DNA from: Paucibacter sp. B2R-40
Lineage (GTDB): Bacteria; Pseudomonadota; Gammaproteobacteria; Burkholderiales; Burkholderiaceae_C
DNA length: 64,000 nt
Assembly: GCF_025717555.1 (NCBI RefSeq)
Contig: NZ_JAJIRP010000009.1
Coordinates: forward strand, 1 to 64,000
Direction of reading: 5' to 3'
Positions 1 through 64,000 of the stretch are shown here, piece by piece. The notes below the pieces were generated by a model. That model was given only the letters and a program-made list of their open reading frames with translations. It ran no database searches and was not told where the DNA came from. Positions within the stretch are counted from its first letter, which is position 1; each line of letters begins with the position of its first letter. The position numbers and the translations under genes are program-made.

Positions 1-221
1 TTCAGCCAATGTGTTGCATTGACCGGTTGAATCCGCCGCCCATACCCGACATCCGACATGCCACGGGTGGATGATGCAGCTCTGCCCAATTGGCGCCCAT
101 ATTTGTCCAGAGTCTGTCCGACCATCACGACAGAGCCAAACTTACTCACCTAGCAGGTGCAGGTGGCGCTCCTATCAACATGGGCAGCGGATGTGGTTGA
201 CGCACTCTCGCCGTTCACTTA

Positions 222-235
222 GGATACATGTATCC
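222..235. promoter_or_regulatory. 14-bp perfect palindrome, candidate GntR/FCD operator
   Basis: A perfect inverted repeat (GGATACATGTATCC) lies 36 bp before the OsmC start, followed by a further half site (ATGTATC). GntR regulators of the FCD subfamily commonly bind short palindromes with an ATAC/GTAT core, and such a regulator is encoded 0.6 kb away. That it is the regulator's own operator is inference. Confidence 0.5.
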
Positions 236-270
236 AATGTATCGAGGCATTCATTTGCTAGGAACTTCCA

Positions 271-750
271 ATGAAAAATGGTGAACATGAATTTACGGCG
301 ACCGTTCGTTGGTCTGGCAACAGGGGTCAGGGAACCCACACTTACCGTGGCTACGATCGCACTTGGGACATTGCTACGGACTCCAAGGTGATCGTGCATT
401 GCTCAAACGACCCACTCCTCGGGGGTGATCCGACTAAACACAATCCAGAAGATCTCTTGCTGGCATCGCTTTCGTCATGCCACATGCTGTGGTACCTGCA
501 TCTCGCGAGCAGTGCGGGGATCGTCATTCACGGTTACTGTGACAACCCGATTGGAGTCGGCGAAACGTTGTCGAATGGAGCAGGTAGGTTTTTGCGCGCG
601 ACTTTGAGACCCAGCATTGTGGTTTCAAAAGGGAGTGATTTGAAGCTTGCTACCGAACTACACCATGAAGTTCACAAGTACTGCTTCATTGCTCGCTCTG
701 TGAATTTCCCAGTGACCTATGAGGCCTCGTTCGAGGAGATTGAAAAATGA
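271..750 (+). CDS. OsmC family protein
   Basis: A 159-residue cytoplasmic protein of the OsmC/Ohr fold, whose members reduce organic hydroperoxides with a pair of cysteines. The family signature of a helix carrying the first cysteine is visible (PEDLLLASLSSCH, Cys70), and a second cysteine (Cys138, HKYCFIARSV) sits where the resolving or partner cysteine is expected. Length is typical. The start is supported by AGGAA about 8 nt upstream. It is followed by a GntR/FCD regulator in the same direction and preceded by a palindrome that this regulator may bind. The physiological substrate cannot be told from sequence; a peroxide or electrophile detoxification role is the family expectation. Confidence 0.9.
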   Translation: MKNGEHEFTATVRWSGNRGQGTHTYRGYDRTWDIATDSKVIVHCSNDPLLGGDPTKHNPEDLLLASLSSCHMLWYLHLASSAGIVIHGYCDNPIGVGETLSNGAGRFLRATLRPSIVVSKGSDLKLATELHHEVHKYCFIARSVNFPVTYEASFEEIEK

Positions 751-782
751 TAAGTCGTACCTCCCATGATCGCGGCGCAAGC

Positions 783-825
783 TTTAGACATGCGGCAAGC
801 ATCAATGTGTTGCGAGTTGTCTAAA
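783..825. promoter_or_regulatory. Long-range inverted repeat before the GntR gene
   Basis: TTTAGACA (783-790) and TGTCTAAA (818-825) are perfect inverted copies, and GCAA/TTGC inside them extend the pairing. The repeat ends 2 nt before the regulator start codon, which has no clear Shine-Dalgarno, so it could be an autoregulatory operator pair or a 5' UTR hairpin that masks the start. Function is inferred only. Confidence 0.35.
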
Positions 826-827
826 TC

Positions 828-1460
828 ATGGCCACTACAGCGTCCGATATTGCCAATCGCATTCGCGTTGATCTAAACGCAGGTGCCTGGGCGCCAGGAG
901 AAGCCTTGAGACAGGAGGAACTTGCCGACCGCTACGGTGCCAGTCGCATGCCTGTTAGAGAAGCCTTACTGCTGCTTGATGCTGAAGGGCTCGTTAGCAT
1001 GCAGCCAAACAGAGGAGCTATCGTTGTCAAGCTGGACGAGCACGACGTGGCCGAGATATTCGACCTCAGGCGACAGGTCGAGACCTACCTTCTGACGCAT
1101 GCTATCCCACGTCACGACGCAAAGAGCCTAGCGCGAGTTGAGGCGATTCAGCTTGAACTTGAAGCTGAAGACAGTCGTTCCGGATGGCTTGAAGGCGACA
1201 AGCAATTTCACGCCAGACTCTACGAACCGGCCGCAAGACCGCGAGCACTTGCTATTGCATCGACGCTGCGTGCTCAAGTAGAACGCTTTGGATTGCATAC
1301 GCTGACTCCCCAGTCGCGAAGAATGGAATGGGCCAAAGAGCACCGCGACCTGATAGCAGCAGCTCACAGTAAGAACGTCGCTGCCTGCATTGAAGCTCTT
1401 ATTGAGCACCTAAACCAAACGCAAGACGCAGTCCAAAGTCAAATACGAAACGCGACCTAG
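828..1460 (+). CDS. GntR family transcriptional regulator (FCD type)
   Basis: A 210-residue DNA-binding repressor. Residues 1-70 form the winged helix-turn-helix of the GntR family (ALRQEELADRYGASRMPVREAL is the recognition region, followed by the EGLV and NRGA wing). The remaining about 135 residues match the all-helical FCD effector domain, with the histidines and acids (DKQFHARLYE and KEHRDL) that usually coordinate a metal or carboxylate ligand. It lies 77 bp behind the OsmC gene, same strand, and probably controls it. The effector is unknown. The start ATG has no obvious ribosome-binding site. Confidence 0.88.
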   Translation: MATTASDIANRIRVDLNAGAWAPGEALRQEELADRYGASRMPVREALLLLDAEGLVSMQPNRGAIVVKLDEHDVAEIFDLRRQVETYLLTHAIPRHDAKSLARVEAIQLELEAEDSRSGWLEGDKQFHARLYEPAARPRALAIASTLRAQVERFGLHTLTPQSRRMEWAKEHRDLIAAAHSKNVAACIEALIEHLNQTQDAVQSQIRNAT

Positions 1461-1748
1461 ATGGCGACATGAGTAGAACTTAGAGCGTCAGACGAGACTC
1501 TGCTGCGGGGTTGTAAAGAAAATGGGGTCAAGTTCGTTCAAATGAACCAGAGCCAGCCATTTCCAATCCCTTATACGTGTTCGCCCGGAAAGTTTGGTCA
1601 ACCGAAGGTCACCAAAGACGGTTCACTCAAATGTCGGCACGGTGGCTCAGTTCCGGACCGGCGCCAACAGGTAGCAGCAGTCGGTGTTTCAAATGCCGAA
1701 AAGCGGGCGCACGAAGCCTTGAGTGAGGAGTCAGGTGCTGCAGCGACC

Positions 1749-3269
1749 TCACTCGGACTTGGCCAGCTTCACCAGCTTGCGCCGCAGCAGGCGCTCATTC
1801 TCCATTTGCGCCTCGTAATCCGCGCGCACGCCGCGCCACAGCGCAATCGCCAGCAACACCAGCACCAAGGTGAAGGGCAGGGCGAAGACGATGGTGGCGG
1901 TTTGCAGCGCGCTGACGCCGCCCACGCTGATGAGGCTGGCGGCGATGGCGGCCACCAACAAGCCCCACATCAGCTTGCTGGCAGCATGCGGCTTGTCCTT
2001 GCCGCCGCTGCTCATCACGCTCAAGACCAAGGTGGCCGAGTCCCCCGAGGTGATGAAAAATACCACCACCAGCACGGTCGCGGCCAAGCTCATCAAGCCG
2101 CCCAGCGGCAAGGCGTCGAACATGCTGAACAGCGCGGTGGAAACGTCGGCCTGCACGGCTGCGCCGATCGGAACTCCCTCGAAAATCTGCAGATGCAGGG
2201 CGGTGCCGCCGAAGACCGAGAACCACAGGCAGGCTGCCAAGGTCGGCGCCAGCATGGTGCCCAGGATGAATTCCTTGATGCTGCGGCCGCGCGAGACTCG
2301 CGCGATGAACACGCCCACAAAGGGCGACCAAGATATCCACCAAGCCCAGTAGAAGACCGTCCAATCGCTGACCCAGCTGCTGTCGCGGAAGGGCGTCATG
2401 CGCAAGCTCATGCGCACAAACTCGCTGAAATAGCCGCCCAGATTATTAGTGAAGGCGTCAATGATGGCGACGCTGGGGCCAAGCACGAAGACCGTCAGCG
2501 CCAGTGCTGCTGCTAACACCAAGTTCCCACTGGATAGCCACTTCACGCCCCGGCCCAAGCCGCTCAGTGCCGAGGCCAGGAACAAAACGGTGGTCACCGC
2601 GATGATGATCAGCTGCACATGGAGCCCAATCGGCAGGCCAAAGAGCCGGGCCAAGCCCGCATTGATTTGCAAGGCGCCAACGCCCAGTGAGGCGGCCACG
2701 CCGAAAGCCGTCGCCACCACAGCCAGCACATTGATCACCGGCCCCAGGGCCTTGGCCCAGGCCCAGGGCAGCTCATCGGTGACCGAACTGATCAGCGCGG
2801 GCCGGCCGCGCCGGAATTGGAAGAAGCCGATGGCCAGACCCACCACGCTGTAGACGGCCCAGGGGTGCAGGCCCCAATGAAAAAAGCTGTAACGCATGGC
2901 GGCGTTGGCGGCCTCGGCGCTCTCGGGCGTAATGCCGGGCGGCGGTTTCAGAAAGTGCGAGACCGGCTCGGCAACTCCGTAAAACACCAGGCCTATGCCC
3001 ATGCCGGCGGAGAACAACATGGCGAACCAGGCGGCGCGAGAAAATTCAGGCTTGTCGTCGTCGCCACCGAGCCGCAGCTGCCCGTAGCGGCCGAAGGCCA
3101 GGGTCAAGCAGCACAAGACCAGGCCCAGCACCACCCACAAATACAGCCAGCCGAAATTGCGTGTTAGCTGTTTGAGGGCGCCGTTAAAGAAAGCCCCCAT
3201 CTCGGCCTGCGCGAGCAGGCCCCAGGCGACAACCAGTCCGATGATGAAAATTGAGATCCAACGTTGCAT
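1749..3269 (-). CDS. BCCT family transporter (betaine/choline/carnitine type)
   Basis: A 506-residue inner-membrane protein with about 12 hydrophobic segments. BCCT transporters import trimethylammonium osmolytes such as glycine betaine or choline with Na+ or H+. Visible family features are the FSAGMGIGLVFYGVAEP segment, the HWGLHPWAVY stretch, and the aromatic-rich TVFYWAWWISWSPFVG box of the substrate pathway. The C-terminal tail is short and basic (RRKLVKLAKSE), so long osmosensing tails of BetT type are absent. It stands alone between intergenic stretches; no choline oxidation genes are nearby, so the substrate is undetermined. Confidence 0.92.
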   Translation of the reverse strand: MQRWISIFIIGLVVAWGLLAQAEMGAFFNGALKQLTRNFGWLYLWVVLGLVLCCLTLAFGRYGQLRLGGDDDKPEFSRAAWFAMLFSAGMGIGLVFYGVAEPVSHFLKPPPGITPESAEAANAAMRYSFFHWGLHPWAVYSVVGLAIGFFQFRRGRPALISSVTDELPWAWAKALGPVINVLAVVATAFGVAASLGVGALQINAGLARLFGLPIGLHVQLIIIAVTTVLFLASALSGLGRGVKWLSSGNLVLAAALALTVFVLGPSVAIIDAFTNNLGGYFSEFVRMSLRMTPFRDSSWVSDWTVFYWAWWISWSPFVGVFIARVSRGRSIKEFILGTMLAPTLAACLWFSVFGGTALHLQIFEGVPIGAAVQADVSTALFSMFDALPLGGLMSLAATVLVVVFFITSGDSATLVLSVMSSGGKDKPHAASKLMWGLLVAAIAASLISVGGVSALQTATIVFALPFTLVLVLLAIALWRGVRADYEAQMENERLLRRKLVKLAKSE

Positions 3270-3432
3270 GGCGGTTTCTAGCGGTGGGCGCTTGCGTGTT
3301 TCACGGGCAGGCTGACGTTCTTGGGCCCGGAGCGGGCCGGGGTCTCAAGCTTGCAATGTAATTTGAAGACATGAATGTTCTTGCCACTGCATTTGAGTTC
3401 GGCTGAATATAGAACAGCTTTGAAATGCGGAA

Positions 3433-3455
3433 AACCCGACCGCAGAACGCGGGTT
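3433..3455 (-). terminator. Rho-independent terminator candidate for the PEP-CTERM remnant
   Basis: Read on the minus strand, AACCCG and CGGGTT pair around an 11-nt loop and run directly into TTTT. It lies about 75 bp past the stop of the PEP-CTERM fragment. Confidence 0.45.
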
Positions 3456-3530
3456 GGGCTTGAATGCAGGCGTTTCAACATTCCTTCTGCCGCCCGGGCT
3501 CCGGGGGGCCTGGGCGCGAAGACCTCTCGG

Positions 3531-3719
3531 TCAGGCGCGGCGGCGGCGCGCCGCGCCCAGGGCCAGCATGGCAATACCGGTCAACGCGTAGCTGGCCGGC
3601 TCGGGAATAGCGTTGCCGAGGGCTTGGACATTGATGTCGCTGGCCTTATCCCAGGTGTTGGCTTGGTTTGAAGTCCAGGAGCCACCAACGGTCAAGCCGC
3701 CGTCAGTAACTCGGTCCAT
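3531..3719 (-). pseudogene. PEP-CTERM protein, 3' fragment
   Basis: Only the last 62 codons of a secreted PEP-CTERM protein remain. The sorting signal is intact: a VPEP-like motif (IPEPASYAL), a hydrophobic stretch (TGIAMLALGAA) and a basic tail (RRRRA). The segment before it (DRVTDGGLTVGGSWTSNQ) looks like the end of a mature domain. No signal peptide or start with ribosome-binding site exists upstream; about 120 bp further lies a copy of the dispersed repeat. Such proteins are sorted by exosortase, which is not in this window. I read it as a 5'-deleted gene. Confidence 0.7.
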
Positions 3720-3836
3720 GGCCGGGGCGGGTCAGTGAATGCTAAGAGGCCGACACCGTGAGTACGGCACTCAGCCACAAATGACGACAGCCACTGCATT
3801 GTTGATTTAGAGGTCGGCATTCTGGATGCCCGGTAT

Positions 3837-3970
3837 GGGCACTGAGTTGATAGGCAGTGAGTGCCCTCGAAATGCCCCGGCCTGCACAAGGCCGACAGTT
3901 CGAACATGCGCCGCATAGTTGGCGTTCGGTTCGCCGGCCGTTTTGCTCAACGGCGGCTTACTGGCGGTGG
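3837..3970 (+). repeat. Dispersed structured repeat, copy A
   Basis: Member of an unnamed intergenic repeat family found at least eight times here. Copy A has the leading hairpin (GGGCACT at 3837 pairing with AGTGCCC at 3860), the CTCGAAATGCCCC box, the second hairpin (GGCCT/AGGCC), the GTTCGAAC palindrome, and the CGGTTCG...CAACGGCGGCTTACTGGCG tail. It lies between a PEP-CTERM stump and the 3' end of the diguanylate cyclase gene. Confidence 0.8.
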
Positions 3971-3995
3971 CTCGACCCACCGCTGCCGACCAGTT

Positions 3996-6554
3996 TCAGT
4001 TTTCGATTTCGATTTCGACCCTGTTTCGCCCAAGTTTCTTGGCCCTGTAAAGCGCAGCATCTGCACGGGCGATCAGCCCATCGACGTCACTCGCGCCGTT
4101 AAAGGTAGACACTCCGAAACTCGCTGTCTTGTTGAGAACGACCGGAAAAACGAAGGCGGCAATAGCGCAGCGGAGTTTTTCGGCGAGCACGCAAGCACCC
4201 TCAAGCGGTGTGTTTCGACAAACTATCAAAAACTCTTCCCCGCCCCAGCGACCGACGAGGTCTACATCGCGCGATTGCGTTTTCAGAATATTCGCAATCC
4301 CCACAAGGACTTGATCACCCACCTGATGCCCATGGGTATCGTTCACTGCTTTGAAATGGTCGACATCGAGCAAGATGATCGATGTCGGCGCCTGCGTGCG
4401 TTCACCGAGGCGCGCCTGCTCCGCGAGCGCTTGGTCAAGTCGCAAGCGATTGAAAAGGCCTGTGAGCTTGTCTGAAACAGAAAGTGTCGCCAAGAGCTTG
4501 TTCTGTTCCATCAACAGAGCCTGTGTTTCGGCATTGGCCAGGGCAATGGCCCCATAGGCGCACAGGGAGCGGAAGATGGCGACCTCACGCTCGGCATAAG
4601 CCTTGGCTTTACTTGACTGGATGGTCATGACGCCCAGCAAGCGCTCGCCCACCAACAAGGGTGCAAACATCAAACTCAAAGTGGCCAGGGTGCCGGGCAC
4701 CAACACTTCATGATCCCCCGCAATGTCGGCAATTACCTCCTGCCGCTCGCGCGCGCAGCGCGCGGCTTTGCTGATTGGGTCATCAAGTCGGGTGAGGTGC
4801 TGGGGCAGGGCTTGGCCGTCCTCGACACCAAACACCATCTTCAGCGCCTGGCCATCATCCTCAAGCCGGTAGATCACGAAGGCCGAGGCCTCCAGCAGCG
4901 TGTGCACATGCGTGTCCAGTGCGCTGAAGATCACCTCAGTGTTCAAATTTCCGGTGATGTCGCGGCCTACCGCCCCCAGTTTCTCCAGCGTGGCATTGGT
5001 TCGCTCCAAGGTGTTTGCCCGCTCCGCGTGGGCCAGCGCGAGTTGGCGCTGGTGCTCACCCTCAGCCCGGGCCTTTTCGATTTCGTGACTGACCTGCAGG
5101 GCGCTGGCGCGGTTACTGGCCTCGGTGCTGTGAATTTTTTCGCGCGCCTGGATGGCTTGCAACGCCATTTCATAGGCTTTGACATGGTTGCCGACCTTGG
5201 CGTATTCGCGCGCCATCGTCTCCAACAATTCGCTGGGCACGGTGTAATTCTCTACATTGGCAGCCGCATCGAGTGCCTGGTGCAGGTAATACAGCGGCGC
5301 ATTGGCGGCGTGCATACCGATCGGAGTCGGCAATTCATGGCTTGTGTGAATATCGGCCAAGACTTGAAGGGCGCCAATCTTCCAGCCGGGATTCAACTTG
5401 GCCGCCGCCAGAGCGGCATTGGCTTGCTCCAAAGCCTTTTGTGGCTGCTTGAGCTGCAAAAGGGCACGGGCCTGGCCGCGCAGGGCAAGAGTCAGCAATT
5501 CTTCGGCACCCAAGGCCTGGGCGCGCTGCTCCAACAACTGAAAGGTGGACAGCGCGTCGCTGTAGTGCTGGAGGTCCATCTCCACTTTGCCCAGAATGGA
5601 CAGCGCAACTGCATAGTGCTGGGAAGTGGTTGCATTCGCCATTAGCGCGATCGCCTCACGTAGCAACTCCTGGGCGACTTCATAGCGCCGCAATAGACGC
5701 AAGGTCTCGGCGGTTTGCATCAGTGCCATCCCGATGATGCTGGGCCAAGCACTGCGCCGCGCCAGTTCCAGTCCGCGCTGCATCCATTCAAGCGCGGCTT
5801 GATGGTCATTGAGGTTACTGAATTTGCCACCAGCGTTGGTTGCGGCAACGATAGCGCGCCGAATTTGTCCGCTTCCAAGTGCCAGCGTGTGGCATAGCCC
5901 GTAGTGCCGGATGGCCTCGACATATTCGCCGTCATGCCCGCCAGGAGCCCCAAAAAAGAATTCTGTTTGGGAAGCTGCTGCCGGGTGCATGGTGGCGCGT
6001 TGCGCAGCAAGGTGGCCGCCCCACTTTTTCCTGGCAGCGGCACCATCGCGGAACGCAGCGTCGGTTGCGAGCACCGCCTGAGCAAAGGTGCGTCGCACCG
6101 GATCACCGTCATTGGCGGAAGCGATCATCGCCTCCCATTCGGCATCCCGGCATGCAGTGTTGCCTTGGCTCTGCGCAATATAGGCTCGCAAGCCATGTGC
6201 ATCGGCGCACCCGATGGCATCAGCGCAGGCGGTGAACTCCTGCAAGGCGTTCTCAGCCAAAACAACACCTGCATCCAACTCGTCGAACAACCACTTCGCC
6301 TCGCCGCGAATCAACATCAGCCGCGCTTGTATTGCGCGCCGCTTGCCGTCAGTCAGAGCAATACAACTGGCCGAGGCTAAACCAGCCTCAGCTTCATCGC
6401 TTAGCGCCAACGCACGCTTGGTGTCTCGTTGGCGCATTTGCCATGCCACAGCCACCAGTGCGTCCACGCGCTGCAGTCCCGTGGCCGACAACAGTTCCGC
6501 CTCCAGCTGCGCCACAGCCTCATCGGTCGCGAAGAGCTCAAGGGCGGTGCTCAT
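3996..6554 (-). CDS. TPR-GAF-GGDEF diguanylate cyclase
   Basis: About 852 residues. The N-terminal half is a chain of tetratricopeptide-like helices (for example ALEWMQRGLELARRS and ALSTFQLLEQRAQALG), followed by a coiled coil (EIEKARAEGEHQRQLALAHAERAN), a GAF domain, and a C-terminal GGDEF domain. The active site is GRWGGEEF, and an RDVD five residues before it is a product-inhibition I-site. It should make cyclic di-GMP from GTP in the cytoplasm. No membrane segment is seen. I start at ATG 6554; an earlier in-frame start would add 53 unlikely residues. The 3' end abuts repeat copy A, and the last codons contain a GATTTC triplicate. Confidence 0.9.
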   Translation of the reverse strand: MSTALELFATDEAVAQLEAELLSATGLQRVDALVAVAWQMRQRDTKRALALSDEAEAGLASASCIALTDGKRRAIQARLMLIRGEAKWLFDELDAGVVLAENALQEFTACADAIGCADAHGLRAYIAQSQGNTACRDAEWEAMIASANDGDPVRRTFAQAVLATDAAFRDGAAARKKWGGHLAAQRATMHPAAASQTEFFFGAPGGHDGEYVEAIRHYGLCHTLALGSGQIRRAIVAATNAGGKFSNLNDHQAALEWMQRGLELARRSAWPSIIGMALMQTAETLRLLRRYEVAQELLREAIALMANATTSQHYAVALSILGKVEMDLQHYSDALSTFQLLEQRAQALGAEELLTLALRGQARALLQLKQPQKALEQANAALAAAKLNPGWKIGALQVLADIHTSHELPTPIGMHAANAPLYYLHQALDAAANVENYTVPSELLETMAREYAKVGNHVKAYEMALQAIQAREKIHSTEASNRASALQVSHEIEKARAEGEHQRQLALAHAERANTLERTNATLEKLGAVGRDITGNLNTEVIFSALDTHVHTLLEASAFVIYRLEDDGQALKMVFGVEDGQALPQHLTRLDDPISKAARCARERQEVIADIAGDHEVLVPGTLATLSLMFAPLLVGERLLGVMTIQSSKAKAYAEREVAIFRSLCAYGAIALANAETQALLMEQNKLLATLSVSDKLTGLFNRLRLDQALAEQARLGERTQAPTSIILLDVDHFKAVNDTHGHQVGDQVLVGIANILKTQSRDVDLVGRWGGEEFLIVCRNTPLEGACVLAEKLRCAIAAFVFPVVLNKTASFGVSTFNGASDVDGLIARADAALYRAKKLGRNRVEIEIEN

Positions 6555-6777
6555 GCCTTCAACTTTCGCAGCAAAAGCTTGTCTATAACCAAGGGGCAAA
6601 CTATTGGATGCATGACCTCGCCTCGGAAGGATGTGACTCATCTTAGCGGCAGCAGCCGAAGGATTTGGACATCGAATTCGGGGCAATTGGCTGTTGGGAT
6701 TGCATGCCGGCATGACTCAGTTCCGCCTATTCGAAGATTCGAGCAGCAGACATTTGGCCGCGTTTTACATGGGCAGG

Positions 6778-6809
6778 GTGAGCTGCCGGCCTGGATGGCC
6801 GTAGCTCAC
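6778..6809. other. Intergenic hairpin between divergent genes
   Basis: GTGAGCT and AGCTCAC pair over 7 bp and enclose a second GGCC/GGCC stem. It lies in the 0.7-kb gap between the divergently transcribed cyclase and kinase genes; apart from this hairpin and repeat copy B, I see no gene in that gap. No T tract follows. Confidence 0.35.
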
Positions 6810-6953
6810 CCGAGACAGGACGTTGGCCTAGCCAACACTAGGGCGGGTTAGTGACGGCTTTTGGCCGGCACCGGGTGTCCGGCTCTCCACCACGATTGAC
6901 TGCAGCCGCTGCTTTAGTGGCGACCGTCAACCCTGGAGTTGAACTTCGGCTTT

Positions 6954-7110
6954 GGGCACTGAATTGCCACGCGGTCTGTGCCCTCGAAATGTCCGGGCCT
7001 GCCCCAGGCCGACAGTTTGAACAGATGCCGCAAAGCTGACTTTCGGTTCGCCGACCGTTTTAGTCAACGTCGGCTTACGGGCGATGATGTGGCCTCCCGG
7101 TCCCGGCCAG
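6954..7110 (+). repeat. Dispersed structured repeat, copy B
   Basis: Leading stem GGGCAC/GTGCCC, second stem GGCCTG/CAGGCC, then the TTCGGTTCGCCGACCG and GTCAACG tail, extending through GATGATGTGGCC to a CGGCCAGTT end. The 48 bp at 7104-7151 also match a stand-alone fragment at 27546-27593 (about 83% identity by eye). It ends about 150 bp before the histidine kinase start and may overlap its promoter. Confidence 0.8.
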
Positions 7111-7258
7111 TTCTTGTCATTCGGATTCGCACTGGCGGCGGCGGCAGGGTGAGGCCCCAACTGAGCTCTACACTACGCGCGAGTCTTGGCGACAGTTTGG
7201 CGATCTTGTGGAGGTCTATGAAAACTCATGTCCCGCAGATGAACAATCGAAAGCTTCC

Positions 7259-9013
7259 ATGCTTATCGACCCATTAGCCTCCAAAGGGCCGCTGCGGGAG
7301 CGCGCTGAGCTCATCTATGAGGAGACGGCCGCCCGGTCTCTGCATGACCTCCAGGCCTCATCACCTGAACTGGCAATGCAGGCACTGCAAGAGTTGGGGG
7401 TACACCAGATCGAGTTGGAGTTACAAAATGAGGAATTGCGCCGGACTCAGGTCCAACTGTTCGTTTCCAACCAGCGGTATATCGGTCTCTACGATCTAGC
7501 TCCAGTCGGGTACTGCACCCTGAGCGAGGCTGGCTCCATATTGCAGGCGAACTTGACTTCGGGCACGCTCCTTGGCATGGCCAGGGACGCGATGGTCGAT
7601 GTTCCACTTTCAAGGTTCATCTTCCGTGAAGATCAGGATATTTACTACCTGACGAGCCGAAAGCTAATGCGTGAGCGTCGGCCGCAATGCTGCGAGCTGC
7701 GGATGGTGAGGGTTGACGGGGCGCAAATCTGGGTTAATTTGGCGATCAAAGTCGAAGAGGACGAAGCCGCTCAAATCACATTTCTTGTCGCACTCAGCGA
7801 TATCACCGAGCGCAAGCAGGCGGCGATCGCCAAGGCCGCCTCAGAGCGAGCCCTAGAGGCCAAGGAAGCCAATCAACGAATAGAGGGGTTGTCGCTCAAG
7901 GTGGCAATTGATGCCGCAGAAGCGAAGAAGCATGCCGGGCAGCTGGCAGATGAGCTGGAGGTGAATCGCGCCCTGATGACTTCAATAATTGATGAGTCAC
8001 TTTCCCTCATCTACGCCACAGACCTGGAAGGGCGTTTCCTGATCGTCAACCGGGCATTTGAGAATCGGTTTGGGCGGTGTCGTTTAGAACTCTTGGGTAG
8101 GACAAGGGCTGACGCCCTTTCAGGAATCATGCCGGCCGAGGTTGCCGCTGAGCACTTCCGCAACGACCAGTTGGTCGTCGCCAAAGAGCACTCCTATGAG
8201 GTGGAGGAGACGAACGAAGAGCCGGACGGTACGCACTTCTACATCTCCCAAAAACATCCGCTTCGCGATCCCGGTGGCCGCATCTTTGGCGTCGCCGGAA
8301 TTTCTACCGATCTGACGGGACGCAAGAATTTGGAGCTTGCCTTGCAAGGCTTGGTCAAGGACAAAGAATCGCTGCTTAAAGAAGTCCACCACCGGGTCAA
8401 GAACAACCTGCAAGTTATCTCAAGCTTGCTGAGTCTAGAAGCCCGTCGCAGCAAGTCAGCTACTACAGAAGCCGTGATCGATGACATGAAAAATCGTATC
8501 TTCGCTATGGCACAGCTGCACGAATCCTTGTACCGCTCTGGCACCTTTGCATCGGTGGACTTGGGCGCCTATCTTGGACAACTGGCCAAGCATTCATTCA
8601 GAGCCCTATCTGAGCACAATGGGTTGGTGCAGCTAAAGCTCAACATGGGTTCGGTGACAGTAGGAATGGATCAAGCTGGCTCAGCTGGATTGCTGCTCAA
8701 CGAGTTGATCTCCAATTGTCTGAAACATGGGTTCCCCGAAGGATCATCTGGGGAAATTGGCGTGGAGCTGCAGCCATTCACGGACGCAGAGCTACTGTCT
8801 GATAACCGATGGTGTCTGCGTGTATCCGACACCGGGGTGGGATTCCCCTCCAACCTTGATGAGAAGCGGGCCGCCTCGCTTGGCCTGCAATTGGCCGGTG
8901 ATCTTGGTCAACAGCTCGGCGGCACGCTAACAATTGGTTCGCCAGCCGGCGGCGGAACTCAATTCAGCATCGTGTTCACCGCCATGGAGCCCAAGGCATT
9001 GGTGATGCCATAA
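7259..9013 (+). CDS. PAS-domain sensor histidine kinase (HisKA_2 type)
   Basis: About 584 residues, no membrane segments, so a cytoplasmic sensor. Order: an N-terminal coiled coil (HQIELELQNEELRRTQ), a first PAS domain (about 74-185), a linker helix, a second PAS domain (about 237-360), then a HisKA_2 dimerisation domain with the tandem histidines of EVHHRVKNNLQV near residue 377, and a HATPase with LLNELISNCLKHG and DTGVGF boxes. Kinases of this type often signal to single-domain or antiterminator partners; none is adjacent. I prefer ATG 7259 (GAAAG upstream); a GTG at 7208 would add 17 residues but has no ribosome-binding site. Confidence 0.9.
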   Translation: MLIDPLASKGPLRERAELIYEETAARSLHDLQASSPELAMQALQELGVHQIELELQNEELRRTQVQLFVSNQRYIGLYDLAPVGYCTLSEAGSILQANLTSGTLLGMARDAMVDVPLSRFIFREDQDIYYLTSRKLMRERRPQCCELRMVRVDGAQIWVNLAIKVEEDEAAQITFLVALSDITERKQAAIAKAASERALEAKEANQRIEGLSLKVAIDAAEAKKHAGQLADELEVNRALMTSIIDESLSLIYATDLEGRFLIVNRAFENRFGRCRLELLGRTRADALSGIMPAEVAAEHFRNDQLVVAKEHSYEVEETNEEPDGTHFYISQKHPLRDPGGRIFGVAGISTDLTGRKNLELALQGLVKDKESLLKEVHHRVKNNLQVISSLLSLEARRSKSATTEAVIDDMKNRIFAMAQLHESLYRSGTFASVDLGAYLGQLAKHSFRALSEHNGLVQLKLNMGSVTVGMDQAGSAGLLLNELISNCLKHGFPEGSSGEIGVELQPFTDAELLSDNRWCLRVSDTGVGFPSNLDEKRAASLGLQLAGDLGQQLGGTLTIGSPAGGGTQFSIVFTAMEPKALVMP

Positions 9014-9057
9014 CTACCGAATCCCGGATTCTTTCGACTTTATGGGGTCTACGTTTG

Positions 9058-9211
9058 GCCGGGAACGTGAGGCCACAACATCGCCAGTAAACCGCCGCTG
9101 ACCATAACGGTCGGCGAACCAAACGTCAGCTATGCGGCACATGTTCGAACTGTCGGCCTTGTGCAGGCCGGGGCATTTCGAGGACCCTAACTGCTTGGCA
9201 ACTCAGTGCCC
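9058..9211 (-). repeat. Dispersed structured repeat, copy C
   Basis: Near-complete copy in minus orientation, 45 bp past the kinase stop. Second hairpin GGCCT/AGGCC and GTTCGAAC palindrome are intact; the leading stem has one mismatch and one wobble. The rest of the 9014-9370 gap holds no gene that I can support. Confidence 0.8.
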
Positions 9212-9370
9212 TGAGTAGACGTTGGCCACGCTCCGCTTCAAGTCAGAGGCTACAAGCTCAACGAGTAGCTGCGTGAAATGGTTTCTTAGGGAGGTCTGAC
9301 CATTGGCCCCGATCAGGTGCAGGCAATAGCGCGCCGGCAACTTCATTGGTGGCATGGGAGCAATAGGCTC

Positions 9371-10444
9371 CTACAAGGCCGAAAACACCTTGACCGCAGC
9401 CACCAAGCGCTGCGCCTGCACGCCCATGCTGATGGCAGAGGCACTGCTTTGCTCCACCATGGCGGCGTTTTGCTGTGTCATCTCGTCGAGCTGCGCGACC
9501 GCCAGCCCAACCTGCGAAATGCCCAGCGACTGCTCCTTGGAGGCTTGGGTAATTTCTGCCACCAGATCATTCACGCACCTCACCTGCCCCACAACATCGC
9601 CCATCGTGCGCCCGGCGTCTGTCACCAGGCGCGAGCCGTTCTCCACATTCTTGACCGACTCGTCAATCAGCGCCTTGATCTCCTTGGCTGCGGCGGCAGA
9701 GCGCCCTGCCAAGCTGCGCACTTCACTGGCGACCACGGCAAAACCACGCCCCTGCTCACCGGCGCGCGCCGCCTCCACCGCCGCATTCAAGGCCAGAATA
9801 TTGGTCTGAAAAGCAATGCCGTCAATCACGCTGATGATGTCGGCAATCTTGCGGCTGGAGTTGGCAATCAATGTCATGGTGGATTCCACCTCGGCCATGG
9901 CCGCGCCGCCCTTGGCTGCCACTTCCGTGGCAGCGTGGGTCAACTTTGCGGCCTGCTGGGAAGTGTCTGAATTGAGGCGCACCGAAGCGGTTTGCTGTTC
10001 CATGGCGGCGGCAGTCTGCTCCAGGCTGGATGCAGTTTGCTCGGTGCGACTGGCCAGGTCATTGGTGGCGCTGGTGATTTCTTGGCTGGCCACTTCCACA
10101 CCGCTTGCCTGCTCAAACACGTCGGCCACCAGTGACTGCAAATTCAACCCGGCCTGGTTGATGGCGCGGGCGATCAATCCGATCTCGTCACAACGATTGA
10201 GATTGAGGTCTTGACCCGCTTCACCGCTGGCGACTTGCTGTGCCACGCCGAGGATTTTGCCAAGCGGTGAAGACAGCTGGGCTTCGATAAACCCGTTGGC
10301 CAGCAAAAGGCTGGCAGCCACCGCTGCGCCGATGCTAGCCAGGGCCACCCCACCCACAGCAGAGAAAGACAGCGCCACCCCGGTGACCAGTGCCACAGCG
10401 AGCAGAGGCAGTCTCACGCGCCAGGCAGTGGGCAGTAGCTGCAA
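9371..10444 (-). pseudogene. Methyl-accepting chemotaxis protein, N-terminally truncated
   Basis: The intact part is a cytoplasmic MCP signalling module: two hydrophobic helices ([20 protein letters not shown] and the next segment), a HAMP region, then the long coiled coil with the invariant tip [26 protein letters not shown]. The frame has only a TTG to start from, with an in-frame stop six codons earlier and no ribosome-binding site. Aer-like and classical transducers have a PAS or periplasmic sensor before this point, and it is missing here. It could still be made as a sensorless transducer, but a 5' deletion is the simplest reading. Confidence 0.65.
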
Positions 10445-10630
10445 GGCGCTGGACGACCTCTAAATCAACGATGCAGCGGCTGCAGTCACTGGCCGCTTTG
10501 GGCCGGACTCACTGTGCCGGCCATACAGCGGTCACTTACCCGCAGCAGATTTTGCGGCGGTGATTTCGAGTCTCGAATGTGCAGCGGTCATTTGCGCAAG
10601 AAATCTGGCAAATTGCGCAGCTGTAGGCTA

Positions 10631-10644
10631 GGCACCCCCGAAGC
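10631..10644 (+). promoter_or_regulatory. Possible sigma-54 (-24/-12) promoter for the PEP-CTERM gene
   Basis: GGCAC-N5-AAGC has the GG and GC dinucleotides at the exact spacing of a sigma-54 promoter, about 80 bp before the start codon. PEP-CTERM genes in related bacteria are reported to depend on RpoN with PrsK/PrsR. The same bases form a CCCCC/GGGGG hairpin (10635-10649), so a terminator is the alternative. The 10445-10722 gap otherwise shows degenerate CAGCGGTCA direct repeats (near 10533 and 10581). Confidence 0.35.
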
Positions 10645-10722
10645 GGGGGATGTAGACGGCGCCGAATCCCCGTATAAACCCGACCTCGCATTCGTACTCA
10701 AGCTAACTTTCCTAAAAAAACC

Positions 10723-11694
10723 ATGAGAAATCGTTTCGCTGCCACGCTGATCCTCGCTAGCTTTCCCATGCTTGCATACGCCGATGCGTCGTTGAGCTTC
10801 AGCCTCGGCGTTGAGAGCAGCAGCACACAAGAATTCAAATACCTCAGTAGCTCGGACCTGCCGGTCAGCTTCAATAGCGGCCTGCAGACCATTTCAGTCG
10901 GCAATGCCAAGGCCTCGCTGCAGGCCTGGGCCAACCCGAGCACCGGTATGTTCAAGTCCATCGTCAGCGCTGAGGTCGGCCCCGGGCTGGCCCCGATCAA
11001 CACCGCCAACGCCTATGCGAGTTTCAATCTTGGCGACACCCTGCGCTTCACCGGGCCCGGCGACAAGGTGCAGGTCAGTTTTTCGCTGTCGCACGACACC
11101 GTGATCAGCGGCATGGACGCGCAGCAGTTCAGCGCCTACGAGCAGATCGACCACATCATCCGCGCCGGCTCGCGCAACAGCCTGTCGCTCAACTACTCGG
11201 TAGCCAATCCAAACTATGACCCGGCTGCGACCTGCATCGATTACGGCAGCGACGGAATGTATTGCCCACCCGAGACGCAACAGACGCTGCATATCAGCGA
11301 GTACAAAGGCGGGGAAACCGGCGGCCAGTTTGAGTACCAGAGAAATTATTGGACGGGTGTGCGCCAAGTTGTGCGCTTTGGTGAGGGCGACGGCCATTAC
11401 ACCGCCACCCATACCTACACCTTTGAGCTGCCTACCAATGTCGACATCAGCTTGGGCTATAGCGCCTCCAACAACGCGGAGTGTTACCACATGGCCAATT
11501 GCAGCCTGCTGAGTGATGCCTCGCATTCGGAGTATTTCGGCATCAGCGTGCAGGGCGGTAGCTTCACTTCGGCGAGCCAGTACCAATACCTCGGCTTGGC
11601 CGCGGCGGTGCCGGAGCCCGAAAGCGCCTTGATGTTGTTGGCCGGTCTGCTGGGTCTGGCTGCTTGGCGCCGCAGCCAAGTCCGCGCCGACTGA
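10723..11694 (+). CDS. PEP-CTERM sorting domain protein
   Basis: A 323-residue secreted protein of unknown function. It has a signal peptide (residues 1-20, cleavage after AYA), a beta-rich mature region with a short Cys-containing loop (CIDYGSDGMYCPPE), and a C-terminal exosortase signal: VPEPESA, a hydrophobic helix (LMLLAGLLGLAAW) and RRS. It should be exported and cleaved by exosortase, probably becoming part of the matrix or outer surface. The ATG follows an A-rich tract rather than a strong Shine-Dalgarno. A good hairpin follows the gene. Confidence 0.85.
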   Translation: MRNRFAATLILASFPMLAYADASLSFSLGVESSSTQEFKYLSSSDLPVSFNSGLQTISVGNAKASLQAWANPSTGMFKSIVSAEVGPGLAPINTANAYASFNLGDTLRFTGPGDKVQVSFSLSHDTVISGMDAQQFSAYEQIDHIIRAGSRNSLSLNYSVANPNYDPAATCIDYGSDGMYCPPETQQTLHISEYKGGETGGQFEYQRNYWTGVRQVVRFGEGDGHYTATHTYTFELPTNVDISLGYSASNNAECYHMANCSLLSDASHSEYFGISVQGGSFTSASQYQYLGLAAAVPEPESALMLLAGLLGLAAWRRSQVRAD

Positions 11695-11725
11695 ATGATG
11701 GCTTGGGCGAAGTGGAGGTAGAAGA

Positions 11726-11746
11726 AACGGCGCCTAAGGCGCCGTT
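11726..11746 (+). terminator. Hairpin terminator after the PEP-CTERM gene
   Basis: AACGGCGCC and GGCGCCGTT form a perfect 9-bp stem with a TAA loop, 32 bp after the stop; only a weak T-rich tail (GTTCC) follows. It may serve both directions, since the next gene on the minus strand ends at 11907. Confidence 0.6.
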
Positions 11747-11906
11747 GTTCCTTAGCGGGCCTTCGTTGGGTCGCGTATGAAACTAGCTCCATACGATTTG
11801 ACATGGATCGAGGAAGCGGATTTCGGGCACTCAGGATTTTGACGTCGAGACCAGCGAGATGCAGAAGGCGGTTACAGCTCTCCGGCGAGTTCGGTTGGAA
11901 AACTAT

Positions 11907-12866
11907 TCACGCAGGAGCTTTCGCCACGACAACAAGCTCGTCGGCCGACGGTCGCCGTTGCCGGCCTTTCCGGCCGAGTGCGCCTATCCCAGTCAGCCCC
12001 ACTAGCCAAAAGGCCCAAGTGGACGGTTCGGGTACCGCGCTGGCCAACAACAGGCCGGAACGGCTTGTCCAAGTGACGCCCGTTGGCACGTCGATGGTCA
12101 CCAGCTTAGCAGTGTGCGAAGCGTCGAGCGAGTCGCCCGCGTCCATTGACTTGTACGTCTTGAGAAGCATGTCGAATGAGAAGTAAATGTCGTAGCCTGT
12201 TGGCGTGATGGTGGTGAATTGCGGGTACTGGGTGATCAACGTTTTCAGATAGCTGGGTTTGAGGTCGGCTACCAATGTGACCGTCCCGCCATTGCTGAGC
12301 CGGGTGTCCGTGCCGATGTAGATGTTGTCAAACGCACCTATGCCGCTGCCGTTACGGACCCCGATGCTGGCCTGGCCCAGGGTCTTGTTTGTGATCGTGG
12401 GCCCGGCGTTCGGGTCATGGAGCCAGCCGGCATGCACATCCATCTTCAATAGGATGGAACTGGGCAGCAGGTTGCCGTAAGGGATATGGAAGCTCAGAGT
12501 GTCGTGCAGGGTCGACAGTGCACCCGAAGTGGCCCAGCTGCCATCAGACAATGGGAGCGACCCGTTGGCGCTGATGCTCAGACTGGCCGATGCCATGTCG
12601 GCACTAGCAGTGGACGTGGCGGTACGAAGCATCTGACCGTTTCGCAGATCCTGTATCCCGCCGACTGCAGTGCCGCCGGACGTGAGCGGGTCATAAATGC
12701 CGCCTCCGCTTCCGGTCACCGCGCTGTAATAGGAGCTGAACGTCCTCGCGCCGGCGCCCGAGCTGCCGTACACCTCTGATTTGTCGACCGGAATCCAGTC
12801 GGCGCGGGCAGCGTTGCAGGCGGCACCGATCAGCGCTGCGGCAATCCAGAATCGTTTGGCATTCAT
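11907..12866 (-). CDS. PEP-CTERM sorting domain protein
   Basis: About 319 residues. A signal peptide ends after ARA (residues 1-22), the mature part is Ser/Thr/Gly-rich and beta-like, and the C terminus has SAVPEPSTWAFWLVG, a hydrophobic helix and a basic segment (RKGRQRR). An extra 14 residues (ADELVVVAKAPA) follow the basic cluster, which is longer than usual. ATG 12866 is chosen over upstream TTG/GTG because AGGGAG lies 6 nt before it. It converges with the other PEP-CTERM gene but is not closely similar to it. Function unknown. Confidence 0.8.
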   Translation of the reverse strand: MNAKRFWIAAALIGAACNAARADWIPVDKSEVYGSSGAGARTFSSYYSAVTGSGGGIYDPLTSGGTAVGGIQDLRNGQMLRTATSTASADMASASLSISANGSLPLSDGSWATSGALSTLHDTLSFHIPYGNLLPSSILLKMDVHAGWLHDPNAGPTITNKTLGQASIGVRNGSGIGAFDNIYIGTDTRLSNGGTVTLVADLKPSYLKTLITQYPQFTTITPTGYDIYFSFDMLLKTYKSMDAGDSLDASHTAKLVTIDVPTGVTWTSRSGLLLASAVPEPSTWAFWLVGLTGIGALGRKGRQRRPSADELVVVAKAPA

Positions 12867-13152
12867 CAACACTCCCTGAGGGTGGTTTGCAGTTTGTACT
12901 GCGGATCACGGCGGGCCGCTCCCAAGACCGTCGCCACTCCAAGAGAACGGAATGAGGGTCGGCGTAGTCGGGCGCGTTCGCAGTCGAGCTTAAGTTTGCC
13001 GACGAGCCGCTGCTTCGTCGACCCGGTGCTGTACCGCCTTCTCGGTACAAGGCTTCGACCTAGGGGGGCGCTGGCCGGCGCCGATGCTGTCGATTGCCGA
13101 AATTGAATCTTCCTGGGCGATTCGCAGCTGCCATGGGCCCTCACTCATCGTC

Positions 13153-13251
13153 GAAGAACCAAACGTCAGCTAAGCGGCGCTTGTTCGAACTTTCGGCCTA
13201 GCGCAGGCCGGGACATTTCGAGGGCACCGGCTGCTCGGCAACTCCGTGCCC
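13153..13251 (-). repeat. Dispersed structured repeat, copy D (3' part missing)
   Basis: Minus orientation. The leading stem GGGCAC/GTGCCC and second stem GGCCT/AGGCC are intact and the core (GTTCGAAC variant, AGCTGACGTTTGG) is present, but the CGGCGGCTTACTGG tail is lost. It lies about 100 bp downstream of an integrase stump. Confidence 0.75.
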
Positions 13252-13354
13252 AGTGCACTCGCCCACTTAAGCTTCTTGAAATCGGATCCTCAGCAGTAAG
13301 CAGCCGTTGCAAAGCGTCAGCCTTCAGGACGTCCGAGTCCTTTCGATCAAAGTG

Positions 13355-13525
13355 TATCGACTCGACAAGACTTTTTGTCGCGCCGCCACCAAGGTTCAAC
13401 AGGTGGGTGCAGTTCATGTTCGTGGCCAGGTCAGAATGGCCGAGCAAGTCCTGAACTGTTGGGATGCCCGAGGCCAAATGACGCCCAATGGCGCCGAAAA
13501 CACTGTATGGCGCAGCCAGCAACAG
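13355..13525 (-). pseudogene. Integron-type tyrosine recombinase (intI-like), C-terminal remnant
   Basis: The minus strand encodes IPTVQDLLGHSDLATN followed by CTHLLNLGGGATKSLVES. This matches the C terminus of tyrosine recombinases, and the LLNLGGG-KS ending is the form seen in integron integrases (usual YTHVL-GGxGVRSPL) rather than XerC/XerD. The catalytic tyrosine position is Cys here. The preceding LRH motif (arginine box II) is in another frame (LRHTVF, about 13500-13520), so at least one frameshift separates them. Nothing of the N-terminal two thirds remains before the LacI gene at 13570. Confidence 0.6.
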
Positions 13526-13569
13526 GCCATGCAATGCAAGGTTGAAGTGTGCTGCACAATCACGCTCCT

Positions 13570-14613
13570 ATGTCCGACCCAACCCATTCCACTGCCCAAA
13601 TTGCCGAGCAGCGGCGCCTTCAGATGGCCGACATCGCGCGCCTTGCTGGTGTCTCGGTGTCGACTGTTTCACGCGCACTCAACGGCAGCAGCCTCGTCAA
13701 CGCTGAGACACGCGAACGTGTGGCTGAGCTGGCGCGCTCGCTCAACTATTCGATCAACCTCAGCGCCCAGAACTTGCGCCTGCAGAAAAATCGCACGGTA
13801 GCTGTTGTTTTGCCATTTGAGGCCGAATCGCGCCAGCACATCTCCGATCCCTTCTTCCTTGCCCTGATTGGCAGCATCGCCGACGCGCTGACCGATCAGG
13901 GCTACGACATGCTGCTGTCCCGGGTCGATGCGGAGCACTTGGATCTGGCCGCGCAGTTCTACGACTCGGGCAAGGCGATCGGTGTGCTGATGATTGGCCA
14001 GTGGCGCCACCATGACCAACTGAACGCGCTGGCAGCGCGCCAACTGCCGCTGGTCGTGTGGGGCGGCGCGCTGCCCCGGCAGCTGTACTGCAGCATTGGC
14101 GGGGACAACATCGCCGGCGGTCAACTGGCCACGACGCATCTGCTCGCCCGGGGCTGCCGGCGCATCGCGTTTCTGGGCGATGCGCAACTGCCCGAGGTCT
14201 GGCTGCGTCGTGAGGGCTATAGCCAGGCCTTGCGCCAAGCCGGATTGCAAGCTGATCCGGCGCTGGAGCTCGCCCTGTCGTTCGAACCGGCGGCGGCACG
14301 CGCGGCGATTGCTCGGTGGTTGCCTGCTGCGCCGGGTTTCGACGCGATCTTTGCTTGCAGCGACCTGCTGGCTCTGCAGGCGATCCAGTTGCTGCGCGCG
14401 AGCGGCCAGCGGGTGCCCGAGGACATTGCCGTCGTCGGCTTCGACGACATGCCGCTGGCTGCCTACTGCGACCCACCGCTGACGACGGTGCACCAACCGG
14501 TGGCCGAGGCAGGCGCCGAGTTGGTCGCCTCGCTGATGGCGCAACTGAGCGGTGAAAAAGCGCTGCCGCGCACGCTGGACGTGCAGTTGGTGGTCCGCGC
14601 CAGTGCGCCCTAA
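13570..14613 (+). CDS. LacI family transcriptional regulator
   Basis: About 347 residues. The N-terminal headpiece (MADIARLAGVSVSTVSRAL, residues 19-37) is the LacI helix-turn-helix, followed by the hinge region and a periplasmic-binding-protein-like effector domain (RTVAVVLPF to the C terminus), typical for sugar-responsive repressors. It precedes a sucrose uptake and phosphorolysis operon on the same strand, and a 16-bp LacI-type palindrome lies between. It is therefore very probably the sucrose or fructose-responsive repressor, comparable to SuxR of Xanthomonas. Start is uncertain: ATG 13570 chosen, GTG 13549 and ATG 13624 possible. Confidence 0.9.
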   Translation: MSDPTHSTAQIAEQRRLQMADIARLAGVSVSTVSRALNGSSLVNAETRERVAELARSLNYSINLSAQNLRLQKNRTVAVVLPFEAESRQHISDPFFLALIGSIADALTDQGYDMLLSRVDAEHLDLAAQFYDSGKAIGVLMIGQWRHHDQLNALAARQLPLVVWGGALPRQLYCSIGGDNIAGGQLATTHLLARGCRRIAFLGDAQLPEVWLRREGYSQALRQAGLQADPALELALSFEPAAARAAIARWLPAAPGFDAIFACSDLLALQAIQLLRASGQRVPEDIAVVGFDDMPLAAYCDPPLTTVHQPVAEAGAELVASLMAQLSGEKALPRTLDVQLVVRASAP

Positions 14614-14758
14614 CAATTGATCCAGCGATTGATCTGGCGATTGAGTTGACGATCGATTGCAACGCTGATCTCTAACTTGCCTCAGCGTCTCGGTGAGCAT
14701 GCCGAGAGTTCCGATGAAATCTAAGTTTTTTGCAATACACCTCCTCGTTTTCCCTAGT

Positions 14759-14774
14759 TTGCAATCGATTGCAA
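14759..14774. promoter_or_regulatory. LacI-family operator, perfect 16-bp palindrome
   Basis: TTGCAATCGATTGCAA is a perfect palindrome with the central CG typical of LacI/GalR operators, 128 bp before the receptor start. A half site, CGATTGCAA, recurs at 14654-14662 right after the regulator gene, inside a run of GCGATTGA repeats, so two operators about 105 bp apart could allow looping. Confidence 0.75.
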
Positions 14775-14901
14775 TAACAGCCAAAATGGTGCCAACGAGA
14801 CGGTGTTGGTGCGGCTTGCCCCAAGATGTTGCAGACAGCACGGTCTCGAACTACAGCCAGGCAGCGGTTTCCCGATCTGCCGGCAACACCAGGAGACTCT
14901 G

Positions 14902-17184
14902 ATGCCCGCCTTGACGACCCACATTCGCCGTTGCCCGACCGCGCTCGCCGCCATCAGCCTCGCGCTGCTGCAGCTGAGCGCTCAAGCTCAATCCACCACC
15001 AGGGATACATCACCGCCATCTCCTGCTGCAGAGAAGGATGGTCTGAAGCTCGACCTGGTTGTCATGACCGGCACCTCGACGCGCAGCTCGAAGATGAAGC
15101 AAAGCGTCTCGGTCAGCACGGTCGACAGCGAGCAGATCGCCAAGACAGGTGCCACCAGTGCGACCGAGCTGCTTCGCTCGGTGCCGGGCTTGCGCTCAGA
15201 GTCGACCGGCGGTGAGGGCAATGCCAATGTGACCGTGCGCGGCGTGCCGCTGTCGGCTGGCGGCTCGCGCTATGTGCAGATGCAGGAAGACGGCTTGCCC
15301 TTGCTGATGTTCGGTGACATCGCCTTCGGCACCGCCGACCAGTTTCTGCGCGTGGACTACAGCACCGACCGGCTCGAAGTCATACGCGGCGGTTCGGCCT
15401 CTACCCTGGCTTCGAACTCGCCCGGCGGCATCGTCAACTTCATCAGCAAGACCGGCGCAGAAAAGGGCGGCAGCATCGGCCTGACCGCCGGCCTCGGCAA
15501 CGAGCTGTTCCGTCTCGATGCCAACTATGGTGCGAGCCTCGGCAACGGCACGAGCTTTCATATCGGCGGCTTTCAGCGCATCGGCGAAGGGGGGCGGCCG
15601 ACCGGGCAGAACGTCGAGAACGGCGGTCAGATCAAGGCCAACCTGACGCAAAAGTTCGACAAGGGCTATGTGCGCCTGAGTCTGAAGCTGCTGGACGACA
15701 AGACGCCTTCGCTGCTGCCGGTGCCGGTCACCGTCAGCAACGGCAATATCCACACCATCCCCGGCATTGACCCGCGCACTGCCTTCTTCCTGACGCCAAG
15801 CTTGGCCAAGGACACCAGCTTCAACAAGGACGGCGGCACCACAACCTCGTCTACACGCGATGGCCTTCACGTGAAGAGCCAGGCAGTCGGCTTCGAGGCT
15901 GGCGTCGACCTGGGCAACGAATACAGCATCGACGAGAAGTTCCGCCGCAGCAGCAATTCAGGCCGCTTCATCGCCTTGTTCCCAGGTGATAACGGCAACA
16001 ACGGCAGCGCCAAGTCATTCACCGGGGTGCTCTTCAATACCTCGCTGGACAACTTCGACAACACCTTCAACGACATCAAGCTGAGCAAGGTGATCAAAAC
16101 CAGCGGCGGCGTCAAGACGACGCTGGTCGGCGGCCTCTTCTACGGCGTGCAAAACGTCGCCCAGACCTGGTTCTGGAATCGCTACAACCTGACGCTGGAC
16201 GGCGAGAACGCCAAGGTCGTCGATGCCGCCGGCAATCCGACTTCGGCCCCGGCCGGCCTGGGCTGGACCACCTTTGGCGGCTGCTGCACCCGCACCTGGG
16301 ACGTGCAGTACACCGAGACCTCGCCTTATGTTGCCAGCACGGTTGAATTCGGCGCGTTGATCGTCGACGGCAGCCTGCGTCGGGACCAGCAAAAGGCCCG
16401 CGGCTACACGCTCAACGGCGACAACACCGCGCAGACCTGGGATACCGCCAGCCAGAAGACGGTCAACTACGACGTCAAGCACACCTCCTATTCGCTGGGC
16501 GCCAACTACGCGTTCAACCCCAATCTGGCCGCTTTTGCCCGCGCCAGCAACGGCGTGGCCTTCAGCGCCGACCGCCTGCTCTACGGCAATCCGCTTGACG
16601 GTTCGGTGCCTATCAGTACCAACGAGATCGACCAGGTCGAAGCCGGCGTGAAGTGGCGCGCCAAGGGCCTGAGCGTTTTCGCGACGCTGTTCAATGCCCG
16701 CACCAATGAAAGCAATTACGAGGTGACGACGCAGAAGTTCAGCGCCACCAAGTACGAGGCCAGCGGTATCGAGCTCGAAGCGGCCTACGCCATCGGCGAC
16801 TTCCGCCTCAGCGGGGGTGCCACCTTCACCGACGCCGAGATCAGGTCGTCCAACAACGCGGCCATCGTCGGCAAGAAGCCGCGCCGTCAGGCCGACTTCA
16901 TCTATCAGATCGCACCCAGCTACGCCTGGGGTGATCTGGAGCTGGGCGCCGCCTTGGTCGGTTCGGGCAAGTCTTACGGCGACGACGACAACACCATCCG
17001 CATGAAGGGCTACACCCTCGTCAACGCCTTCGTGAACTACCAGCTGAGCCCGCAGGCGATGCTGTCCGTGTCGGCCAATAACCTGTTCAATACCTTGGCT
17101 TACACCGAGATCGAAGGCGACGGTCATGCGGCACGCGCCTTCAACGGCCGCACCGTGCGGGCGACCTTGAAGTACAGCTTCTGA
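14902..17184 (+). CDS. TonB-dependent outer-membrane receptor, sucrose locus
   Basis: About 760 residues. A signal peptide ends after AQA (residue 29), a plug domain follows (residues about 50-190, VMTGTSTRSSKMKQSVSV through LEVIRGGSASTL), then a 22-strand barrel ending in the usual aromatic residue (RATLKYSF). Start set at ATG 14902, which has AGGAG 7 nt upstream. As first gene of the sucrose operon behind the operator it most likely carries sucrose (or sucrosyl oligosaccharides) across the outer membrane, in the way SuxA does in Xanthomonas. The substrate is inferred from neighbours. Confidence 0.88.
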   Translation: MPALTTHIRRCPTALAAISLALLQLSAQAQSTTRDTSPPSPAAEKDGLKLDLVVMTGTSTRSSKMKQSVSVSTVDSEQIAKTGATSATELLRSVPGLRSESTGGEGNANVTVRGVPLSAGGSRYVQMQEDGLPLLMFGDIAFGTADQFLRVDYSTDRLEVIRGGSASTLASNSPGGIVNFISKTGAEKGGSIGLTAGLGNELFRLDANYGASLGNGTSFHIGGFQRIGEGGRPTGQNVENGGQIKANLTQKFDKGYVRLSLKLLDDKTPSLLPVPVTVSNGNIHTIPGIDPRTAFFLTPSLAKDTSFNKDGGTTTSSTRDGLHVKSQAVGFEAGVDLGNEYSIDEKFRRSSNSGRFIALFPGDNGNNGSAKSFTGVLFNTSLDNFDNTFNDIKLSKVIKTSGGVKTTLVGGLFYGVQNVAQTWFWNRYNLTLDGENAKVVDAAGNPTSAPAGLGWTTFGGCCTRTWDVQYTETSPYVASTVEFGALIVDGSLRRDQQKARGYTLNGDNTAQTWDTASQKTVNYDVKHTSYSLGANYAFNPNLAAFARASNGVAFSADRLLYGNPLDGSVPISTNEIDQVEAGVKWRAKGLSVFATLFNARTNESNYEVTTQKFSATKYEASGIELEAAYAIGDFRLSGGATFTDAEIRSSNNAAIVGKKPRRQADFIYQIAPSYAWGDLELGAALVGSGKSYGDDDNTIRMKGYTLVNAFVNYQLSPQAMLSVSANNLFNTLAYTEIEGDGHAARAFNGRTVRATLKYSF

Positions 17185-17189
17185 GCGTG

Positions 17190-18176
17190 ATGATGAACGT
17201 CGCTCCCCAAGCCTTGGTGCCCTCGGTCTTGCTTGTCGGCGAGGCGCTTGTCGACGAGTTCCGCGAGCGGCGTGTGGCCGGCGGCGCGCCCTTCAATGTC
17301 GCGCGTTCGCTGGCGGCGCTGAGGCCCGGTCTGCCGGTGTGCTTGGTCACCCGGCTGCACCCGGCGGATGAGGGCGGGGCGGCACTGCTCGCCAGCAGCC
17401 GGCGCTTCAATCTGAGCCTGGCGGGCATCCAGCACGAGCCGGTCCATGCTACGGGTCGGGTGGCGGTGCTGGAGGAGGGTGGCGGCCATCACTTCGAAAT
17501 CCATGCGCCATCGGCCTGGGACTTCATCGAACTGGCGCCCGCGCAGGCCTTGCTGGCTGCGGCACCGCCGGCCTTCTTCTACTTCGGCAGCCTGGCCCAG
17601 CGCGGTGCGGTGTCGCGCGCCAGCATTCGTGCGTTGGCGCAGCAAGCCGGCGAGCTCGGCAGCACGCGTTATCTGGACCTGAACTTGCGCGACGGCAGCT
17701 CTGAGGCGCTGCTGGCCGCTGAGTCTCTGGCGCTGAGCGATTGGCTCAAGGTCAATGAACATGAGCTGGCGCAGCTGTTCGCTTGGTTCGGCACGGCGGA
17801 TGATGCGCAGGCCGACATGCTGGGCGATGCATCCGCACTCGCAGCGCCGGTGCAGCGCTTGATGCAATGCTTCAGCTTGCAGCGCCTGATCCTCACGCGC
17901 GGCGCCGCAGGCTACGTGGCGTTTGACGCGCAGGGCAGGGTGCTGGCGCAAGCGGCTGGCCTTGTCGTTTCTCCAATGGTCGACACGGTCGGCGCCGGCG
18001 ACGCTTTCTCGGCCATGCTGCTCAGCGCCTGTCTGGCTGGTTTGGAGCTGGCGCAGGCGCTGGCTCTGGCCAACCGCTATGCCGCGGCGCTGTGCGGCGA
18101 GCGCGGGCCGCTGCCGGACGATGATGCCTTCTTTGCGCCGTGGCGGGCGCTGTTGCTGAAGGAATCAACGCGATGA
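17190..18176 (+). CDS. PfkB family carbohydrate kinase, probable fructokinase
   Basis: About 329 residues. PfkB/ribokinase fold: the N-terminal glycine motif (GGAPFNVARSLAAL) and the C-terminal ATP/catalytic motif DTVGAGDAFSAMLL (the Asp of GAGD is the base) are both intact. In a sucrose phosphorylase operon it should phosphorylate the released fructose to fructose-6-phosphate. It starts 6 bp after the receptor stop and overlaps the permease gene by 4 nt (ATGA), so translation is coupled. Three possible starts (GTG 17187, ATG 17190, ATG 17193) differ by one residue each. Confidence 0.88.
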   Translation: MMNVAPQALVPSVLLVGEALVDEFRERRVAGGAPFNVARSLAALRPGLPVCLVTRLHPADEGGAALLASSRRFNLSLAGIQHEPVHATGRVAVLEEGGGHHFEIHAPSAWDFIELAPAQALLAAAPPAFFYFGSLAQRGAVSRASIRALAQQAGELGSTRYLDLNLRDGSSEALLAAESLALSDWLKVNEHELAQLFAWFGTADDAQADMLGDASALAAPVQRLMQCFSLQRLILTRGAAGYVAFDAQGRVLAQAAGLVVSPMVDTVGAGDAFSAMLLSACLAGLELAQALALANRYAAALCGERGPLPDDDAFFAPWRALLLKESTR

Positions 18177-19498
18177 GCACTCTCAAGCCCAGACTCACGT
18201 TCTGGCAGATCGTCAGCATGAATGTCGGTTTCTTCGGCATCCAATTCAGCTTCGGTCTGCAGCAGAGCAATATGAGCCCGATTTATCAATACCTCGGCGC
18301 GGACGAGGCCAGCTTGCCGCTGCTATGGCTGGCCGGACCGATGACGGGCCTGCTGGTGCAGCCGCTGATCGGCGCGATGAGTGACCGCACGGTCTCGCGC
18401 TGGGGGCGGCGCACGCCGTACTTTCTGATCGGCGCGATCCTGTGCAGCCTGGGGCTGCTGCTGATGCCATTCAGCCCCACGCTGTGGTTCGCCGCCGGCC
18501 TGCTGTGGATACTTGACGCGGCCAACAATGTGACGATGGAGCCGTACCGGGCCTATGTGTCCGATCGGCTCGACAGCAGCCAGCACTCGCTCGGCTTCCT
18601 GACGCAAGCCGCCTTCACCGGCCTGGCGCAGACCTTAGCCTACCTGGCGCCGAGCTTGCTGGTCTGGTTCGGTATGAACAAGGACGCGCTGGCCGGCAAC
18701 CAGATTCCGCAGATCACCGTAACGGCCTTCCTGATCGGTGCTTTCTTCTCGATCACCACCGTCTGGTGGTCGGTGCGCCAGGTGCCGGAGCTGCCGCTGA
18801 CCGCGGCCGAGCTGCAGCATATCCAGGCCCAGCCGCGCGGCCTGCGCGCCACGCTCACCGAAATCTGGGATGCCTTGCGCGATATGCCGACGACGATGCG
18901 TCAGCTCTGGTGGATGAAGCTGTTCCAGTGGTACGCGATGATGTGCTACTGGATCTACATCGTGCCCTCGCTGGCCAGCACGGTCTTCCACACCAGCGAC
19001 GCCACGTCCGAAGGTTTCCGCGATGCCGGCCTGCTGAACGGCCAGATCGGCGGTTTCTACAACTTCGTCGCCTTTTTGTCGGCCTTTGCGATGGTGCCGT
19101 TCACGCGCCGCTTCGGCGCCAAGTATGTGCACGCGCTGTGCTTGTGTCTGGCGGGCGCCGGCATGTGGGCGATCCCCGAGATCCAGAACCGTTGGCTGCT
19201 GTTGCTGCCGATGCTTGGTGTCGGTATGGCCTGGGCCAGCATCATGGGCAACCCCTATGTGCTGCTGGCCGGCAGCATCCCGCCGGAGCGCGCGGGCGTC
19301 TATATGGGCATCTTCAATATGTTCATCGTGATCCCGATGCTGATCCAGATGGTGACGCTGCCGCTGATCTACCACCGCCTGCTCGACGGCCACCCCGACA
19401 ACGTCATCCGCCTGGCCGGCGCCTTGCTCGTCTGCGCCGCGCTGGCCGTGCTGCGCGTGCAGACCCGGCCGGCCGCCTCCGCCGTACCCACCGCCTAA
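18173..19498 (+). CDS. MFS sugar transporter, probable sucrose permease
   Basis: About 441 residues with 12 predicted membrane helices. The opening ([23 protein letters not shown]) and the loop 2-3 motif ([18 protein letters not shown]) are characteristic of the SLC45/sucrose-proton symporter group that includes SuxC. It should bring sucrose over the inner membrane with H+. Start ATG 18173 overlaps the kinase stop by 4 nt; an upstream in-frame start at 18140 would be inside the kinase gene and is not favoured. The next gene starts 5 bp after its stop. Confidence 0.87.
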
Positions 19499-19503
19499 GC
19501 CCC

Positions 19504-21012
19504 ATGAAAAACCAAGTTCAACTGATTACCTATGTCGACCGCCTCGGCGGCCGGCTCGATGGCCAAGACCTGCAGCGCCTGCGTGCCTTGCTCGCACCCG
19601 GCGGCGCGCTCGCGGGCCTGTTCGGCGGCGTGCACTTGCTGCCTTTCTTCCACGCAATCGACGGAGCCGACGCCGGCTTTGACCCGATCGACCACACGCA
19701 AGTCGATCCGCGCCTGGGCGACTGGGCCGACGTGAAGGCGCTGTCCGAAACCGTGGAGGTCATGGGTGACGTGATCGTCAACCACATGTCCAGCGCCTCG
19801 CCGCAGTTCCTCGACTACTCCGCGCGTGGCGATGATTCGCCCTATGCCGGCTTGTTCCTGACACTCGATGCGGTGTTCCCGCAAGGGGCGTCTGAACGTG
19901 ATCTGATGACCGTCTACCGCCCGCGGCCGGGCCTGCCGCTGCAGCCGGTGACTCTGAAGAACGGCCAGAAGAAGATCCTCTGGACCACCTTCACCCCGAC
20001 CCAGATCGACATCGCCATCGACCATCCCCAGGGGCGCGCCTATCTGGACAGCATCCTGCAGACCTTCGCAGCGCAAGGCATCGCGATGGTGCGGCTAGAC
20101 GCGGTGGGCTACGCGATCAAGAAGGCCGGCAGCAGCTGCTTCATGATGGCCGAGACCTTCGAGTTCATCGACGAGTTCGCCGCCCGTGCCAAGGCGCTGG
20201 GCATCGAGGTGCTGGTCGAGATCCATGCCTACTACCGGCGCCAGATCGAGATCGCCGCTCGGGTCGACTGGGTTTATGACTTCGCGCTGCCGCCCTTGGT
20301 GCTGCACGCGTTCGTCTTTGCCACCGCCGCGCCGTTGAAGGCCTGGATCGCCGAGCGGCCGAGCAATGCGCTGACGGTGCTTGATACGCACGACGGCATC
20401 GGCATCATCGACATCGGAGCCGACTCGGCCGACCGCGTTGGTCAGCCCGGCCTCGTGCCGCCGGCCGAGCTCGACGCGCTGGTTGAACGCATCCACGCGA
20501 ACAGCGGCGGCAGCAGTCGCCAGGCCACCGGTGCTGCGGCCTCCAACCTCGACCTCTACCAGGTCAACTGCACTTTTTACGAGGCACTCGGCCGTGACGA
20601 CACGCGCTATCTGCTGTCACGAGCGGTGCAGTTCTTCTTGCCCGGCGTGCCGCAGGTCTATTACGTCGGCCTGCTGGCCGGCCACAACGACATGACGTTG
20701 CTCGCGCGCAGCGGCGTTGGCCGCGACATCAACCGGCACTACTACGACGAGGCCGAGATCGCGGCTGAGCTTCAGCGCCCGGTCGTGGCCGAGTTGCTGA
20801 AGTTGATCCGACTCCGTAGCACCCACCCGGCCTTCAATGGCAGCTTCGAGCGGCTGGACAGCGCGCCCAGCGTGCTGCAGCTGCGATGGCGTCTGCAAGA
20901 CGGCGGGCATGAGGCGCAACTCAGCGTTGACTTCGCCACGCTTGCTCACGAACTGCGCTTCAGCGATGCCGCAGCAAGCGATGGCTGGCAGTGTCTGCGC
21001 TGGGTCTACTGA
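19504..21012 (+). CDS. Sucrose phosphorylase (GH13)
   Basis: 502 residues, the size of bacterial sucrose phosphorylases. It converts sucrose and phosphate to glucose-1-phosphate and fructose in the cytoplasm. The GH13 triad is visible: nucleophile Asp199 (RLDAVGY), acid/base Glu239 (EIHAYY) and Asp297 (LDTHDGIG). Also typical are the opening QLITYVDRLGG and VNHMS. It is the last gene of the sucrose operon, 5 bp behind the permease. A long in-frame extension upstream through the permease gene is a reading artefact; ATG 19504 is the start. Confidence 0.93.
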   Translation: MKNQVQLITYVDRLGGRLDGQDLQRLRALLAPGGALAGLFGGVHLLPFFHAIDGADAGFDPIDHTQVDPRLGDWADVKALSETVEVMGDVIVNHMSSASPQFLDYSARGDDSPYAGLFLTLDAVFPQGASERDLMTVYRPRPGLPLQPVTLKNGQKKILWTTFTPTQIDIAIDHPQGRAYLDSILQTFAAQGIAMVRLDAVGYAIKKAGSSCFMMAETFEFIDEFAARAKALGIEVLVEIHAYYRRQIEIAARVDWVYDFALPPLVLHAFVFATAAPLKAWIAERPSNALTVLDTHDGIGIIDIGADSADRVGQPGLVPPAELDALVERIHANSGGSSRQATGAAASNLDLYQVNCTFYEALGRDDTRYLLSRAVQFFLPGVPQVYYVGLLAGHNDMTLLARSGVGRDINRHYYDEAEIAAELQRPVVAELLKLIRLRSTHPAFNGSFERLDSAPSVLQLRWRLQDGGHEAQLSVDFATLAHELRFSDAAASDGWQCLRWVY

Positions 21013-21594
21013 CAGGGCGTTGAAAAACCCAGCGAGGACGGTTTTCTATGTTGACGGCGATGCTGAACCTGCTGGCGACGAGGATGTCGCGGTGCTCGTT
21101 AGAAAGACGGTTCGACTCGGCGGGACGTTGATACTGAACCGCCACCATTTTCGTTGGGTTTAGTTGGTGTGAGTCAGCCCGGTATTACCTGACTGGCGAA
21201 TTGCTGGTGGTGGTTGGCCTCGGCTTCGACCGACTGGATGTAGTCGCATCACTCCATTAACCGGTGATGGTTGACATGCTCTCCGAGGGTGCGCCTGCAG
21301 TGCCAGCGGTCGTTGACTACTACACGCAACGTCGCAATCTCGTTCGTAGGAACTCGATGGCATACCTCGTGGGCGTCTCGAAGGTTCTTGATGATGAGCG
21401 TTCATAGAGCAACGACGGCGAATCGGGTAGCCAGGGGTATCTAACCCACAGCCCCAACACCACCCACCATGCGGGTCCGCAGTGGGCGGTTCAACAAGTC
21501 GGCGCGCTCGACGAAGCCTTCAGGCGGCGTACCCCTGTGCTTTGATCCACAGGTCTTTCACGCTGGCCATCCAGCGTTACTGAATGCCCGGCGT
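21013..21594. other. Intergenic stretch without a supportable gene
   Basis: About 580 bp after the sucrose operon. It begins with GTTGAAAAACCC, a sequence often seen at insertion-sequence ends, and contains short open frames of mobile-element flavour, for example a cluster around 21460-21530 (CACCATGCGGGTCCGCAGTG). None is long or conserved enough to name. I read it as decayed mobile DNA. Confidence 0.3.
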
Positions 21595-21705
21595 GGGCAC
21601 AGAGTTGCCGCGCAGTCAGTGCTCTCGAAATGCCCCAGCCTGCACCAGGCGGACAGTTCGAACAAGCGCCGCATAGCTGACGTTCAGTTCAGTTATCCCA
21701 ACGGA
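21595..21705 (+). repeat. Dispersed structured repeat, copy E
   Basis: Leading stem GGGCAC/GTGCTC, CTCGAAATGCCCC, second stem GCCTG/CAGGC, GTTCGAAC and AGCTGACGTTC are present; the tail is degenerate after CAGTTCAG. It lies about 100 bp before the DUF1737 gene. Confidence 0.78.
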
Positions 21706-21802
21706 CGGATGGGCGAGATGTCCGCTGGTTGCTGACTGGAGTGGGTGAGGTAGTCTTCGTCATCGTCGCGCGCAAGTACCAAGCTACTGAAAGGCAAACT
21801 CT

Positions 21803-22021
21803 ATGATCAATCGTCCGCCTGATGACCTACCCATCTATCGCCTTCTGACTGGCAAAGACGACGCTGCGTTTTGCCGACGGGTGAGCGAAGCGCTCGCGCT
21901 GGGTTACCGGCTGTACGGGTCGCCTTCCGCCACCTACAACAGTGAACACGTCGTCGTTGCTCAAGCAATCGTCTGGCCTTGTCCGGAGACCGACCGGTTG
22001 CAGTCAGACTCTACGCGCTGA
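21803..22021 (+). CDS. DUF1737 domain protein
   Basis: 72 residues. The core IYRLLTGKDDAAFCRRVSEALALGYRLYGSP and the later VVVAQAIVWP match the small DUF1737 family, which has no known function and is usually about 60-80 residues. A weak AAAGGCAAA lies upstream of ATG 21803. It stands alone between two copies of the dispersed repeat. Confidence 0.75.
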   Translation: MINRPPDDLPIYRLLTGKDDAAFCRRVSEALALGYRLYGSPSATYNSEHVVVAQAIVWPCPETDRLQSDSTR

Positions 22022-22089
22022 TTCGCAGCCCGCGCTACGAAATATACGTAGACTGGCATGTTGCAGGTCTGCCCTGAGCTGGCCGCTCC

Positions 22090-22226
22090 GGGCTCTGAGT
22101 TACCACGCAGCCAGAGACCCTGAAATGCGCTTGCATGCGTCAGGCCAGCTTAGAACAAGAAGCGCGCCTAGCTGACGTTTGGTTCTCTAAACGTTCTAAC
22201 CAATGGCGGTTTGCTGGCGATGGTGT
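22090..22226 (+). repeat. Dispersed structured repeat, copy F
   Basis: A diverged copy. The leading stem is re-formed by paired changes: GGG-CTCTG pairs with CAGAG-A-CCC, where other copies have CACTG/CAGTG. The GCTGACGTTTGG core and the GGCGGTTTGCTGGCGATGGTGTG tail are recognisable; the second hairpin is lost. Its 3' part overlaps the truncated end of corA. Confidence 0.7.
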
Positions 22227-22746
22227 GATCCTGAAAGATATCGGTCTCGATCGCATCGAAGTCCTGCTCGAACTGGGCGACGACCGGTTGGTAGTTGTCG
22301 GCCACGAAGTCCAGGATCGCGTAGAGGGCGAAGCCCGGACCCTTGGGCAGGTCCTTCGTGCTGTCTTCGCAGCGCTGCAGCACCTGCGCGAAGCTCGATG
22401 ACGCGCCGTGGCGCACCGATACCAAAAAATGGGTTCCGACAAAGAGGTGCGTTTCTCCGTAGTCCACATGGCCCGCGTGCAGTTGTGCCGTCTTCAGCAC
22501 GATGAACAACGAGTTGCTGTACGCCTCGATCTTGGGCCGCTGGTGGGCGTGGTGAGCGTCCTCAATGGCCAATTCATGCAGACCGAAGGCCTGCTGAATC
22601 TCTCGCAGCACGGCGTCATCGGGCTCATGCAGTCCGAGCCACACGAAGGTGGCAGGCTGTTTGATGGCTTCGCCGATGTCGGCGATGGGTATGTCGCCGA
22701 TCCGCTTGCCATCTCGGTACACCACGCTGTCAACGAGAAATGTCAT
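22168..22746 (-). pseudogene. corA: CorA family divalent cation transporter, 3'-truncated
   Basis: About 192 residues covering the soluble N-terminal domain of CorA (TFVWLGLHEPDD, EDAHHAHQRPKIE, TAQLHAGHVDYGETHLFVG, ARG-GPGFALYAILDFVADNYQPV). The family needs about 320 residues with two C-terminal membrane helices and a GMN motif; here the frame leaves CorA homology near 22226 and reads into repeat copy F before stopping. Start ATG 22746 follows a GGGGGCAAGG stretch. Without the pore helices it cannot transport Mg2+ or Zn2+. Confidence 0.8.
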
Positions 22747-22995
22747 TGCCTTGCCCCCTTCACCTCGTGCGCCGCCCGCCCGCCTCGGCAATTGGCGCAC
22801 GAGGACCCGATGCTGTCGGTGCGATGCCGAACTGTGCAGCCTGCTAGCGGTTAGGGATGAGCTCTCCCGATGCCGCACGTCAGGGTGGCGCACGTCATCC
22901 TTTGCTGAGGCGACTTAAGGAGCAGTGTTCGCTCTCGCACAGACCGCGAGCCGGTTGGCGCCTACCTTGCTGACTCCCTCACACAAGGAACGAAC

Positions 22996-23406
22996 ATGGA
23001 AACCAACTACGTCACGCGTGACAACTTCGGCATGTACGCCAACAGCGACTCTGGCCCAGGTCCTGCGCTGATGGGTGCCGACACGCTGCTGGGCAACGAT
23101 GTCTACAACAAGGACGGCGAGGATCTGGGTGACATCAAGGAATTCATGATCGACATGGCCTCCGGCAAGGTCGCCTATGCGGTTTTGTCGTTCGGTGGCT
23201 TGCTCGGCATGGGCGACAAGCTCTTCGCGGTGCCCTGGTCGGCACTCGTATTGGATACAACGAACAAGCGTTTCACGCTCGACGTCTTGAAGGACGCCCT
23301 GAAAGACGCGCCAGGCTTCAACAAGGATCACTGGCCATCAATGTCGGACCGGACATGGGCCAGCGGCGTGCACAAGTTCTACGGTACGCCTTACGCGGCG
23401 GAATGA
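22996..23406 (+). CDS. PRC-barrel domain protein
   Basis: 136 residues. The PRC-barrel fold is seen in LLGNDVYNKDGEDLGDIKEFMIDMASGKVAYAVLS and DKLFAVPWSALVLD. Such small proteins are common in stress clusters of Burkholderiales together with CsbD, as here. The role is not established. A GGAACGAACATG context gives a reasonable start. Confidence 0.85.
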   Translation: METNYVTRDNFGMYANSDSGPGPALMGADTLLGNDVYNKDGEDLGDIKEFMIDMASGKVAYAVLSFGGLLGMGDKLFAVPWSALVLDTTNKRFTLDVLKDALKDAPGFNKDHWPSMSDRTWASGVHKFYGTPYAAE

Positions 23407-23463
23407 GCCCTTGCGTCACGCATCGGTCCCGCTGATTTCCCCACTTCAACTCAAGGTCAAACC

Positions 23464-23646
23464 ATGAACAAAGATCAAGTCAAAGGCACCCTCAAGGACG
23501 CCGCTGGCCACATGCAGGAAACCACCGGCAAGGTGATCGGCAGCCACGAACAGCAGCTCAAAGGCATCAAGAAACAAGTGGACGGTCACGCTCAGAAGGC
23601 TGTCGGCGACATCAAGGAAGCCGTCAAGGACGCCAGCAAGAAGTAG
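23464..23646 (+). CDS. CsbD family stress protein
   Basis: 60 residues, highly charged and alanine-rich. It opens with MNKDQVKGTLKDAAGHMQ and continues with GKVIGSH, the CsbD signature; the second half repeats QAKGIKKQ-like motifs. CsbD proteins are induced by general stress in many bacteria; the biochemical role is unknown. It lies 57 bp behind the PRC-barrel gene and is probably co-transcribed. Confidence 0.85.
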   Translation: MNKDQVKGTLKDAAGHMQETTGKVIGSHEQQLKGIKKQVDGHAQKAVGDIKEAVKDASKK

Positions 23647-23788
23647 GCGCCACCGGCACTACGGAGAGGGATTCGGGTCTTGGTGCCGTGCCCCTCCGGC
23701 TTGATGCCGGCGGCCAGGCGTGCGGCGTCGGTTCCCCCACACGACATATGGACAAGGGCATGGGTCCGCGTCAATTGCTGGAGCAAGT

Positions 23789-24187
23789 ATGAAGGGTTAC
23801 GTTCAAGACATTGAGTCTGTTGCCATCGGCAACGACGACTTCCGCAAGGTCCTCTACACCGCGAAGAACTGCCAACTCGTCGTCATGTCCCTGAATCCTC
23901 AGGAAGACATCGGCGCGGAGGTCCACAAGCTCGACCAATTCTTTCGGGTCGAGCAGGGGCACGGCGAGGTGGTGCTCGACGGCGTCAAGACCCCGATCAA
24001 GCCCGGGTATGCCGTGATCGTTCCGGCGGGCGCCAGGCACAACATCATCAACACCGGCACCGAGCCGCTGAAGCTGTACACGATTTACTCGCCGCCTAAC
24101 CATCGCGACGGCGTGGTCCATCACACGCGGGCGGCCGCCGAGGCCGATACCGAACACTTCGACGGCAAGACGTCGGAAGAGTTCTGA
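23789..24187 (+). CDS. Cupin domain protein
   Basis: 132 residues forming one cupin barrel. Motif 1 (EVHKLDQFFRVEQGHGEV) and motif 2 (PAGARHNIINTG) give the expected metal-binding His/Glu set. The sequence resembles a cupin often found beside stress genes, possibly an isomerase or dioxygenase-like enzyme, but no reaction can be assigned. ATG 23789 has GGAG 6 nt upstream. Confidence 0.82.
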   Translation: MKGYVQDIESVAIGNDDFRKVLYTAKNCQLVVMSLNPQEDIGAEVHKLDQFFRVEQGHGEVVLDGVKTPIKPGYAVIVPAGARHNIINTGTEPLKLYTIYSPPNHRDGVVHHTRAAAEADTEHFDGKTSEEF

Positions 24188-24360
24188 GAACCCACATGAG
24201 CGATACGAACTTCGATGGCTTGTAAGGCGCCTTCTAAGCCTCCCGCCACATCGCGCAGTGCCTGTGGTGGGTTTGCTTCAATCGGCAGCGCTTGCACCGC
24301 CGCGTCAAGTGCCAGGGACTCGATAGCGGCCCACTGCTTCGCCTGTGTCGATAGCCCTTG

Positions 24361-25389
24361 ATGCCGCCTCTGCTGCTGGCCATATGCGCGCTGGCGCTGT
24401 GCTGGATCCTGCTGCCCTTCTATGGCGCGATCCTGTGGGCGCTCATCATTGCGGTATTGTTTACGCCCATCTACCGGCCCCTGCTGACAAAGCTGAGGCA
24501 GCGCCGCAATCTCGCGGCCGGACTGGTGATGCTGCTGGTCCTGGTGGTCGGCGTGCTGCCTTTCGCACTGGTGACCGCATCGCTGGCACGCGAAGCCTCA
24601 GCCGTCTACCAACTGATCAATTCGGGCGAATGGAATCCCGCGCGCTACTTGCGTGGCCTGTTCGATGCGCTGCCTGCTTGGCTTGCTGCGCTGCTGAAAA
24701 GCGCGGGCGTCGCGGATTTCGACCATCTGCAAGCGCAGCTGACATCCGCGCTGGCACAGGGCAGCCAATTTGTCGCCACCCAGGCCTTTGGCATCGGGAT
24801 CGACACGTTTGGCTTTATTGCCAGCCTGGGCGTCACCTTGTACCTGGCTTTCTTCTTGATTCGGGACGAGGGCGAATTGGCGCGCACCGCCGAATTGGCG
24901 CTGCCGGTTCCGCCGCAGTTCAAGCCGGAGTTGATCACCAAGTTCATGGCTGTCGTGCGCGCCACGGTGAAGGGCAGCCTGCTCATCGCAGGCATTCAGG
25001 GCATGCTGGGGGGCATCGCCTTCTGGTTCCTGGGCATCAAGGGGGCGCTGCTCTGGGCGGTCGTGATGGCCTTCTTGTCACTGTTGCCGATGATCGGTGC
25101 GGCGCTTGTGTGGTTGCCGGTGGCGGCCTACTTCTTCATCACCGGCGGGGTTTGGCAAGCCTTGGCGCTGGTCGCCTATGGCATCTTCGTGATCGGTCTG
25201 GCCGACAACCTGCTGCGTCCAATGCTAGTCGGCAAGGACGCCGGGATGCCGGACTACGTGGTGATGATCACCACGCTCGGCGGCATGGCGGTATTCGGCA
25301 TCAACGGCTTCATCATCGGTCCGACGGTCGCTGCGATGTTCATCGCCGTTTGGCACCTCTCGATCACGGCAGCTCCGCGCCTCCAGTAG
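24361..25389 (+). CDS. AI-2E family transporter
   Basis: 342 residues with about eight membrane helices: two pairs at the N terminus, a long soluble loop (about 85-150), and a C-terminal block with the family hallmark GNLL-like segment VIGLADNLLRPMLVGKDAGMP. Members export autoinducer-2 or act as Na+/H+ antiporters or permeases of unknown substrate. An in-frame stop lies just upstream (24352), so this is close to the full length, though slightly short at the N terminus; no ribosome-binding site is clear. Confidence 0.85.
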   Translation: MPPLLLAICALALCWILLPFYGAILWALIIAVLFTPIYRPLLTKLRQRRNLAAGLVMLLVLVVGVLPFALVTASLAREASAVYQLINSGEWNPARYLRGLFDALPAWLAALLKSAGVADFDHLQAQLTSALAQGSQFVATQAFGIGIDTFGFIASLGVTLYLAFFLIRDEGELARTAELALPVPPQFKPELITKFMAVVRATVKGSLLIAGIQGMLGGIAFWFLGIKGALLWAVVMAFLSLLPMIGAALVWLPVAAYFFITGGVWQALALVAYGIFVIGLADNLLRPMLVGKDAGMPDYVVMITTLGGMAVFGINGFIIGPTVAAMFIAVWHLSITAAPRLQ

Positions 25390-25447
25390 TCGCGCCCCAC
25401 GCCCCACGATCGACCGACCTGCTGGTCATCGGTGAAACTCCCCGCTC

Positions 25448-25624
25448 ATGGCCGTCACTCACCTACTCGCCTACATCTCGGTGGCCCTGCTGTTGCAACT
25501 GGTAGCGGGCGCAGCATTCACGATGTGGCGACGCCCCACAGCTGCAGCGCCGGCACCTCGCCCCGGCCTGCGGCGACTAGGACCTGGTGCACGAACGCGA
25601 GCTTCAAGAGCACCTTATCCGTAA
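25448..25624 (+). pseudogene. Short ORF with one membrane helix, probable gene stump
   Basis: 58 codons. MAVTHLLAYISVALLLQLVAG forms one hydrophobic helix followed by TMWRRP, similar to the N-terminal anchor of some 2Fe-2S flavin reductases of Burkholderiales, but homology stops there and the rest overlaps the peptidase gene antisense. I treat it as a remnant; it might be nothing. Confidence 0.25.
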
Positions 25625-26663
25625 GCACGAAGGGGTAGCTGTCGCTGGAGCCCAGGCTTCGATCCATCGCGTTGACAAACTGCGAAACCGGCAGCCACTG
25701 CTCGATCAAGTCGGCTCGCACGTCTGCGGCGGCGGGGTCAAGGCCCCTCGCGTTCAGCACAGGCATCCCGGGCACATCGTTGGCCAGCTGGAGGCCCCAA
25801 GCGGCGGCGGTATCGAGGCCGTCTTGAATGTGCAGGTAGTGGGCCCAGCATTCCGCCCAATCTTCCCAGGGATGCGAGCTCGCATAGGCACTGACGAAGC
25901 TCAGGGGCCAGTCAAGCTTTGGCGCGGCGTAGTGCGCCTGCAGCGCCTGACCGTAGTCGGCCCTTTCGTCGCCAAACAATGCACGGAATTCAGCGAGCCA
26001 GGGCGTGTCGCGCACCAGTCGATCCCAGTAGTAATGGCCAATCTCGTGGCGGAAGTGGCCGAGCAAGGTCCGGTAGGGCTCATGCATCTGCATGCGCACC
26101 TGCTCCCGGCGCGCGTCGTCGGCTTCCGCAATATTGAGCGTGATGACGCCGTTGTCATGGCCAGTCAGTACCTTCACCTTGGGCTGCACCTCTTCAAGGA
26201 AATGGAAGGACAACCCATGCGCCGGATCGTCCGTCTTGCTTGGTGCAGGCAGCTTCAGTGCAATCAAGCTGTAAAGCAGCCGGCGCTTCGCGCGTTCGAG
26301 CAGGACCCAGTAGCTGCGGTTCTCGGCCTTGTTCAAGGCAGGGATTACCTGTGTCGTGCGACAGGACCGGCACAAGCTCTGCGTTTCCTGCATCGGGATC
26401 ATCCAGTTGCAAACGACAGTTGCGGCCGACTCGGCGCCCTTGGAGTCTTGGGCTTGGTTGACGCTATCGGCGTAATTCGCACAAGGCCGCTGCGGCGCAG
26501 CCCCCCCGCTGCCCAAGCGTTGCCAGGCGCCCTGCGCGTCAAGCTCGAAAGCTGCGAAAGCAAGTTCATCCGGTACGAAGCCGAGCAAGGCGCCGCAGCG
26601 CTCGCACCAAGTGTTCTCGAAGAAGACGCGCAGGCCGCAACGTCCACAACTCAGGGATCTCAT
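25518..26663 (-). CDS. Putative zinc-binding metallopeptidase
   Basis: 381 residues. The N terminus is a zinc ribbon (CGRCG and CERCG, Cys6/9/20/23), a second Cys pair follows (CRSC, about 98-101), and a gluzincin-like HEIGHYYWDRL motif is at 206-216. This architecture is that of the Peptidase_Mx/zinc-binding peptidase family, of unknown substrate. Downstream, HPWEDWAECWAHYLH supplies a likely third metal ligand. The gene follows the alpha/beta hydrolase by 17 nt on the same strand. Confidence 0.85.
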   Translation of the reverse strand: MRSLSCGRCGLRVFFENTWCERCGALLGFVPDELAFAAFELDAQGAWQRLGSGGAAPQRPCANYADSVNQAQDSKGAESAATVVCNWMIPMQETQSLCRSCRTTQVIPALNKAENRSYWVLLERAKRRLLYSLIALKLPAPSKTDDPAHGLSFHFLEEVQPKVKVLTGHDNGVITLNIAEADDARREQVRMQMHEPYRTLLGHFRHEIGHYYWDRLVRDTPWLAEFRALFGDERADYGQALQAHYAAPKLDWPLSFVSAYASSHPWEDWAECWAHYLHIQDGLDTAAAWGLQLANDVPGMPVLNARGLDPAAADVRADLIEQWLPVSQFVNAMDRSLGSSDSYPFVLTDKVLLKLAFVHQVLVAAGRGEVPALQLWGVATS

Positions 26664-26680
26664 GCGTTGGGCCCGGCTGC

Positions 26681-27421
26681 TCAGTTCGCCGCGTCGCGCG
26701 GCGTTCGGGCCAACCGGGCCGCGATCACGCCGAAAACCCCCTTATTCCAGCCGAGGCCGCAATGGCTGCCCTCGACCTCGACATTGTCAACATGCTCGTA
26801 AGGGCCTTGCTGCAAGCAGGTTTGCCAAGCGACGATGCCGTCGGAACGGCTATAGATCGACGTTGTGGGCACTGTGGGCGGCGTACGCAGACGGGCTAGC
26901 ATGGCCGCGTCGACTTGAGGCTTGTTGCCGTTGAGCAGGCGATAGACCAGGCCCACATTGCTTTGCTCTGCGGTGCCCGCAAAGGGCGAGCCGATAGTGA
27001 TCACTTGCCGGACGCGCGCGCCAAGCAGTTTGGCGACCTCGCGCGCATAGATGCCGCCCAAGCTCCAGCCGATCAGGCTGATGCTGCCGGCGTGTTGATC
27101 GGTGATTCGGTTTGTGTCTGCCGCCAGGTGATCAAGCCACGCGTCGACATTGCCTTCGGGGCCGGTGTTGAAGCCGCGGCCCCAGTCATACGCAGCGTAG
27201 CCGAGATCCTCACAGAAGGAGCGCAGCGGCGCGACGGCATGTCGATCGCCGGCCAGGCCAGGAAAGATCACGACGGCATGCCCGTCGCCCTTGGGCAGGG
27301 GCGCACGATCCATCAGCTTCATGCTGGCATATTCAAAGGCAGCACGGAGCGGCTCAAGCCCCAGCAATGCAAGCGATGGAGCGGGTGACGGGAAAGCCTG
27401 GGCGACTGTGCTTGAGGTCAT
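26681..27421 (-). CDS. Alpha/beta hydrolase, lipase-like
   Basis: 246 residues. HAVVIFPGLAGDR forms the first strand and oxyanion loop, the nucleophile elbow is GWSLGG (Ser120), and the Asp and His of the triad are likely in YSRSDGIV and EGSHCGLG. It resembles PGAP1-like or triacylglycerol lipase-type esterases without a signal peptide. It is the first gene of a two-gene unit with the metallopeptidase. Substrate unknown. Confidence 0.82.
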   Translation of the reverse strand: MTSSTVAQAFPSPAPSLALLGLEPLRAAFEYASMKLMDRAPLPKGDGHAVVIFPGLAGDRHAVAPLRSFCEDLGYAAYDWGRGFNTGPEGNVDAWLDHLAADTNRITDQHAGSISLIGWSLGGIYAREVAKLLGARVRQVITIGSPFAGTAEQSNVGLVYRLLNGNKPQVDAAMLARLRTPPTVPTTSIYSRSDGIVAWQTCLQQGPYEHVDNVEVEGSHCGLGWNKGVFGVIAARLARTPRDAAN

Positions 27422-28106
27422 GACTGAGGCTCTATGTTGCGATGCACCATTATTGTTTGGGTGCAGCCTGAGCCGAGGGTCACAAGCGCTCGAATTGACG
27501 TCGGAAAGCGCCTACAAACTCAATGAGCGATCAAACACACGCTCACGGCCAGTTCGCGTCATTCGGATGCGCGATGGAGGCAGCGACAGGGTGCTCGGAG
27601 CGGAAATTCAAGTTCAGGATTTGAGCCAGACACCGGTGAGATTTGCTGTCGATCAATCGATCACACTGAACTCGCAGTCTCGGCTGCATTGCGAACGGCC
27701 GAGTTGGTCGTCAGGGCAATGCGGTCGAAGTGAGGTCTTTTGACTGGGCGCCGCGAAATGGCCCTTGCGACCAAGGGAGCCGGCAAAGGCTGTCAGACCA
27801 AGCGCCGCCGAAAACCACATCGCCTCAATGCCATAGCGCATCAGCAGCAAACCGCGGCGTCAGGGAGTAAGTGCCGGTGCGATCCGCGCCGACGCCATCA
27901 GCAGCACCTGCCCATGCCTATGCCCCGGCCGGTGCCCGTGCCCGTAAGCCTGACCATAAGTACAAAGCGCTCATGTCCCGTCGTCTGTGCACTATCGAAC
28001 GCAGATTGTGCGGCCCAAAACTCGTTTGACTTCGTCAAAATGAACTGATTCCGGACATTGCATAACCACTGAATCGCGCGCCTCAAAATGCACGTTTTGG
28101 CACCAC
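27422..28106. other. Intergenic stretch, no gene seen
   Basis: About 685 bp between two minus-strand genes. It holds a repeat-tail fragment (27546-27593), an imperfect TGCCCA/GTGCCC minisatellite near 27910-27945, and a TTTGAC/GTCAAA hairpin at 28025-28039 that might end katE transcription. Open frames here have no recognisable homology. Confidence 0.4.
27546..27593 (+). repeat. Fragment J, matches the downstream edge of repeat copy B
   Basis: 48 bp align without gaps to 7104-7151 with 8 mismatches by eye (shared pieces CGGCCAGTTC, GTCATTCGGAT, CAGGGTG). No other part of the repeat is present here. Confidence 0.5.
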
Positions 28107-30536
28107 TCAAGGCCGCGGAGCATCAGTCTCGCGCTCAGGATGGCGATGCCGGGCGATGGCGGCGATGAAGGCGGTGCTGGCATCCTTGCTCAATTCCTTC
28201 ACCAACAGCAGTCCGGGATCGCCATCTCCATTGGCTAGGGCAAGCGGCACGCCCGCGAGGCCCAGCAGCTCGCGGCCCAGGCCCAGCGCCAAGATGGTCT
28301 TGCCGTGGCGATACTGATCCTTGATGAACTCGAAGGTATGGGCGTCGGCGGCCAAACCGGCGACAGCGGCAGCGCCATCGGGCAAAACCAGCGCGTCGAA
28401 CAAGAAGCCGGGCTCGTTCTCCAGCGAGGCCTGCGCCACAAGTTCCGTGCCGTCCTCACTGCTGACCGGCCCGATGCGCGGCGCCAGGAACTTTGGGCTA
28501 GCACCTGCGCTCAGCAAGGCGGCGTGCACCGCTGCGGCGCTTTGCCCGACGACGCCCTCCGCCAGCAGGATGGCGATCTTGCGGCCCTTGACCGAGCCGT
28601 CTCCGGGCCGGGCCATCAAGGACAGCGCCGGCGAATGGCTGATTTCGGGCTGTATGGCTTTGTCTATAGCCAGCGGCATCGCCTCGGGCAGCGGCTTCAT
28701 ATTGAGCCCCTCGGCCACCTCGGCGGCCAGGGTCTCGGACGCATTCCTGAGCATGGACACCACCCGCTGTCGGATCGCCGGCACCGTCACCTTGCTGAGT
28801 TCGAAGCGAAAGGCCGCCGCAATATGCGCTTGCTCGACTGGCGTCTGGCTGTCGAAGAACAAGCGGGCCTGGTTGTAATGCTCGGCAAACAGCTGCGGCT
28901 TGGCGCGCACCTTGCCCTGCTCATCGCGGGCCCGCAGCTTGACCGCGACCGAGTTGAAACCCTGCACGGCCCCGGCCTGGAAAGGGCAGCCGCCGCCCAG
29001 CGAATTGGGCTCGTAAGACACCCGGCCGCGCGGGATCGCCTGGCGGTGCATGCCGTCGCGCTGGTTGTTGTGCACCGGCACCAGCGGCGCGTTGATCGGC
29101 AGTTCATGGAAGTTGGGCCCACCGAGCCGGCTGATCTGCGTGTCCACATAGGAATGGATGCGCCCGGCCAGCAGTGGGTCGTTGGAGAAGTCCAGGCCGG
29201 GGATGATGTTGGCGGTGCAAAAAGCGACCTGCTCGGTCTCGGCAAAGAAGTTGTCCGGGTTGCGGTTCAGCACCATGCGGCCGATAGCGCGTACCGGCAC
29301 CAGTTCCTCCGGCACCAGCTTGGTCGCGTCGAGGATGTCGAAGCTGAACTGCTCGGCCTGCGCCTCGGTGAAGGTCTGCACGCCCAACTCCCACTCGGGG
29401 TAGGCGCCGCTTTCGATGCGCTCCCACAAATCGCGCCGGTGGTAATCGGGGTCGGCGCCGGAGATCTTGACCGCTTCGTCCCAGACCAGCGAATGCGTGC
29501 CGTATTTGGGCGTCCAGTGGAACTTCACGAACACCGATTCGCCGGCGGCGTTGACCAACCGGTAGCTGTGCACCCCGAAGCCCTGCATGGTGGCGTAGCT
29601 GCGCGGCAGCCCCCGGTCGCTCATCACCCACATCAACATATGGGTGGACTCGGGCATCAGCGAGACGAAATCCCAAAAGGTGTCGTGGGCGCTGGCCGCT
29701 TGCGGCATCTGGTTGTGCGGTTCGGGCTTGACCGCATGGACCAGGTCGGGGAACTTCATCGCGTCTTGGATGAAGAACACCGGCATATTGTTGCCGACCA
29801 GATCCCAGTTGCCCGCGTCGGTATAGAACTTGACGGCGAAGCCGCGCACGTCGCGCGCAGTGTCTTTGGAGCCGCGCTCGCCGGCCACGGTCGAGAACCG
29901 AGCGAACACCGGCGTGATCTTGCCGGCCTCCTTGAACGGCGCCGCCTCGGTCAGCGCGGTCAGCGGCTCGTAGCATTCGAAAAAGCCATGCGCGGCCGAG
30001 CCGCGTGCGTGGACGATGCGCTCGGGAATGCGCTCATGGTCGAAGTGGGTGATCTTCTCGCGCAGGATGAAGTCCTCCAGCAGCACCGAACCGCGCGTGC
30101 CGGATTTGAGCGAGTTCTGGTTGTCGGCCACGGCCACGCCTTGGTTGGTGGTCAAGGCCTGGCCTGCGGAGTCCACCCGCACGCGGTCGAGTGAGCCGGT
30201 CGCCGCGTTGCCGCCCAGTGGCGCTACGCTGCCTAGCTTGGCGCTGCTATTGACTTCGCTTAACGTGCTGGCCGCGGGCAAGCGAGATTCCGGCTCGGCC
30301 GTCGCACCGGCCGGCGGCATCAAACCCCGTTCGAAACCATGTTCAGCGGCCTTGTTCGGGTTGAAGGGCATGGCGGCGACCAGGGCCTGCGTTTGCGCCA
30401 GTTGCTGGGCCATGGGGTCAGGCGGCAGAGCAGCCAGCGCGCGCTTCTTTTTAGGCTCCGGAAAGGTGGCGGGCGCCGCCGAGGAGGCCAGGGTGGGGGC
30501 TGAAGTTGCAGCAGCGGATTTTGGAGTCTTGGGCAT
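28107..30536 (-). CDS. katE: Catalase HPII (large-subunit, clade 2)
   Basis: About 809 residues, the large-subunit type that ends in a DJ-1/PfpI-like domain ([22 protein letters not shown] onward). It decomposes H2O2 in the cytoplasm. The catalytic His177 lies in [16 protein letters not shown], and the heme pocket and proximal region [12 protein letters not shown] carry the axial tyrosine. E. coli KatE has 753 residues; the extra length is an Ala/Pro/Lys-rich N terminus. ATG 30536 lies 9 nt after the yihY stop, so the two are probably one transcript. Confidence 0.95.
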
Positions 30537-30545
30537 GATGATCAA

Positions 30546-31550
30546 TCAGTGGGTTGAGGACGCTAAACCTGCGCGTAACAAGCCGCAGGAAGATGAGGCC
30601 AAGGGGCTGGTCGGCTGCCCCGAAGCTAGGCCAGGGCAAGGGCCTAGTGCGCTGCCGGTCTTGCTGGGCGGGGTCTGTACCGCAACCTGCCGGGCCGACA
30701 CGTGGCGGAAGGAGCCAAAGCTGTGCGCATAGGCCCAAGTGAATTCGGCGCCGAACAGAAAGATCTGGGCCGAGTAGTAAACCCAAAGCAAGAGCACGGC
30801 CAGCGAGCCGGCGGCGCCGAAGGCCGAGGCCACACCGCTCTTGCCGATGTAAAGGCCAATCAAGAGCTTGCCGATATTGAACAGCAGCGCCGTCACCCAA
30901 GCGCCTATCCACACATCGCGCCAAGCGATGCGCACGCGCGGCATGATTTTGTAGATCAACGCAAACATCGCCGCCACCAAGACATAGCTGATGACGAAGT
31001 TGACGAAGCCGGCCAAGACCGCCCAGCCGGCCAGCCGCGCCCCGCTCCAGGCACTGAAGGCCGCGATCGCTGCGCTCAGCAGCAGTGAGGTCGTCAGCAA
31101 GAAGCCTATGCCCAGAATCATCCCGAAAGACAGCAGGCGCGAGCGCAGCAAACCCCAGAGACCTTGCGGCTTGTTGCGCTGCGGCGCGCGCCAGATGCGA
31201 TCCAGCGCGTCCTGTAGCTCGCCGAACACCGTGGTCGCACCCAGCAGCAGCAAGGCCCCACCGATCAGCGCAGCGGTCCAGCTTTCGGCCGGCCGCGCGG
31301 CACTCTCCAACATCGCCTGCACAGCCAGCGCGCCGCTCTCGCCCATCAAGCCGCGCAGCTGCATCAGCACTTCGCCGCTGGCTGCCTCGCGCCCGAACAC
31401 CAGGCCGGCCACCGAAATTGCGATCAGCAAAAGCGGCGCTATCGAGAACATCGTGTAGTAGGCCAAGGCGGCGCCCATGCTCGGCGCGTAATCATCAATC
31501 CAGGCGGTACCGGCCTGCTTGCAAAGCCGCCAGAGTTGCGCCGGCCTCAT
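30546..31550 (-). CDS. yihY: YihY/BrkB-type inner-membrane protein
   Basis: About 334 residues with six membrane helices, family YihY (once called ribonuclease BN). Visible signatures are DDYAPSMGAALAYYTMFSIAPLLLI and the ATTVFGELQDALDRIW segment. Function is unknown; some members affect complement resistance or stress tolerance. The start ATG 31550 overlaps the stop of an upstream small ORF by 4 nt, and katE follows 9 nt later. Confidence 0.88.
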   Translation of the reverse strand: MRPAQLWRLCKQAGTAWIDDYAPSMGAALAYYTMFSIAPLLLIAISVAGLVFGREAASGEVLMQLRGLMGESGALAVQAMLESAARPAESWTAALIGGALLLLGATTVFGELQDALDRIWRAPQRNKPQGLWGLLRSRLLSFGMILGIGFLLTTSLLLSAAIAAFSAWSGARLAGWAVLAGFVNFVISYVLVAAMFALIYKIMPRVRIAWRDVWIGAWVTALLFNIGKLLIGLYIGKSGVASAFGAAGSLAVLLLWVYYSAQIFLFGAEFTWAYAHSFGSFRHVSARQVAVQTPPSKTGSALGPCPGLASGQPTSPLASSSCGLLRAGLASSTH

Positions 31551-31738
31551 CGCGCGGTGCGGCTGACCAGGGTGCCATACAAGGCTTGCCCGGCGCCGCT
31601 GCTGGGCCGCATCGAAGACCGGTACGCTGAGCGCAGCGCGGCCCGCAGTTCGGCCCAAAGACCAGCCCACAACTTAGTCCATAGAGCCCGGCGCGCTGCG
31701 ACTGCGCGCTGCGTTGCTTCTTGTTTTTTCTCGCCCAT
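31547..31738 (-). CDS. Small protein translationally coupled to yihY
   Basis: 63 residues, no recognised family. It opens MGEKKQEATQRAVAARRALW and has a Trp/Ala/Leu-rich amphipathic middle (TKLWAGLWAELRAALRSAY). AGAGGT stands 5 nt before the ATG, and its TGA overlaps the yihY ATG by 4 nt, which is strong context for a real gene. Confidence 0.6.
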   Translation of the reverse strand: MGEKKQEATQRAVAARRALWTKLWAGLWAELRAALRSAYRSSMRPSSGAGQALYGTLVSRTAR

Positions 31739-31947
31739 CTTGACCTCTGCCTACTTGAGCAGCTAAGGCTACCCGCGCAAGAGCTTCTGCTGCAGCAGCC
31801 GAGAGGCCGTTGCTTTGTCGGACAAGTCCTTCACAAGGCAGCGCCATTGGCCGGCTGCGGTCTTGGCCCTTGTCGGCGACGATCGGTGATCAAGCTTGTC
31901 CGGCCCTAAACATGGGCCCGCCGCATCTTCCCGAACCGGAACCCCGC

Positions 31948-33123
31948 ATGAAGAACCTTTTCTCAGCAAGAACGAAGGCCTTCAACGCCGACGCCATCAA
32001 TGCCACGATTGAGCGGGCGCTGACCAGCGCCGGCTTGAATACGGCCATCGGCCCGATGCGCCATGTCACCGAAACCATCCGGTGCGCCCTAGCCGCCGGG
32101 CGGACATCGGACTCTCACTCTGCCGCTGCCGTTGACGTTGACGCTGCCGTTGACGCCAAACTTGATCGAGGCAGACTGCGCAAGCCCGCCTCGAGCAAAC
32201 AGGCGCTCAAGCCAGGCAGCTTCGAAACTCATCAATTCAGCAACGCGGCCGGCAGCCGCGCTTACAAGGTCTATAGCCCCAAGGCAGCGTCAGCCACGCC
32301 GCGCGCCATGGTCGTGATGCTGCATGGCTGCACGCAGACGGTTGACGATTTCGCGGCCGGCACCCAGATGAACCGCCTGGCCGATATCCACGGCTTTCTT
32401 GTCCTCTACCCCGAGCAGGCCGCGCAGGCGAATGCCTCCAAATGCTGGAACTGGTTCCAGCCCCAAGACCAGCTGCGAGGCGATGGTGAGCCTTCGCTGA
32501 TCGCCGGCATCGCCCGCGAAGTGGCGGACAAGCATGGCGCCGACCCGCAGCGCATCTTTGTGGCCGGCCTGTCGGCCGGCGCTGCGATGGCTGTCGTGCT
32601 GGGCGAAACTTATCCGGAGTTGTTTGCCGGCGTTGGCGCTCACTCGGGCCTGCCTTACGGCAGCGCGCACGATATCCCGTCGGCTTTGCTGGCCATGAAA
32701 GGGGGGCGCAGCGGCATCGCTGGCCTGCGCAATTTTGGCCAGACGGCCGTAAGCCAGGGCCGCAGCGCCACGCAGGCCGTGCCGACTATCGTGTTCCACG
32801 GCGATAGAGACCATACCGTGCAGCAGTCCAATAGCAAGCTGATCGTCCAGCAGGCCCGCGACGCGTATGGCTCGGGGCCAAGCCAGGATGCCTTGCATGT
32901 CGGCACCCGATTCGGCGTTGCAGAAGGCGGGCGCCGCTTCAGCCGGGAGATCCACACCGACGCCCTTGGGCAAGCTCGAATTGAAAGTTGGACTCTGCAC
33001 GGTGGCGGCCATGCTTGGTCGGGTGGCCATCCGAGTGGCTCCTACACCGACGGCGCCGGCCCCGATGCTTCGGCGGAAATGGTGCGGTTCTTCTTGGATC
33101 TAGCCCCTGCCGGTTCGGCATGA
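31948..33123 (+). CDS. PHB depolymerase family esterase
   Basis: About 391 residues. Alpha/beta hydrolase of the LpqC/PHB-depolymerase group: oxyanion box MLHGCTQT (about 124-131), nucleophile GLSAG (Ser209), Asp in HGDRDHTV, and His in HGGGHAWSGG. No clear signal peptide is found; the first 100 residues are low-complexity (AAAVDVDAAVDAK). Members hydrolyse short polyhydroxybutyrate or feruloyl-type esters; the substrate is unassigned. ATG 31948 chosen; ATG 31912 would add 12 residues. Confidence 0.85.
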   Translation: MKNLFSARTKAFNADAINATIERALTSAGLNTAIGPMRHVTETIRCALAAGRTSDSHSAAAVDVDAAVDAKLDRGRLRKPASSKQALKPGSFETHQFSNAAGSRAYKVYSPKAASATPRAMVVMLHGCTQTVDDFAAGTQMNRLADIHGFLVLYPEQAAQANASKCWNWFQPQDQLRGDGEPSLIAGIAREVADKHGADPQRIFVAGLSAGAAMAVVLGETYPELFAGVGAHSGLPYGSAHDIPSALLAMKGGRSGIAGLRNFGQTAVSQGRSATQAVPTIVFHGDRDHTVQQSNSKLIVQQARDAYGSGPSQDALHVGTRFGVAEGGRRFSREIHTDALGQARIESWTLHGGGHAWSGGHPSGSYTDGAGPDASAEMVRFFLDLAPAGSA

Positions 33124-33172
33124 GGCGTGCTCACACCGAGAGGTCTCGGCGAGTCGATCCCAAGCGACGCAC

Positions 33173-33415
33173 TTGTCAGGAACCGTCGATTGCTGGGTCA
33201 GCGACAACGGCCAAGGCATTGCCGCCGAATTGATAGAAAAGGTCTTCGACAAGGGCGAATCCGGCGGCGAGGCCGGCGCCGCGTCGAGCCTTGGACTGGG
33301 CTTGGCCATCGTCAAGTCCTTCATTGAAGCGCACGACGGCAGCATTGCTTTGCACAGTGTGCTTGGCGAGGGCTCCAAGTTCTACTTCACCTTACCCGTG
33401 CAAGCGAGGCCGGAC
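33173..33415 (+). pseudogene. Sensor histidine kinase, 3' fragment (HATPase only)
   Basis: The frame encodes the end of a histidine kinase: VSDNGQGIAAELIEKVFDKG (G1 box), SSLGLGLAIVKSFIEAHDG (G2 box) and GSKFYFTLPV. No DHp domain, sensor or natural start lies upstream. It then runs antisense into the following diguanylate cyclase gene. Confidence 0.75.
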
Positions 33416-33424
33416 GCGTCATGC

Positions 33425-34333
33425 TCAGCCTGGCGATCTAGACGGGTTGATCGAGGCCACCGGTGCCTCGAAAAATACGCAGGTGCCGGGCAACGATTTC
33501 GCTCGGTACATTGCAGTGTCGGCATTGGCGATCAAAATATCACCGCTCTGGCCATCATGCGGGTAGAGCGCAATGCCGATGCTTGGTGTGATGACCAACT
33601 GCAGATCGCCATGGCTGATTGGGGCAGCGATCGCCGCCTGTACCAGGCCTGCGATACGTGCAACGTCGTCGCGACTTGTCGGATTGATCAGCAAGTACAG
33701 GAATTCGTCACCGCCGTTGCGGCAGACCGTGTCCTCGTCGCGCGCTTGACTCAGCAAACGCTGCGCGACCACCGTCAGCACTGAATCACCGGCAGCATGG
33801 CCATGGCTGTCATTGATCAGCTTGAAGCGGTCGAGGTCCAGAAACATCACCGCGAGCATCCAGCCGTGACGGTCGGCGCCAGCGATGGCTTGAGCCAGGC
33901 GGTCATCGAACAAGGTGCGGTTGGGCAAGCCTGTCTTCTGATCATGCATGGCAAGGGTACTTGCAGCACGTTCGGCATGGCGTGACGCGGCGAGTGCAGT
34001 TTCGGATTCAGCCAGGGCTTCGCGTGACTGGCTCAACGCCTGTTCGACATCCTTAACCTCAGCAAGGCCATGGGCCAAGGTGTCCGCCACCTCCTGCAGA
34101 TCGTCGGCGCAATCCTGTACCTTGATACCGATGGCCTTGCTGTTCTGCAGAACTTGGTCGGCCGGCAGCATTTTCTCCCCCCGCGCGATGCGCACTGTGG
34201 CGAGATCACTGGCTACAGCCAAGTCGTCGGCACAGTCCTCCACCTTGACCTTGACCTCTTGGCTCTTATCGAGCGCCGCCTCTAATGCGTTCAATGTGTC
34301 TGACGGCGTGGGTGCGTTGGGCGGCAGTGTCAT
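33425..34333 (-). CDS. Diguanylate cyclase (GGDEF)
   Basis: 302 residues, soluble. Residues 1-125 are helical and probably a coiled coil or degenerate sensor with two repeated elements (VKVEDCADDLA and IKVQDCADDLQ); the GGDEF domain follows. The active site is RNGGDEFLYL and RDED five residues before is an I-site. It should synthesise cyclic di-GMP. The DCADDL repeat is unusual and suggests an internal duplication of a small unit that may carry a ligand or dimer contact. Confidence 0.9.
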   Translation of the reverse strand: MTLPPNAPTPSDTLNALEAALDKSQEVKVKVEDCADDLAVASDLATVRIARGEKMLPADQVLQNSKAIGIKVQDCADDLQEVADTLAHGLAEVKDVEQALSQSREALAESETALAASRHAERAASTLAMHDQKTGLPNRTLFDDRLAQAIAGADRHGWMLAVMFLDLDRFKLINDSHGHAAGDSVLTVVAQRLLSQARDEDTVCRNGGDEFLYLLINPTSRDDVARIAGLVQAAIAAPISHGDLQLVITPSIGIALYPHDGQSGDILIANADTAMYRAKSLPGTCVFFEAPVASINPSRSPG

Positions 34334-34432
34334 TTTTTAGAAGTCATTGGTGCCTCTGGAGTGTGAGCGCCGTCCGCCGGGGCGTCTGTAGGACAAGGAG
34401 ATGTTCCTGAGCGCTGCAACGGCAGCGGCGCG

Positions 34433-34610
34433 GTGGGGGTGCTGAATCCCGACCCGAGTACGCCCGGCATGCGCGAGAAATTCATCCTCGGCATTCAGCA
34501 TGCCTTCAGCCCGGACCTCCAGATACGTGCCTCAGGCGAACGCTACCGCGTTGACGACGCGGTCGGCAAGCTTGGCGGCGTCACCGTGCTCTCGGCGAGG
34601 CGGGCTCTCT
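34433..34610 (+). pseudogene. Outer-membrane beta-barrel (OmpA-like) protein, fragment
   Basis: The frame contains GMREKFILGIQHAFSPDLQI and RASGERYRVDDAVGKLGG, followed by VTVLS, which is like the last two strands of OmpA-like eight-stranded barrels (usual ending VDLLSVGLVYRF). The expected final strand is lost after VLSAR. No upstream part is present. The remainder of the 34334-34843 gap shows no gene. Confidence 0.4.
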
Positions 34611-34843
34611 CAAGCGGACGCGACACCCGACAGACTCGACCCGACCCGAATCGATCCTCACTTCGCTGGAACTTATTGGTCGAATCGCAGCCCTGAGCCC
34701 TCCGCCACGCTTCTATGTGCTTCAACGCACAGTTCTCACCAAGCCCGGCGCGCAGACTCGACCGTTCTAAACCTTCACGTCCGGCACCAGTTCGCGCCCC
34801 TTTTGGCGCCCTGCAGGTTTGACCTCTCCCAGGAGTCCCACCC

Positions 34844-35920
34844 TTGCTTTTCGACAACTTTTCGTTCCGCTCGCTCCAACTCGCCAATCACATGGTCATG
34901 GCGCCCTTGACACGCAGTCGGGCCACGCTCCAGCACACGCCAAATGCATTGATGGCAACCTACTATGGCCAGCGCGCGACCGCCGGCCTGATCATCACCG
35001 AAGGCACCTCGCCCAGCCCCAACGGCCTGGGCTACCCGCGCATCCCGGGGATGTACGACAAAGCACAAGCGCAGGCCTGGAAGGCCACCACGACGGCCGT
35101 GCACGAACAGGGCGGCACGATCTTCGTGCAGTTCATGCACTGCGGTCGGGTGGCACATGTGGCCAACCTTCCGCCCGGCGCCGAGGTTCTCGGGCCCGGC
35201 AGCGCTGTGTGCCCGGGCGAGATGTACACCGACACCCTGGGCATGCAGCCGCACAGCCCGCCTCGGGCCATGAGCGAAGCCGACATCGCACAGGCCGTCG
35301 AGGAGTACGCGACCGCCGCGAGGCTTGCCATCGAAGCGGGTTTCGATGGTGTCGAAATTCATGGCGCCAACGGCTATCTGGTCGAACAGTTTCTGAACCC
35401 GCTCGTCAACCTTCGTACCGATGGCTATGGCGTCAGCATCGAAGGCCGCAATCGTTTTGCGCTCGAGATCGCGAGTGCCACCGTCGCTGCAATTGGCCCC
35501 GACCGGGTCGGCATCCGGGTCGCGCCCTTTGGCGTTTTCAACGGCACCGGTGCGTTCCCCGAAGTGCAGGCTCAAACCCTGGCACTGGCCGGGTCACTGT
35601 CCGCGCTGGGCCTGCTGTACCTGCACCTGGTCGACCATTCGTCCATGGGTGCGCCGCCGGTGCCCGCCGATTTCAAGCTCAAGCTGCGTGCCGGCTTCGA
35701 CGGGCTGTTGATCCTGTCCGGCGGCTTTGACCACGCCAGCGCCGAACAGGCCTTGCTCGAAAAACGCGGCGACCTGATCGCCTTCGGGCGGCCGTTTCTG
35801 GCCAATCCCGACCTGGTGGCGCGCATGCGCAAGGGTGCGCCACTCAACGCTCCGGACGAGGCCACCTTCTATGTACCCGGCTCCAAGGGCTACACGGACT
35901 ATCCGGCCATGGCGACCTGA
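34844..35920 (+). CDS. Old yellow enzyme family alkene reductase
   Basis: 358 residues, FMN-dependent TIM barrel. Family features: APLTRSRA, the substrate-binding HGANGYLVEQFLNP motif (His and Asn pair), and FGRPFLANPDLV at the end. These enzymes reduce activated C=C bonds or nitro compounds with NAD(P)H. The start codon is TTG at 34844, supported by AGGAG 8 nt upstream. It is 29 bp ahead of an aldehyde dehydrogenase gene and may be co-transcribed with it. Confidence 0.93.
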   Translation: MLFDNFSFRSLQLANHMVMAPLTRSRATLQHTPNALMATYYGQRATAGLIITEGTSPSPNGLGYPRIPGMYDKAQAQAWKATTTAVHEQGGTIFVQFMHCGRVAHVANLPPGAEVLGPGSAVCPGEMYTDTLGMQPHSPPRAMSEADIAQAVEEYATAARLAIEAGFDGVEIHGANGYLVEQFLNPLVNLRTDGYGVSIEGRNRFALEIASATVAAIGPDRVGIRVAPFGVFNGTGAFPEVQAQTLALAGSLSALGLLYLHLVDHSSMGAPPVPADFKLKLRAGFDGLLILSGGFDHASAEQALLEKRGDLIAFGRPFLANPDLVARMRKGAPLNAPDEATFYVPGSKGYTDYPAMAT

Positions 35921-35949
35921 CCCACACACCAGCCCGAGGACACATCTTC

Positions 35950-37332
35950 ATGACTTACCAAAGCATCAACCCCAACGACGGCAAGTTGCTGACAAGCTTC
36001 GAGCACCTGAGCAATGCCCAACTCGACAAGGCGCTGGCGGCGTCTGAGAGCTGTTTCCAGACCTGGAAGCACAAGAGCTACGCCGAGCGCGCCGTCATCC
36101 TGAACCGAGCGGCGGAGCTGCTACACACCCATGGCGACGACTTCGCCCGATTGGCGACACTGGAGATGGGCAAGCGCCTTGGTGAGGCGCGCAGCGAAGT
36201 CAGGTTCAGCGGCGACATCCTGGCCTACTACGCAGAGCACGCTGAGTCTTTTCTGGCACCGGCCAAGCTGCATCCCCATCACGGCCAAGCACATATGGAA
36301 AGCTCGCCACTTGGCGTGCTGTTCTGCATCGAACCCTGGAACTTTCCCTACTACCAGCTCGCCCGCGTCGCAGGGCCGCAGCTGATGGCCGGCAATGTCC
36401 TGGTCGTGAAGCACGCCGGATGCGTGCCGCAATGCGCGATCGCGTTCGAGCAGCTGATGCTCGATGCCGGCGCACCGCTCGGTGCATACACCAACCTGCT
36501 GATTTCCTATGAACAGTCGGACCGCGTGATCGACGACCCACGCATCAAGGGCGTGGCGCTGACTGGCAGCCTCGGCGCCGGCCGCAGCGTGGCGGCCCGT
36601 GCCGGACAGAATCTGAAGAAGTCGACCATGGAGCTCGGCGGCAGCGACGCTTTCATCGTGCTCGATGACGCCGATCTGGACCAGGTGATTCCATGGGCCG
36701 TCTGGGGTCGCATGTTCAATGCCGGCCAGACTTGCTGCGCCGCCAAGCGTTTCATCGTGCTGGACGCCGTCGCCGACAAGTTCTTGGCCCGCTTCAAGTC
36801 AGCATTGGAGGACTTGAAGCCCGGCGACCCGATGATTGAAGCGACCACGCTCGGGCCGCTGTCCACCGAAGCCGCACTGGTGCAACTGTTGGCGCAGGTC
36901 GACGCCGCCGTCAAAGGCGGCGCCAAGCTGCTGCTCGGGGGCGCGCGAATCGCCCGCCCAGGCTGGTTCATGCAGGCCACCATCCTCACCGACATCGCCC
37001 CCGGCAATCCGGCGTTCCGCGACGAGTTCTTCGGCCCGGTGGCGTCGTTCTTCCGCGTCAAGAGTGAGGACGACGCTATCGCGCTGGCCAACGATTCCGA
37101 TTACGGTCTCGCCGGCTCGGTGTGGACCCGGGACGAAGCGCGCGGCAAGCGCGTGGCCAGTCGTATTGAGGCCGGGATGCTGTTCGTCAACAACCTCGAC
37201 TGGACCGATGCCGAACTGCCTTTCGGCGGCATCAAGCACTCGGGCTATGGCCGCGAGTTGGGCCGCATGGGCATCCAGGAGTTCGTCAACAAAAAGCTCG
37301 TGCGCAGTGGCGATATCGCCGCACCGGTCTGA
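35950..37332 (+). CDS. NAD(P)-dependent aldehyde dehydrogenase, succinate-semialdehyde type
   Basis: 460 residues. Catalytic Glu228 (MELGG) and Cys262 (GQTCCAAKR) are present, as are the PWNFPYYQ and PFGGIKHSGYGRELG signatures that place it in the short succinate-semialdehyde dehydrogenase group (Sad/GabD-like). Substrate assignment within the group is uncertain. It sits behind the alkene reductase, and a short SDR stump follows it. Confidence 0.9.
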   Translation: MTYQSINPNDGKLLTSFEHLSNAQLDKALAASESCFQTWKHKSYAERAVILNRAAELLHTHGDDFARLATLEMGKRLGEARSEVRFSGDILAYYAEHAESFLAPAKLHPHHGQAHMESSPLGVLFCIEPWNFPYYQLARVAGPQLMAGNVLVVKHAGCVPQCAIAFEQLMLDAGAPLGAYTNLLISYEQSDRVIDDPRIKGVALTGSLGAGRSVAARAGQNLKKSTMELGGSDAFIVLDDADLDQVIPWAVWGRMFNAGQTCCAAKRFIVLDAVADKFLARFKSALEDLKPGDPMIEATTLGPLSTEAALVQLLAQVDAAVKGGAKLLLGGARIARPGWFMQATILTDIAPGNPAFRDEFFGPVASFFRVKSEDDAIALANDSDYGLAGSVWTRDEARGKRVASRIEAGMLFVNNLDWTDAELPFGGIKHSGYGRELGRMGIQEFVNKKLVRSGDIAAPV

Positions 37333-37348
37333 CTACCAAAGAATTCAA

Positions 37349-37504
37349 ATGCACACATCGTCCATGCCATCCCAGATCACCCAGGCGCCGGTCTGGTTCA
37401 TGACCCGCTACTCCACCGGCTTCGGCCCGGAATTCGCTAGGCAGCCCATTGAGCGAGGCTGCCGCACTGCGATGCGGAAGCAAACTTTCCCCCATTATTT
37501 TTAA
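37349..37504 (+). pseudogene. Short-chain dehydrogenase, 5' stump
   Basis: 51 codons. QAPVWFMTRYSTGFGPEFA matches the first strand and nucleotide loop of SDR enzymes (normally VWFITGCSTGFGRELA), with the first Gly of the TGxxxGxG motif replaced (TRYSTGFG). The frame is lost directly after and stops. Together with OYE and ALDH it suggests a former three-gene operon. Confidence 0.6.
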
Positions 37505-37521
37505 GCAAGGAGCAAGCAGCA

Positions 37522-38010
37522 ATGGACACAAACAACGGCAGAAACAATTTGCACGAGGTGGTAGATGAGTTCGACGTGGCGATGCTGGTGACGCACACCG
37601 CCACTACTATTCATGCCCGGCCGATGGCCATCGCGTGCCTGGACGATGGCATGGGCGCTTACCTCGTGACCGATATCAACTCGATCAAAGTCGACGAAAT
37701 CAGCGTCAATCCCCGGGCGCTACTCACTTTTCAGAGCGCCAGAAAATTTGCCTCGGTGAGCGGCGAGTTGACCGTATTGCACGAGCGGCAGCTGATTGAA
37801 AAATTGTGGAAAGAAGCCTGGAAACTGTGGTTCCCGCAGGGCAAGTCCGACCCGGACATCGCCCTGCTGAAATTTACTGCATACGAAGGCGAATACTGGG
37901 ACAACGCCGGCATGCAGGGACTCAAGTACGTCTACGACGCCGCGAAGGCCTATTTGGTCGGAGAAACGCCTAAGACTGACGCCGCGCAGCACGCCAAAGT
38001 GAGTTTGTAG
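37522..38010 (+). CDS. Pyridoxamine 5'-phosphate oxidase-like stress protein
   Basis: 162 residues. The split-barrel fold of the general stress protein 26 type: FDVAMLVTHTATTIHARPMAIA and FQSARKFASVSGELTVL, then WFPQGKSDPDIALLKF and YWDN. Members bind FMN, FAD or F420; no reaction is known for this subgroup. AAGGAGCAAGCAGCA precedes the start. A hairpin follows the stop. Confidence 0.85.
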   Translation: MDTNNGRNNLHEVVDEFDVAMLVTHTATTIHARPMAIACLDDGMGAYLVTDINSIKVDEISVNPRALLTFQSARKFASVSGELTVLHERQLIEKLWKEAWKLWFPQGKSDPDIALLKFTAYEGEYWDNAGMQGLKYVYDAAKAYLVGETPKTDAAQHAKVSL

Positions 38011-38023
38011 GCCGCAGGTGTGT

Positions 38024-38048
38024 GAGCCGCGAACGTCGTTCGCAGCTC
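38024..38048 (+). terminator. Hairpin after the PNPOx-like gene
   Basis: GAGC plus GCGAAC pair with GTTCGC plus GCTC around a GTC loop, each arm with one bulged base. There is no T run, so termination is only likely. Confidence 0.4.
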
Positions 38049-38113
38049 GGACCGGGGTGGCCTCAGAGCTCGCGGCGCCCTGGAATTTCTCGAACTGAAT
38101 CAATTGCCGCCCG

Positions 38114-38518
38114 ATGGACACGTACAACTGGTATTCACAACTGATCAAGCCGTCATGGGCACCCCCAAGCTGGCTTTTCGGGCCCGTGTGGACGGCTCTA
38201 TACGCAATCATCGCGGTGACCTATGGCACCGTGTTTTACAAAACGTTTTCGGGCAAGGTTCCGCGGTGGGTGGCGCTGCCTTTTGCGCTGAATCTCATAT
38301 TCAATCTGGCTTTCACGCCAATTCAGTTCGGCCTAAAGAACAATCTGCTCGCAACGCTGGATATTCTGCTGGTCGTGGGCACACTCACCTGGGCGCTTTT
38401 CGCCGTCTGGCGCGCATCGCCTGACTTGCGCTGGGTGGTCTATGCAAACAGTCCTTATCTATTGTGGGGACTGTTTGCGACCGTATTGCAAATCTCTATC
38501 ACGGTTCTCAACGCCTGA
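38114..38518 (+). CDS. tspO: TspO/MBR family protein
   Basis: 134 residues with five membrane helices. Family hallmarks: KPSWAPPSWLFGPVWTALY near the N terminus and LNLIFNLAFTPIQFGLKN in the middle. TspO proteins bind tetrapyrroles and affect stress and pigment regulation. The gene is 20 bp ahead of the DUF2177 gene, so the two membrane proteins are probably one unit. Confidence 0.88.
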   Translation: MDTYNWYSQLIKPSWAPPSWLFGPVWTALYAIIAVTYGTVFYKTFSGKVPRWVALPFALNLIFNLAFTPIQFGLKNNLLATLDILLVVGTLTWALFAVWRASPDLRWVVYANSPYLLWGLFATVLQISITVLNA

Positions 38519-38538
38519 GAAAATCAGCGACATCCTCC

Positions 38539-38937
38539 ATGTTCATCAAGCTCTACGCCATCGCACTCCCCATTTTCTTGGCGATCGACATAGTCTGGCT
38601 GGGGTTTGTGGCCAAGAATTTCTATCGCGATCAAATTGGCTTTTTGATGAAAGATGAGTTCAATTGGGCGGCCGCACTGGTTTTCTATTTGTTGTTTGTC
38701 CTTGGCCTCGTGATTTTCGTCATTGCTCCGGCCATCGAAAAGAGCTCCTGGATGTACGCGCTCGTGTTCGGGGCGATCTTCGGACTGATCACCTACGCCA
38801 CCTACGATCTGAGCAACCTCGCCACGCTCAAGGATTGGCCGCTTCTGGTGACGGTTGTGGATTTGGCATGGGGCGCTACGCTGGCTGCTTCGGTCTCGTT
38901 CGTCACCTACTTCATTGCACGCCGAGTTGGCCTTTGA
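38539..38937 (+). CDS. DUF2177 family membrane protein
   Basis: 132 residues, four membrane helices. IDIVWLGFVAKNFYRDQIGFLM and YATYDLSNLATLKDWP are typical DUF2177 motifs. Function unknown; the family is often found beside TspO or photolyase-type genes. ATG 38539 chosen (family-typical start MFIKLYAIALP). Confidence 0.82.
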   Translation: MFIKLYAIALPIFLAIDIVWLGFVAKNFYRDQIGFLMKDEFNWAAALVFYLLFVLGLVIFVIAPAIEKSSWMYALVFGAIFGLITYATYDLSNLATLKDWPLLVTVVDLAWGATLAASVSFVTYFIARRVGL

Positions 38938-39044
38938 TCAAGGCCACCCCGAAGCGTGCTCGTTTCCCCATCGGCAGGTCGATTTGGACTTCATCCGTTT
39001 CAGTAGACACCTGATAAGGTCGAATTTGAAACGGAGAAGAGGAA

Positions 39045-39329
39045 ATGAGTCGAGCAAGATATGCCCCGGAGTTCAAAGCCGAGGCGGTGAAACAGGTGAC
39101 CGAGCGCGGGCATGGCGTCGTCGAAGTGGCCAAGCGCCTTGGGATTTCGGATAAAAGCTTGTACCTGTGGGTTAGGCAGGCCAAGGATCAGGATAGCGGT
39201 CCGGCGGCCACTGAGGCGGCATCCCTGCGGAGCGAAATGGCCAAGCTCAAGGCAGAGCTCAAGCGCACGACCGAGGAGCGCGACATCTTAAAAAAGGCCG
39301 CCGCGTACTTTGCCAGGGAGTCCGGTTGA
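39045..39329 (+). CDS. IS3 transposase OrfA
   Basis: 94 residues. Helix-turn-helix (YAPEFKAEAVKQVTERG through RLGISDKSLYLWVRQ) followed by a leucine-zipper-like helix (LRSEMAKLKAELKRTTEERDILKKA). It binds the IS ends and, fused to OrfB by frameshifting, forms the transposase. Confidence 0.9.
   Translation: MSRARYAPEFKAEAVKQVTERGHGVVEVAKRLGISDKSLYLWVRQAKDQDSGPAATEAASLRSEMAKLKAELKRTTEERDILKKAAAYFARESG
39290..39296 (+). promoter_or_regulatory. Programmed -1 frameshift site of IS3
   Basis: A_AAA_AAG stands in the proper phase of the orfA frame (TTA AAA AAG) near the orfA end, the canonical IS3 slippery heptamer that yields the OrfAB fusion. Confidence 0.7.
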
Positions 39330-40111
39330 AGTACGCATTCATGCAGCAGCATGTCCATGAGTTCCGCCTGAGCAGCATGTGTCGCGTGCTCAAGGTCAAT
39401 CGCAGCGGCTACTACGCATGGCGGGCCCAGCCACAATCAGAGCGGGCCCGTGCCGATGAAGTGTTGCTCACCAGCATTCGCCAGTCGTACGAAGACAGCG
39501 GCAGCGTGTATGGCAGTCCGCGCGTGCTCCATGACCTCAAGGAGGCCGGCGTTCGTTGCAGCGTCAAGCGGGTAGCGCGCCTGATGCGCCAGGCCAAGCT
39601 GCGCTCCTTGCGAGGCTGCAAGCGCCCTCGCTGGCGACGCGGGGAAACGGCCGTGGTCGCGCCCAATCGCTTGGAGCGGGAGTTCACGCAAGACAAGCCA
39701 GATCAAGCCTGGGTCACTGACATCACCTACATTCGGACCCATGAGGGCTGGCTCTACTTGGCAGTAGTAATAGATCTGTACTCGCGTGCAGTAGTGGGTT
39801 GGTCGATGAAGGCGACCATGGCGACCGAGCTGGCCTTGGATGCGCTGATGATGGCCGTTTGGCGTCGCCGCCCAGTTGCTCCTGTGATCATCCACTCAGA
39901 CCAGGGCAGCCAGTTTGGAAGCGATGCATTCACGCGCTGGTGCCGAGCTCATCAACTCGTTCCAAGCATGAGCAGGCGTGGCAACTGCTGGGACAATGCA
40001 GTCGCAGAATCGTTCTTCAGCAGCCTCAAAAAAGAGCGAATCAAGCGCCACATTTATGCGACACGCAGTGAAGCCAAGTCAGATGTGTTTGACTACATTG
40101 AGGGCTTCTAG
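39326..40111 (+). pseudogene. IS3 transposase OrfB, 3'-truncated
   Basis: 261 codons of the DDE transposase. The rve catalytic core is visible: first Asp in WVTDITYI, second in IHSDQGSQF, and Glu in DNAVAESFFSSLK. The reading frame ends at DVFDYIEGF instead of continuing as FYNRTRRHS...; the break is where IS homology stops. Confidence 0.85.
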
Positions 40112-40358
40112 GGTTAATGAGTGTGCTCATGTGTCGAGGCCTGAAAAGTGACGCGCCAGTATCTCTGGGCACTGACTGGAGTGCAGCGGTGTTGCGATGG
40201 ATCGCCAGCCCGGTGCGCGAACCGACCGCCCGGTGCCGCGAGGGGGAATCGACTGCCTTGGGCTGCGAGTTTTTGTGGCAGAGGTTGGCTCCATGCTCGA
40301 ACGCCATCGGCTGGCCTAATTCCCAAGAGAGGGATACGAAGACCAAGAAAGCAGAGCC

Positions 40359-40388
40359 GAGGTTGAGGCTGAGGCTGAGGCTGAGGCT
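40359..40388 (+). repeat. GAGGCT hexamer tandem repeat
   Basis: GAGGTT followed by four perfect GAGGCT units, directly before a partial copy of the dispersed repeat. Confidence 0.85.
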
Positions 40389-40395
40389 TAGTTAA

Positions 40396-40446
40396 CTGTT
40401 TGGGTCAACGGCAGCTTACTGGAGATGATGGGGGGCTCCCGGCCCT
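40396..40446 (+). repeat. Dispersed structured repeat, partial copy I (3' part)
   Basis: CTGTTTGGGTCAACGGCAGC and CTTACTGGAGATGATG with GGCTCCCGG match the tail of full copies. The leading two thirds are absent, replaced by the hexamer repeat. It points toward copy G, with the hcp pseudogene between them. Confidence 0.65.
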
Positions 40447-40492
40447 TGCCTTGAATGTCTAAACCGTTTTTACTTAAAACTTAGGCAACTGG

Positions 40493-40970
40493 TTAATCCC
40501 ATTCTTCTAATGAAGTGATGCCGCCATCAACCCACGTCAATTCTATTTTTTTGGTAGGTAAAATCCACTTCCTCATATTCATTGAGTTTCATGAGGTCGG
40601 GATGTTTTTTATTGGGCATGTGGAAATCGATGGAGGCGATATTGGCTTTGGTCAACTTAATAGTTGTAGTGCTGCTTCTCGGAACCGGTAACGCCCAGCG
40701 CCCAGAACTGAAGCTCCCATTCCGTAATATTCTCATTATGGGTGAGGAGGTTGTAGAGAAGGGGGAGGATTTGTCCAATTCCTTGGTACTGACAAAAGGC
40801 TTTTGCATGCATTTGCCGGTAGGTAGACCAGAAGCAGTATCCCGCGGCGAGATGATTTCATGCGAAGCAGCGATAACCATGATCTTGCCTTCGCGGCCAT
40901 TTTGGGTCACGGAGTCTTTGATTTCTCCGGACTTTTGTCACTTTATTTTCAGATAACAGTTTAATGCCAT
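40493..40970 (-). pseudogene. hcp: hcp-like type VI secretion protein, multiply disrupted
   Basis: Reading across frames recovers an Hcp of about 158 residues: MALNCYLKIK, SVTQNGREGKIMVIAASHEI, KPFVSTKELDKSSP, then in the next frame LLYNLLTHNENITEWELQFW, back to TIKLTKANIASIDFHMPN and EYEEVDFTYQK, and finally WVDGGITSLEEWD. There is an in-frame TGA at codon 11 and three frame changes (near a C5 tract, near 40660, and at an A7 tract at about 40546-40552). A good Shine-Dalgarno (AAGGAGA) precedes the ATG. The segment is clearly richer in A+T than its surroundings, which points to acquisition from another lineage. Hcp forms the T6SS inner tube; no other T6SS gene is here. Confidence 0.8.
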
Positions 40971-41051
40971 GAGAGTTCTCCTTCTATATGTGAAATGTTT
41001 GTTTGTTAGTCAAAATATAACTAATATATTTTTCTCTCTCATTAAGAATGT

Positions 41052-41172
41052 GCCGCCGTTGACCAAAACGGTCGCCGAACCGAACGTCAGCTATGCGCTG
41101 CTTGCTCGAAGAGTTGGCCTGGAGCAGGCTGGAATATTTCCGGGGTACCGACTGCATGGCAAGTCATTGCCC
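41052..41172 (-). repeat. Dispersed structured repeat, copy G
   Basis: Minus orientation. CCGTTTTGGTCAACGGCGGC tail, AGCTGACGTTCGGTTCGGCG core and second stem GCCTG/CAGGC are intact; the GTTCGAAC palindrome and the leading stem are degraded. It ends about 205 bp before a PEP-CTERM gene. Confidence 0.75.
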
Positions 41173-41344
41173 ATAGCTGCAATTCAGCGCTATGTCTCTT
41201 TCATCAAGTAGCGACCCATTGCGGTACTTGGAGCGAAAGAGCTCGGTTTCCCGTAGCAGTCGTTCAACGACAGAAAGGGGCACCCCCCCCAATTCAAGGG
41301 ACGCTCGCCTGCTGAGCTTAGACGCTGGTGAGCTACGATCGCGA

Positions 41345-41362
41345 GCATGCGCTGACGCATGC
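41345..41362 (+). other. Perfect 7-bp hairpin in the leader of a PEP-CTERM gene
   Basis: GCATGCG and CGCATGC pair around a CTGA loop, 15 nt before the start codon, where it would stand next to the ribosome-binding region. Confidence 0.45.
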
Positions 41363-41377
41363 TTGACGGAGTTCTAG

Positions 41378-41974
41378 ATGCACCGCTTTCTCAAGGCCTG
41401 TACCGGATTTTCACTCGCAGCCCTTTTGCTGGCTGCCGGCTCAGCCCAGGCAGAGGACTTCCAGTTCTCGTACCGTTTCAACACGGGTGAGCTGGTTACT
41501 GGCTCATTTGCCGGCACGCTCAGCGGCGATATGGTGAGCGACATCTCGCAACTGGCGGTGAGCATCAACGGCGTGGCCTTCGGCGGCACGCTGAACGCGT
41601 TCAGCTATACCAGCCCGGGCAACCAATGCCCCAGTTGCTTTGCTGCTACCGGCGCTATGGCCTCGTTCAACCCGCTGAAGAACAATTTCTACTTCTCAGA
41701 CGGCAACGCCGTCTCCGGCACCGGCATCACCAACTATTTCTACGTGATTCCCTGGCCGAATGGCAGCGACAACCCAGTGGCCTCCCAGGCGTACATCAAC
41801 AATACCGCGATCAACGCTTACAACGGCCAATACGTGCCGCAGAACTGGATACTGTCGGCGGTTCCTGAGCCGGCGTCCATTCCTATGATGCTGCTGGGCC
41901 TGGCCGGTATCGCCGGGCTCGCCGGCCAACGCTTACGCGGTCAGCGCAAACCCGCCGCCTCAGCGCAGGCCTAG
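41378..41974 (+). CDS. PEP-CTERM sorting domain protein
   Basis: 198 residues. Signal peptide to about residue 25 (SAQA cleavage), mature domain with NQCPSCFAATG (a Cys pair) and an aromatic-rich end (NYFYVIPWPNG), then the exosortase signal VPEPASIPMMLLGLAG and a basic tail (RLRGQRKP). The C-terminal layout matches the other PEP-CTERM proteins in the window, but mature parts are unrelated. Function unknown. Start ATG with GGAG 7 nt upstream. Confidence 0.82.
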   Translation: MHRFLKACTGFSLAALLLAAGSAQAEDFQFSYRFNTGELVTGSFAGTLSGDMVSDISQLAVSINGVAFGGTLNAFSYTSPGNQCPSCFAATGAMASFNPLKNNFYFSDGNAVSGTGITNYFYVIPWPNGSDNPVASQAYINNTAINAYNGQYVPQNWILSAVPEPASIPMMLLGLAGIAGLAGQRLRGQRKPAASAQA

Positions 41975-42073
41975 CGCTGGGATTCGGCAGCGCTCTTCAC
42001 CGTGCGTGCCCTTGAGGGCCTGCTTGACGCTGAAGGAGGGGCTGAAGCTGACAAATCTGAAGAACTGTTGATG

Positions 42074-42225
42074 GTCGGGAGCGTAAGGCCAAATCATCGA
42101 CAGTAAGCCGCCGTTGGCCAAAACGGTCGGCAAACGAGCGCCAGCTGTGAGGCGCTTGTTCGAACTGTTGACCTAGAACAGGCTCGGACCTTTCGCGGGT
42201 CCTGACTGCGTGGCAACTCCGCGCC
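42074..42225 (-). repeat. Dispersed structured repeat, copy H
   Basis: Minus orientation, 100 bp after a PEP-CTERM stop. Core palindrome GTTCGAAC and tail (CCGTTTTGGCCAACGGCGGC) intact; the second stem is weakened (GCCT/AGGT) and the leading stem keeps only GGG/CCC. The 41975-42461 gap contains this copy and otherwise no gene. Confidence 0.75.
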
Positions 42226-42461
42226 CATAGCTGTCGCCCATCGGCAGACGCTTGCAGCCTGATTGCTGCCGCTCAGTTTTAGATTCTCAATGACCGCTTC
42301 CTTCCAGTTATGCGATTGAGCGGCTCATCGGCTGGATGTCCGAGCTAGCTCCGGAAGCGGCCGCTCGGCGAATTCAAGGCAAAGCATTTCTAAGGATAAG
42401 GGCTAGCAAGGCTCGCAGGATGTAGTCACTATTGGTGCCCGTCCTGGCTTCTAATTGCTGG

Positions 42462-43706
42462 ATGAATATGTCTGCAAAAACCAGCCCGCCGGAGCTTCCG
42501 AATTTTCGCGACCCCGCCACCTTGCGCGCCCATGTGCGACATACCTTGAGTTTTTACGATCCAGTGTGCGTCGATCCAAGTGGCGGTTTCTTTCACTTCT
42601 ACCGCGATGACGGGCGGGTCTATGACTCACAGACCCGCCACCTGGTCAGCAGCACTCGCTTTGTCTTCAACTATGCAATGGCCTATCGCAATTTCGGGAG
42701 CGAGCAGTACCGGCAGATGATGCGCCACGGCCTGCGCTTCCTGCGCGACGTCCATCGCCAACCCGACACAGGCGGCTACCTTTGGTGCTTGCGCTGGCAA
42801 GACGGCGCTGCCCTGTCCATAGACGCCGACAACCATTGTTACGGTCTTGCCTTCGTGCTGCTGGCTTATGCCCATGCCGCCTTGGCCGGCGAGCCGGAAG
42901 CCGTGGATTGGATTGACGAAACTTGGTGCTTGATGGAGGCTCAATTTTGGAGTCCTGAGCATGGCCTCTACGCCGACGTGGCCAGCGCCGATTGGGCAAG
43001 ACTTGACCCTTACCGAGGTCAGAACGCCAATATGCATGCCTGCGAAGCGCTGCTGGCGGCCTTTGACGCGACCGCCAATCAGCGCTATTTGCTGCGCGCC
43101 GAAACCCTGGCGCGCAATATCACCATGCGTCAAGCAGCGCTTGCAGACGGCCTGATCTGGGAGCATTACAAATCCGACTGGCTGCCCGATTGGGACTACA
43201 ACCGCGAAGACAAGACAAACATCTTCCGTCCTTGGGGCATTCAGCCGGGTCATTTGAGCGAATGGGCCAAGCTCTTGCTGACGCTGGAGCGCCACCGCGC
43301 TTTGCTGCCTGGAGATGGCGAATGGTTGCTGCCGCGTGCGCAGGCCCTGTTCAGCCAGGCGATGCGCCACGCCTGGGACCGCGAGCATGGCGGCCTGGTC
43401 TACGGCTTTGCGCCAGACGGCGAAGTATGCGATGCCGACAAATATTTCTGGGTGCAGGCCGAAAGCCTGGCCGCTGCCGGCCTCTTGGCCCTGCGCACCG
43501 GCGAGGCCCAGTATTGGGCCTGGTACGACTTGATTTGGTCTTACGCCTGGGACCATATGATCGATCACAGGCATGGCGCATGGTTTCGCATCCTCAAGCC
43601 GGACAACAGCGCCTATAGCGACGAGAAGAGCCCGGCCGGCAAGACGGATTACCACACCATGGGCGCCTGCTACGAGATGATGGCCGCGCTGGAGCGGGCG
43701 CAATGA
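42462..43706 (+). CDS. AGE family sugar epimerase/isomerase
   Basis: About 414 residues, an (alpha/alpha)6-barrel of the N-acylglucosamine 2-epimerase group. Family landmarks: the RFVFNYAMAYR segment, QNANMHACEALLAAF, WGIQPGHLSEWAKLLL and KYFWVQAESLAA, with the conserved catalytic histidines. Members include mannose isomerase, cellobiose 2-epimerase and sulfoquinovose isomerase. Beside a PfkB kinase (4-nt overlap) the best guess is an aldose-ketose isomerase such as mannose to fructose. ATG 42462 is uncertain; ATG 42468 is equally possible. Confidence 0.87.
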   Translation: MNMSAKTSPPELPNFRDPATLRAHVRHTLSFYDPVCVDPSGGFFHFYRDDGRVYDSQTRHLVSSTRFVFNYAMAYRNFGSEQYRQMMRHGLRFLRDVHRQPDTGGYLWCLRWQDGAALSIDADNHCYGLAFVLLAYAHAALAGEPEAVDWIDETWCLMEAQFWSPEHGLYADVASADWARLDPYRGQNANMHACEALLAAFDATANQRYLLRAETLARNITMRQAALADGLIWEHYKSDWLPDWDYNREDKTNIFRPWGIQPGHLSEWAKLLLTLERHRALLPGDGEWLLPRAQALFSQAMRHAWDREHGGLVYGFAPDGEVCDADKYFWVQAESLAAAGLLALRTGEAQYWAWYDLIWSYAWDHMIDHRHGAWFRILKPDNSAYSDEKSPAGKTDYHTMGACYEMMAALERAQ

Positions 43707-44638
43707 TGGCCGATCAGGTCGGTATGCCCGCCGTGGTTTCCTTCGGCGAGGCGCTGACCGACATGATTCGCAGCGGCCCCGAGCAATGGGTTTCGATCTG
43801 TGGCGGGGCGCCTTGGAATTTGGCGCGGGCGCTGGCGGGGCTGGGCGTGCCGACGGCCTTTGGAGGCGCGATCAGTGCCGATGTGTTTGGTCAGGCCATC
43901 TGGGTGGCCAGCCAAGCGGCCGGCCTGGATATGCGCTTCACCCAGCAATTGCCCGGTCGCTCGCCGCTGTTGGCGATCGTCCATGAGACCTCACCGCCGC
44001 AATACTTCTTTGTCGGCGACGACAGTGCCGATCTGCACTTTGATGCAGAAGCATTGCCGGCCGGTTGGACAGAGGCTTTGCAATGGGCGCACTTCGGCGG
44101 CATCAGTTTGACGCGTGAGCCCTTGGCGGCGCGACTGCTTGGCCTGGCCGAGTCGCTCAAGCACAAGGGCAAGCGCATCAGCTATGACCCGAACTTCCGC
44201 GCCATGGCCATGGACGCGAGCTATGACACCACGCTCGAACGCATGTGTCGCATCGCCGACGTGATCAAAGTCTGGGATGAAGACCTCTGCGGCCTGTTCC
44301 GCTGCGCGGACCCTGGGCTCGGGCTGGCGCAGATCAGCGAGTGGAATCCCCATGCTTTGCTGCTGCTAACGCGAGGCGCAGACGGCGCCAGTCTTTTCCA
44401 ACCTCAGCTGCAAGTGCATGCGCGCCCGCCGCTGATTGAGGTGAAGGACACGGTCGGCGCCGGGGATGCCGCGATGGCCGGCCTCTTGTTCAGTTTGATG
44501 CGCGCGCCCGCTGCCGAGGCGCAGCAGCATCTGCGTTGGGCGGTGGCCGCCGGCGCCGCAGCCTGCCAAGTGGCGGGGGCGGCGGCGCTGAGCGCCGCGC
44601 AGCTTGAGCTGTTGGCGGCGCAGGTGCAAACACAATAG
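43703..44638 (+). CDS. PfkB family carbohydrate kinase, probable fructokinase
   Basis: 311 residues. N-terminal GGAPWNLARALAGLG and C-terminal KDTVGAGDAAMAGLL (Asp base of GAGD) are intact; FGEALTDMI opening is fructokinase-like. It overlaps the AGE gene by ATGA. Together they would turn an imported aldose to a ketose and then to its 6-phosphate. It is a second fructokinase-like gene, distinct from that of the sucrose operon. Confidence 0.87.
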   Translation: MMADQVGMPAVVSFGEALTDMIRSGPEQWVSICGGAPWNLARALAGLGVPTAFGGAISADVFGQAIWVASQAAGLDMRFTQQLPGRSPLLAIVHETSPPQYFFVGDDSADLHFDAEALPAGWTEALQWAHFGGISLTREPLAARLLGLAESLKHKGKRISYDPNFRAMAMDASYDTTLERMCRIADVIKVWDEDLCGLFRCADPGLGLAQISEWNPHALLLLTRGADGASLFQPQLQVHARPPLIEVKDTVGAGDAAMAGLLFSLMRAPAAEAQQHLRWAVAAGAAACQVAGAAALSAAQLELLAAQVQTQ

Positions 44639-44647
44639 AACGCGGTT

Positions 44648-45049
44648 CTAGCGCTCAATATCCACGTACTGCCACCAATCTGCCCAAAACACCGGCCTGC
44701 GATAGCCCTGCACCCAGGGCTGGGTCAGGTCATTGCTGAGCAAATGCGCGGTGATCTTGTAGGGCGCGTAGGCAACGGCCAATCGCTTGACCTCCAGGAA
44801 CAGGGCTTCGCGCTCGGGGCCGTCCGGCAGCGCTTGCAGGCGGTCGAACAGCGCGTCGAAGGCCGGCAGCGCGAAGCGGGCGACGTTTTGCGAACCGGCC
44901 TGCGGGCCGTGATAGCGCGCCAGCGCGGCGATACCGTCCGGCACGTCTGCCGCGACGCTGAAGCCCCAGATCATCAATTTGCCGGCACGCGCAGCCTTCA
45001 GGTGCTCGGGGAACTTGGCGGTATTGAACTTCACCCGCAGCATGCCCAA
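44648..45049 (-). pseudogene. Peptide-type ABC substrate-binding protein, C-terminal fragment
   Basis: 133 codons. WGFSVAADVPDGIAALARYHGPQAGSQN, FDALFDRLQALPDGPEREAL and a YVDIER end match the C-terminal lobe of SBP_bac_5 (DppA/OppA) proteins, which are normally about 500-600 residues. The upstream two thirds are missing; homology ends near 45050, next to TTGGTTAACCCAGC. It converges on the kinase gene with a 9-bp gap. Confidence 0.75.
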
Positions 45050-45321
45050 CAGTATTGGTTAACCCAGCTTGGCGCCGGGCGCGCCTGGCAGAAAACTAAG
45101 CGATGCGTCCAACCTTACGCCAAATTTAGACGGTCTTCGATCAGGAGCACAGTGCAGCCGCGCAGTAGCGCCGCGCCAGCAACTACAACGATTCAATTCG
45201 GTTAGAAAAGGCGCTTGGCTCACGTTGTCGCTTGACGTTATCCCGATCGCCCCCTGTGTCGAACTGAGAGGTCTATTTAGCGTATGGGTTCGCCTCGCAC
45301 TTTGAGCTGCAGCGCGATGCG

Positions 45322-45430
45322 GCCTAACCCAGCGCTCGAGTGGACCTCCACCAGCTGGCCACGCTATGCTGTCTGTATATTTTCACCTCCGAGCCCAACT
45401 GGCTGCGGCCCTTCAGCTCGAACGTTAAAA
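45322..45430 (+). other. attC-like site (candidate), upstream of the methyltransferase cassette
   Basis: Begins with a perfect R'' box GCCTAAC (a TAA stop lies in it) and ends with CAGCTCGAACGTTAAAA, close to the CTCGAAC-GTTRRRY end of integron attC sites. GCTCGAG near the start can pair with CTCGA before the R' box. About 109 bp, within the attC range. The R' box has one base off consensus, and the fold should be tested. Confidence 0.45.
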
Positions 45431-45453
45431 GTCGCAACAAGCAAAGGCTACCG

Positions 45454-46209
45454 ATGGATTTGACTGATTACCGGGCTTCTTCTTCGGAGCAGCAGCGGAC
45501 CGCAGACCTTCTTCGCCTTATGCCGACGGGGGGGCGATATTCGTTGGACATCGGCGCTCGAGATGGACATTTCTCGCTGTTGATGGCTGACCGCTTTGAA
45601 AGGGTGACGGCTCTTGATCTAACCCAGCCGAACATTTCCCACCCAAGGATTCAGTGCATCAAGGGAAACGCTGCGGAAATGCAGTTTCCCGACAATGCAT
45701 TCGATTTTGTACTTTGCGCCGAAGTTCTAGAGCATGTGCCCACCGCAATTTTGCAAAACGTGTGCCAAGAAATTCAAAGAGTTGCCAGTCACCAAATTTT
45801 GATTGGCGTTCCCTACAAGCAAGACATTAGAGTGGGGCGTACAACCTGCTATAGCTGTGGAAGGTCGAACCCTCCTTGGGGCCATGTAAATTCGTTTGAT
45901 GAGCAGCGCATCATGAAGTTGTTCAGCTCTTGCAAGGTTGACGCCATCTCTTTTGTTGGATCGAGTACTTCTCAGACGAATTCGCTCTCGACCAAACTGA
46001 TGGACTTTGCCGGGAATCCGTATGGCACCTACAGTCAGGAAGAACCATGCGTACATTGCGGGCGTAGCTTACTTCCTCCACCAAGACGAAATCCGGCTCA
46101 ACTGGTCGCCACAAAGCTTGCATTCTGGTCGTGCAAGGCAACTAAGCTGCTGGCGAAGCCGCGAGGAAACTGGATACACGTAGTTCTTCGCAAGATCGAC
46201 GACGCATAA
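45454..46209 (+). CDS. Class I SAM-dependent methyltransferase (gene cassette)
   Basis: 251 residues. SAM motif I is LDIGARDGHFS (31-41), the acidic strand-2 end is TALDLTQ, and motif post-I AEVLEHVP follows. A CYSCGRS...WGHVNSF segment and a later CVHCG pair suggest a zinc site found in some methyltransferase-11 proteins. The acceptor is unknown. AAAGG precedes ATG 45454. The TAA stop (46207-46209) lies inside the R'' box of the following attC, and the start is 24 nt after the previous attC-like site, the layout of an integron cassette. Base use is less GC-rich than in the neighbours. Confidence 0.85.
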   Translation: MDLTDYRASSSEQQRTADLLRLMPTGGRYSLDIGARDGHFSLLMADRFERVTALDLTQPNISHPRIQCIKGNAAEMQFPDNAFDFVLCAEVLEHVPTAILQNVCQEIQRVASHQILIGVPYKQDIRVGRTTCYSCGRSNPPWGHVNSFDEQRIMKLFSSCKVDAISFVGSSTSQTNSLSTKLMDFAGNPYGTYSQEEPCVHCGRSLLPPPRRNPAQLVATKLAFWSCKATKLLAKPRGNWIHVVLRKIDDA

Positions 46210-46258
46210 CCGCTCGTTCCAGCCGACTACCTACGGCGGCTGAACTCGAACGCTAGGC
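46204..46258 (+). other. attC recombination site of an integron cassette
   Basis: 55 bp with the canonical order: R'' GCATAAC (46204-46210), L'' CTCGTTCCAGCCGACT, a short loop, L' CGGCTGAACTCGAAC, R' GCTAGGC (46252-46258; consensus GTTRRRY with one change). CAGCCG pairs with CGGCTG and CGTTC with GAACG, leaving the extra-helical bases in L' that mark the bottom strand of attC. The layout is closely like the aadA-type attC. A start codon follows 3 nt later. Confidence 0.75.
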
Positions 46259-46261
46259 GTC

Positions 46262-46757
46262 ATGAAGACGGCCCCCGCTCATCACGCTGCTCGCCTTGTT
46301 GGTCATGACCGCCTCACCGGTCGCAGCAAACAAGGGAAATATGGACCCCGACCAGGAGGGGGTCAGCAATCGCCGAAGCTCTGAGGCGTCCATCCTCTGG
46401 AAGACCAAGCAGAACGATGGCTTCACGTCGTCGTCGATCGTTGCCTTGGACTTTGTGTGCTTCTCGGATGAGAAGGAAGATGCCGAGCGCCTGGCGAAAG
46501 TACTTTCCGAGAACTGCACAGTAGGCATCAATCCCAATGTTGATTCAGGGTATTGGCTATTCAAAGGCTCTGGCGGGACTCTCAATGCCGGCCTTACAAC
46601 GTGCACTGATATGCAACAGTTTTTAGGTGTCGATGTCGGGGCGCAATTGTGCAACGGCCGTTCAGGCGAGCGACTCACAAAAGCCCCGGTCTGTCATTTG
46701 GGGGGGGGGCGGTGCCGTTTGATCCGCCAAAGATTTTGCGACCAATCAATTGTATGA
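46262..46757 (+). pseudogene. Second cassette ORF, frameshifted secreted protein
   Basis: ATG 46262 directly follows the attC. If one C is removed from the GCCCCCG tract (46271-46277) the frame reads MKTAPLITLLALLVMTASPVAA, a clean signal peptide, and continues as GNMDPDQEGVSNRR, LDFVCFSDEKEDAERLAKVL and GYWLFKGSG. As sequenced, the frame is broken near codon 5. The domain around 46440-46560 is faintly like RraB but I would not name it. A run of ten G (46700-46709) lies near the end; no attC could be found after it. Confidence 0.5.
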
Positions 46758-46798
46758 ATTCGACTTGGTCAACCGGCAAGCGGCGCCAGGCTCTGACC

Positions 46799-47785
46799 TC
46801 AAAGCGACCGCGCAACGCCGCGCAGGGCGGGGGACTCCTGGGTTTGGATCAGGTAAACGGGGATGGCCTGCAGGTAGTCGCTGAAGCGACCTTTTCCGAC
46901 AAAACGTGATTGAAACGCAGAGCAAGCCAAGCGATCCGCCAGCCTTGGCAAGATGCCTCCGCCGAGATAGAGGCCGCCTCTGGCTCCAAGGGTGAGGGCC
47001 AAGTTGCCCGCCATTGCGCCCAAGAAGGCGAAAAAGAGTTCCAGCGCCTCTCCGGCCCGACTGTCGCTGTGTGCCAGGGCCGCTGCGCTGATTTGGGCGG
47101 CGGTCAAGGGGCCGGCGTTCGGTTGGGCGGGTGTGGGCGCGCCGTCCAGGCTGGACAAGGCTTCATAGACCCAGACCAAACCTTGGCCCGACACCGCTCG
47201 CTCGGCCGAGGCATGCCCGAAGCGCGTTTGCAAATGTTGCAAGACCGCCCATTCGCGCGGCGTGCTGGCGCACAAGCTGCCGTGGCCACCTTCACTGTCC
47301 AGCACTTGGTATCTGAAGTCTTTGCCAGTGCCAGCAGGAATCAGCCCCGACACCCCCAGGCCGGTGCCGGGGCCAATCAGGGCCAGGGCCGCACCGGGTA
47401 CCGGCGCCCCACCACAAATCAACCGCTTCTCGTCGTCCGCCAAGTCGGGCAAGGCAAGCGCCAGAGCGGTGAAATCGTTCATCACCACTAGCCGTTGCAG
47501 CCCCAGTGCTTGGCGCATTTGCTCAATCGAAAAAGACCAGTGGTGATTGGTCATGCTGACCCGGTCACCGGACACCGGGTTGGCAATGCCGATGGCAGCT
47601 TGGTCGGGGTGGCCGCGACCGAGCTCAAGCAGATAAGCTTCGATCGCCATTTGAAGGCTGGCAAATTCGGCACAGGGGTAGCTGCGCACCGTTTCTATAG
47701 GCCCACCGACCTCGCTTTGCCAGGCAAAGCGGGCATTGGTGCCGCCGATATCGGCCAAAAGAATGGCGTTTGATTTTGGGGTCAT
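46799..47785 (-). CDS. glk: Glucokinase
   Basis: 328 residues of the bacterial Glk (ROK-independent) family. ATP motif LADIGGTNARFAW, sugar-binding TNHHWSFS and VVMNDFTALALALP, the GPGTGLGVSGL phosphate loop, and SEGGHGSLC with its conserved histidine are all visible. It phosphorylates free glucose at the 6-position. Start ATG 47785 chosen over an upstream alternative 18 codons earlier. It lies 79 bp behind the sugar-binding protein gene on the same strand, so the two are probably one transcript. Confidence 0.93.
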   Translation of the reverse strand: MTPKSNAILLADIGGTNARFAWQSEVGGPIETVRSYPCAEFASLQMAIEAYLLELGRGHPDQAAIGIANPVSGDRVSMTNHHWSFSIEQMRQALGLQRLVVMNDFTALALALPDLADDEKRLICGGAPVPGAALALIGPGTGLGVSGLIPAGTGKDFRYQVLDSEGGHGSLCASTPREWAVLQHLQTRFGHASAERAVSGQGLVWVYEALSSLDGAPTPAQPNAGPLTAAQISAAALAHSDSRAGEALELFFAFLGAMAGNLALTLGARGGLYLGGGILPRLADRLACSAFQSRFVGKGRFSDYLQAIPVYLIQTQESPALRGVARSL

Positions 47786-47864
47786 GCGAGACGGGGTTTT
47801 CTGGGCTGAGTGAAAAAATTGGGCGCCTGTGCTGCTCAATCCAAGCGCTGAGTCGTTCGGGCTC

Positions 47865-49115
47865 CTAGCGGGCTTTGGCGGCGCTGACCATCTTTTGCAT
47901 TGCCTCGGCCGGCGTCATCCTGTCGCTGTTCCAGAATTGGCTGACCACCTCTTTGATGGCGCCTTCGACAGCCGAGCTGACCGCCATGCCGTTTGCCACC
48001 GAGGGCAGCAGGGCGGCCGACTTGGCGGCGGCGGTGAAGTCCAGAGCCGAGGCCTTGGCGCAGTCGTCGAACTTGTCCATCTTCTGTCCCATGCGGACCG
48101 GGATGCTGCCTTTGTTGAGATTGAAGACTTCCTGGAATTCCGGCGACATGACGGCGCTGGCCAGGTCTTTCTGCGCCACCGTGTTGGCCGGATTCTTGAG
48201 CTTGAACATCGCGAAGGAGTCGATCACGTATATAAAAGCTTTGGCCGAGCCCGGTGCGGGCGTGCAGATGAAACCCTTGCCGGGCAAGCTGCCCGCGGCC
48301 AGAAACTCTCCTTTGGCCCAGTCCCCCATGAACTGCATGCCAGCCTCACCCTTGATCACCATTGCCGTGGCCAAATTCCAGTCGCGCCCGGGCGAGTTTT
48401 TGTCGGTATAGGGCTTGATGCGCTTGAAGGTGCTCAAGACCGCCTCCATCGTCGCTCCGCTCAACTCGGCTGGATTCAATTGCACCAAGGCCTTTCGATA
48501 GAACTCGGGGCCACCGACTCCCAGTGCGACGGTTTCAAACAGGGTCAGGTCTTGCCAGGTCTGGCCGCCATGGGCAAGGGCGATTACGCCGGCCTTCTTC
48601 AGCGTTTCTGCTGCGATAAAGAACTCGTCCCAGTTGGATGGAGGTTTGGCGCCCGTGCGTGCGAACACTGCCGGGTTCAGCCACAGCCAGTTGACGCGAT
48701 GCACATTGACAGGCACGGCGATGTAGTCGCCTTTGAACTTCATTTGCTCGCTGACCACCTTGGGCAGGAGTTCATCCCAATGTTCGGCCTTGGCGACATC
48801 ATTGATGCTGGCGAGCACACCCGTGCTTGCCCAGGCCTGCAGGGAAGGGCCTTTGATTTGCGCGGCCGCTGGTGCATTGCCGGACAACACGCGCGACTTC
48901 AGCACGGTGATGGCGGAATCGCCGCCGCCACCGGCCACGACAAAGTCTTTCCATGTATGACCCTTGGCCTGCATGCTGGCTTTCAAGGCTTGCGCTGCTC
49001 TGGCCTCGCCGCCGCTGATCCACCAATGCAAGACTTCTATTTCTCCGGCTCGTGCAGGAGCCGCCAGTGCTTGCAGGCAGACTACCGCCAGCATCGCCAA
49101 ATGATGGACCTTCAT
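47865..49115 (-). CDS. Sugar ABC transporter substrate-binding protein (orphan copy)
   Basis: About 416 residues. Signal peptide ends after ARA (residues 1-22). The mature part begins EIEVLHWWISGGEARA and carries LAHGGQTWQDLTLFE and MQFMGDWAKGEF, motifs shared with the second binding protein at 58402, so the two are paralogues of the glucose/mannose-type family 1 binding proteins. No permease genes are next to it. The start ATG has GGAGGA upstream. It should deliver sugar to the importer encoded 10 kb away. A pair of TTAA boxes lies in front. Confidence 0.9.
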   Translation of the reverse strand: MKVHHLAMLAVVCLQALAAPARAGEIEVLHWWISGGEARAAQALKASMQAKGHTWKDFVVAGGGGDSAITVLKSRVLSGNAPAAAQIKGPSLQAWASTGVLASINDVAKAEHWDELLPKVVSEQMKFKGDYIAVPVNVHRVNWLWLNPAVFARTGAKPPSNWDEFFIAAETLKKAGVIALAHGGQTWQDLTLFETVALGVGGPEFYRKALVQLNPAELSGATMEAVLSTFKRIKPYTDKNSPGRDWNLATAMVIKGEAGMQFMGDWAKGEFLAAGSLPGKGFICTPAPGSAKAFIYVIDSFAMFKLKNPANTVAQKDLASAVMSPEFQEVFNLNKGSIPVRMGQKMDKFDDCAKASALDFTAAAKSAALLPSVANGMAVSSAVEGAIKEVVSQFWNSDRMTPAEAMQKMVSAAKAR

Positions 49116-49177
49116 CGAATTCGTCCTCCCTATGTGTTGCTGGCTGAACGCCGCGTGCACCTCAGTTTGAATTATTA

Positions 49178-49192
49178 TTAACGAAATATTAA
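49178..49192. promoter_or_regulatory. TTAA direct-repeat box before the binding-protein gene
   Basis: TTAA occurs at 49178 and 49189, 11 bp apart, within an AT-rich patch 63-77 bp before the start. The same spacing recurs before the TonB receptor (51449-51483). It suits an OmpR-type regulator; the adjacent response regulator is the natural candidate. Confidence 0.5.
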
Positions 49193-49207
49193 TATCATAG
49201 ACAGGGG

Positions 49208-50692
49208 CTATCCCTGACCGGCCGCCGGAAGTTCGACTCTGGCCAAGGCGCCATGCGGCTGAACCGGCAGCAACTGCACCCGGCCTGCGTGGCGTTCGAC
49301 GATCTCGCGCACGATGGCCAAACCCAGTCCGCAACCGGTGCCGTCATGCGTGGCGCGAACGAAGCGCTCGAATACATGGGCCAGCTCACTCTCCGGTAGG
49401 CCAGGCCCGTTATCCTCGACTTCGAGCAAGATCTGGTTCGCTTGAGCGTAAACGCGTACGGTGACGCTGGCGCCTCGGCCGGCATAGCGGATAGCGTTGT
49501 CAATCAAATTGACCAGCGCTTCGCGCAGCAAGGATTCGAAGCCGCGCACGGGTTTGCTGGCCCCCAGGTCGGGCGATTCAAACCCCAGGTCGACGCCTGC
49601 CGCCAAGGCGCGCGGCACCATTTCAGTCGTGATTTCGCGCGCCATCTGGGACAGGTCAAACTTTTGCCTCGCCTGTTGGCTGGCAGATTCCGGCTCCGCG
49701 CGGGCTAGGCTGAGCAGCTGATTGACCAGATGTGCACTTCGCGTAGCGCTGCTATGTACCAGTTGCAGCCGCGCGCGCAGCTCAGGGTCTTTGGCGTCTA
49801 GCAGGGCCAGTTCGGTTTGGCTTTTGAGCCCCGCCAACGGTGTGCGCAACTGGTGTGCAGCGTCGCTGATGAAGCGTTTTTGCGCCACGACATTGTGGTT
49901 GACCTCGACCAGCAGGCTGTTCATGGCCAAGGCCAGCGAGCGCACCTCGGGCGGCGCGGCATCGATCTTGATGGGGGTCAGGTCGTTCGCCGCGCGTCCT
50001 TCGACCTGGCGTTGCAGCAAGGCCAGCGGTTTCAGGCCAGTGCGAACGCCGCCCCAAACAATGATGGTCATCAAGGCCATCAAGGCCGACAGCGGCAGCA
50101 CGGTGTCGAGCAGGATCTGGCCCGCCAGCGCTTCCCTGTTGGTGCTGGAACGCGCCACTTGCACCAGCATGCTCTGGCCCGGCGAGTCCGGCGAATGTGC
50201 TGTGCCATAGCGCAGCAGAAGTGCGGCAACGCGCAGGCGGACCGGCTGCGATCTGCTTGCCGACTTCTTCCCCATACTATGGGGCTCAGCATCCGTGTCG
50301 CTGGCCGCATCGACGGCTGCCAGGGTGCCGTCGTAGAAGTAGGGCTCGCCGTAAACCGGCTTGGCATTCTTCGGCAGGGCCGGCAGGTTGCGATTGCCGA
50401 GGATGAACTGACCCGGTGGCATGCTGACGGTATAGAGCACGCGGTCACTCGGGTCCGCCTCCAGGATGTCTTGTGCCGCGCGCGGAAAATCGATGAACAA
50501 GCCGTTGTCCAGCGGCTTGACCTGGCGCGCCAATGTGCGCGATGTTTGCGACAAACTGGCATCAATCGCCGCATTGGTGTAATGCTCGGCCAGCTTGTAG
50601 GTGAACAGGGCCGCCGCCAGCCAAAGCACCACTTGCGGCATCAGCAGCCAGATAAACAGCTGCCGGTGCAGAGAGGGTGCCGCATTGCTCAT
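49208..50692 (-). CDS. Sensor histidine kinase, TctE-like
   Basis: About 494 residues. Membrane helix at 16-34, a periplasmic domain to about 195, second helix (VLPLSALMALMTIIVWGGV, 198-216), HAMP, dimerisation domain with His280 in SDAAHQLRTPLAGLK, and HATPase with NLIDNAIRYAG and NGPGLPESEL, GTGCGLGLAIV. It should phosphorylate the response regulator whose gene overlaps it by 4 nt. The ligand, likely a sugar or carboxylate, is unknown. Confidence 0.92.
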   Translation of the reverse strand: MSNAAPSLHRQLFIWLLMPQVVLWLAAALFTYKLAEHYTNAAIDASLSQTSRTLARQVKPLDNGLFIDFPRAAQDILEADPSDRVLYTVSMPPGQFILGNRNLPALPKNAKPVYGEPYFYDGTLAAVDAASDTDAEPHSMGKKSASRSQPVRLRVAALLLRYGTAHSPDSPGQSMLVQVARSSTNREALAGQILLDTVLPLSALMALMTIIVWGGVRTGLKPLALLQRQVEGRAANDLTPIKIDAAPPEVRSLALAMNSLLVEVNHNVVAQKRFISDAAHQLRTPLAGLKSQTELALLDAKDPELRARLQLVHSSATRSAHLVNQLLSLARAEPESASQQARQKFDLSQMAREITTEMVPRALAAGVDLGFESPDLGASKPVRGFESLLREALVNLIDNAIRYAGRGASVTVRVYAQANQILLEVEDNGPGLPESELAHVFERFVRATHDGTGCGLGLAIVREIVERHAGRVQLLPVQPHGALARVELPAAGQG

Positions 50693-51402
50693 GGCGATGT
50701 CGGGCTGCTGCCCAAGCCGCTTGCGCTCCCACTGCTGGATTCGGCTTCCAACAGATAGCCCAGCCCCCGCACGGTGCGAATTTGCAGTCCTGTCCCTTCG
50801 AGCTTGCGGCGCAGACGGTGGATATAGACCTCGACCGAATTGCCGCCGCTGCTTTCGCCACGGTCCTGCGCCCAGGCCGCAATGATTTGCTCCTTGGTGA
50901 CAACCCGGTCGCGCTCCAACAAGAGCAGGTCCAGCAGCAGCCATTCGCGCGGGCTCAAATCGAGCGATTCGCCGAGCACGCTGGCGCGCCGCGCTCCGCG
51001 GTCGAAGTTCAACTTGCCCAATTCCTGTCCGGCCATCAAGGGGCGCCCGCGCCTCAGTAGCGCGTGCAGCCGAGCTTCCAGCTCCGGGAAATCAAAAGGC
51101 TTGGTGAGGTAGTCATCGGCCCCGGCGTTGAGGCCTGCGACGCGGTCATCCAAGCTGTCCAGCGCCGTCAACACCAAGACCGGCAAATGGCGTTTGGCCG
51201 CTCGAAGCCGCTTCAACACTGTCAGGCCATCCACCATCGGCAAGCCCAGGTCGAGGATGGCGATATCAAACGGCGTCTTGAGCAGCAAATACTCGGCCAC
51301 CGCCCCATTGGGCGCGTGCTCGACCTCGAAGCCGGCCCGTCGCAGTTGCACGTTCAAGGCGTCGGCCAAGATGGCATCGTCTTCGGCAAGCAATAGATTC
51401 AT
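50689..51402 (-). CDS. OmpR family response regulator, TctD/QseB-like
   Basis: 237 residues. Receiver domain with acidic pocket LAEDDA, phospho-acceptor Asp51 (ILDLGLP) and Lys in DDYLTKPF, then a winged-helix DNA-binding domain (LSPREWLLLDLLL and VEVYIHRLRRKL). It probably binds the TTAA direct repeats both 47-81 bp upstream of its own start and before the orphan binding-protein gene. First gene of the operon with the kinase. Confidence 0.93.
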   Translation of the reverse strand: MNLLLAEDDAILADALNVQLRRAGFEVEHAPNGAVAEYLLLKTPFDIAILDLGLPMVDGLTVLKRLRAAKRHLPVLVLTALDSLDDRVAGLNAGADDYLTKPFDFPELEARLHALLRRGRPLMAGQELGKLNFDRGARRASVLGESLDLSPREWLLLDLLLLERDRVVTKEQIIAAWAQDRGESSGGNSVEVYIHRLRRKLEGTGLQIRTVRGLGYLLEAESSSGSASGLGSSPTSP

Positions 51403-51448
51403 GGCGGGGGACCTGTGGGTTTTGGCTCTAAAAACACAAATTCGAGGG

Positions 51449-51483
51449 TTAACACCAAATTAATGAAACATTAACATGGTTAA
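51449..51483. promoter_or_regulatory. Array of TTAA direct repeats, candidate response-regulator box
   Basis: TTAA at 51449, 51460, 51471 (11-bp phase) and 51480. They lie between the divergently transcribed regulator (start 51402) and the TonB receptor (start 51583), so both promoters can be served. OmpR/PmrA/TctD-class regulators bind half sites one helical turn apart. Confidence 0.6.
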
Positions 51484-51582
51484 GAATGTGCGCAAGCTTC
51501 AGCGCTTTATGACAGGGCAGTGTAATGTCCGATCGCTGACGCCGATGCTTTGCACCAGGACCGTCACAGGAGACACCCCCAC

Positions 51583-54396
51583 ATGAATAAGTTGAATTCA
51601 CCCCGCGATGCGCAGCAAAGCGCTGTCCGACAGCGCGGCTTGGCCTTGCAGATCAGCCCAGTTGCTGCGGCTTGCGCCGTGCTCTTGTTTACGGCCCATT
51701 CGGCACAGGCGCAGGTGGCGCCGGCGCCGGCCGGTGCTTCAGAACAGCTTGAGACGGTCGTGGTCACCGGTCTGCGCCACAGCATTCAGACCTCGATCGC
51801 CAGCAAACGCAATTCGGACAATGTGATTGAGGTCGTTTCAGCCGAAGACATCGGCAAACTGCCAGACGTCAGCATCGCCGAGTCGCTGGCGCGTTTGCCC
51901 GGCTTGGCCGGTCAACGTGTCGCCGGGCGGGTGCAAACAATTCAGATTCGAGGCCTGTCGGGTGACTTCGCCGGCACTTTGTTGAACGGCCGCCAACAAG
52001 TCACCACCGGGGACAATCGCGGCGTCGAGTTTGATCAGTTTCCCTCTGAGCTGATCAATAGCGCGACAGTCTATAAGACGCCGGACGCGGGCTTGATCGG
52101 GCAGGGCCTCTCCGGCACGATTGACATGCGCACGCTGCGCCCACTCGACGTCAGCGGGCGAAAAATCGTGCTGAATGCAAGGCTGGAGCGCAACTCCAAC
52201 GGCGCCGTCAACGCCAATACCGACGGCGACGGCAAGCGTTTCAGTTTTTCCTATGTGGATCAATTTGCCGACCGCACCATCGGCGTGGCGCTGGGCTTTG
52301 CCCACCTCGACTCGCCCGGCCAGGAACTGCATTACAAGGCCTGGGGCTTTGCGGTCAATGACCCGACGCGCGACTGCATTACCCACCCAGAATGGGGCTG
52401 CGGCCCGGTGACCGGCCTGCCAGTGGGGGCCACTTTTTTGAGTGGTTTCGAGACCACGGCCACCTCGCGCAAGCAAACTCGCGACGGCGTGATGGGCGTG
52501 TTCGAATTCAAGCCCAGCAAGGATCTGCACAGCACACTGGACCTCTACTATTCCAAGTTCAAGAAGAACGAAAGTGCGCGCGCGCTGATGGGCAGCACGG
52601 GCGACGCCTGGAACGGCATCCCCGGCGCAGACTTCAGCAATGTCACCAGCACGGCGGTGGGCAGCAACACCAGTTTGGTGACGGCGGCCACGGTCGGCAA
52701 GGTGGCGAACATGGTCGTGATGAACTCACTCAACGAGCGCGTCGACGATCTGAAGTCAATGGGCTGGAATACCGAACTCAAGTTGGCCGGCGGCTGGGCT
52801 GCCGTGGCGGATTTAAGTTACTCCAAGGCCGCGCGTGAAGAAAACGTCATCGAGACCTATGCCGGTATTGGCAAGGCCTTGACAACTTTCAAGACCGTCG
52901 TGCCCAGCGGCGCGGGCTATCCAAGTCTGGTGCCGGACAGCAACTTTGCCGACGCGGGCAAGGTCTTGCTGAGCGATCCCGGTGGCTGGGGCCATGACGG
53001 TTTGTGGAAAAAACCCAAGGTGAAGGACGAGATCAAAGCCTTGCGCCTGGAAGGCAGGAAGGATTTTGATGGCTTGATCAGCGCCTTGAATTTCGGTATC
53101 AACTATGAGACTCGCGACAAAGATCGTGAGATGAACGAGCTGGCAGCCGACTTGCTGAACGGACGGGCGCCGGTGGCCGTGCCAGCAGCCTTGTTGCAGC
53201 CCAATACTTCGCTGAGCTTTGCCGGAATTCCGGGCGTTTTGGCCTATGACGTGATGGGCGCCATCAATTCGCTCTACTCGCTCAAAGCCCAGGCGCTCGA
53301 CAAGGTGCAGGACCGCAACTACCAGTCGATGGAGAAGGTCGCTACCGGTTTCGTGAAGCTGGGTCTTGATGGTAATTTGGGCTCGGTGCCGGTGCGAGGC
53401 AATGTTGGCTTGCAGGTGGTCCATACCGACCAAAGCTCGCATGGCTACTCCAGGCTCAGCGGCGTTTTGTCCGAGGTGACACGCGGCACGACCTACACCG
53501 ATGTACTGCCAAGTCTGAATTTGAATTTTGAGCTCGGCGCTGATCGCTATTTGCGCCTGGGTTTGGCCAAGACGATGGCGCGAGGGCGGATCGATGACAT
53601 GCGGGCCGGTGCGGATGTTTCAATCTCCAAGAGCAGCACCTCGGGGCTGACCAGTTGGGGTGGCAGTGGCGGCAACCCGGAACTGCAGCCCTGGCGGGCC
53701 AAGTCTTTCGATCTGTCCTTTGAGCAATACATAGGCAAGCGGAGTTATGCCGCTGCGGCCGTGTTCTACAAGCAGCTCGACAGCTATATCTACACACAAA
53801 AGCTTGAAGGCAGCTTCGCTAGCTTCCCCAACACCAGCAACCCACCGCTGCCAACACCGCTCAGCCCGTTTGGAATCTTTGAGCGGCCCATGAACGGCGA
53901 GGGCGGCTATGTCAAGGGGGTCGAGCTGAGCACGACCTTGGATGCCGGGCATTGGGTCAAAGCATTGGATGGCTTTGGTCTGACCGCCAACGCGAGTTAC
54001 ACCGAAAGCAGCGTGCACCCCAATGGACCGGATAAGCCGGAGAAGCTGCCCGGGCTGTCTGGCGTAACGGCCGGCCTGACCGCCTACTTCGAGAAAGAAG
54101 GCTTCGCTGTGCGACTCAGTCAGCGCTATCGCTCGGCATTCAGGGGTGAAATCAACGGCCTGCACAACGCCCGCGAGTTCACAGAAATTCTGGCCGATCG
54201 TCAACTTGATGCGCAGGTGTCGTATGAGTTCGAGCATGGCAGTTTCAAGGGCATGTCCTTGCTCTTGCAGGTCAATAACTTGACCAACGCACCCTATGCC
54301 ACCAAGCAAGGCAATGGCTTCGGCGAGTCGATCGCGCCGCTTGAGTACAACCGCTATGGTCGCCAGTTGCTTTTGGGTGTCAGCTACCGGATGTAG
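51583..54396 (+). CDS. TonB-dependent receptor, glucan locus (Xanthomonas-Caulobacter type)
   Basis: About 937 residues. Signal peptide ends with AQA near residue 44, then the plug: VVTGLRHSIQTSIASKRNSD and DIGKLPDVSIAESLARLPGL, hallmarks of the large sugar-locus receptors of Caulobacter and Xanthomonas. The barrel ends with RYGRQLLLGVSYRM, so the final residue is Met after an aromatic. ATG 51583 has AGGAGA upstream. With GH3, GH1 and a sugar ABC system behind it the substrate should be a beta-glucan oligosaccharide (cello- or laminari-type), by inference. Confidence 0.9.
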   Translation: MNKLNSPRDAQQSAVRQRGLALQISPVAAACAVLLFTAHSAQAQVAPAPAGASEQLETVVVTGLRHSIQTSIASKRNSDNVIEVVSAEDIGKLPDVSIAESLARLPGLAGQRVAGRVQTIQIRGLSGDFAGTLLNGRQQVTTGDNRGVEFDQFPSELINSATVYKTPDAGLIGQGLSGTIDMRTLRPLDVSGRKIVLNARLERNSNGAVNANTDGDGKRFSFSYVDQFADRTIGVALGFAHLDSPGQELHYKAWGFAVNDPTRDCITHPEWGCGPVTGLPVGATFLSGFETTATSRKQTRDGVMGVFEFKPSKDLHSTLDLYYSKFKKNESARALMGSTGDAWNGIPGADFSNVTSTAVGSNTSLVTAATVGKVANMVVMNSLNERVDDLKSMGWNTELKLAGGWAAVADLSYSKAAREENVIETYAGIGKALTTFKTVVPSGAGYPSLVPDSNFADAGKVLLSDPGGWGHDGLWKKPKVKDEIKALRLEGRKDFDGLISALNFGINYETRDKDREMNELAADLLNGRAPVAVPAALLQPNTSLSFAGIPGVLAYDVMGAINSLYSLKAQALDKVQDRNYQSMEKVATGFVKLGLDGNLGSVPVRGNVGLQVVHTDQSSHGYSRLSGVLSEVTRGTTYTDVLPSLNLNFELGADRYLRLGLAKTMARGRIDDMRAGADVSISKSSTSGLTSWGGSGGNPELQPWRAKSFDLSFEQYIGKRSYAAAAVFYKQLDSYIYTQKLEGSFASFPNTSNPPLPTPLSPFGIFERPMNGEGGYVKGVELSTTLDAGHWVKALDGFGLTANASYTESSVHPNGPDKPEKLPGLSGVTAGLTAYFEKEGFAVRLSQRYRSAFRGEINGLHNAREFTEILADRQLDAQVSYEFEHGSFKGMSLLLQVNNLTNAPYATKQGNGFGESIAPLEYNRYGRQLLLGVSYRM

Positions 54397-54407
54397 GCCT
54401 GAGCCTC

Positions 54408-54449
54408 CGAGCCCCTGTCCGCCCGGGATGCCGGTCGGACAGGGGCTCG
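54408..54449 (+). other. 14-bp stem hairpin between receptor and GH3 genes
   Basis: CGAGCCCCTGTCCG and CGGACAGGGGCTCG pair perfectly around a 14-nt loop, 12 bp after the receptor stop and 40 bp before the GH3 start. No T tract follows, so it could be a partial terminator or an mRNA-stabilising element that sets the receptor:enzyme ratio. Confidence 0.6.
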
Positions 54450-54488
54450 CTGAGCACCAAGAAAAAAATTGAGGGATGGATATTGAGA

Positions 54489-57038
54489 ATGCAAAAGCTT
54501 CTATTCGGCATCAGCGTCAAGTGCCCGCATGCTGCCGCTGTTGGACTGCTGTTTTTGGCGACTATGTCCCACGCGGCGGCGGCATTGACCGACTGGCCCC
54601 GGGTACAAAGCGCTTTCTCCTCCGATCCGGCGCTAGAAGCACGTATTCAGAAGATCGTGGCGGGCATGACCCTGGCGCAAAAAATTGGCCAGATGACCCA
54701 GCCCGAAATCAAGTTCATCACGCCTGCCGAGGCGGGGCGTTACTACATCGGCTCGGTCTTGAATGGCGGCGGCGGCTGGCCGGGCAACAACAAACAGGCG
54801 ACGGCCGCCGATTGGCTGGCGCTGGCAGAGGCCTATCACGCAGCCTCTTTGGCTACCGGCGTGGCCACACCCATCCCCTTGATCTGGGGCACTGACGCGG
54901 TGCACGGCCACGGCAATGTGCAGGGCGCGACGCTGTTTCCGCACAATATCGGCCTGGGGGCGGCCGGCGATGCGGGCCTGGTGGAAGAGATCGGTGCGGC
55001 CACCGCCAAGGCGGTGCGCGCCACCGGCATCCAATGGGTGTTTGCGCCGACGCTGGCCGTGGCGCAAGACGCCCGCTGGGGCCGCATTTATGAGAGTTTT
55101 TCGGCCGATCCGCAGGTGGTGGCACGCCTGGGTGCCGCCGCTGTACGCGGCCTGCAAGCGAATCTCAAAGACGACGCGAATGTGGTCGCCACCGCCAAGC
55201 ATTTCATCGGCGACGGCAGCACCGAATTCGGCCGCGACCAGGGCCACAGCAAGATCAGCCGCGCTGACATGATCAATGTCCACGGCCAGGGCTACTACGC
55301 GACGCAAGCCGCCGGTGTGCAAACGGTGATGGCCTCCTTCCACAGTTGGACCGATGTCAAGGCCGGCGTGGACTACGGCAAGATGCATGGCAGCCAGCAG
55401 CTCCTGACCGAGGTGCTGAAGCACAAGATCGGATTTGACGGCTTCGTCGTGTCGGACTGGAACGGCATCGGTCAGGTGCCCGGCTGCAGCGATTCGAGCT
55501 GCGCTCAGGCCATCAATGCCGGCGTCGACATGGTGATGGTGCCCGAGGACTGGCGCGCCTTCATCGTCAATACCAGCGCCCAAGTCGAGCGCGGCGAGAT
55601 TCCGCTGGCACGCATCGACGACGCTGTCACCCGTATCTTGCGCGTCAAGCTGCGCGCCGGTTTGTTCGACAAGTCGCCCGCGCAAAACGCTTGGGCCGGC
55701 AAGGCCGAAGCCTTGCAAGCGCGCGACTTGGCGCGGCGAGCCGTGCGTCAGAGCCTGGTGCTGTTGAAGAACAATCACGCCAGCTTGCCGCTGGGCCAGG
55801 GCAAGCGCATTCTGGTGGTGGGCAAGAGCGCCGACAGTCTCGCCAATCAAGCCGGCGGCTGGAGCCTGACCTGGCAGGGCACGGACAATCAGAACCAAGA
55901 ATTTCCCGCCGCGCAGTCGGTGCTGGCAGGCATTCGTGAGAAGGCAGCTGCCGCCGAGCTGACCTTCAGCATCGACGGGCAGGGCGTTGACCTGCGGCGT
56001 TTCGATGCCGTCATCGCAGTGATTGGCGAGACCCCTTATGCCGAAGGCGTCGGCGATATCGCCCCCTCATCCAGCCTGCGCCACAGCAACCGTTACCCCG
56101 AGGACTTGGCGCTGCTGCAAAGAGTCTGCGGCCACGGCGTGCCCGTCATCAGCATCTTGATCGCCGGCCGCACGCTCTATACCCATGATTTGTTGAATCT
56201 GTCCGATGCCTTTGTGATGGCCTGGCTGCCGGGCAGCGAGGGTGGTGGCGTGGCCGACGTTTTGTTCAAGGACGCAGCGGGCCGCAAGCCGCACGACTTC
56301 GGCGCGAAGCTGCCCTTTGCTTGGCCGGCCGGTGCCTGTGTGTCGGCCAACAGCAAGCCCTTGTTCAAGCCGGGCTACGGCTTGAGCTATGCCAAGCCAG
56401 GCCGCGTGGCCGCGCTCAGCATGGCTGACGGCCGCGCTGCTTGTGACGCGTCGAACGAGCTCTTGATCTTCCGCCAAAGCGGCCAGAACGCCTATCAGCT
56501 GCAGGTCGCGAGCCCGAGCAATGCCTGGCCCAGCCGAGGCTTGGGCGCCGATCTGAACGCCGTCCTTGAAGTGCCCAGCGAGCAGCCGGCGGTTCGTATC
56601 TCCAGCGTGCAGGTCAACACCCAGCAGGATGCCAAACGGCTGATCTGGACGGGCCCGGCCAAGTTCCACATCTGGTCGGCACAAAAGGCCAACCTCTTGG
56701 CCTACCGGGACGCCGCCTTGATGTTCGATCTGGTGCAGGAGCGGGCCGCTGAAGCGCCGGTCGGCCTGACGATGGAATGCGGCAGCGGCTGCGCGGGGAC
56801 GTTGGAATTGAACCGCGTGCTGGCCGGTTTTGCGCTTAACAAACGCCAGACTCTCAGTATTCCCTTGGCCTGCTTTGCCGCTCAAGGCGTCGATCTGAGT
56901 CGCGTCGATGTGCCCTTCAGCCTCGCCGCCGACACACCGTTTTCCGCGGCTTTTGCCAACATTCGCATCGTCGCTGGCGCCGCACGCGGCTCCGACGCGC
57001 TAGCTTGCCAGCAATTTTCCTCTGTTCTTAAACCATGA
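54489..57038 (+). CDS. Glycoside hydrolase family 3, exo-beta-glucosidase
   Basis: About 849 residues, of the ExoP/exo-1,3/1,4-beta-glucanase type. Signal peptide with cleavage near residue 31, then the (beta/alpha)8 domain with KHFIGDG (His238) and nucleophile Asp323 in GFVVSDWNG, the alpha/beta domain (RQSLVLLKNN, AWLPGSEGGGVADVLF), and an extra C-terminal beta domain (about 650-849), as in the long members. It should release glucose from beta-glucan oligosaccharides in the periplasm or outside. GAGGGATGG precedes the start. Confidence 0.92.
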   Translation: MQKLLFGISVKCPHAAAVGLLFLATMSHAAAALTDWPRVQSAFSSDPALEARIQKIVAGMTLAQKIGQMTQPEIKFITPAEAGRYYIGSVLNGGGGWPGNNKQATAADWLALAEAYHAASLATGVATPIPLIWGTDAVHGHGNVQGATLFPHNIGLGAAGDAGLVEEIGAATAKAVRATGIQWVFAPTLAVAQDARWGRIYESFSADPQVVARLGAAAVRGLQANLKDDANVVATAKHFIGDGSTEFGRDQGHSKISRADMINVHGQGYYATQAAGVQTVMASFHSWTDVKAGVDYGKMHGSQQLLTEVLKHKIGFDGFVVSDWNGIGQVPGCSDSSCAQAINAGVDMVMVPEDWRAFIVNTSAQVERGEIPLARIDDAVTRILRVKLRAGLFDKSPAQNAWAGKAEALQARDLARRAVRQSLVLLKNNHASLPLGQGKRILVVGKSADSLANQAGGWSLTWQGTDNQNQEFPAAQSVLAGIREKAAAAELTFSIDGQGVDLRRFDAVIAVIGETPYAEGVGDIAPSSSLRHSNRYPEDLALLQRVCGHGVPVISILIAGRTLYTHDLLNLSDAFVMAWLPGSEGGGVADVLFKDAAGRKPHDFGAKLPFAWPAGACVSANSKPLFKPGYGLSYAKPGRVAALSMADGRAACDASNELLIFRQSGQNAYQLQVASPSNAWPSRGLGADLNAVLEVPSEQPAVRISSVQVNTQQDAKRLIWTGPAKFHIWSAQKANLLAYRDAALMFDLVQERAAEAPVGLTMECGSGCAGTLELNRVLAGFALNKRQTLSIPLACFAAQGVDLSRVDVPFSLAADTPFSAAFANIRIVAGAARGSDALACQQFSSVLKP

Positions 57039-58405
57039 AACCTAACGACCCTACACCCTTGATCTTGCGCAGTGATTTTCCGGCCGACTTCCGTTGGGGT
57101 TGTTCCACCTCGTCTTATCAAATCGAAGGCGCGGTGCTTGAGGATGGCCGCGGCGAGTCGATCTGGGATCGCTTTTGCAGCCAGCCCGGCCGTATCCGTG
57201 ACGCCAGCAGCGGCGCGGTCGCCTGCGACCATTACCACCACTGGCCCGAGGACCTGGATCTGGCGCGTTCGCTGGGCGTCAATGCCTACCGTTTCTCGAT
57301 CGCCTGGCCGCGCATCTTGCCGCTGGGTCGGGGCGCGGTGAATGAGAAAGGACTGGACTTCTATTCGCGCCTGGTTGACGGCATGCTGGAGCGCGGCCTG
57401 CAGCCCTGGGCCACGCTCTACCACTGGGATCTGCCGCAGGTCTTGCAGGAGCAGGGCGGTTGGGCCAATCGTGCCACCGTCGACGCCTTCCTGGAGTACA
57501 CCGAGGTGGTCACGCGCCGCTTGGGTGACCGTGTCAAGCATTGGATCACTCACAACGAGCCGTTTTGCACCGCCTTTCTGGGCAACCATGAGGGCAATCA
57601 TGCGCCGGGTCTGACCGACCACAAGACCGCCTTGCTGGTCTGCCATCATCTACTGCTTTCCCATGGCCGCGCGGTGCCGCTGATCCACCGTCAGGTTGCC
57701 GATGCCAAGGTCGGCATCACCCTGAGCCTGCATCCGATCTCGCCCGCCAGCGATAGCGAGGAAGACGCCGCCGCCGCCCTGCGCCACGATGGTTTGCGCA
57801 ACCGCTGGTTTCTCGATCCTCTGCATGGTCGCGGCTACCCGGCCGACATTCTTGCCTTGCTCGGTACCGATGCGCCGCAACTCTTGGCCAGCGACCTGCA
57901 TGACATCGCGACGACTACCGATTTCTTGGGCGTCAATTACTACTTCCCCGAGCGGGTTGAAAATGCCCCCGGCCACGGCCCGATCGCCACCCGCGTGGTC
58001 GAGACGGCCGGCGTGGAGCGCACCGCCTTTGGCTGGGAAGTTGACCCCGAAGGCATGGTGACGCTGCTGACCCGCATCCAGCGCGACTATGCACCGGCCT
58101 GCGTTTATCTGACCGAGAACGGCTCGACCTTTGATGATGTGGTGGAGCCCGACGGCAGCATCAACGACGAGCAGCGCCGCAGTTATCTGGAGCGCCATCT
58201 GGCCGCCACGGCCCGCGCGATCGCTGCGGGCGTGCCGGTCAAGGGCTATTTCGCCTGGAGCCTGTTGGATAACTTTGAATGGGCCGAGGGATATGTGCGA
58301 CGCTTCGGCCTCGCCTATGTCGACTTCCAGACTCAGCAACGTACCCTCAAGGCCAGCGGCCATTGGTACGCGAATTTCTTGCAGCCCGGAGATGCAGAAA
58401 AATGA
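57035..58405 (+). CDS. Glycoside hydrolase family 1 beta-glucosidase
   Basis: 456 residues, no signal peptide, so cytoplasmic. Acid/base Glu175 in THNEPF and nucleophile Glu361 in LTENGS are present, as is the N-terminal FRWGCSTSSYQIEGA signature. It cleaves cellobiose or similar beta-glucosides after import. It overlaps the GH3 stop by 4 nt (ATGA) and the following binding-protein start by 4 nt, so the set is translationally coupled. Confidence 0.95.
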   Translation: MKPNDPTPLILRSDFPADFRWGCSTSSYQIEGAVLEDGRGESIWDRFCSQPGRIRDASSGAVACDHYHHWPEDLDLARSLGVNAYRFSIAWPRILPLGRGAVNEKGLDFYSRLVDGMLERGLQPWATLYHWDLPQVLQEQGGWANRATVDAFLEYTEVVTRRLGDRVKHWITHNEPFCTAFLGNHEGNHAPGLTDHKTALLVCHHLLLSHGRAVPLIHRQVADAKVGITLSLHPISPASDSEEDAAAALRHDGLRNRWFLDPLHGRGYPADILALLGTDAPQLLASDLHDIATTTDFLGVNYYFPERVENAPGHGPIATRVVETAGVERTAFGWEVDPEGMVTLLTRIQRDYAPACVYLTENGSTFDDVVEPDGSINDEQRRSYLERHLAATARAIAAGVPVKGYFAWSLLDNFEWAEGYVRRFGLAYVDFQTQQRTLKASGHWYANFLQPGDAEK

Positions 58406-59667
58406 ACAAAAAAAGCAAAAAAGTTTTGGGCTTGACGGCCGTGGCCGTGGCGGCTTTTGGGGTCTCATGCGGCGCCCAGGCTCAGCCCAAGCCGGCCGCT
58501 GCGCCGCTGAAGGCCGAGGTTATCCATTGGTGGACCTCGGGCGGTGAGTCGGCCGCTGTCAAGGCCATGGCCGATGCCTACCGGGCCGCTGGCGGGGTCT
58601 GGGTGGACACGGCGGTGGCGCTGGGCGAGCAGGCCCGCTCGGTGGCGATCAACCGCATCGTCGGCGGCAACCCGCCGACCGCCGCTCAGTTCAATACCTC
58701 CAAGCAGTTTCTCGATGTGGTTGAGCAGGGTCTGCTGAACAATGTCGACGAAGCGGCGGCGCAGGGCGGCTGGGACAAGGTCCTGCCCGAGACCGTGCTC
58801 AATGTGATCAAGGTCAAGGGCCATTTCTACGCCGCGCCTATCAATATCCATATGCCGGCCTGGATCTGGACCTCCAAGGCAGCTTTCAAGAAGGCCGGTA
58901 TAACTAGCGAGCCCAAGAGCATGGACGAGCTCTTTGCCGCACTCGACAAGCTCAAGGCCGCCGGTCTGATCGGCCTGGCCCATGGCGGTCAGCCTTGGCA
59001 AGACAACACCGTCTTCGCCGCCGTGCTCAGCAATGTCGGCGGCCGTGACTTGTACTTGAAGGTGATGCGTGACCGCGACGCCAAGGCGATCAATTCGGCC
59101 GAGTTCAAGAACGTCTTGCTGACCTTCAAGCGCCTGCAAAGCTATGTGGACAAGGGCTCGCCGGGTCGCAACTGGAACGACGCCACCGCCTTGCTGATCA
59201 GCGGCAAGGCCGGCGTGCAATTCATGGGCGACTGGGCCAAGGGCGAGTTCGCTTTGGCCAAGCAAGAGGCCGGGCGCGACTACGGTTGCATCGCCGGCTT
59301 CGGGCCCAACTCGCCCTACATCATTCAGGGCGATGTCTTGGTCTTCCCCAAGACGACGCAACCGGAAGCCGTCAAGGCGCAGAAGCTTTTGGCCAATGTT
59401 GCCACCGCGCCGGCGACGCAAATTGCCTTCAGCATCAAGAAGGGCTCGATCCCGGCGCGCAGCGATATCGACGCCAGCCAGTTGGACATCTGCGGCCAGC
59501 AAGGTGTGGCAATCATGAAGGACAAGACCCGTCAACTGGGCAACGGCGAGGTCTACCTGACGCCGGATCAGAACGGTGCGATGCAGGACATCTTGACCGC
59601 CTATTGGAACCGCGCGATGCCGGTCGAAAAGGTGCAAAAAGACCTGGCTGCGGCCTTGAACAATTGA
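58402..59667 (+). CDS. Sugar ABC transporter substrate-binding protein
   Basis: 421 residues. Signal peptide MNKKSKKVLGLTAVAVAAFG with AQA cleavage. Mature part starts KAEVIHWWTSGGESAA and shares LAHGGQPWQDNTVF and FMGDWAKGEF with the orphan paralogue at 47865. It captures the sugar for the permease pair that follows. It overlaps the GH1 stop by 4 nt. Confidence 0.93.
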   Translation: MNKKSKKVLGLTAVAVAAFGVSCGAQAQPKPAAAPLKAEVIHWWTSGGESAAVKAMADAYRAAGGVWVDTAVALGEQARSVAINRIVGGNPPTAAQFNTSKQFLDVVEQGLLNNVDEAAAQGGWDKVLPETVLNVIKVKGHFYAAPINIHMPAWIWTSKAAFKKAGITSEPKSMDELFAALDKLKAAGLIGLAHGGQPWQDNTVFAAVLSNVGGRDLYLKVMRDRDAKAINSAEFKNVLLTFKRLQSYVDKGSPGRNWNDATALLISGKAGVQFMGDWAKGEFALAKQEAGRDYGCIAGFGPNSPYIIQGDVLVFPKTTQPEAVKAQKLLANVATAPATQIAFSIKKGSIPARSDIDASQLDICGQQGVAIMKDKTRQLGNGEVYLTPDQNGAMQDILTAYWNRAMPVEKVQKDLAAALNN

Positions 59668-59680
59668 TGCTGACCGGGCT

Positions 59681-60571
59681 ATGAAGATGCTTTCCATCTT
59701 TCGACGCGTCACACCTTGGGCCGCTTTGCTGCCCATGGCCTTGACCGTTTTGCTGGGCTATCTGGGTACGGTGCTGTGGTCGCTGCGGGTGTCGCTGAGC
59801 AGTGCACGCACCTTTCCCAAGGACGACTTCGTCGGCCTGGCGCAGTACGAGCGCTTGTTCGGCAACGAACGCTGGCTGCTGTCGCTGAACAACCTGGCTG
59901 TTTACGGCCTGCTCTTCATCGTGGCTTGCATGGTGATCGGCTTCTTGTTGGCGGTCTTCATCGACCAGAAGGTCAAGGGCGAGGGTTTGTTGCGCACGAT
60001 TTTTCTCTACCCCTACGCGATGTCATTCGTCGCCACCGGCTTGGTCTGGCAATGGGTGCTCAACCCCACTGACGGCATCCAGCAGGCGGTGCGACAAATG
60101 GGTTTTGCCGACTTCAGCTTTGACTGGATCATCGATCAAGACAAGGTCATCTACACCGTGGTCATTGCCTCGGTCTGGCAGGCCTCGGGCCTGGTGATGG
60201 CCTTGCTGCTGGCGGGGCTGCGCGGCATTGACGAGGATATCTGGAAGGCCGCACGCATCGACGGCATCAAGCCCTGGCGGGTCTATCTCTTCATCGTGCT
60301 GCCGATGCTGGGAGCCTCGTTTGCCACCGTCTTCGTGCTGCTCTTCACCGCCGCCGTCAAGGTCTTCGACGCGGTGGCCGCAATGACGCAAGGCGGCCCC
60401 GGCACGGCCAGCGATGTGCCGGCCAAATTCATCATGGACCATCTGTTTGGCCGCGCCAATATCGCGCTGGCCTCGGCCGGCGCCGTCGTGCTGCTGTTGA
60501 CCGTGTTGGCGCTGGTGGCGCCGTTCTTCTATGCGCGTAGCCGCAAGACGGGGCAGGGTGGCCACGCATGA
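59681..60571 (+). CDS. Sugar ABC transporter permease, MalF type
   Basis: 296 residues with six membrane helices. The cytoplasmic EAA loop is DIWKAARIDGIKPWRVYLF, which docks the ATPase. It pairs with the next permease, overlapping it by 4 nt (ATGA). Family 1 carbohydrate uptake (CUT1), so oligosaccharides or monosaccharides are imported without phosphorylation. Confidence 0.93.
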   Translation: MKMLSIFRRVTPWAALLPMALTVLLGYLGTVLWSLRVSLSSARTFPKDDFVGLAQYERLFGNERWLLSLNNLAVYGLLFIVACMVIGFLLAVFIDQKVKGEGLLRTIFLYPYAMSFVATGLVWQWVLNPTDGIQQAVRQMGFADFSFDWIIDQDKVIYTVVIASVWQASGLVMALLLAGLRGIDEDIWKAARIDGIKPWRVYLFIVLPMLGASFATVFVLLFTAAVKVFDAVAAMTQGGPGTASDVPAKFIMDHLFGRANIALASAGAVVLLLTVLALVAPFFYARSRKTGQGGHA

Positions 60572-61449
60572 GCGCCGTTGTCTTGAAACGCCGCCAACAG
60601 CGTTGGACGCCGGCGCGCTTTGGCATCTATGCCTTCTTGATCACGGCGGCGCTGTTCTTCCTGGCACCGCTCTACATCATGCTGGTGACCTCCTTCAAAT
60701 CGATGGAGGAAATCCGCCTTGGGGCTTTGTTCGCCTTGCCGCTGCAGGCGACGCTGGAGCCCTGGCGCGCAGCCTGGAGCGAGGTCTGCACGGGGGTGTC
60801 TTGCGAAGGTGTCAGCGCGGGCTTCTGGAACTCGGTCGCCATCGTCGTGCCGAGCACCATCCTGCCGGTCTTGCTCGGTGCCTTGAATGGCTATGCCTTG
60901 AGCTTCTGGCGGCCGCGCGGCGCCAATTTGCTGTTTGGCATCTTGATGCTGGGCGCCTTCATCCCCGTGCAAGTGATGATTTACCCGCTGGTCAAGGTGT
61001 TGGCGGCGGTCGGCCTGTTCAGCTCGCTGGCCGGCATTGTGCTGGTCCATGTGATCTTCAGTATGCCGGTGATGACGCTCTTGTTCCGCAACTATTTCAG
61101 CGCCATTCCGCAGGAGTTGTTCAAGGCGGCACGCATCGACGGCGGCGGCTTCTGGCGCATCTTCGTGCAGCTGATGCTGCCGATGGCGACGCCCATCATC
61201 GTGGTGGCGGCCATCATGCAGGTGACCGGGGTCTGGAATGACTACATCCTCGGTCTGGTGTTTGCGGGAAGAGAGAACTTGCCGATGACGGTGCAGCTCA
61301 ATAACGTCATCAACACCACCACCGGCGAGCGGCTCTACAACGTCAATATGGCGGCCACCATCCTCACTTCGCTGGTGCCTCTTTTGGTCTATTTCGTCTC
61401 CGGACGCTGGTTTGTGCGCGGCATTGCGGCCGGCGCCGTCAAGGGTTGA
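60568..61449 (+). CDS. Sugar ABC transporter permease, MalG type
   Basis: 293 residues, six membrane helices. EAA loop ELFKAARIDGGGFWRIF in the second half; C terminus GRWFVRGIAAGAVKG is typical of CUT1 MalG-like permeases. Forms the heterodimeric pore with the preceding protein. Confidence 0.93.
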   Translation: MSAVVLKRRQQRWTPARFGIYAFLITAALFFLAPLYIMLVTSFKSMEEIRLGALFALPLQATLEPWRAAWSEVCTGVSCEGVSAGFWNSVAIVVPSTILPVLLGALNGYALSFWRPRGANLLFGILMLGAFIPVQVMIYPLVKVLAAVGLFSSLAGIVLVHVIFSMPVMTLLFRNYFSAIPQELFKAARIDGGGFWRIFVQLMLPMATPIIVVAAIMQVTGVWNDYILGLVFAGRENLPMTVQLNNVINTTTGERLYNVNMAATILTSLVPLLVYFVSGRWFVRGIAAGAVKG

Positions 61450-61456
61450 TTGAAGA

Positions 61457-62545
61457 ATGAATACAAGTGGCGTTAGTGTTAAAAATCTGTCCATCCGTTT
61501 TGATGGGCACGAGGTCATCAAGGACCTCAGCCTGGACATCAAAGCCGGTGAATTTCTGGTCCTCTTGGGCCCTTCGGGCTGCGGCAAGTCGACCTTGCTG
61601 CACAGCATCGCCGGCCTGACGGCGCTGGAAAGCATCCACCAGGGTGTGGTGGAGATCGGCGGCCAGGACATGACCTATGCCGACCCCAGCGAGCGCGGCA
61701 TTGGCATGGTGTTCCAGTCCTACGCGCTTTATCCGACCATGACGGTGGAGGGCAATATGTCCTTCGGCCTGCGCGTCAGCGGCTGCCCCAAGGCCGAGCT
61801 GCAGCGGCGTGTGCAGCGGGTGGCGGCGATGTTGCAGCTGGAGCCGCTGCTGGCGCGCAAGCCCGCGCAACTGTCGGGCGGCCAGCGTCAGCGCGTCGCG
61901 ATCGGCCGGGCTTTGGTGCGCGAGGCCGCGGTGCTCTTGTTTGACGAGCCGCTGTCCAATCTGGATGCCAAGCTGCGCGCCGAGCTGCGCCGTGAGCTGA
62001 AGCTGCTGCACAAGACGCTGGGCTCGACGATGATTTACGTCACCCATGATCAGGTCGAGGCGATGACGCTGGCCAGCCGCATCGTCGTCATGCGCAGCGG
62101 CAATATCCAGCAGATCGGCGCACCGACCGAGGTTTACGAGCGCCCGGCCAATCTCTTTGTGGCGGGCTTCCTGGGCGCGCCGGGCATGAATTTCCTGCCC
62201 GGTCAATTGCGCACCTCAGCAGACGGAGCCATCAGCCTGAACGGCGCCTTGCCCGTCGACCTGAGCAGTTACCCCTTCATGCAGCCAGCGGCGGCGGGGA
62301 AGCCGGTGCTGCTGGGTGTGCGCCCCGAGCATGTGCATATCGAGCCCCAAGGGGCGTGGCGGGCCAAGGTCCATTTAATCGAGCCCATGGGCAACCATCA
62401 AGTCGTCTGGTTGAAGGCCGCTGACCAGCTCTTGGCCGCCATCGCCGATGACAGCGTCGATCTGAGCCTCGACCAGGAAGTCTGTTTCAGCCTCGACCTC
62501 AAGCGGGTGTCGCTGTTCGATCAAGCCAGCGAGCAGCGCCTGTAA
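61457..62545 (+). CDS. ABC transporter ATP-binding protein, MsmK/UgpC type
   Basis: 362 residues. Walker A GPSGCGKST (38-46), Q loop VFQSYALYP, signature LSGGQRQR, Walker B VLLFDEPLSNLDAK and switch His in VTHDQVEAM. The C-terminal TOBE/MalK regulatory domain (GVRPEHVHIEPQG) is present. It powers the sugar importer; the two permease genes lie immediately upstream (7-bp gap). Confidence 0.95.
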   Translation: MNTSGVSVKNLSIRFDGHEVIKDLSLDIKAGEFLVLLGPSGCGKSTLLHSIAGLTALESIHQGVVEIGGQDMTYADPSERGIGMVFQSYALYPTMTVEGNMSFGLRVSGCPKAELQRRVQRVAAMLQLEPLLARKPAQLSGGQRQRVAIGRALVREAAVLLFDEPLSNLDAKLRAELRRELKLLHKTLGSTMIYVTHDQVEAMTLASRIVVMRSGNIQQIGAPTEVYERPANLFVAGFLGAPGMNFLPGQLRTSADGAISLNGALPVDLSSYPFMQPAAAGKPVLLGVRPEHVHIEPQGAWRAKVHLIEPMGNHQVVWLKAADQLLAAIADDSVDLSLDQEVCFSLDLKRVSLFDQASEQRL

Positions 62546-62568
62546 AAACCATTGCCCGGAGCGAACTC

Positions 62569-64000
62569 ATGAGCCTCAATCATGTGCGTCAAATCGTCAT
62601 CGTCGGCGGCGGCACTGCCGGTTGGATGAGCGCCGCAGCGCTCTCCAAGCTGCTGCCCTCCGACTGCCGAATTCATCTGGTCGAGTCGGATGAGATCGGC
62701 TCCATCGGGGTCGGTGAAGCGACCATTCCCAATATCAAGAACTTCAACGCGGCGCTGGAGATCGATGAAGACGAGTTCGTACGCGCCACCCAGGGCACCT
62801 TCAAGTTAGGCATTGAATTCGTCAACTGGGGCGCGCTGGGCGACCGCTATATCCACGGCTTCGGCAAGGTCGGCCAAGAGCTTGACGCCGTCGCCTTTCA
62901 CCATTACTGGCTGCGTCTGCAACGCGAAGGTTTGGCCAGCGACCTGGGCGACTACTCGATCAACACCGTCGCTCCGCAGCACGCCAAGTTCATGCGGGCG
63001 CGCCCCGATATGGCGGGCTCGCCGCTGGCCGACATCGCCAGCGCCTTCCAGTTCGATGCCAGCCTCTACGCCCGCTTTTTGCGCGGCTATGCCGAAAAAC
63101 GAGGCGTTCTGCGCAGCCAAGGCAAGGTGGTCGAGGTCTTGCAGCGGGAACCTGATGGCCACATTACGGCAGTGCGACTGGACAGCGGCGAGCTGATCGA
63201 AGGCGATTTTTTCGTCGATTGTTCGGGCATGCATGCGTTGCTGATTGCCAAGACCCTGCAAGTCGGCTTCGAGGATTGGTCGCATTGGCTGCCCTGCGAC
63301 CGCGCGATTGCCGTGCCCTGCGAGTCAGCCGGCCCACTGCTGCCCCTGACGCGCGCCACCGCACACGGCGCCGGCTGGCAATGGCGTATCCCGCTGCAGC
63401 ACCGCACCGGCAATGGCCATGTCTACGCCAGCCGCTTCATGGGCGACGCCGAGGCCAGCGATATCCTGATGCGCAATCTGGACGGCAAGCCCCTGGCCGA
63501 GCCTCGTTTGATCAAGTTCCAGCCCGGCCGGCGCGAACGCAGCTGGGAGCGAAACTGCGTGGCAGTCGGTCTGTCCAGTGGCTTTCTGGAGCCGCTGGAG
63601 TCGACCAGTATCCATTTGATCCAGACCGCGCTGGCGCGCCTGGTGAGCTTGTTTCCGCACCGCGGCTTTGATGCGGCCGATATCGATGAATACAACCGCC
63701 AGACACAGTTCGAATACGAGCGCATTCGAGACTTCATCATCCTGCACTACAAGGCCACCGAACGCGACGACTCGGCGTTCTGGAACCATTGTCGGCTGAT
63801 GGATGTGCCGGCTACCCTGCAGCGCAAGATCGACTTGTACCGCAGCAACGCCCGCATTTACCGTGAGGGCGGCGAGCTGTTTGCCGAACTCAGCTGGTTG
63901 CAGGTGATGAATGGGCAAGGCATACGGCCTAGCGGCTACCACCCGTTTGCAGATCAGCTACCCAAGGAAGAGGCGGTTGCCTTCATGGCGAATGTGAAGG
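62569..64000 (+). CDS. Flavin-dependent tryptophan halogenase family protein, cut by window end
   Basis: At least 477 residues; the stop is outside the window. FAD-binding GGGTAGW (13-19), catalytic Lys at position 79 (GTFKLGIEF), the halogenase signature GWQWRIP (269-275), and the active-site FLEPLEST with its Glu (about 341-344). The lysine falls at the number of PrnA Lys79. Members chlorinate or brominate tryptophan or free indoles, but those found in TonB/glycoside loci of Xanthomonas and Caulobacter have unclear substrates. It starts 23 bp after the ATPase stop, so it is part of the sugar operon. Confidence 0.9.
   Translation, partial: MSLNHVRQIVIVGGGTAGWMSAAALSKLLPSDCRIHLVESDEIGSIGVGEATIPNIKNFNAALEIDEDEFVRATQGTFKLGIEFVNWGALGDRYIHGFGKVGQELDAVAFHHYWLRLQREGLASDLGDYSINTVAPQHAKFMRARPDMAGSPLADIASAFQFDASLYARFLRGYAEKRGVLRSQGKVVEVLQREPDGHITAVRLDSGELIEGDFFVDCSGMHALLIAKTLQVGFEDWSHWLPCDRAIAVPCESAGPLLPLTRATAHGAGWQWRIPLQHRTGNGHVYASRFMGDAEASDILMRNLDGKPLAEPRLIKFQPGRRERSWERNCVAVGLSSGFLEPLESTSIHLIQTALARLVSLFPHRGFDAADIDEYNRQTQFEYERIRDFIILHYKATERDDSAFWNHCRLMDVPATLQRKIDLYRSNARIYREGGELFAELSWLQVMNGQGIRPSGYHPFADQLPKEEAVAFMANVK

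Follow-up and report, generated by a model that had tools for sequence, protein, structure and literature searches.

The window analysed here comprises the first 64,000 nucleotides of contig NZ_JAJIRP010000009.1 of Paucibacter sp. B2R-40. It carries ten copies of a short repeat, module E, and begins with the end of an IS30-type insertion sequence (IS). The ends of module E lie within a degenerate, near-symmetric core of 24 bp, GNCNGCNNY-GGGCAC-NNNGCNGNC, so that each end is half a core. A sequence-only reading of this DNA had listed eight copies (A to H) and a partial one (I). All eight were recovered by BLAST and a profile HMM at the places and on the strands given, and copy I was found by the profile HMM; the nine are thus real, while a tenth, a right-end piece at 27536-27600, had been missed. 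The features are as follows.

1..37, +: IS30-type insertion sequence end at the contig start, its family assigned via a similar IS in genome G006
38-54: GCCCATACCCGACATCC, directly after the IS30-type end, resembling half a core
3837..3995, +: copy A of module E, cut short on the right; GGGCAC of its left core at 3837-3842
3996-6713, -: GGDEF gene, its stop codon touched by the right end of copy A
6862-6912, and again at 10473-10523: a second repeat, overlapped by the left arm of copy B
6950..7151, +: copy B, nearly full length
9056..9211, -: copy C, right-truncated; its left core occupies 9206-9211
9212..9320, -: left arm of copy C (end approximate), 89% orthologous in G001 contig C246
13150..13251, -: copy D, right-truncated, about half length, followed on its right by a family F2 left arm
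21595..21691, +: copy E, right-truncated, about half length
22090..22230, +: copy F, diverged (73% to the consensus), with an A-T to T-A change in the leading stem
22168-22893, -: CorA-like open reading frame, its end overlapped by copy F
27536..27600, +: right-end fragment of module E, absent from the sequence-only reading
40388..40449, +: copy I, an internal fragment downstream of an IS3-like transposase gene
41051..41172, -: copy G, right-truncated
42072..42226, -: copy H, right-truncated
42223-42280: left arm of copy H, weakly like family F1 (71%, E 4.9e-4)

Module E is about 202 bp long and runs from GGGCAC to GTGCCC (186-202 bp in full-length copies as cut out). It is longer than the repeat first described and otherwise bounded, extending about 40-50 bp beyond the supposed terminal tail to ...GGTGCCC. 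The profile HMM, with 211 positions built from 21 seeds including copy B, matched copies A to I at E-values between 4.9e-62 and 1.3e-05, far beyond chance. Several of the eight, described as near-complete, are truncated. Within the window only copy B approaches full length; copies D, E and G cover HMM positions 2-107, 5-102 and 1-127, roughly half, and the right end is missing from copies A, C, F and H. A further copy lies just beyond the window, at contig position 74567-74730 (profile HMM). The palindrome GTTCGAAC occurs six times in the window, against 0.78 expected; five of these lie inside copies A, C, D, E and H, and the sixth (14280) is outside any copy. As had been observed, the operons at 13.6-21 and 47-64 kb are free of the repeat, with no HMM match there. 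Overall, the initial observation is partly confirmed.

The borders are exact. Two copies in genome G003 are identical between their cores (98.2% across an alignment of 217 nt), and a further near-identical group, from G005, G003 and the window's own genome (G000), agrees at 94.8-97.5%; in both sets the flanks are unrelated on either side of GGGCAC...GTGCCC. These ends form a terminal inverted repeat that is weak beyond 6 bp. Coding sequence is overlapped by no more than 10 nt in 36 of 38 mapped copies, where 5.9 would be expected. Module E is therefore short, non-coding, intergenic and multi-copy, with terminal inverted repeats at exact borders amid differing flanks, as in an ordinary MITE moved by a hypothetical transposase whose target resembles half a core.

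The distribution is narrow. Three Paucibacter/Roseateles genomes have 19-22 matches to module E apiece; three others have 6, 1 and 1, and 12 of the 18 genomes of the genus have none, a patchiness that would also suit a MITE. In a named genome collection, from which records near the window's own genome were possibly left out, a 21-base motif of the repeat marked 12 stretches, all from Paucibacter oligotrophus CHU3, Paucibacter sp. TC2R-5 and Roseateles sp. MAG_41. Plasmid and phage records gave no match to the repeat, and viral contigs none to the 21-base motif. The strict core was present in seven of the ten genus genomes with a complete listing and in five of 200 genomes of the order including its own, the other four (of 199) having single hits. 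A wide distribution is rejected on the plasmid, phage, viral, genome-collection and order-level scans, and the mosaic repeat family is confined to one genus in these scans. No title or abstract describing the repeat was found in the part of the literature covered, which is weak evidence; the best reading is that module E belongs to a new, MITE/REP-like mosaic family.

Copies from four genomes are intermixed in the tree of module E, and clades specific to a lineage are absent, which counts against a MITE. Positions are hardly ever shared, with one plausible cross-genome flank match of at least 180 nt among 64 copies, and the median identity of copy pairs is 81% over 1,337 pairs. This identity and the mixing of genomes would also fit old, inert repeats homogenised by gene conversion, in which case the exact borders would be the limits of homology and the positions would have been moved by other rearrangement.

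The sequence-only reading had also considered a structured RNA or a selected single-stranded DNA structure. The consensus can fold the two hairpins that it named, and the compensatory A-T to T-A change that it saw in copy F is present, although in only one of 45 sequences at that pair; the leading stem as a whole does not covary above shuffles. The two hairpins pair in 82.2% of cells in 32 copies and 81.1% in 45 copies, against 82.9% and 81.6% with shuffled partners; no measure of covariation rose above shuffles in either set, and the RNAalifold covariation term was +0.13. In the window every Rfam family stayed below its gathering score, in agreement with the earlier statement that no recognised family was evident, and in four loci with copies no family attained E <= 1. 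Given these negative covariation and Rfam results, a structured RNA is rejected, and we regard a selected structure of either kind as extremely unlikely.

Junctions are specific to the core, across which left and right arms re-assort and are joined combinatorially. At 136 core-like sites compared, left arms of family L0 adjoin three right-arm families and four unlinked arms, those of L1 two families and two unlinked arms, and those of L2, L3, L4 and L5 two families each. Arms also reach the junction where module E is lacking: six F1 arms continue with GGGCAC (four), GGGTAC (one) or TGGGAC (one), and F2 arms in G007 and G004 have GGGCAC next. None of these element-free arms reads GGGCCC. At locus L075, a right-side GTGCAC was considered as an insertion into a complete core, and is really an F2 arm with a point change.

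The core is not a plainly intergenic motif. In 626 kb of two genomes, the full-core pattern gave three intergenic and five coding sites, only a weak intergenic enrichment, so the core is not definable by a sequence pattern alone; the left half core plus GGGCAC gave 11 intergenic sites and one coding site, many beside module E. A looser pattern also matched coding-looking sites, and its backward control matched most genomes, though less often. Among 210 distinct alignment ends between compared loci, five fall 14 nt or less from a core, where 1.2 would be expected; all are ends of repeats and are therefore not counted as support. Some synteny breaks beside module E copies fall away from any core. 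As a covarying hairpin the core is weak at best: with 35 of 42 GGGCAC cores (seven with E-type right arms dropped), chosen by a pattern that itself fixes several pairs, p was 0.042 for all nine pairs, 0.07 for positions 7-9 and 0.21 for the two freely variable stem positions.

Alternative states of the same place were found at two orthologous loci, where the left arm and core are common, and module E follows in one species and another right arm in the other. In the first, copy C of the window matches contig C246 of G001 at 89% over 1,246 bp through GGGCAC, after which the right arm is different; the G001 arm resembles a repeat arm by eye only and gave no BLAST match at 1e-3 across all DNA compared. 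In the second, a copy on contig C45 of G000 is compared with contig C23 of G005, with a flank at 96% over 2.4 kb. There, arm and core agree in 43 of 44 bases, with GTGCAC in G000 and GGGCAC in G005, and the right arms differ; G000 has 89 extra bases here, across which the short common arm was traced by eye. In both, the module E copy is right-truncated and the neighbouring sequence beyond differs, so that these two switches, the only ones found, could be rearrangement breakpoints and not clean exchanges. Gene conversion inside module E cannot swap an unrelated right arm for module E beside an orthologous left arm, and homogenised inert repeats are a very unlikely explanation. By its own rule, the sequence-only reading would have been refuted by the joint lack of covariation above background and of empty-site polymorphism: the former is indeed lacking, the latter is not. 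Its interpretation is partly supported, in that the borders, combinatorial arms and orthologous switches favour the mobile element or recombination substrate that it proposed at the DNA level, and the covariation results do not favour the RNA.

A conserved 6-bp centre with degenerate, inverted arms, combinatorial joining and a switch at the centre would also be expected if the core were the site of a hypothetical tyrosine or serine site-specific recombinase and the modules its shuffled cassettes. Integron cassettes are likewise joined at short imperfect palindromes, the attC sites, with the consensus GTTRRRY/RYYYAAC. The modules seen here, unlike cassettes at attC, are non-coding and stand in mixed orientations. 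The attC motif was absent by eye from the aligned junctions, which have GGGCAC instead, and no integron integrase was found among 20 window ORFs scanned against Pfam. Furthermore, the sites on either side of module E are inverted, an arrangement that would permit its inversion but not its excision. Such a recombinase is quite unlikely.

An IS30-type element also inserts at the core. Seven of eight IS30-type ends in G000 adjoin a half core, that at C1 being weak, with the hexamer half only; the eighth, at C23, is not at a core. Matched by eye, end pairs C2/C45 and C50/C14 show a 2-bp duplication GC, and pair C12/C1, in which the C1 arm is weak, shows GT; these IS copies are unassembled and represented by their ends only, so that the pairing is not fixed by assembly and C14 and C47 are exchangeable as partners. 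The protein encoded by a similar IS in G006 scores as an IS30 transposase (296 bits), and the IS copies of G002 and G006 have 2-bp duplications at core-like sites. No core-like sites were seen at the IS copies of G009, G010 and G015, and the IS30 end pattern (up to three mismatches) had no match in G003 and G005, both rich in module E. By eye, the IS30-type ends are unlike those of module E. The target consensus of IS30 is 24 bp long. IS30 hot spots are nearly palindromic targets with insertion at the central 2 bp and a 2-bp duplication (PMC9333248). In the pairs matched by eye, the core shows all three features, but, unlike those hot spots, it belongs to a dispersed mosaic repeat family.

Against this background the MITE reading can be weighed further. 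MITEs and ERIC/BOX/CIR-type repeats, described in part in PMC10969869, are short, non-coding, intergenic and dispersed, with inverted ends and no transposase of their own. Module E shares all of this. It differs in that its arms are re-joined at a shared core, and a full copy is flanked on both sides by left-type half cores, the same type at both ends. If these flanks were the two halves of one palindromic target they should match, but flank-to-flank they score 81 against 84.6 when shuffled (p 0.75, 16 copies); they mismatch like shuffles, and a single palindromic target for module E is rejected. Both ends share GC, and if this were a target duplication, empty sites should read GGGCCC, whereas the element-free arms mostly read GGGCAC. 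No clear target duplication was seen by eye beside full copies, and no parent transposase was noticed in the DNA compared, in a non-exhaustive search; confinement to one genus in these scans is a further difference from the known repeats. An ordinary MITE is therefore unlikely.

From the exact borders, the arm re-assortment, the two switches and the IS ends at the core, we lean, with moderate confidence, towards module E as a non-autonomous mobile module of about 202 bp within a mosaic family whose members are joined anew at a core targeted by an IS30-type element. The core would serve both as the point where DNA is broken and joined and as the target that the IS enters at the central two bases. 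Arms on either side would be exchanged at GGGCAC, which accounts for a left arm that adjoins module E in one genome and has a different partner in another, and modules would spread or swap through cutting and joining of DNA at the cores. The agent would most likely be an IS30-type transposase acting on cores, or recombination between IS copies lying within cores. As to the order of events, and how module E would acquire a left-type arm at both ends, we can only infer. A bolder proposal, which we hold tentatively and with some doubt, is that Paucibacter/Roseateles possess a dedicated module-shuffling system, in which arms and neighbouring gene blocks would be re-joined at the 24-bp core by a transposase or recombinase, keeping old sequence diversity while positions change between species.

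Short intergenic repeats are common in bacteria. To our knowledge, their mode of spread, and the reason for their siting near rearrangement breakpoints, can seldom be seen. In this case joining maps to six bases at which an IS also inserts, and two orthologous places exist in alternative states; core-directed rearrangement thus becomes testable. In PMC1525189, REP/BIME sequences are palindromic intergenic repeats that serve as exact targets of insertion sequences of the IS3, IS110, IS4, IS256 and IS5 families. The core may likewise count as a palindromic intergenic repeat, is targeted by an IS, and is a candidate REP-like target of an IS30-type element, whereas IS30 is missing from the families that the consulted passages of that paper name; unlike REP/BIME, it measures 24 bp, has GGGCAC at its centre and lies inside longer mosaic arms.

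Module E, the non-coding repeat of about 202 bp, has its borders at a core where arms re-assort, where two orthologous loci switch sequence and where ends of an IS30-type element lie. All eight copies named in the sequence-only reading (A-H) were recovered in the window, on the strands stated there. Its list was incomplete, however: a profile search seeded with 21 copies close to full length gave ten copies in the window, namely A-H, fragment I and a missed right-end piece at 27536-27600. The element had also been drawn too short by about 40-50 bases beyond its supposed tail; a full copy starts with GGGCAC, finishes with GTGCCC and measures 186-202 bp as extracted. As for the description "near-complete", it suits only B in the window, and even B only nearly; D, E and G are about half length, and A, C, F and H are without the right end. 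By eye, partial copies seem to begin or end at a few preferred internal points (module E positions 107-113, 122-134, 156-157 and 166-170), so that the module may consist of sub-modules.

The borders are best seen in near-identical copies. Two copies of Paucibacter sp. TC2R-5 (loci L063 and L067) show no difference between the cores and are flanked on each side by unrelated arms. A group of copies from P. oligotrophus CHU3, TC2R-5 and the window's genome (G000) shares 94.8-97.5% identity with differing arms. In these copies, the sequence switches at GGGCAC or GTGCCC. Beyond both ends, the flank mostly retains the loose pattern GNCNGCNNY, and both ends carry the same type of half core outward. 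The two flanks of one copy match each other at 81 of 176 letters against 84.6 after shuffling (p 0.75; 16 copies, five of 21 having been dropped because their right end does not read GGG).

The flank families F1 and F2 occur without module E too, for example in G015, G007 and G004. Six F1 arms reach the junction in this way, reading GGGCAC (four), GGGTAC (one) or TGGGAC (one) before other sequence follows. Since element-free F1 arms mostly run on through GGGCAC, the complete junction forms a core of 24 bp that is nearly symmetric, GNCNGCNNY-GGGCAC-NNNGCNGNC. The fetched DNA has 136 core-like sites, some of them surely due to chance, and arms re-assort among them. F1 is joined to the left or right end of module E, to a third repeat arm (two members) and to four unlinked arms; F2 is joined to either end of module E and to two unlinked arms, and other arms behave likewise. 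The proportions of these pairings are biased because loci were chosen for module E, F1, F2, IS ends or the core pattern. A second mosaic repeat was also seen, whose right arm R2 (about 170 bp) runs into F1 in five of six aligned copies (L093, L080, L113, L119, L125, L050), with the core-like motif GGCAGCTTCGGGAGGTGCTGCAGAC between them.

Searches with core patterns give a mixed picture. Seven stretches picked for holding copies (626 kb; six from G000, one from TC2R-5) contain the full pattern at three intergenic and five coding sites, and the left half plus GGGCAC at 11 intergenic sites, many adjoining module E, and one coding site. A loose pattern is present in all 18 genus genomes, coding-looking sites included, and its backward control in most of them at lower numbers. 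The strict pattern occurs in 7 of 10 fully listed genus genomes (1-5 sites each); of 199 further genomes of the order, 4 have it, at a single site apiece.

Two orthologous places show such a switch. At copy C, window 9206-10450, which covers the left arm and a chemotaxis-receptor gene, shares 89% identity with contig C246 of Roseateles sp. MAG_41, through GGGCAC inclusive. Past this point G000 has module E, whereas MAG_41 has a different neighbourhood and a sequence that by eye is like a repeat arm among the core-like sites (no BLAST match). On G000 contig C45 (L010, 3454), 2.4 kb of flank match CHU3 at 96% identity; after 89 extra bases in G000, both share an arm and core (43/44 bases, GTGCAC in G000 and GGGCAC in CHU3), followed by module E in G000 and by another repeat arm in CHU3. 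What replaced what is not readable at either switch, since module E of G000 is right-truncated in both. Gene order also breaks near, not at, a core at L009 5061-5101, which continues differently in each of three species, and at L010 9017, where arm and module E are absent from MAG_41.

Of eight G000 contig ends inspected, six bear an end sequence of one of two related types; searching the genome with a 27-base pattern gave eight such ends. Seven abut a half core: GCAC of the left end of module E (two), GCAC of another right arm, GCCC (two) and the two halves of a GGGTAC variant, the C1 half fitting by hexamer only. The eighth end (C23) does not fit a core. Three pairs of ends, matched by eye and not fixed by the assembly, each show 2 bp duplicated (GC or GT) at the core centre. 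Because the G000 copies are unassembled, their family is taken from similar ends in G006 and G010, which bound genes matching an IS30 transposase model (296 and 244 bits). By eye, the IS of G002 and G006 also occupies core-like sites and has 2-bp duplications, but that of G009, G010 and G015 does not. TC2R-5 and CHU3, with many module E copies each, have no match to the end pattern. For IS30, hot spots that are almost palindromes and duplications of 2 bp are described in PMC9333248, and PMC1525189 names IS3, IS110, IS4, IS256 and IS5 as REP-targeting families. The ends of the multi-copy element are found at, or close to, the ends of contigs (window 1-37; contigs C1, C2, C12, C14, C23, C45 and C47), which may be why many module E copies are near contig ends in the G000 assembly.

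We suggest that modules move when DNA is cut and joined at cores, with the work done either by a transposase of IS30 type or through recombination of IS copies that sit in cores. A tree of 32 copies mixes the four genomes to the degree seen with shuffled labels (17 changes vs 17.5); its bootstrap had not settled, and only 4 of 28 inner branches are well supported. Among 64 copies, each compared with a flank of 700 nt or less, only one cross-genome flank match of at least 180 nt looks like a shared place, that of copy I and a TC2R-5 fragment (86% over 266 nt); a second match, the downstream flank of copy C with a CHU3 flank (69% over 415 nt), looks paralogous. The lack of shared places and of lineage-specific clades fits re-joining of existing modules, not ordinary old insertions or lineage-specific bursts. 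Rearrangement by other means could also give a mixed tree without shared places. The main rival is plain MITE transposition of module E, and the family does share general features of both MITE and REP. However, of the marks of a MITE, neither a clear target duplication nor a parent element was found for module E; as to REP, the intergenic character of the core is only weakly shown. The family works like a MITE/REP mosaic.

Matches to module E at E <= 0.001 number 22 in TC2R-5, 21 in G000, 19 in CHU3, six in MAG_41 and one each in G007 and G012, with zero in the remaining 12 of 18 genus genomes. Outside the genus (21 of 39 relatives), the sole match is 34 bases in one genome, probably by chance. 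The plasmid and phage records searched gave no match, and the tested 21-base motif is absent from the viral contigs searched.

No sign of a structured RNA, one of the natures first proposed, was obtained. The two named hairpins are paired in 82.2% of cells over 32 copies, against 82.9% with shuffled partners, and in 81.1% against 81.6% over 45 copies including F; every covariation measure is at or below shuffles in both sets. The two-sided stem change noticed in copy F is real, but it is the only instance at its pair. RNAalifold gives 14 pairs, two changed on both sides at all, with a covariation term of +0.13, and no Rfam family matches.

By a simple codon-bias gene caller of our own on the 626 kb, overlap with predicted genes is at most 10 nt for 36 of 38 copies, and zero for 34 of these, where random placement expects 5.9. 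The 35 copies flanked by genes on both sides lie in 13 divergent, 11 codirectional and 11 convergent gaps (57, 92 and 25 among all gaps of at least 150 nt), so convergent gaps may be over-represented. Neighbours of copies in the window are as follows.

3727-3816 with 10454-10543, and 6862-6912 with 10473-10523: further inverted, diverged repeats adjoining copies A and B
10723-11694, 11907-12872 and 41378-41974: a PEP-CTERM sorting motif in each of three genes, adjacent to copies C/D and G/H
39326-40111: integrase-core (IS3-like) transposase gene
40363-40388: short GAGGCT tandem run, then fragment I, whose upstream flank resembles that of a TC2R-5 fragment
13543-21013: LacI/TonB receptor/amylase region, colinear with MAG_41 contig C127 (92% identity), the match stopping on both sides where G000 has copies D and E/F
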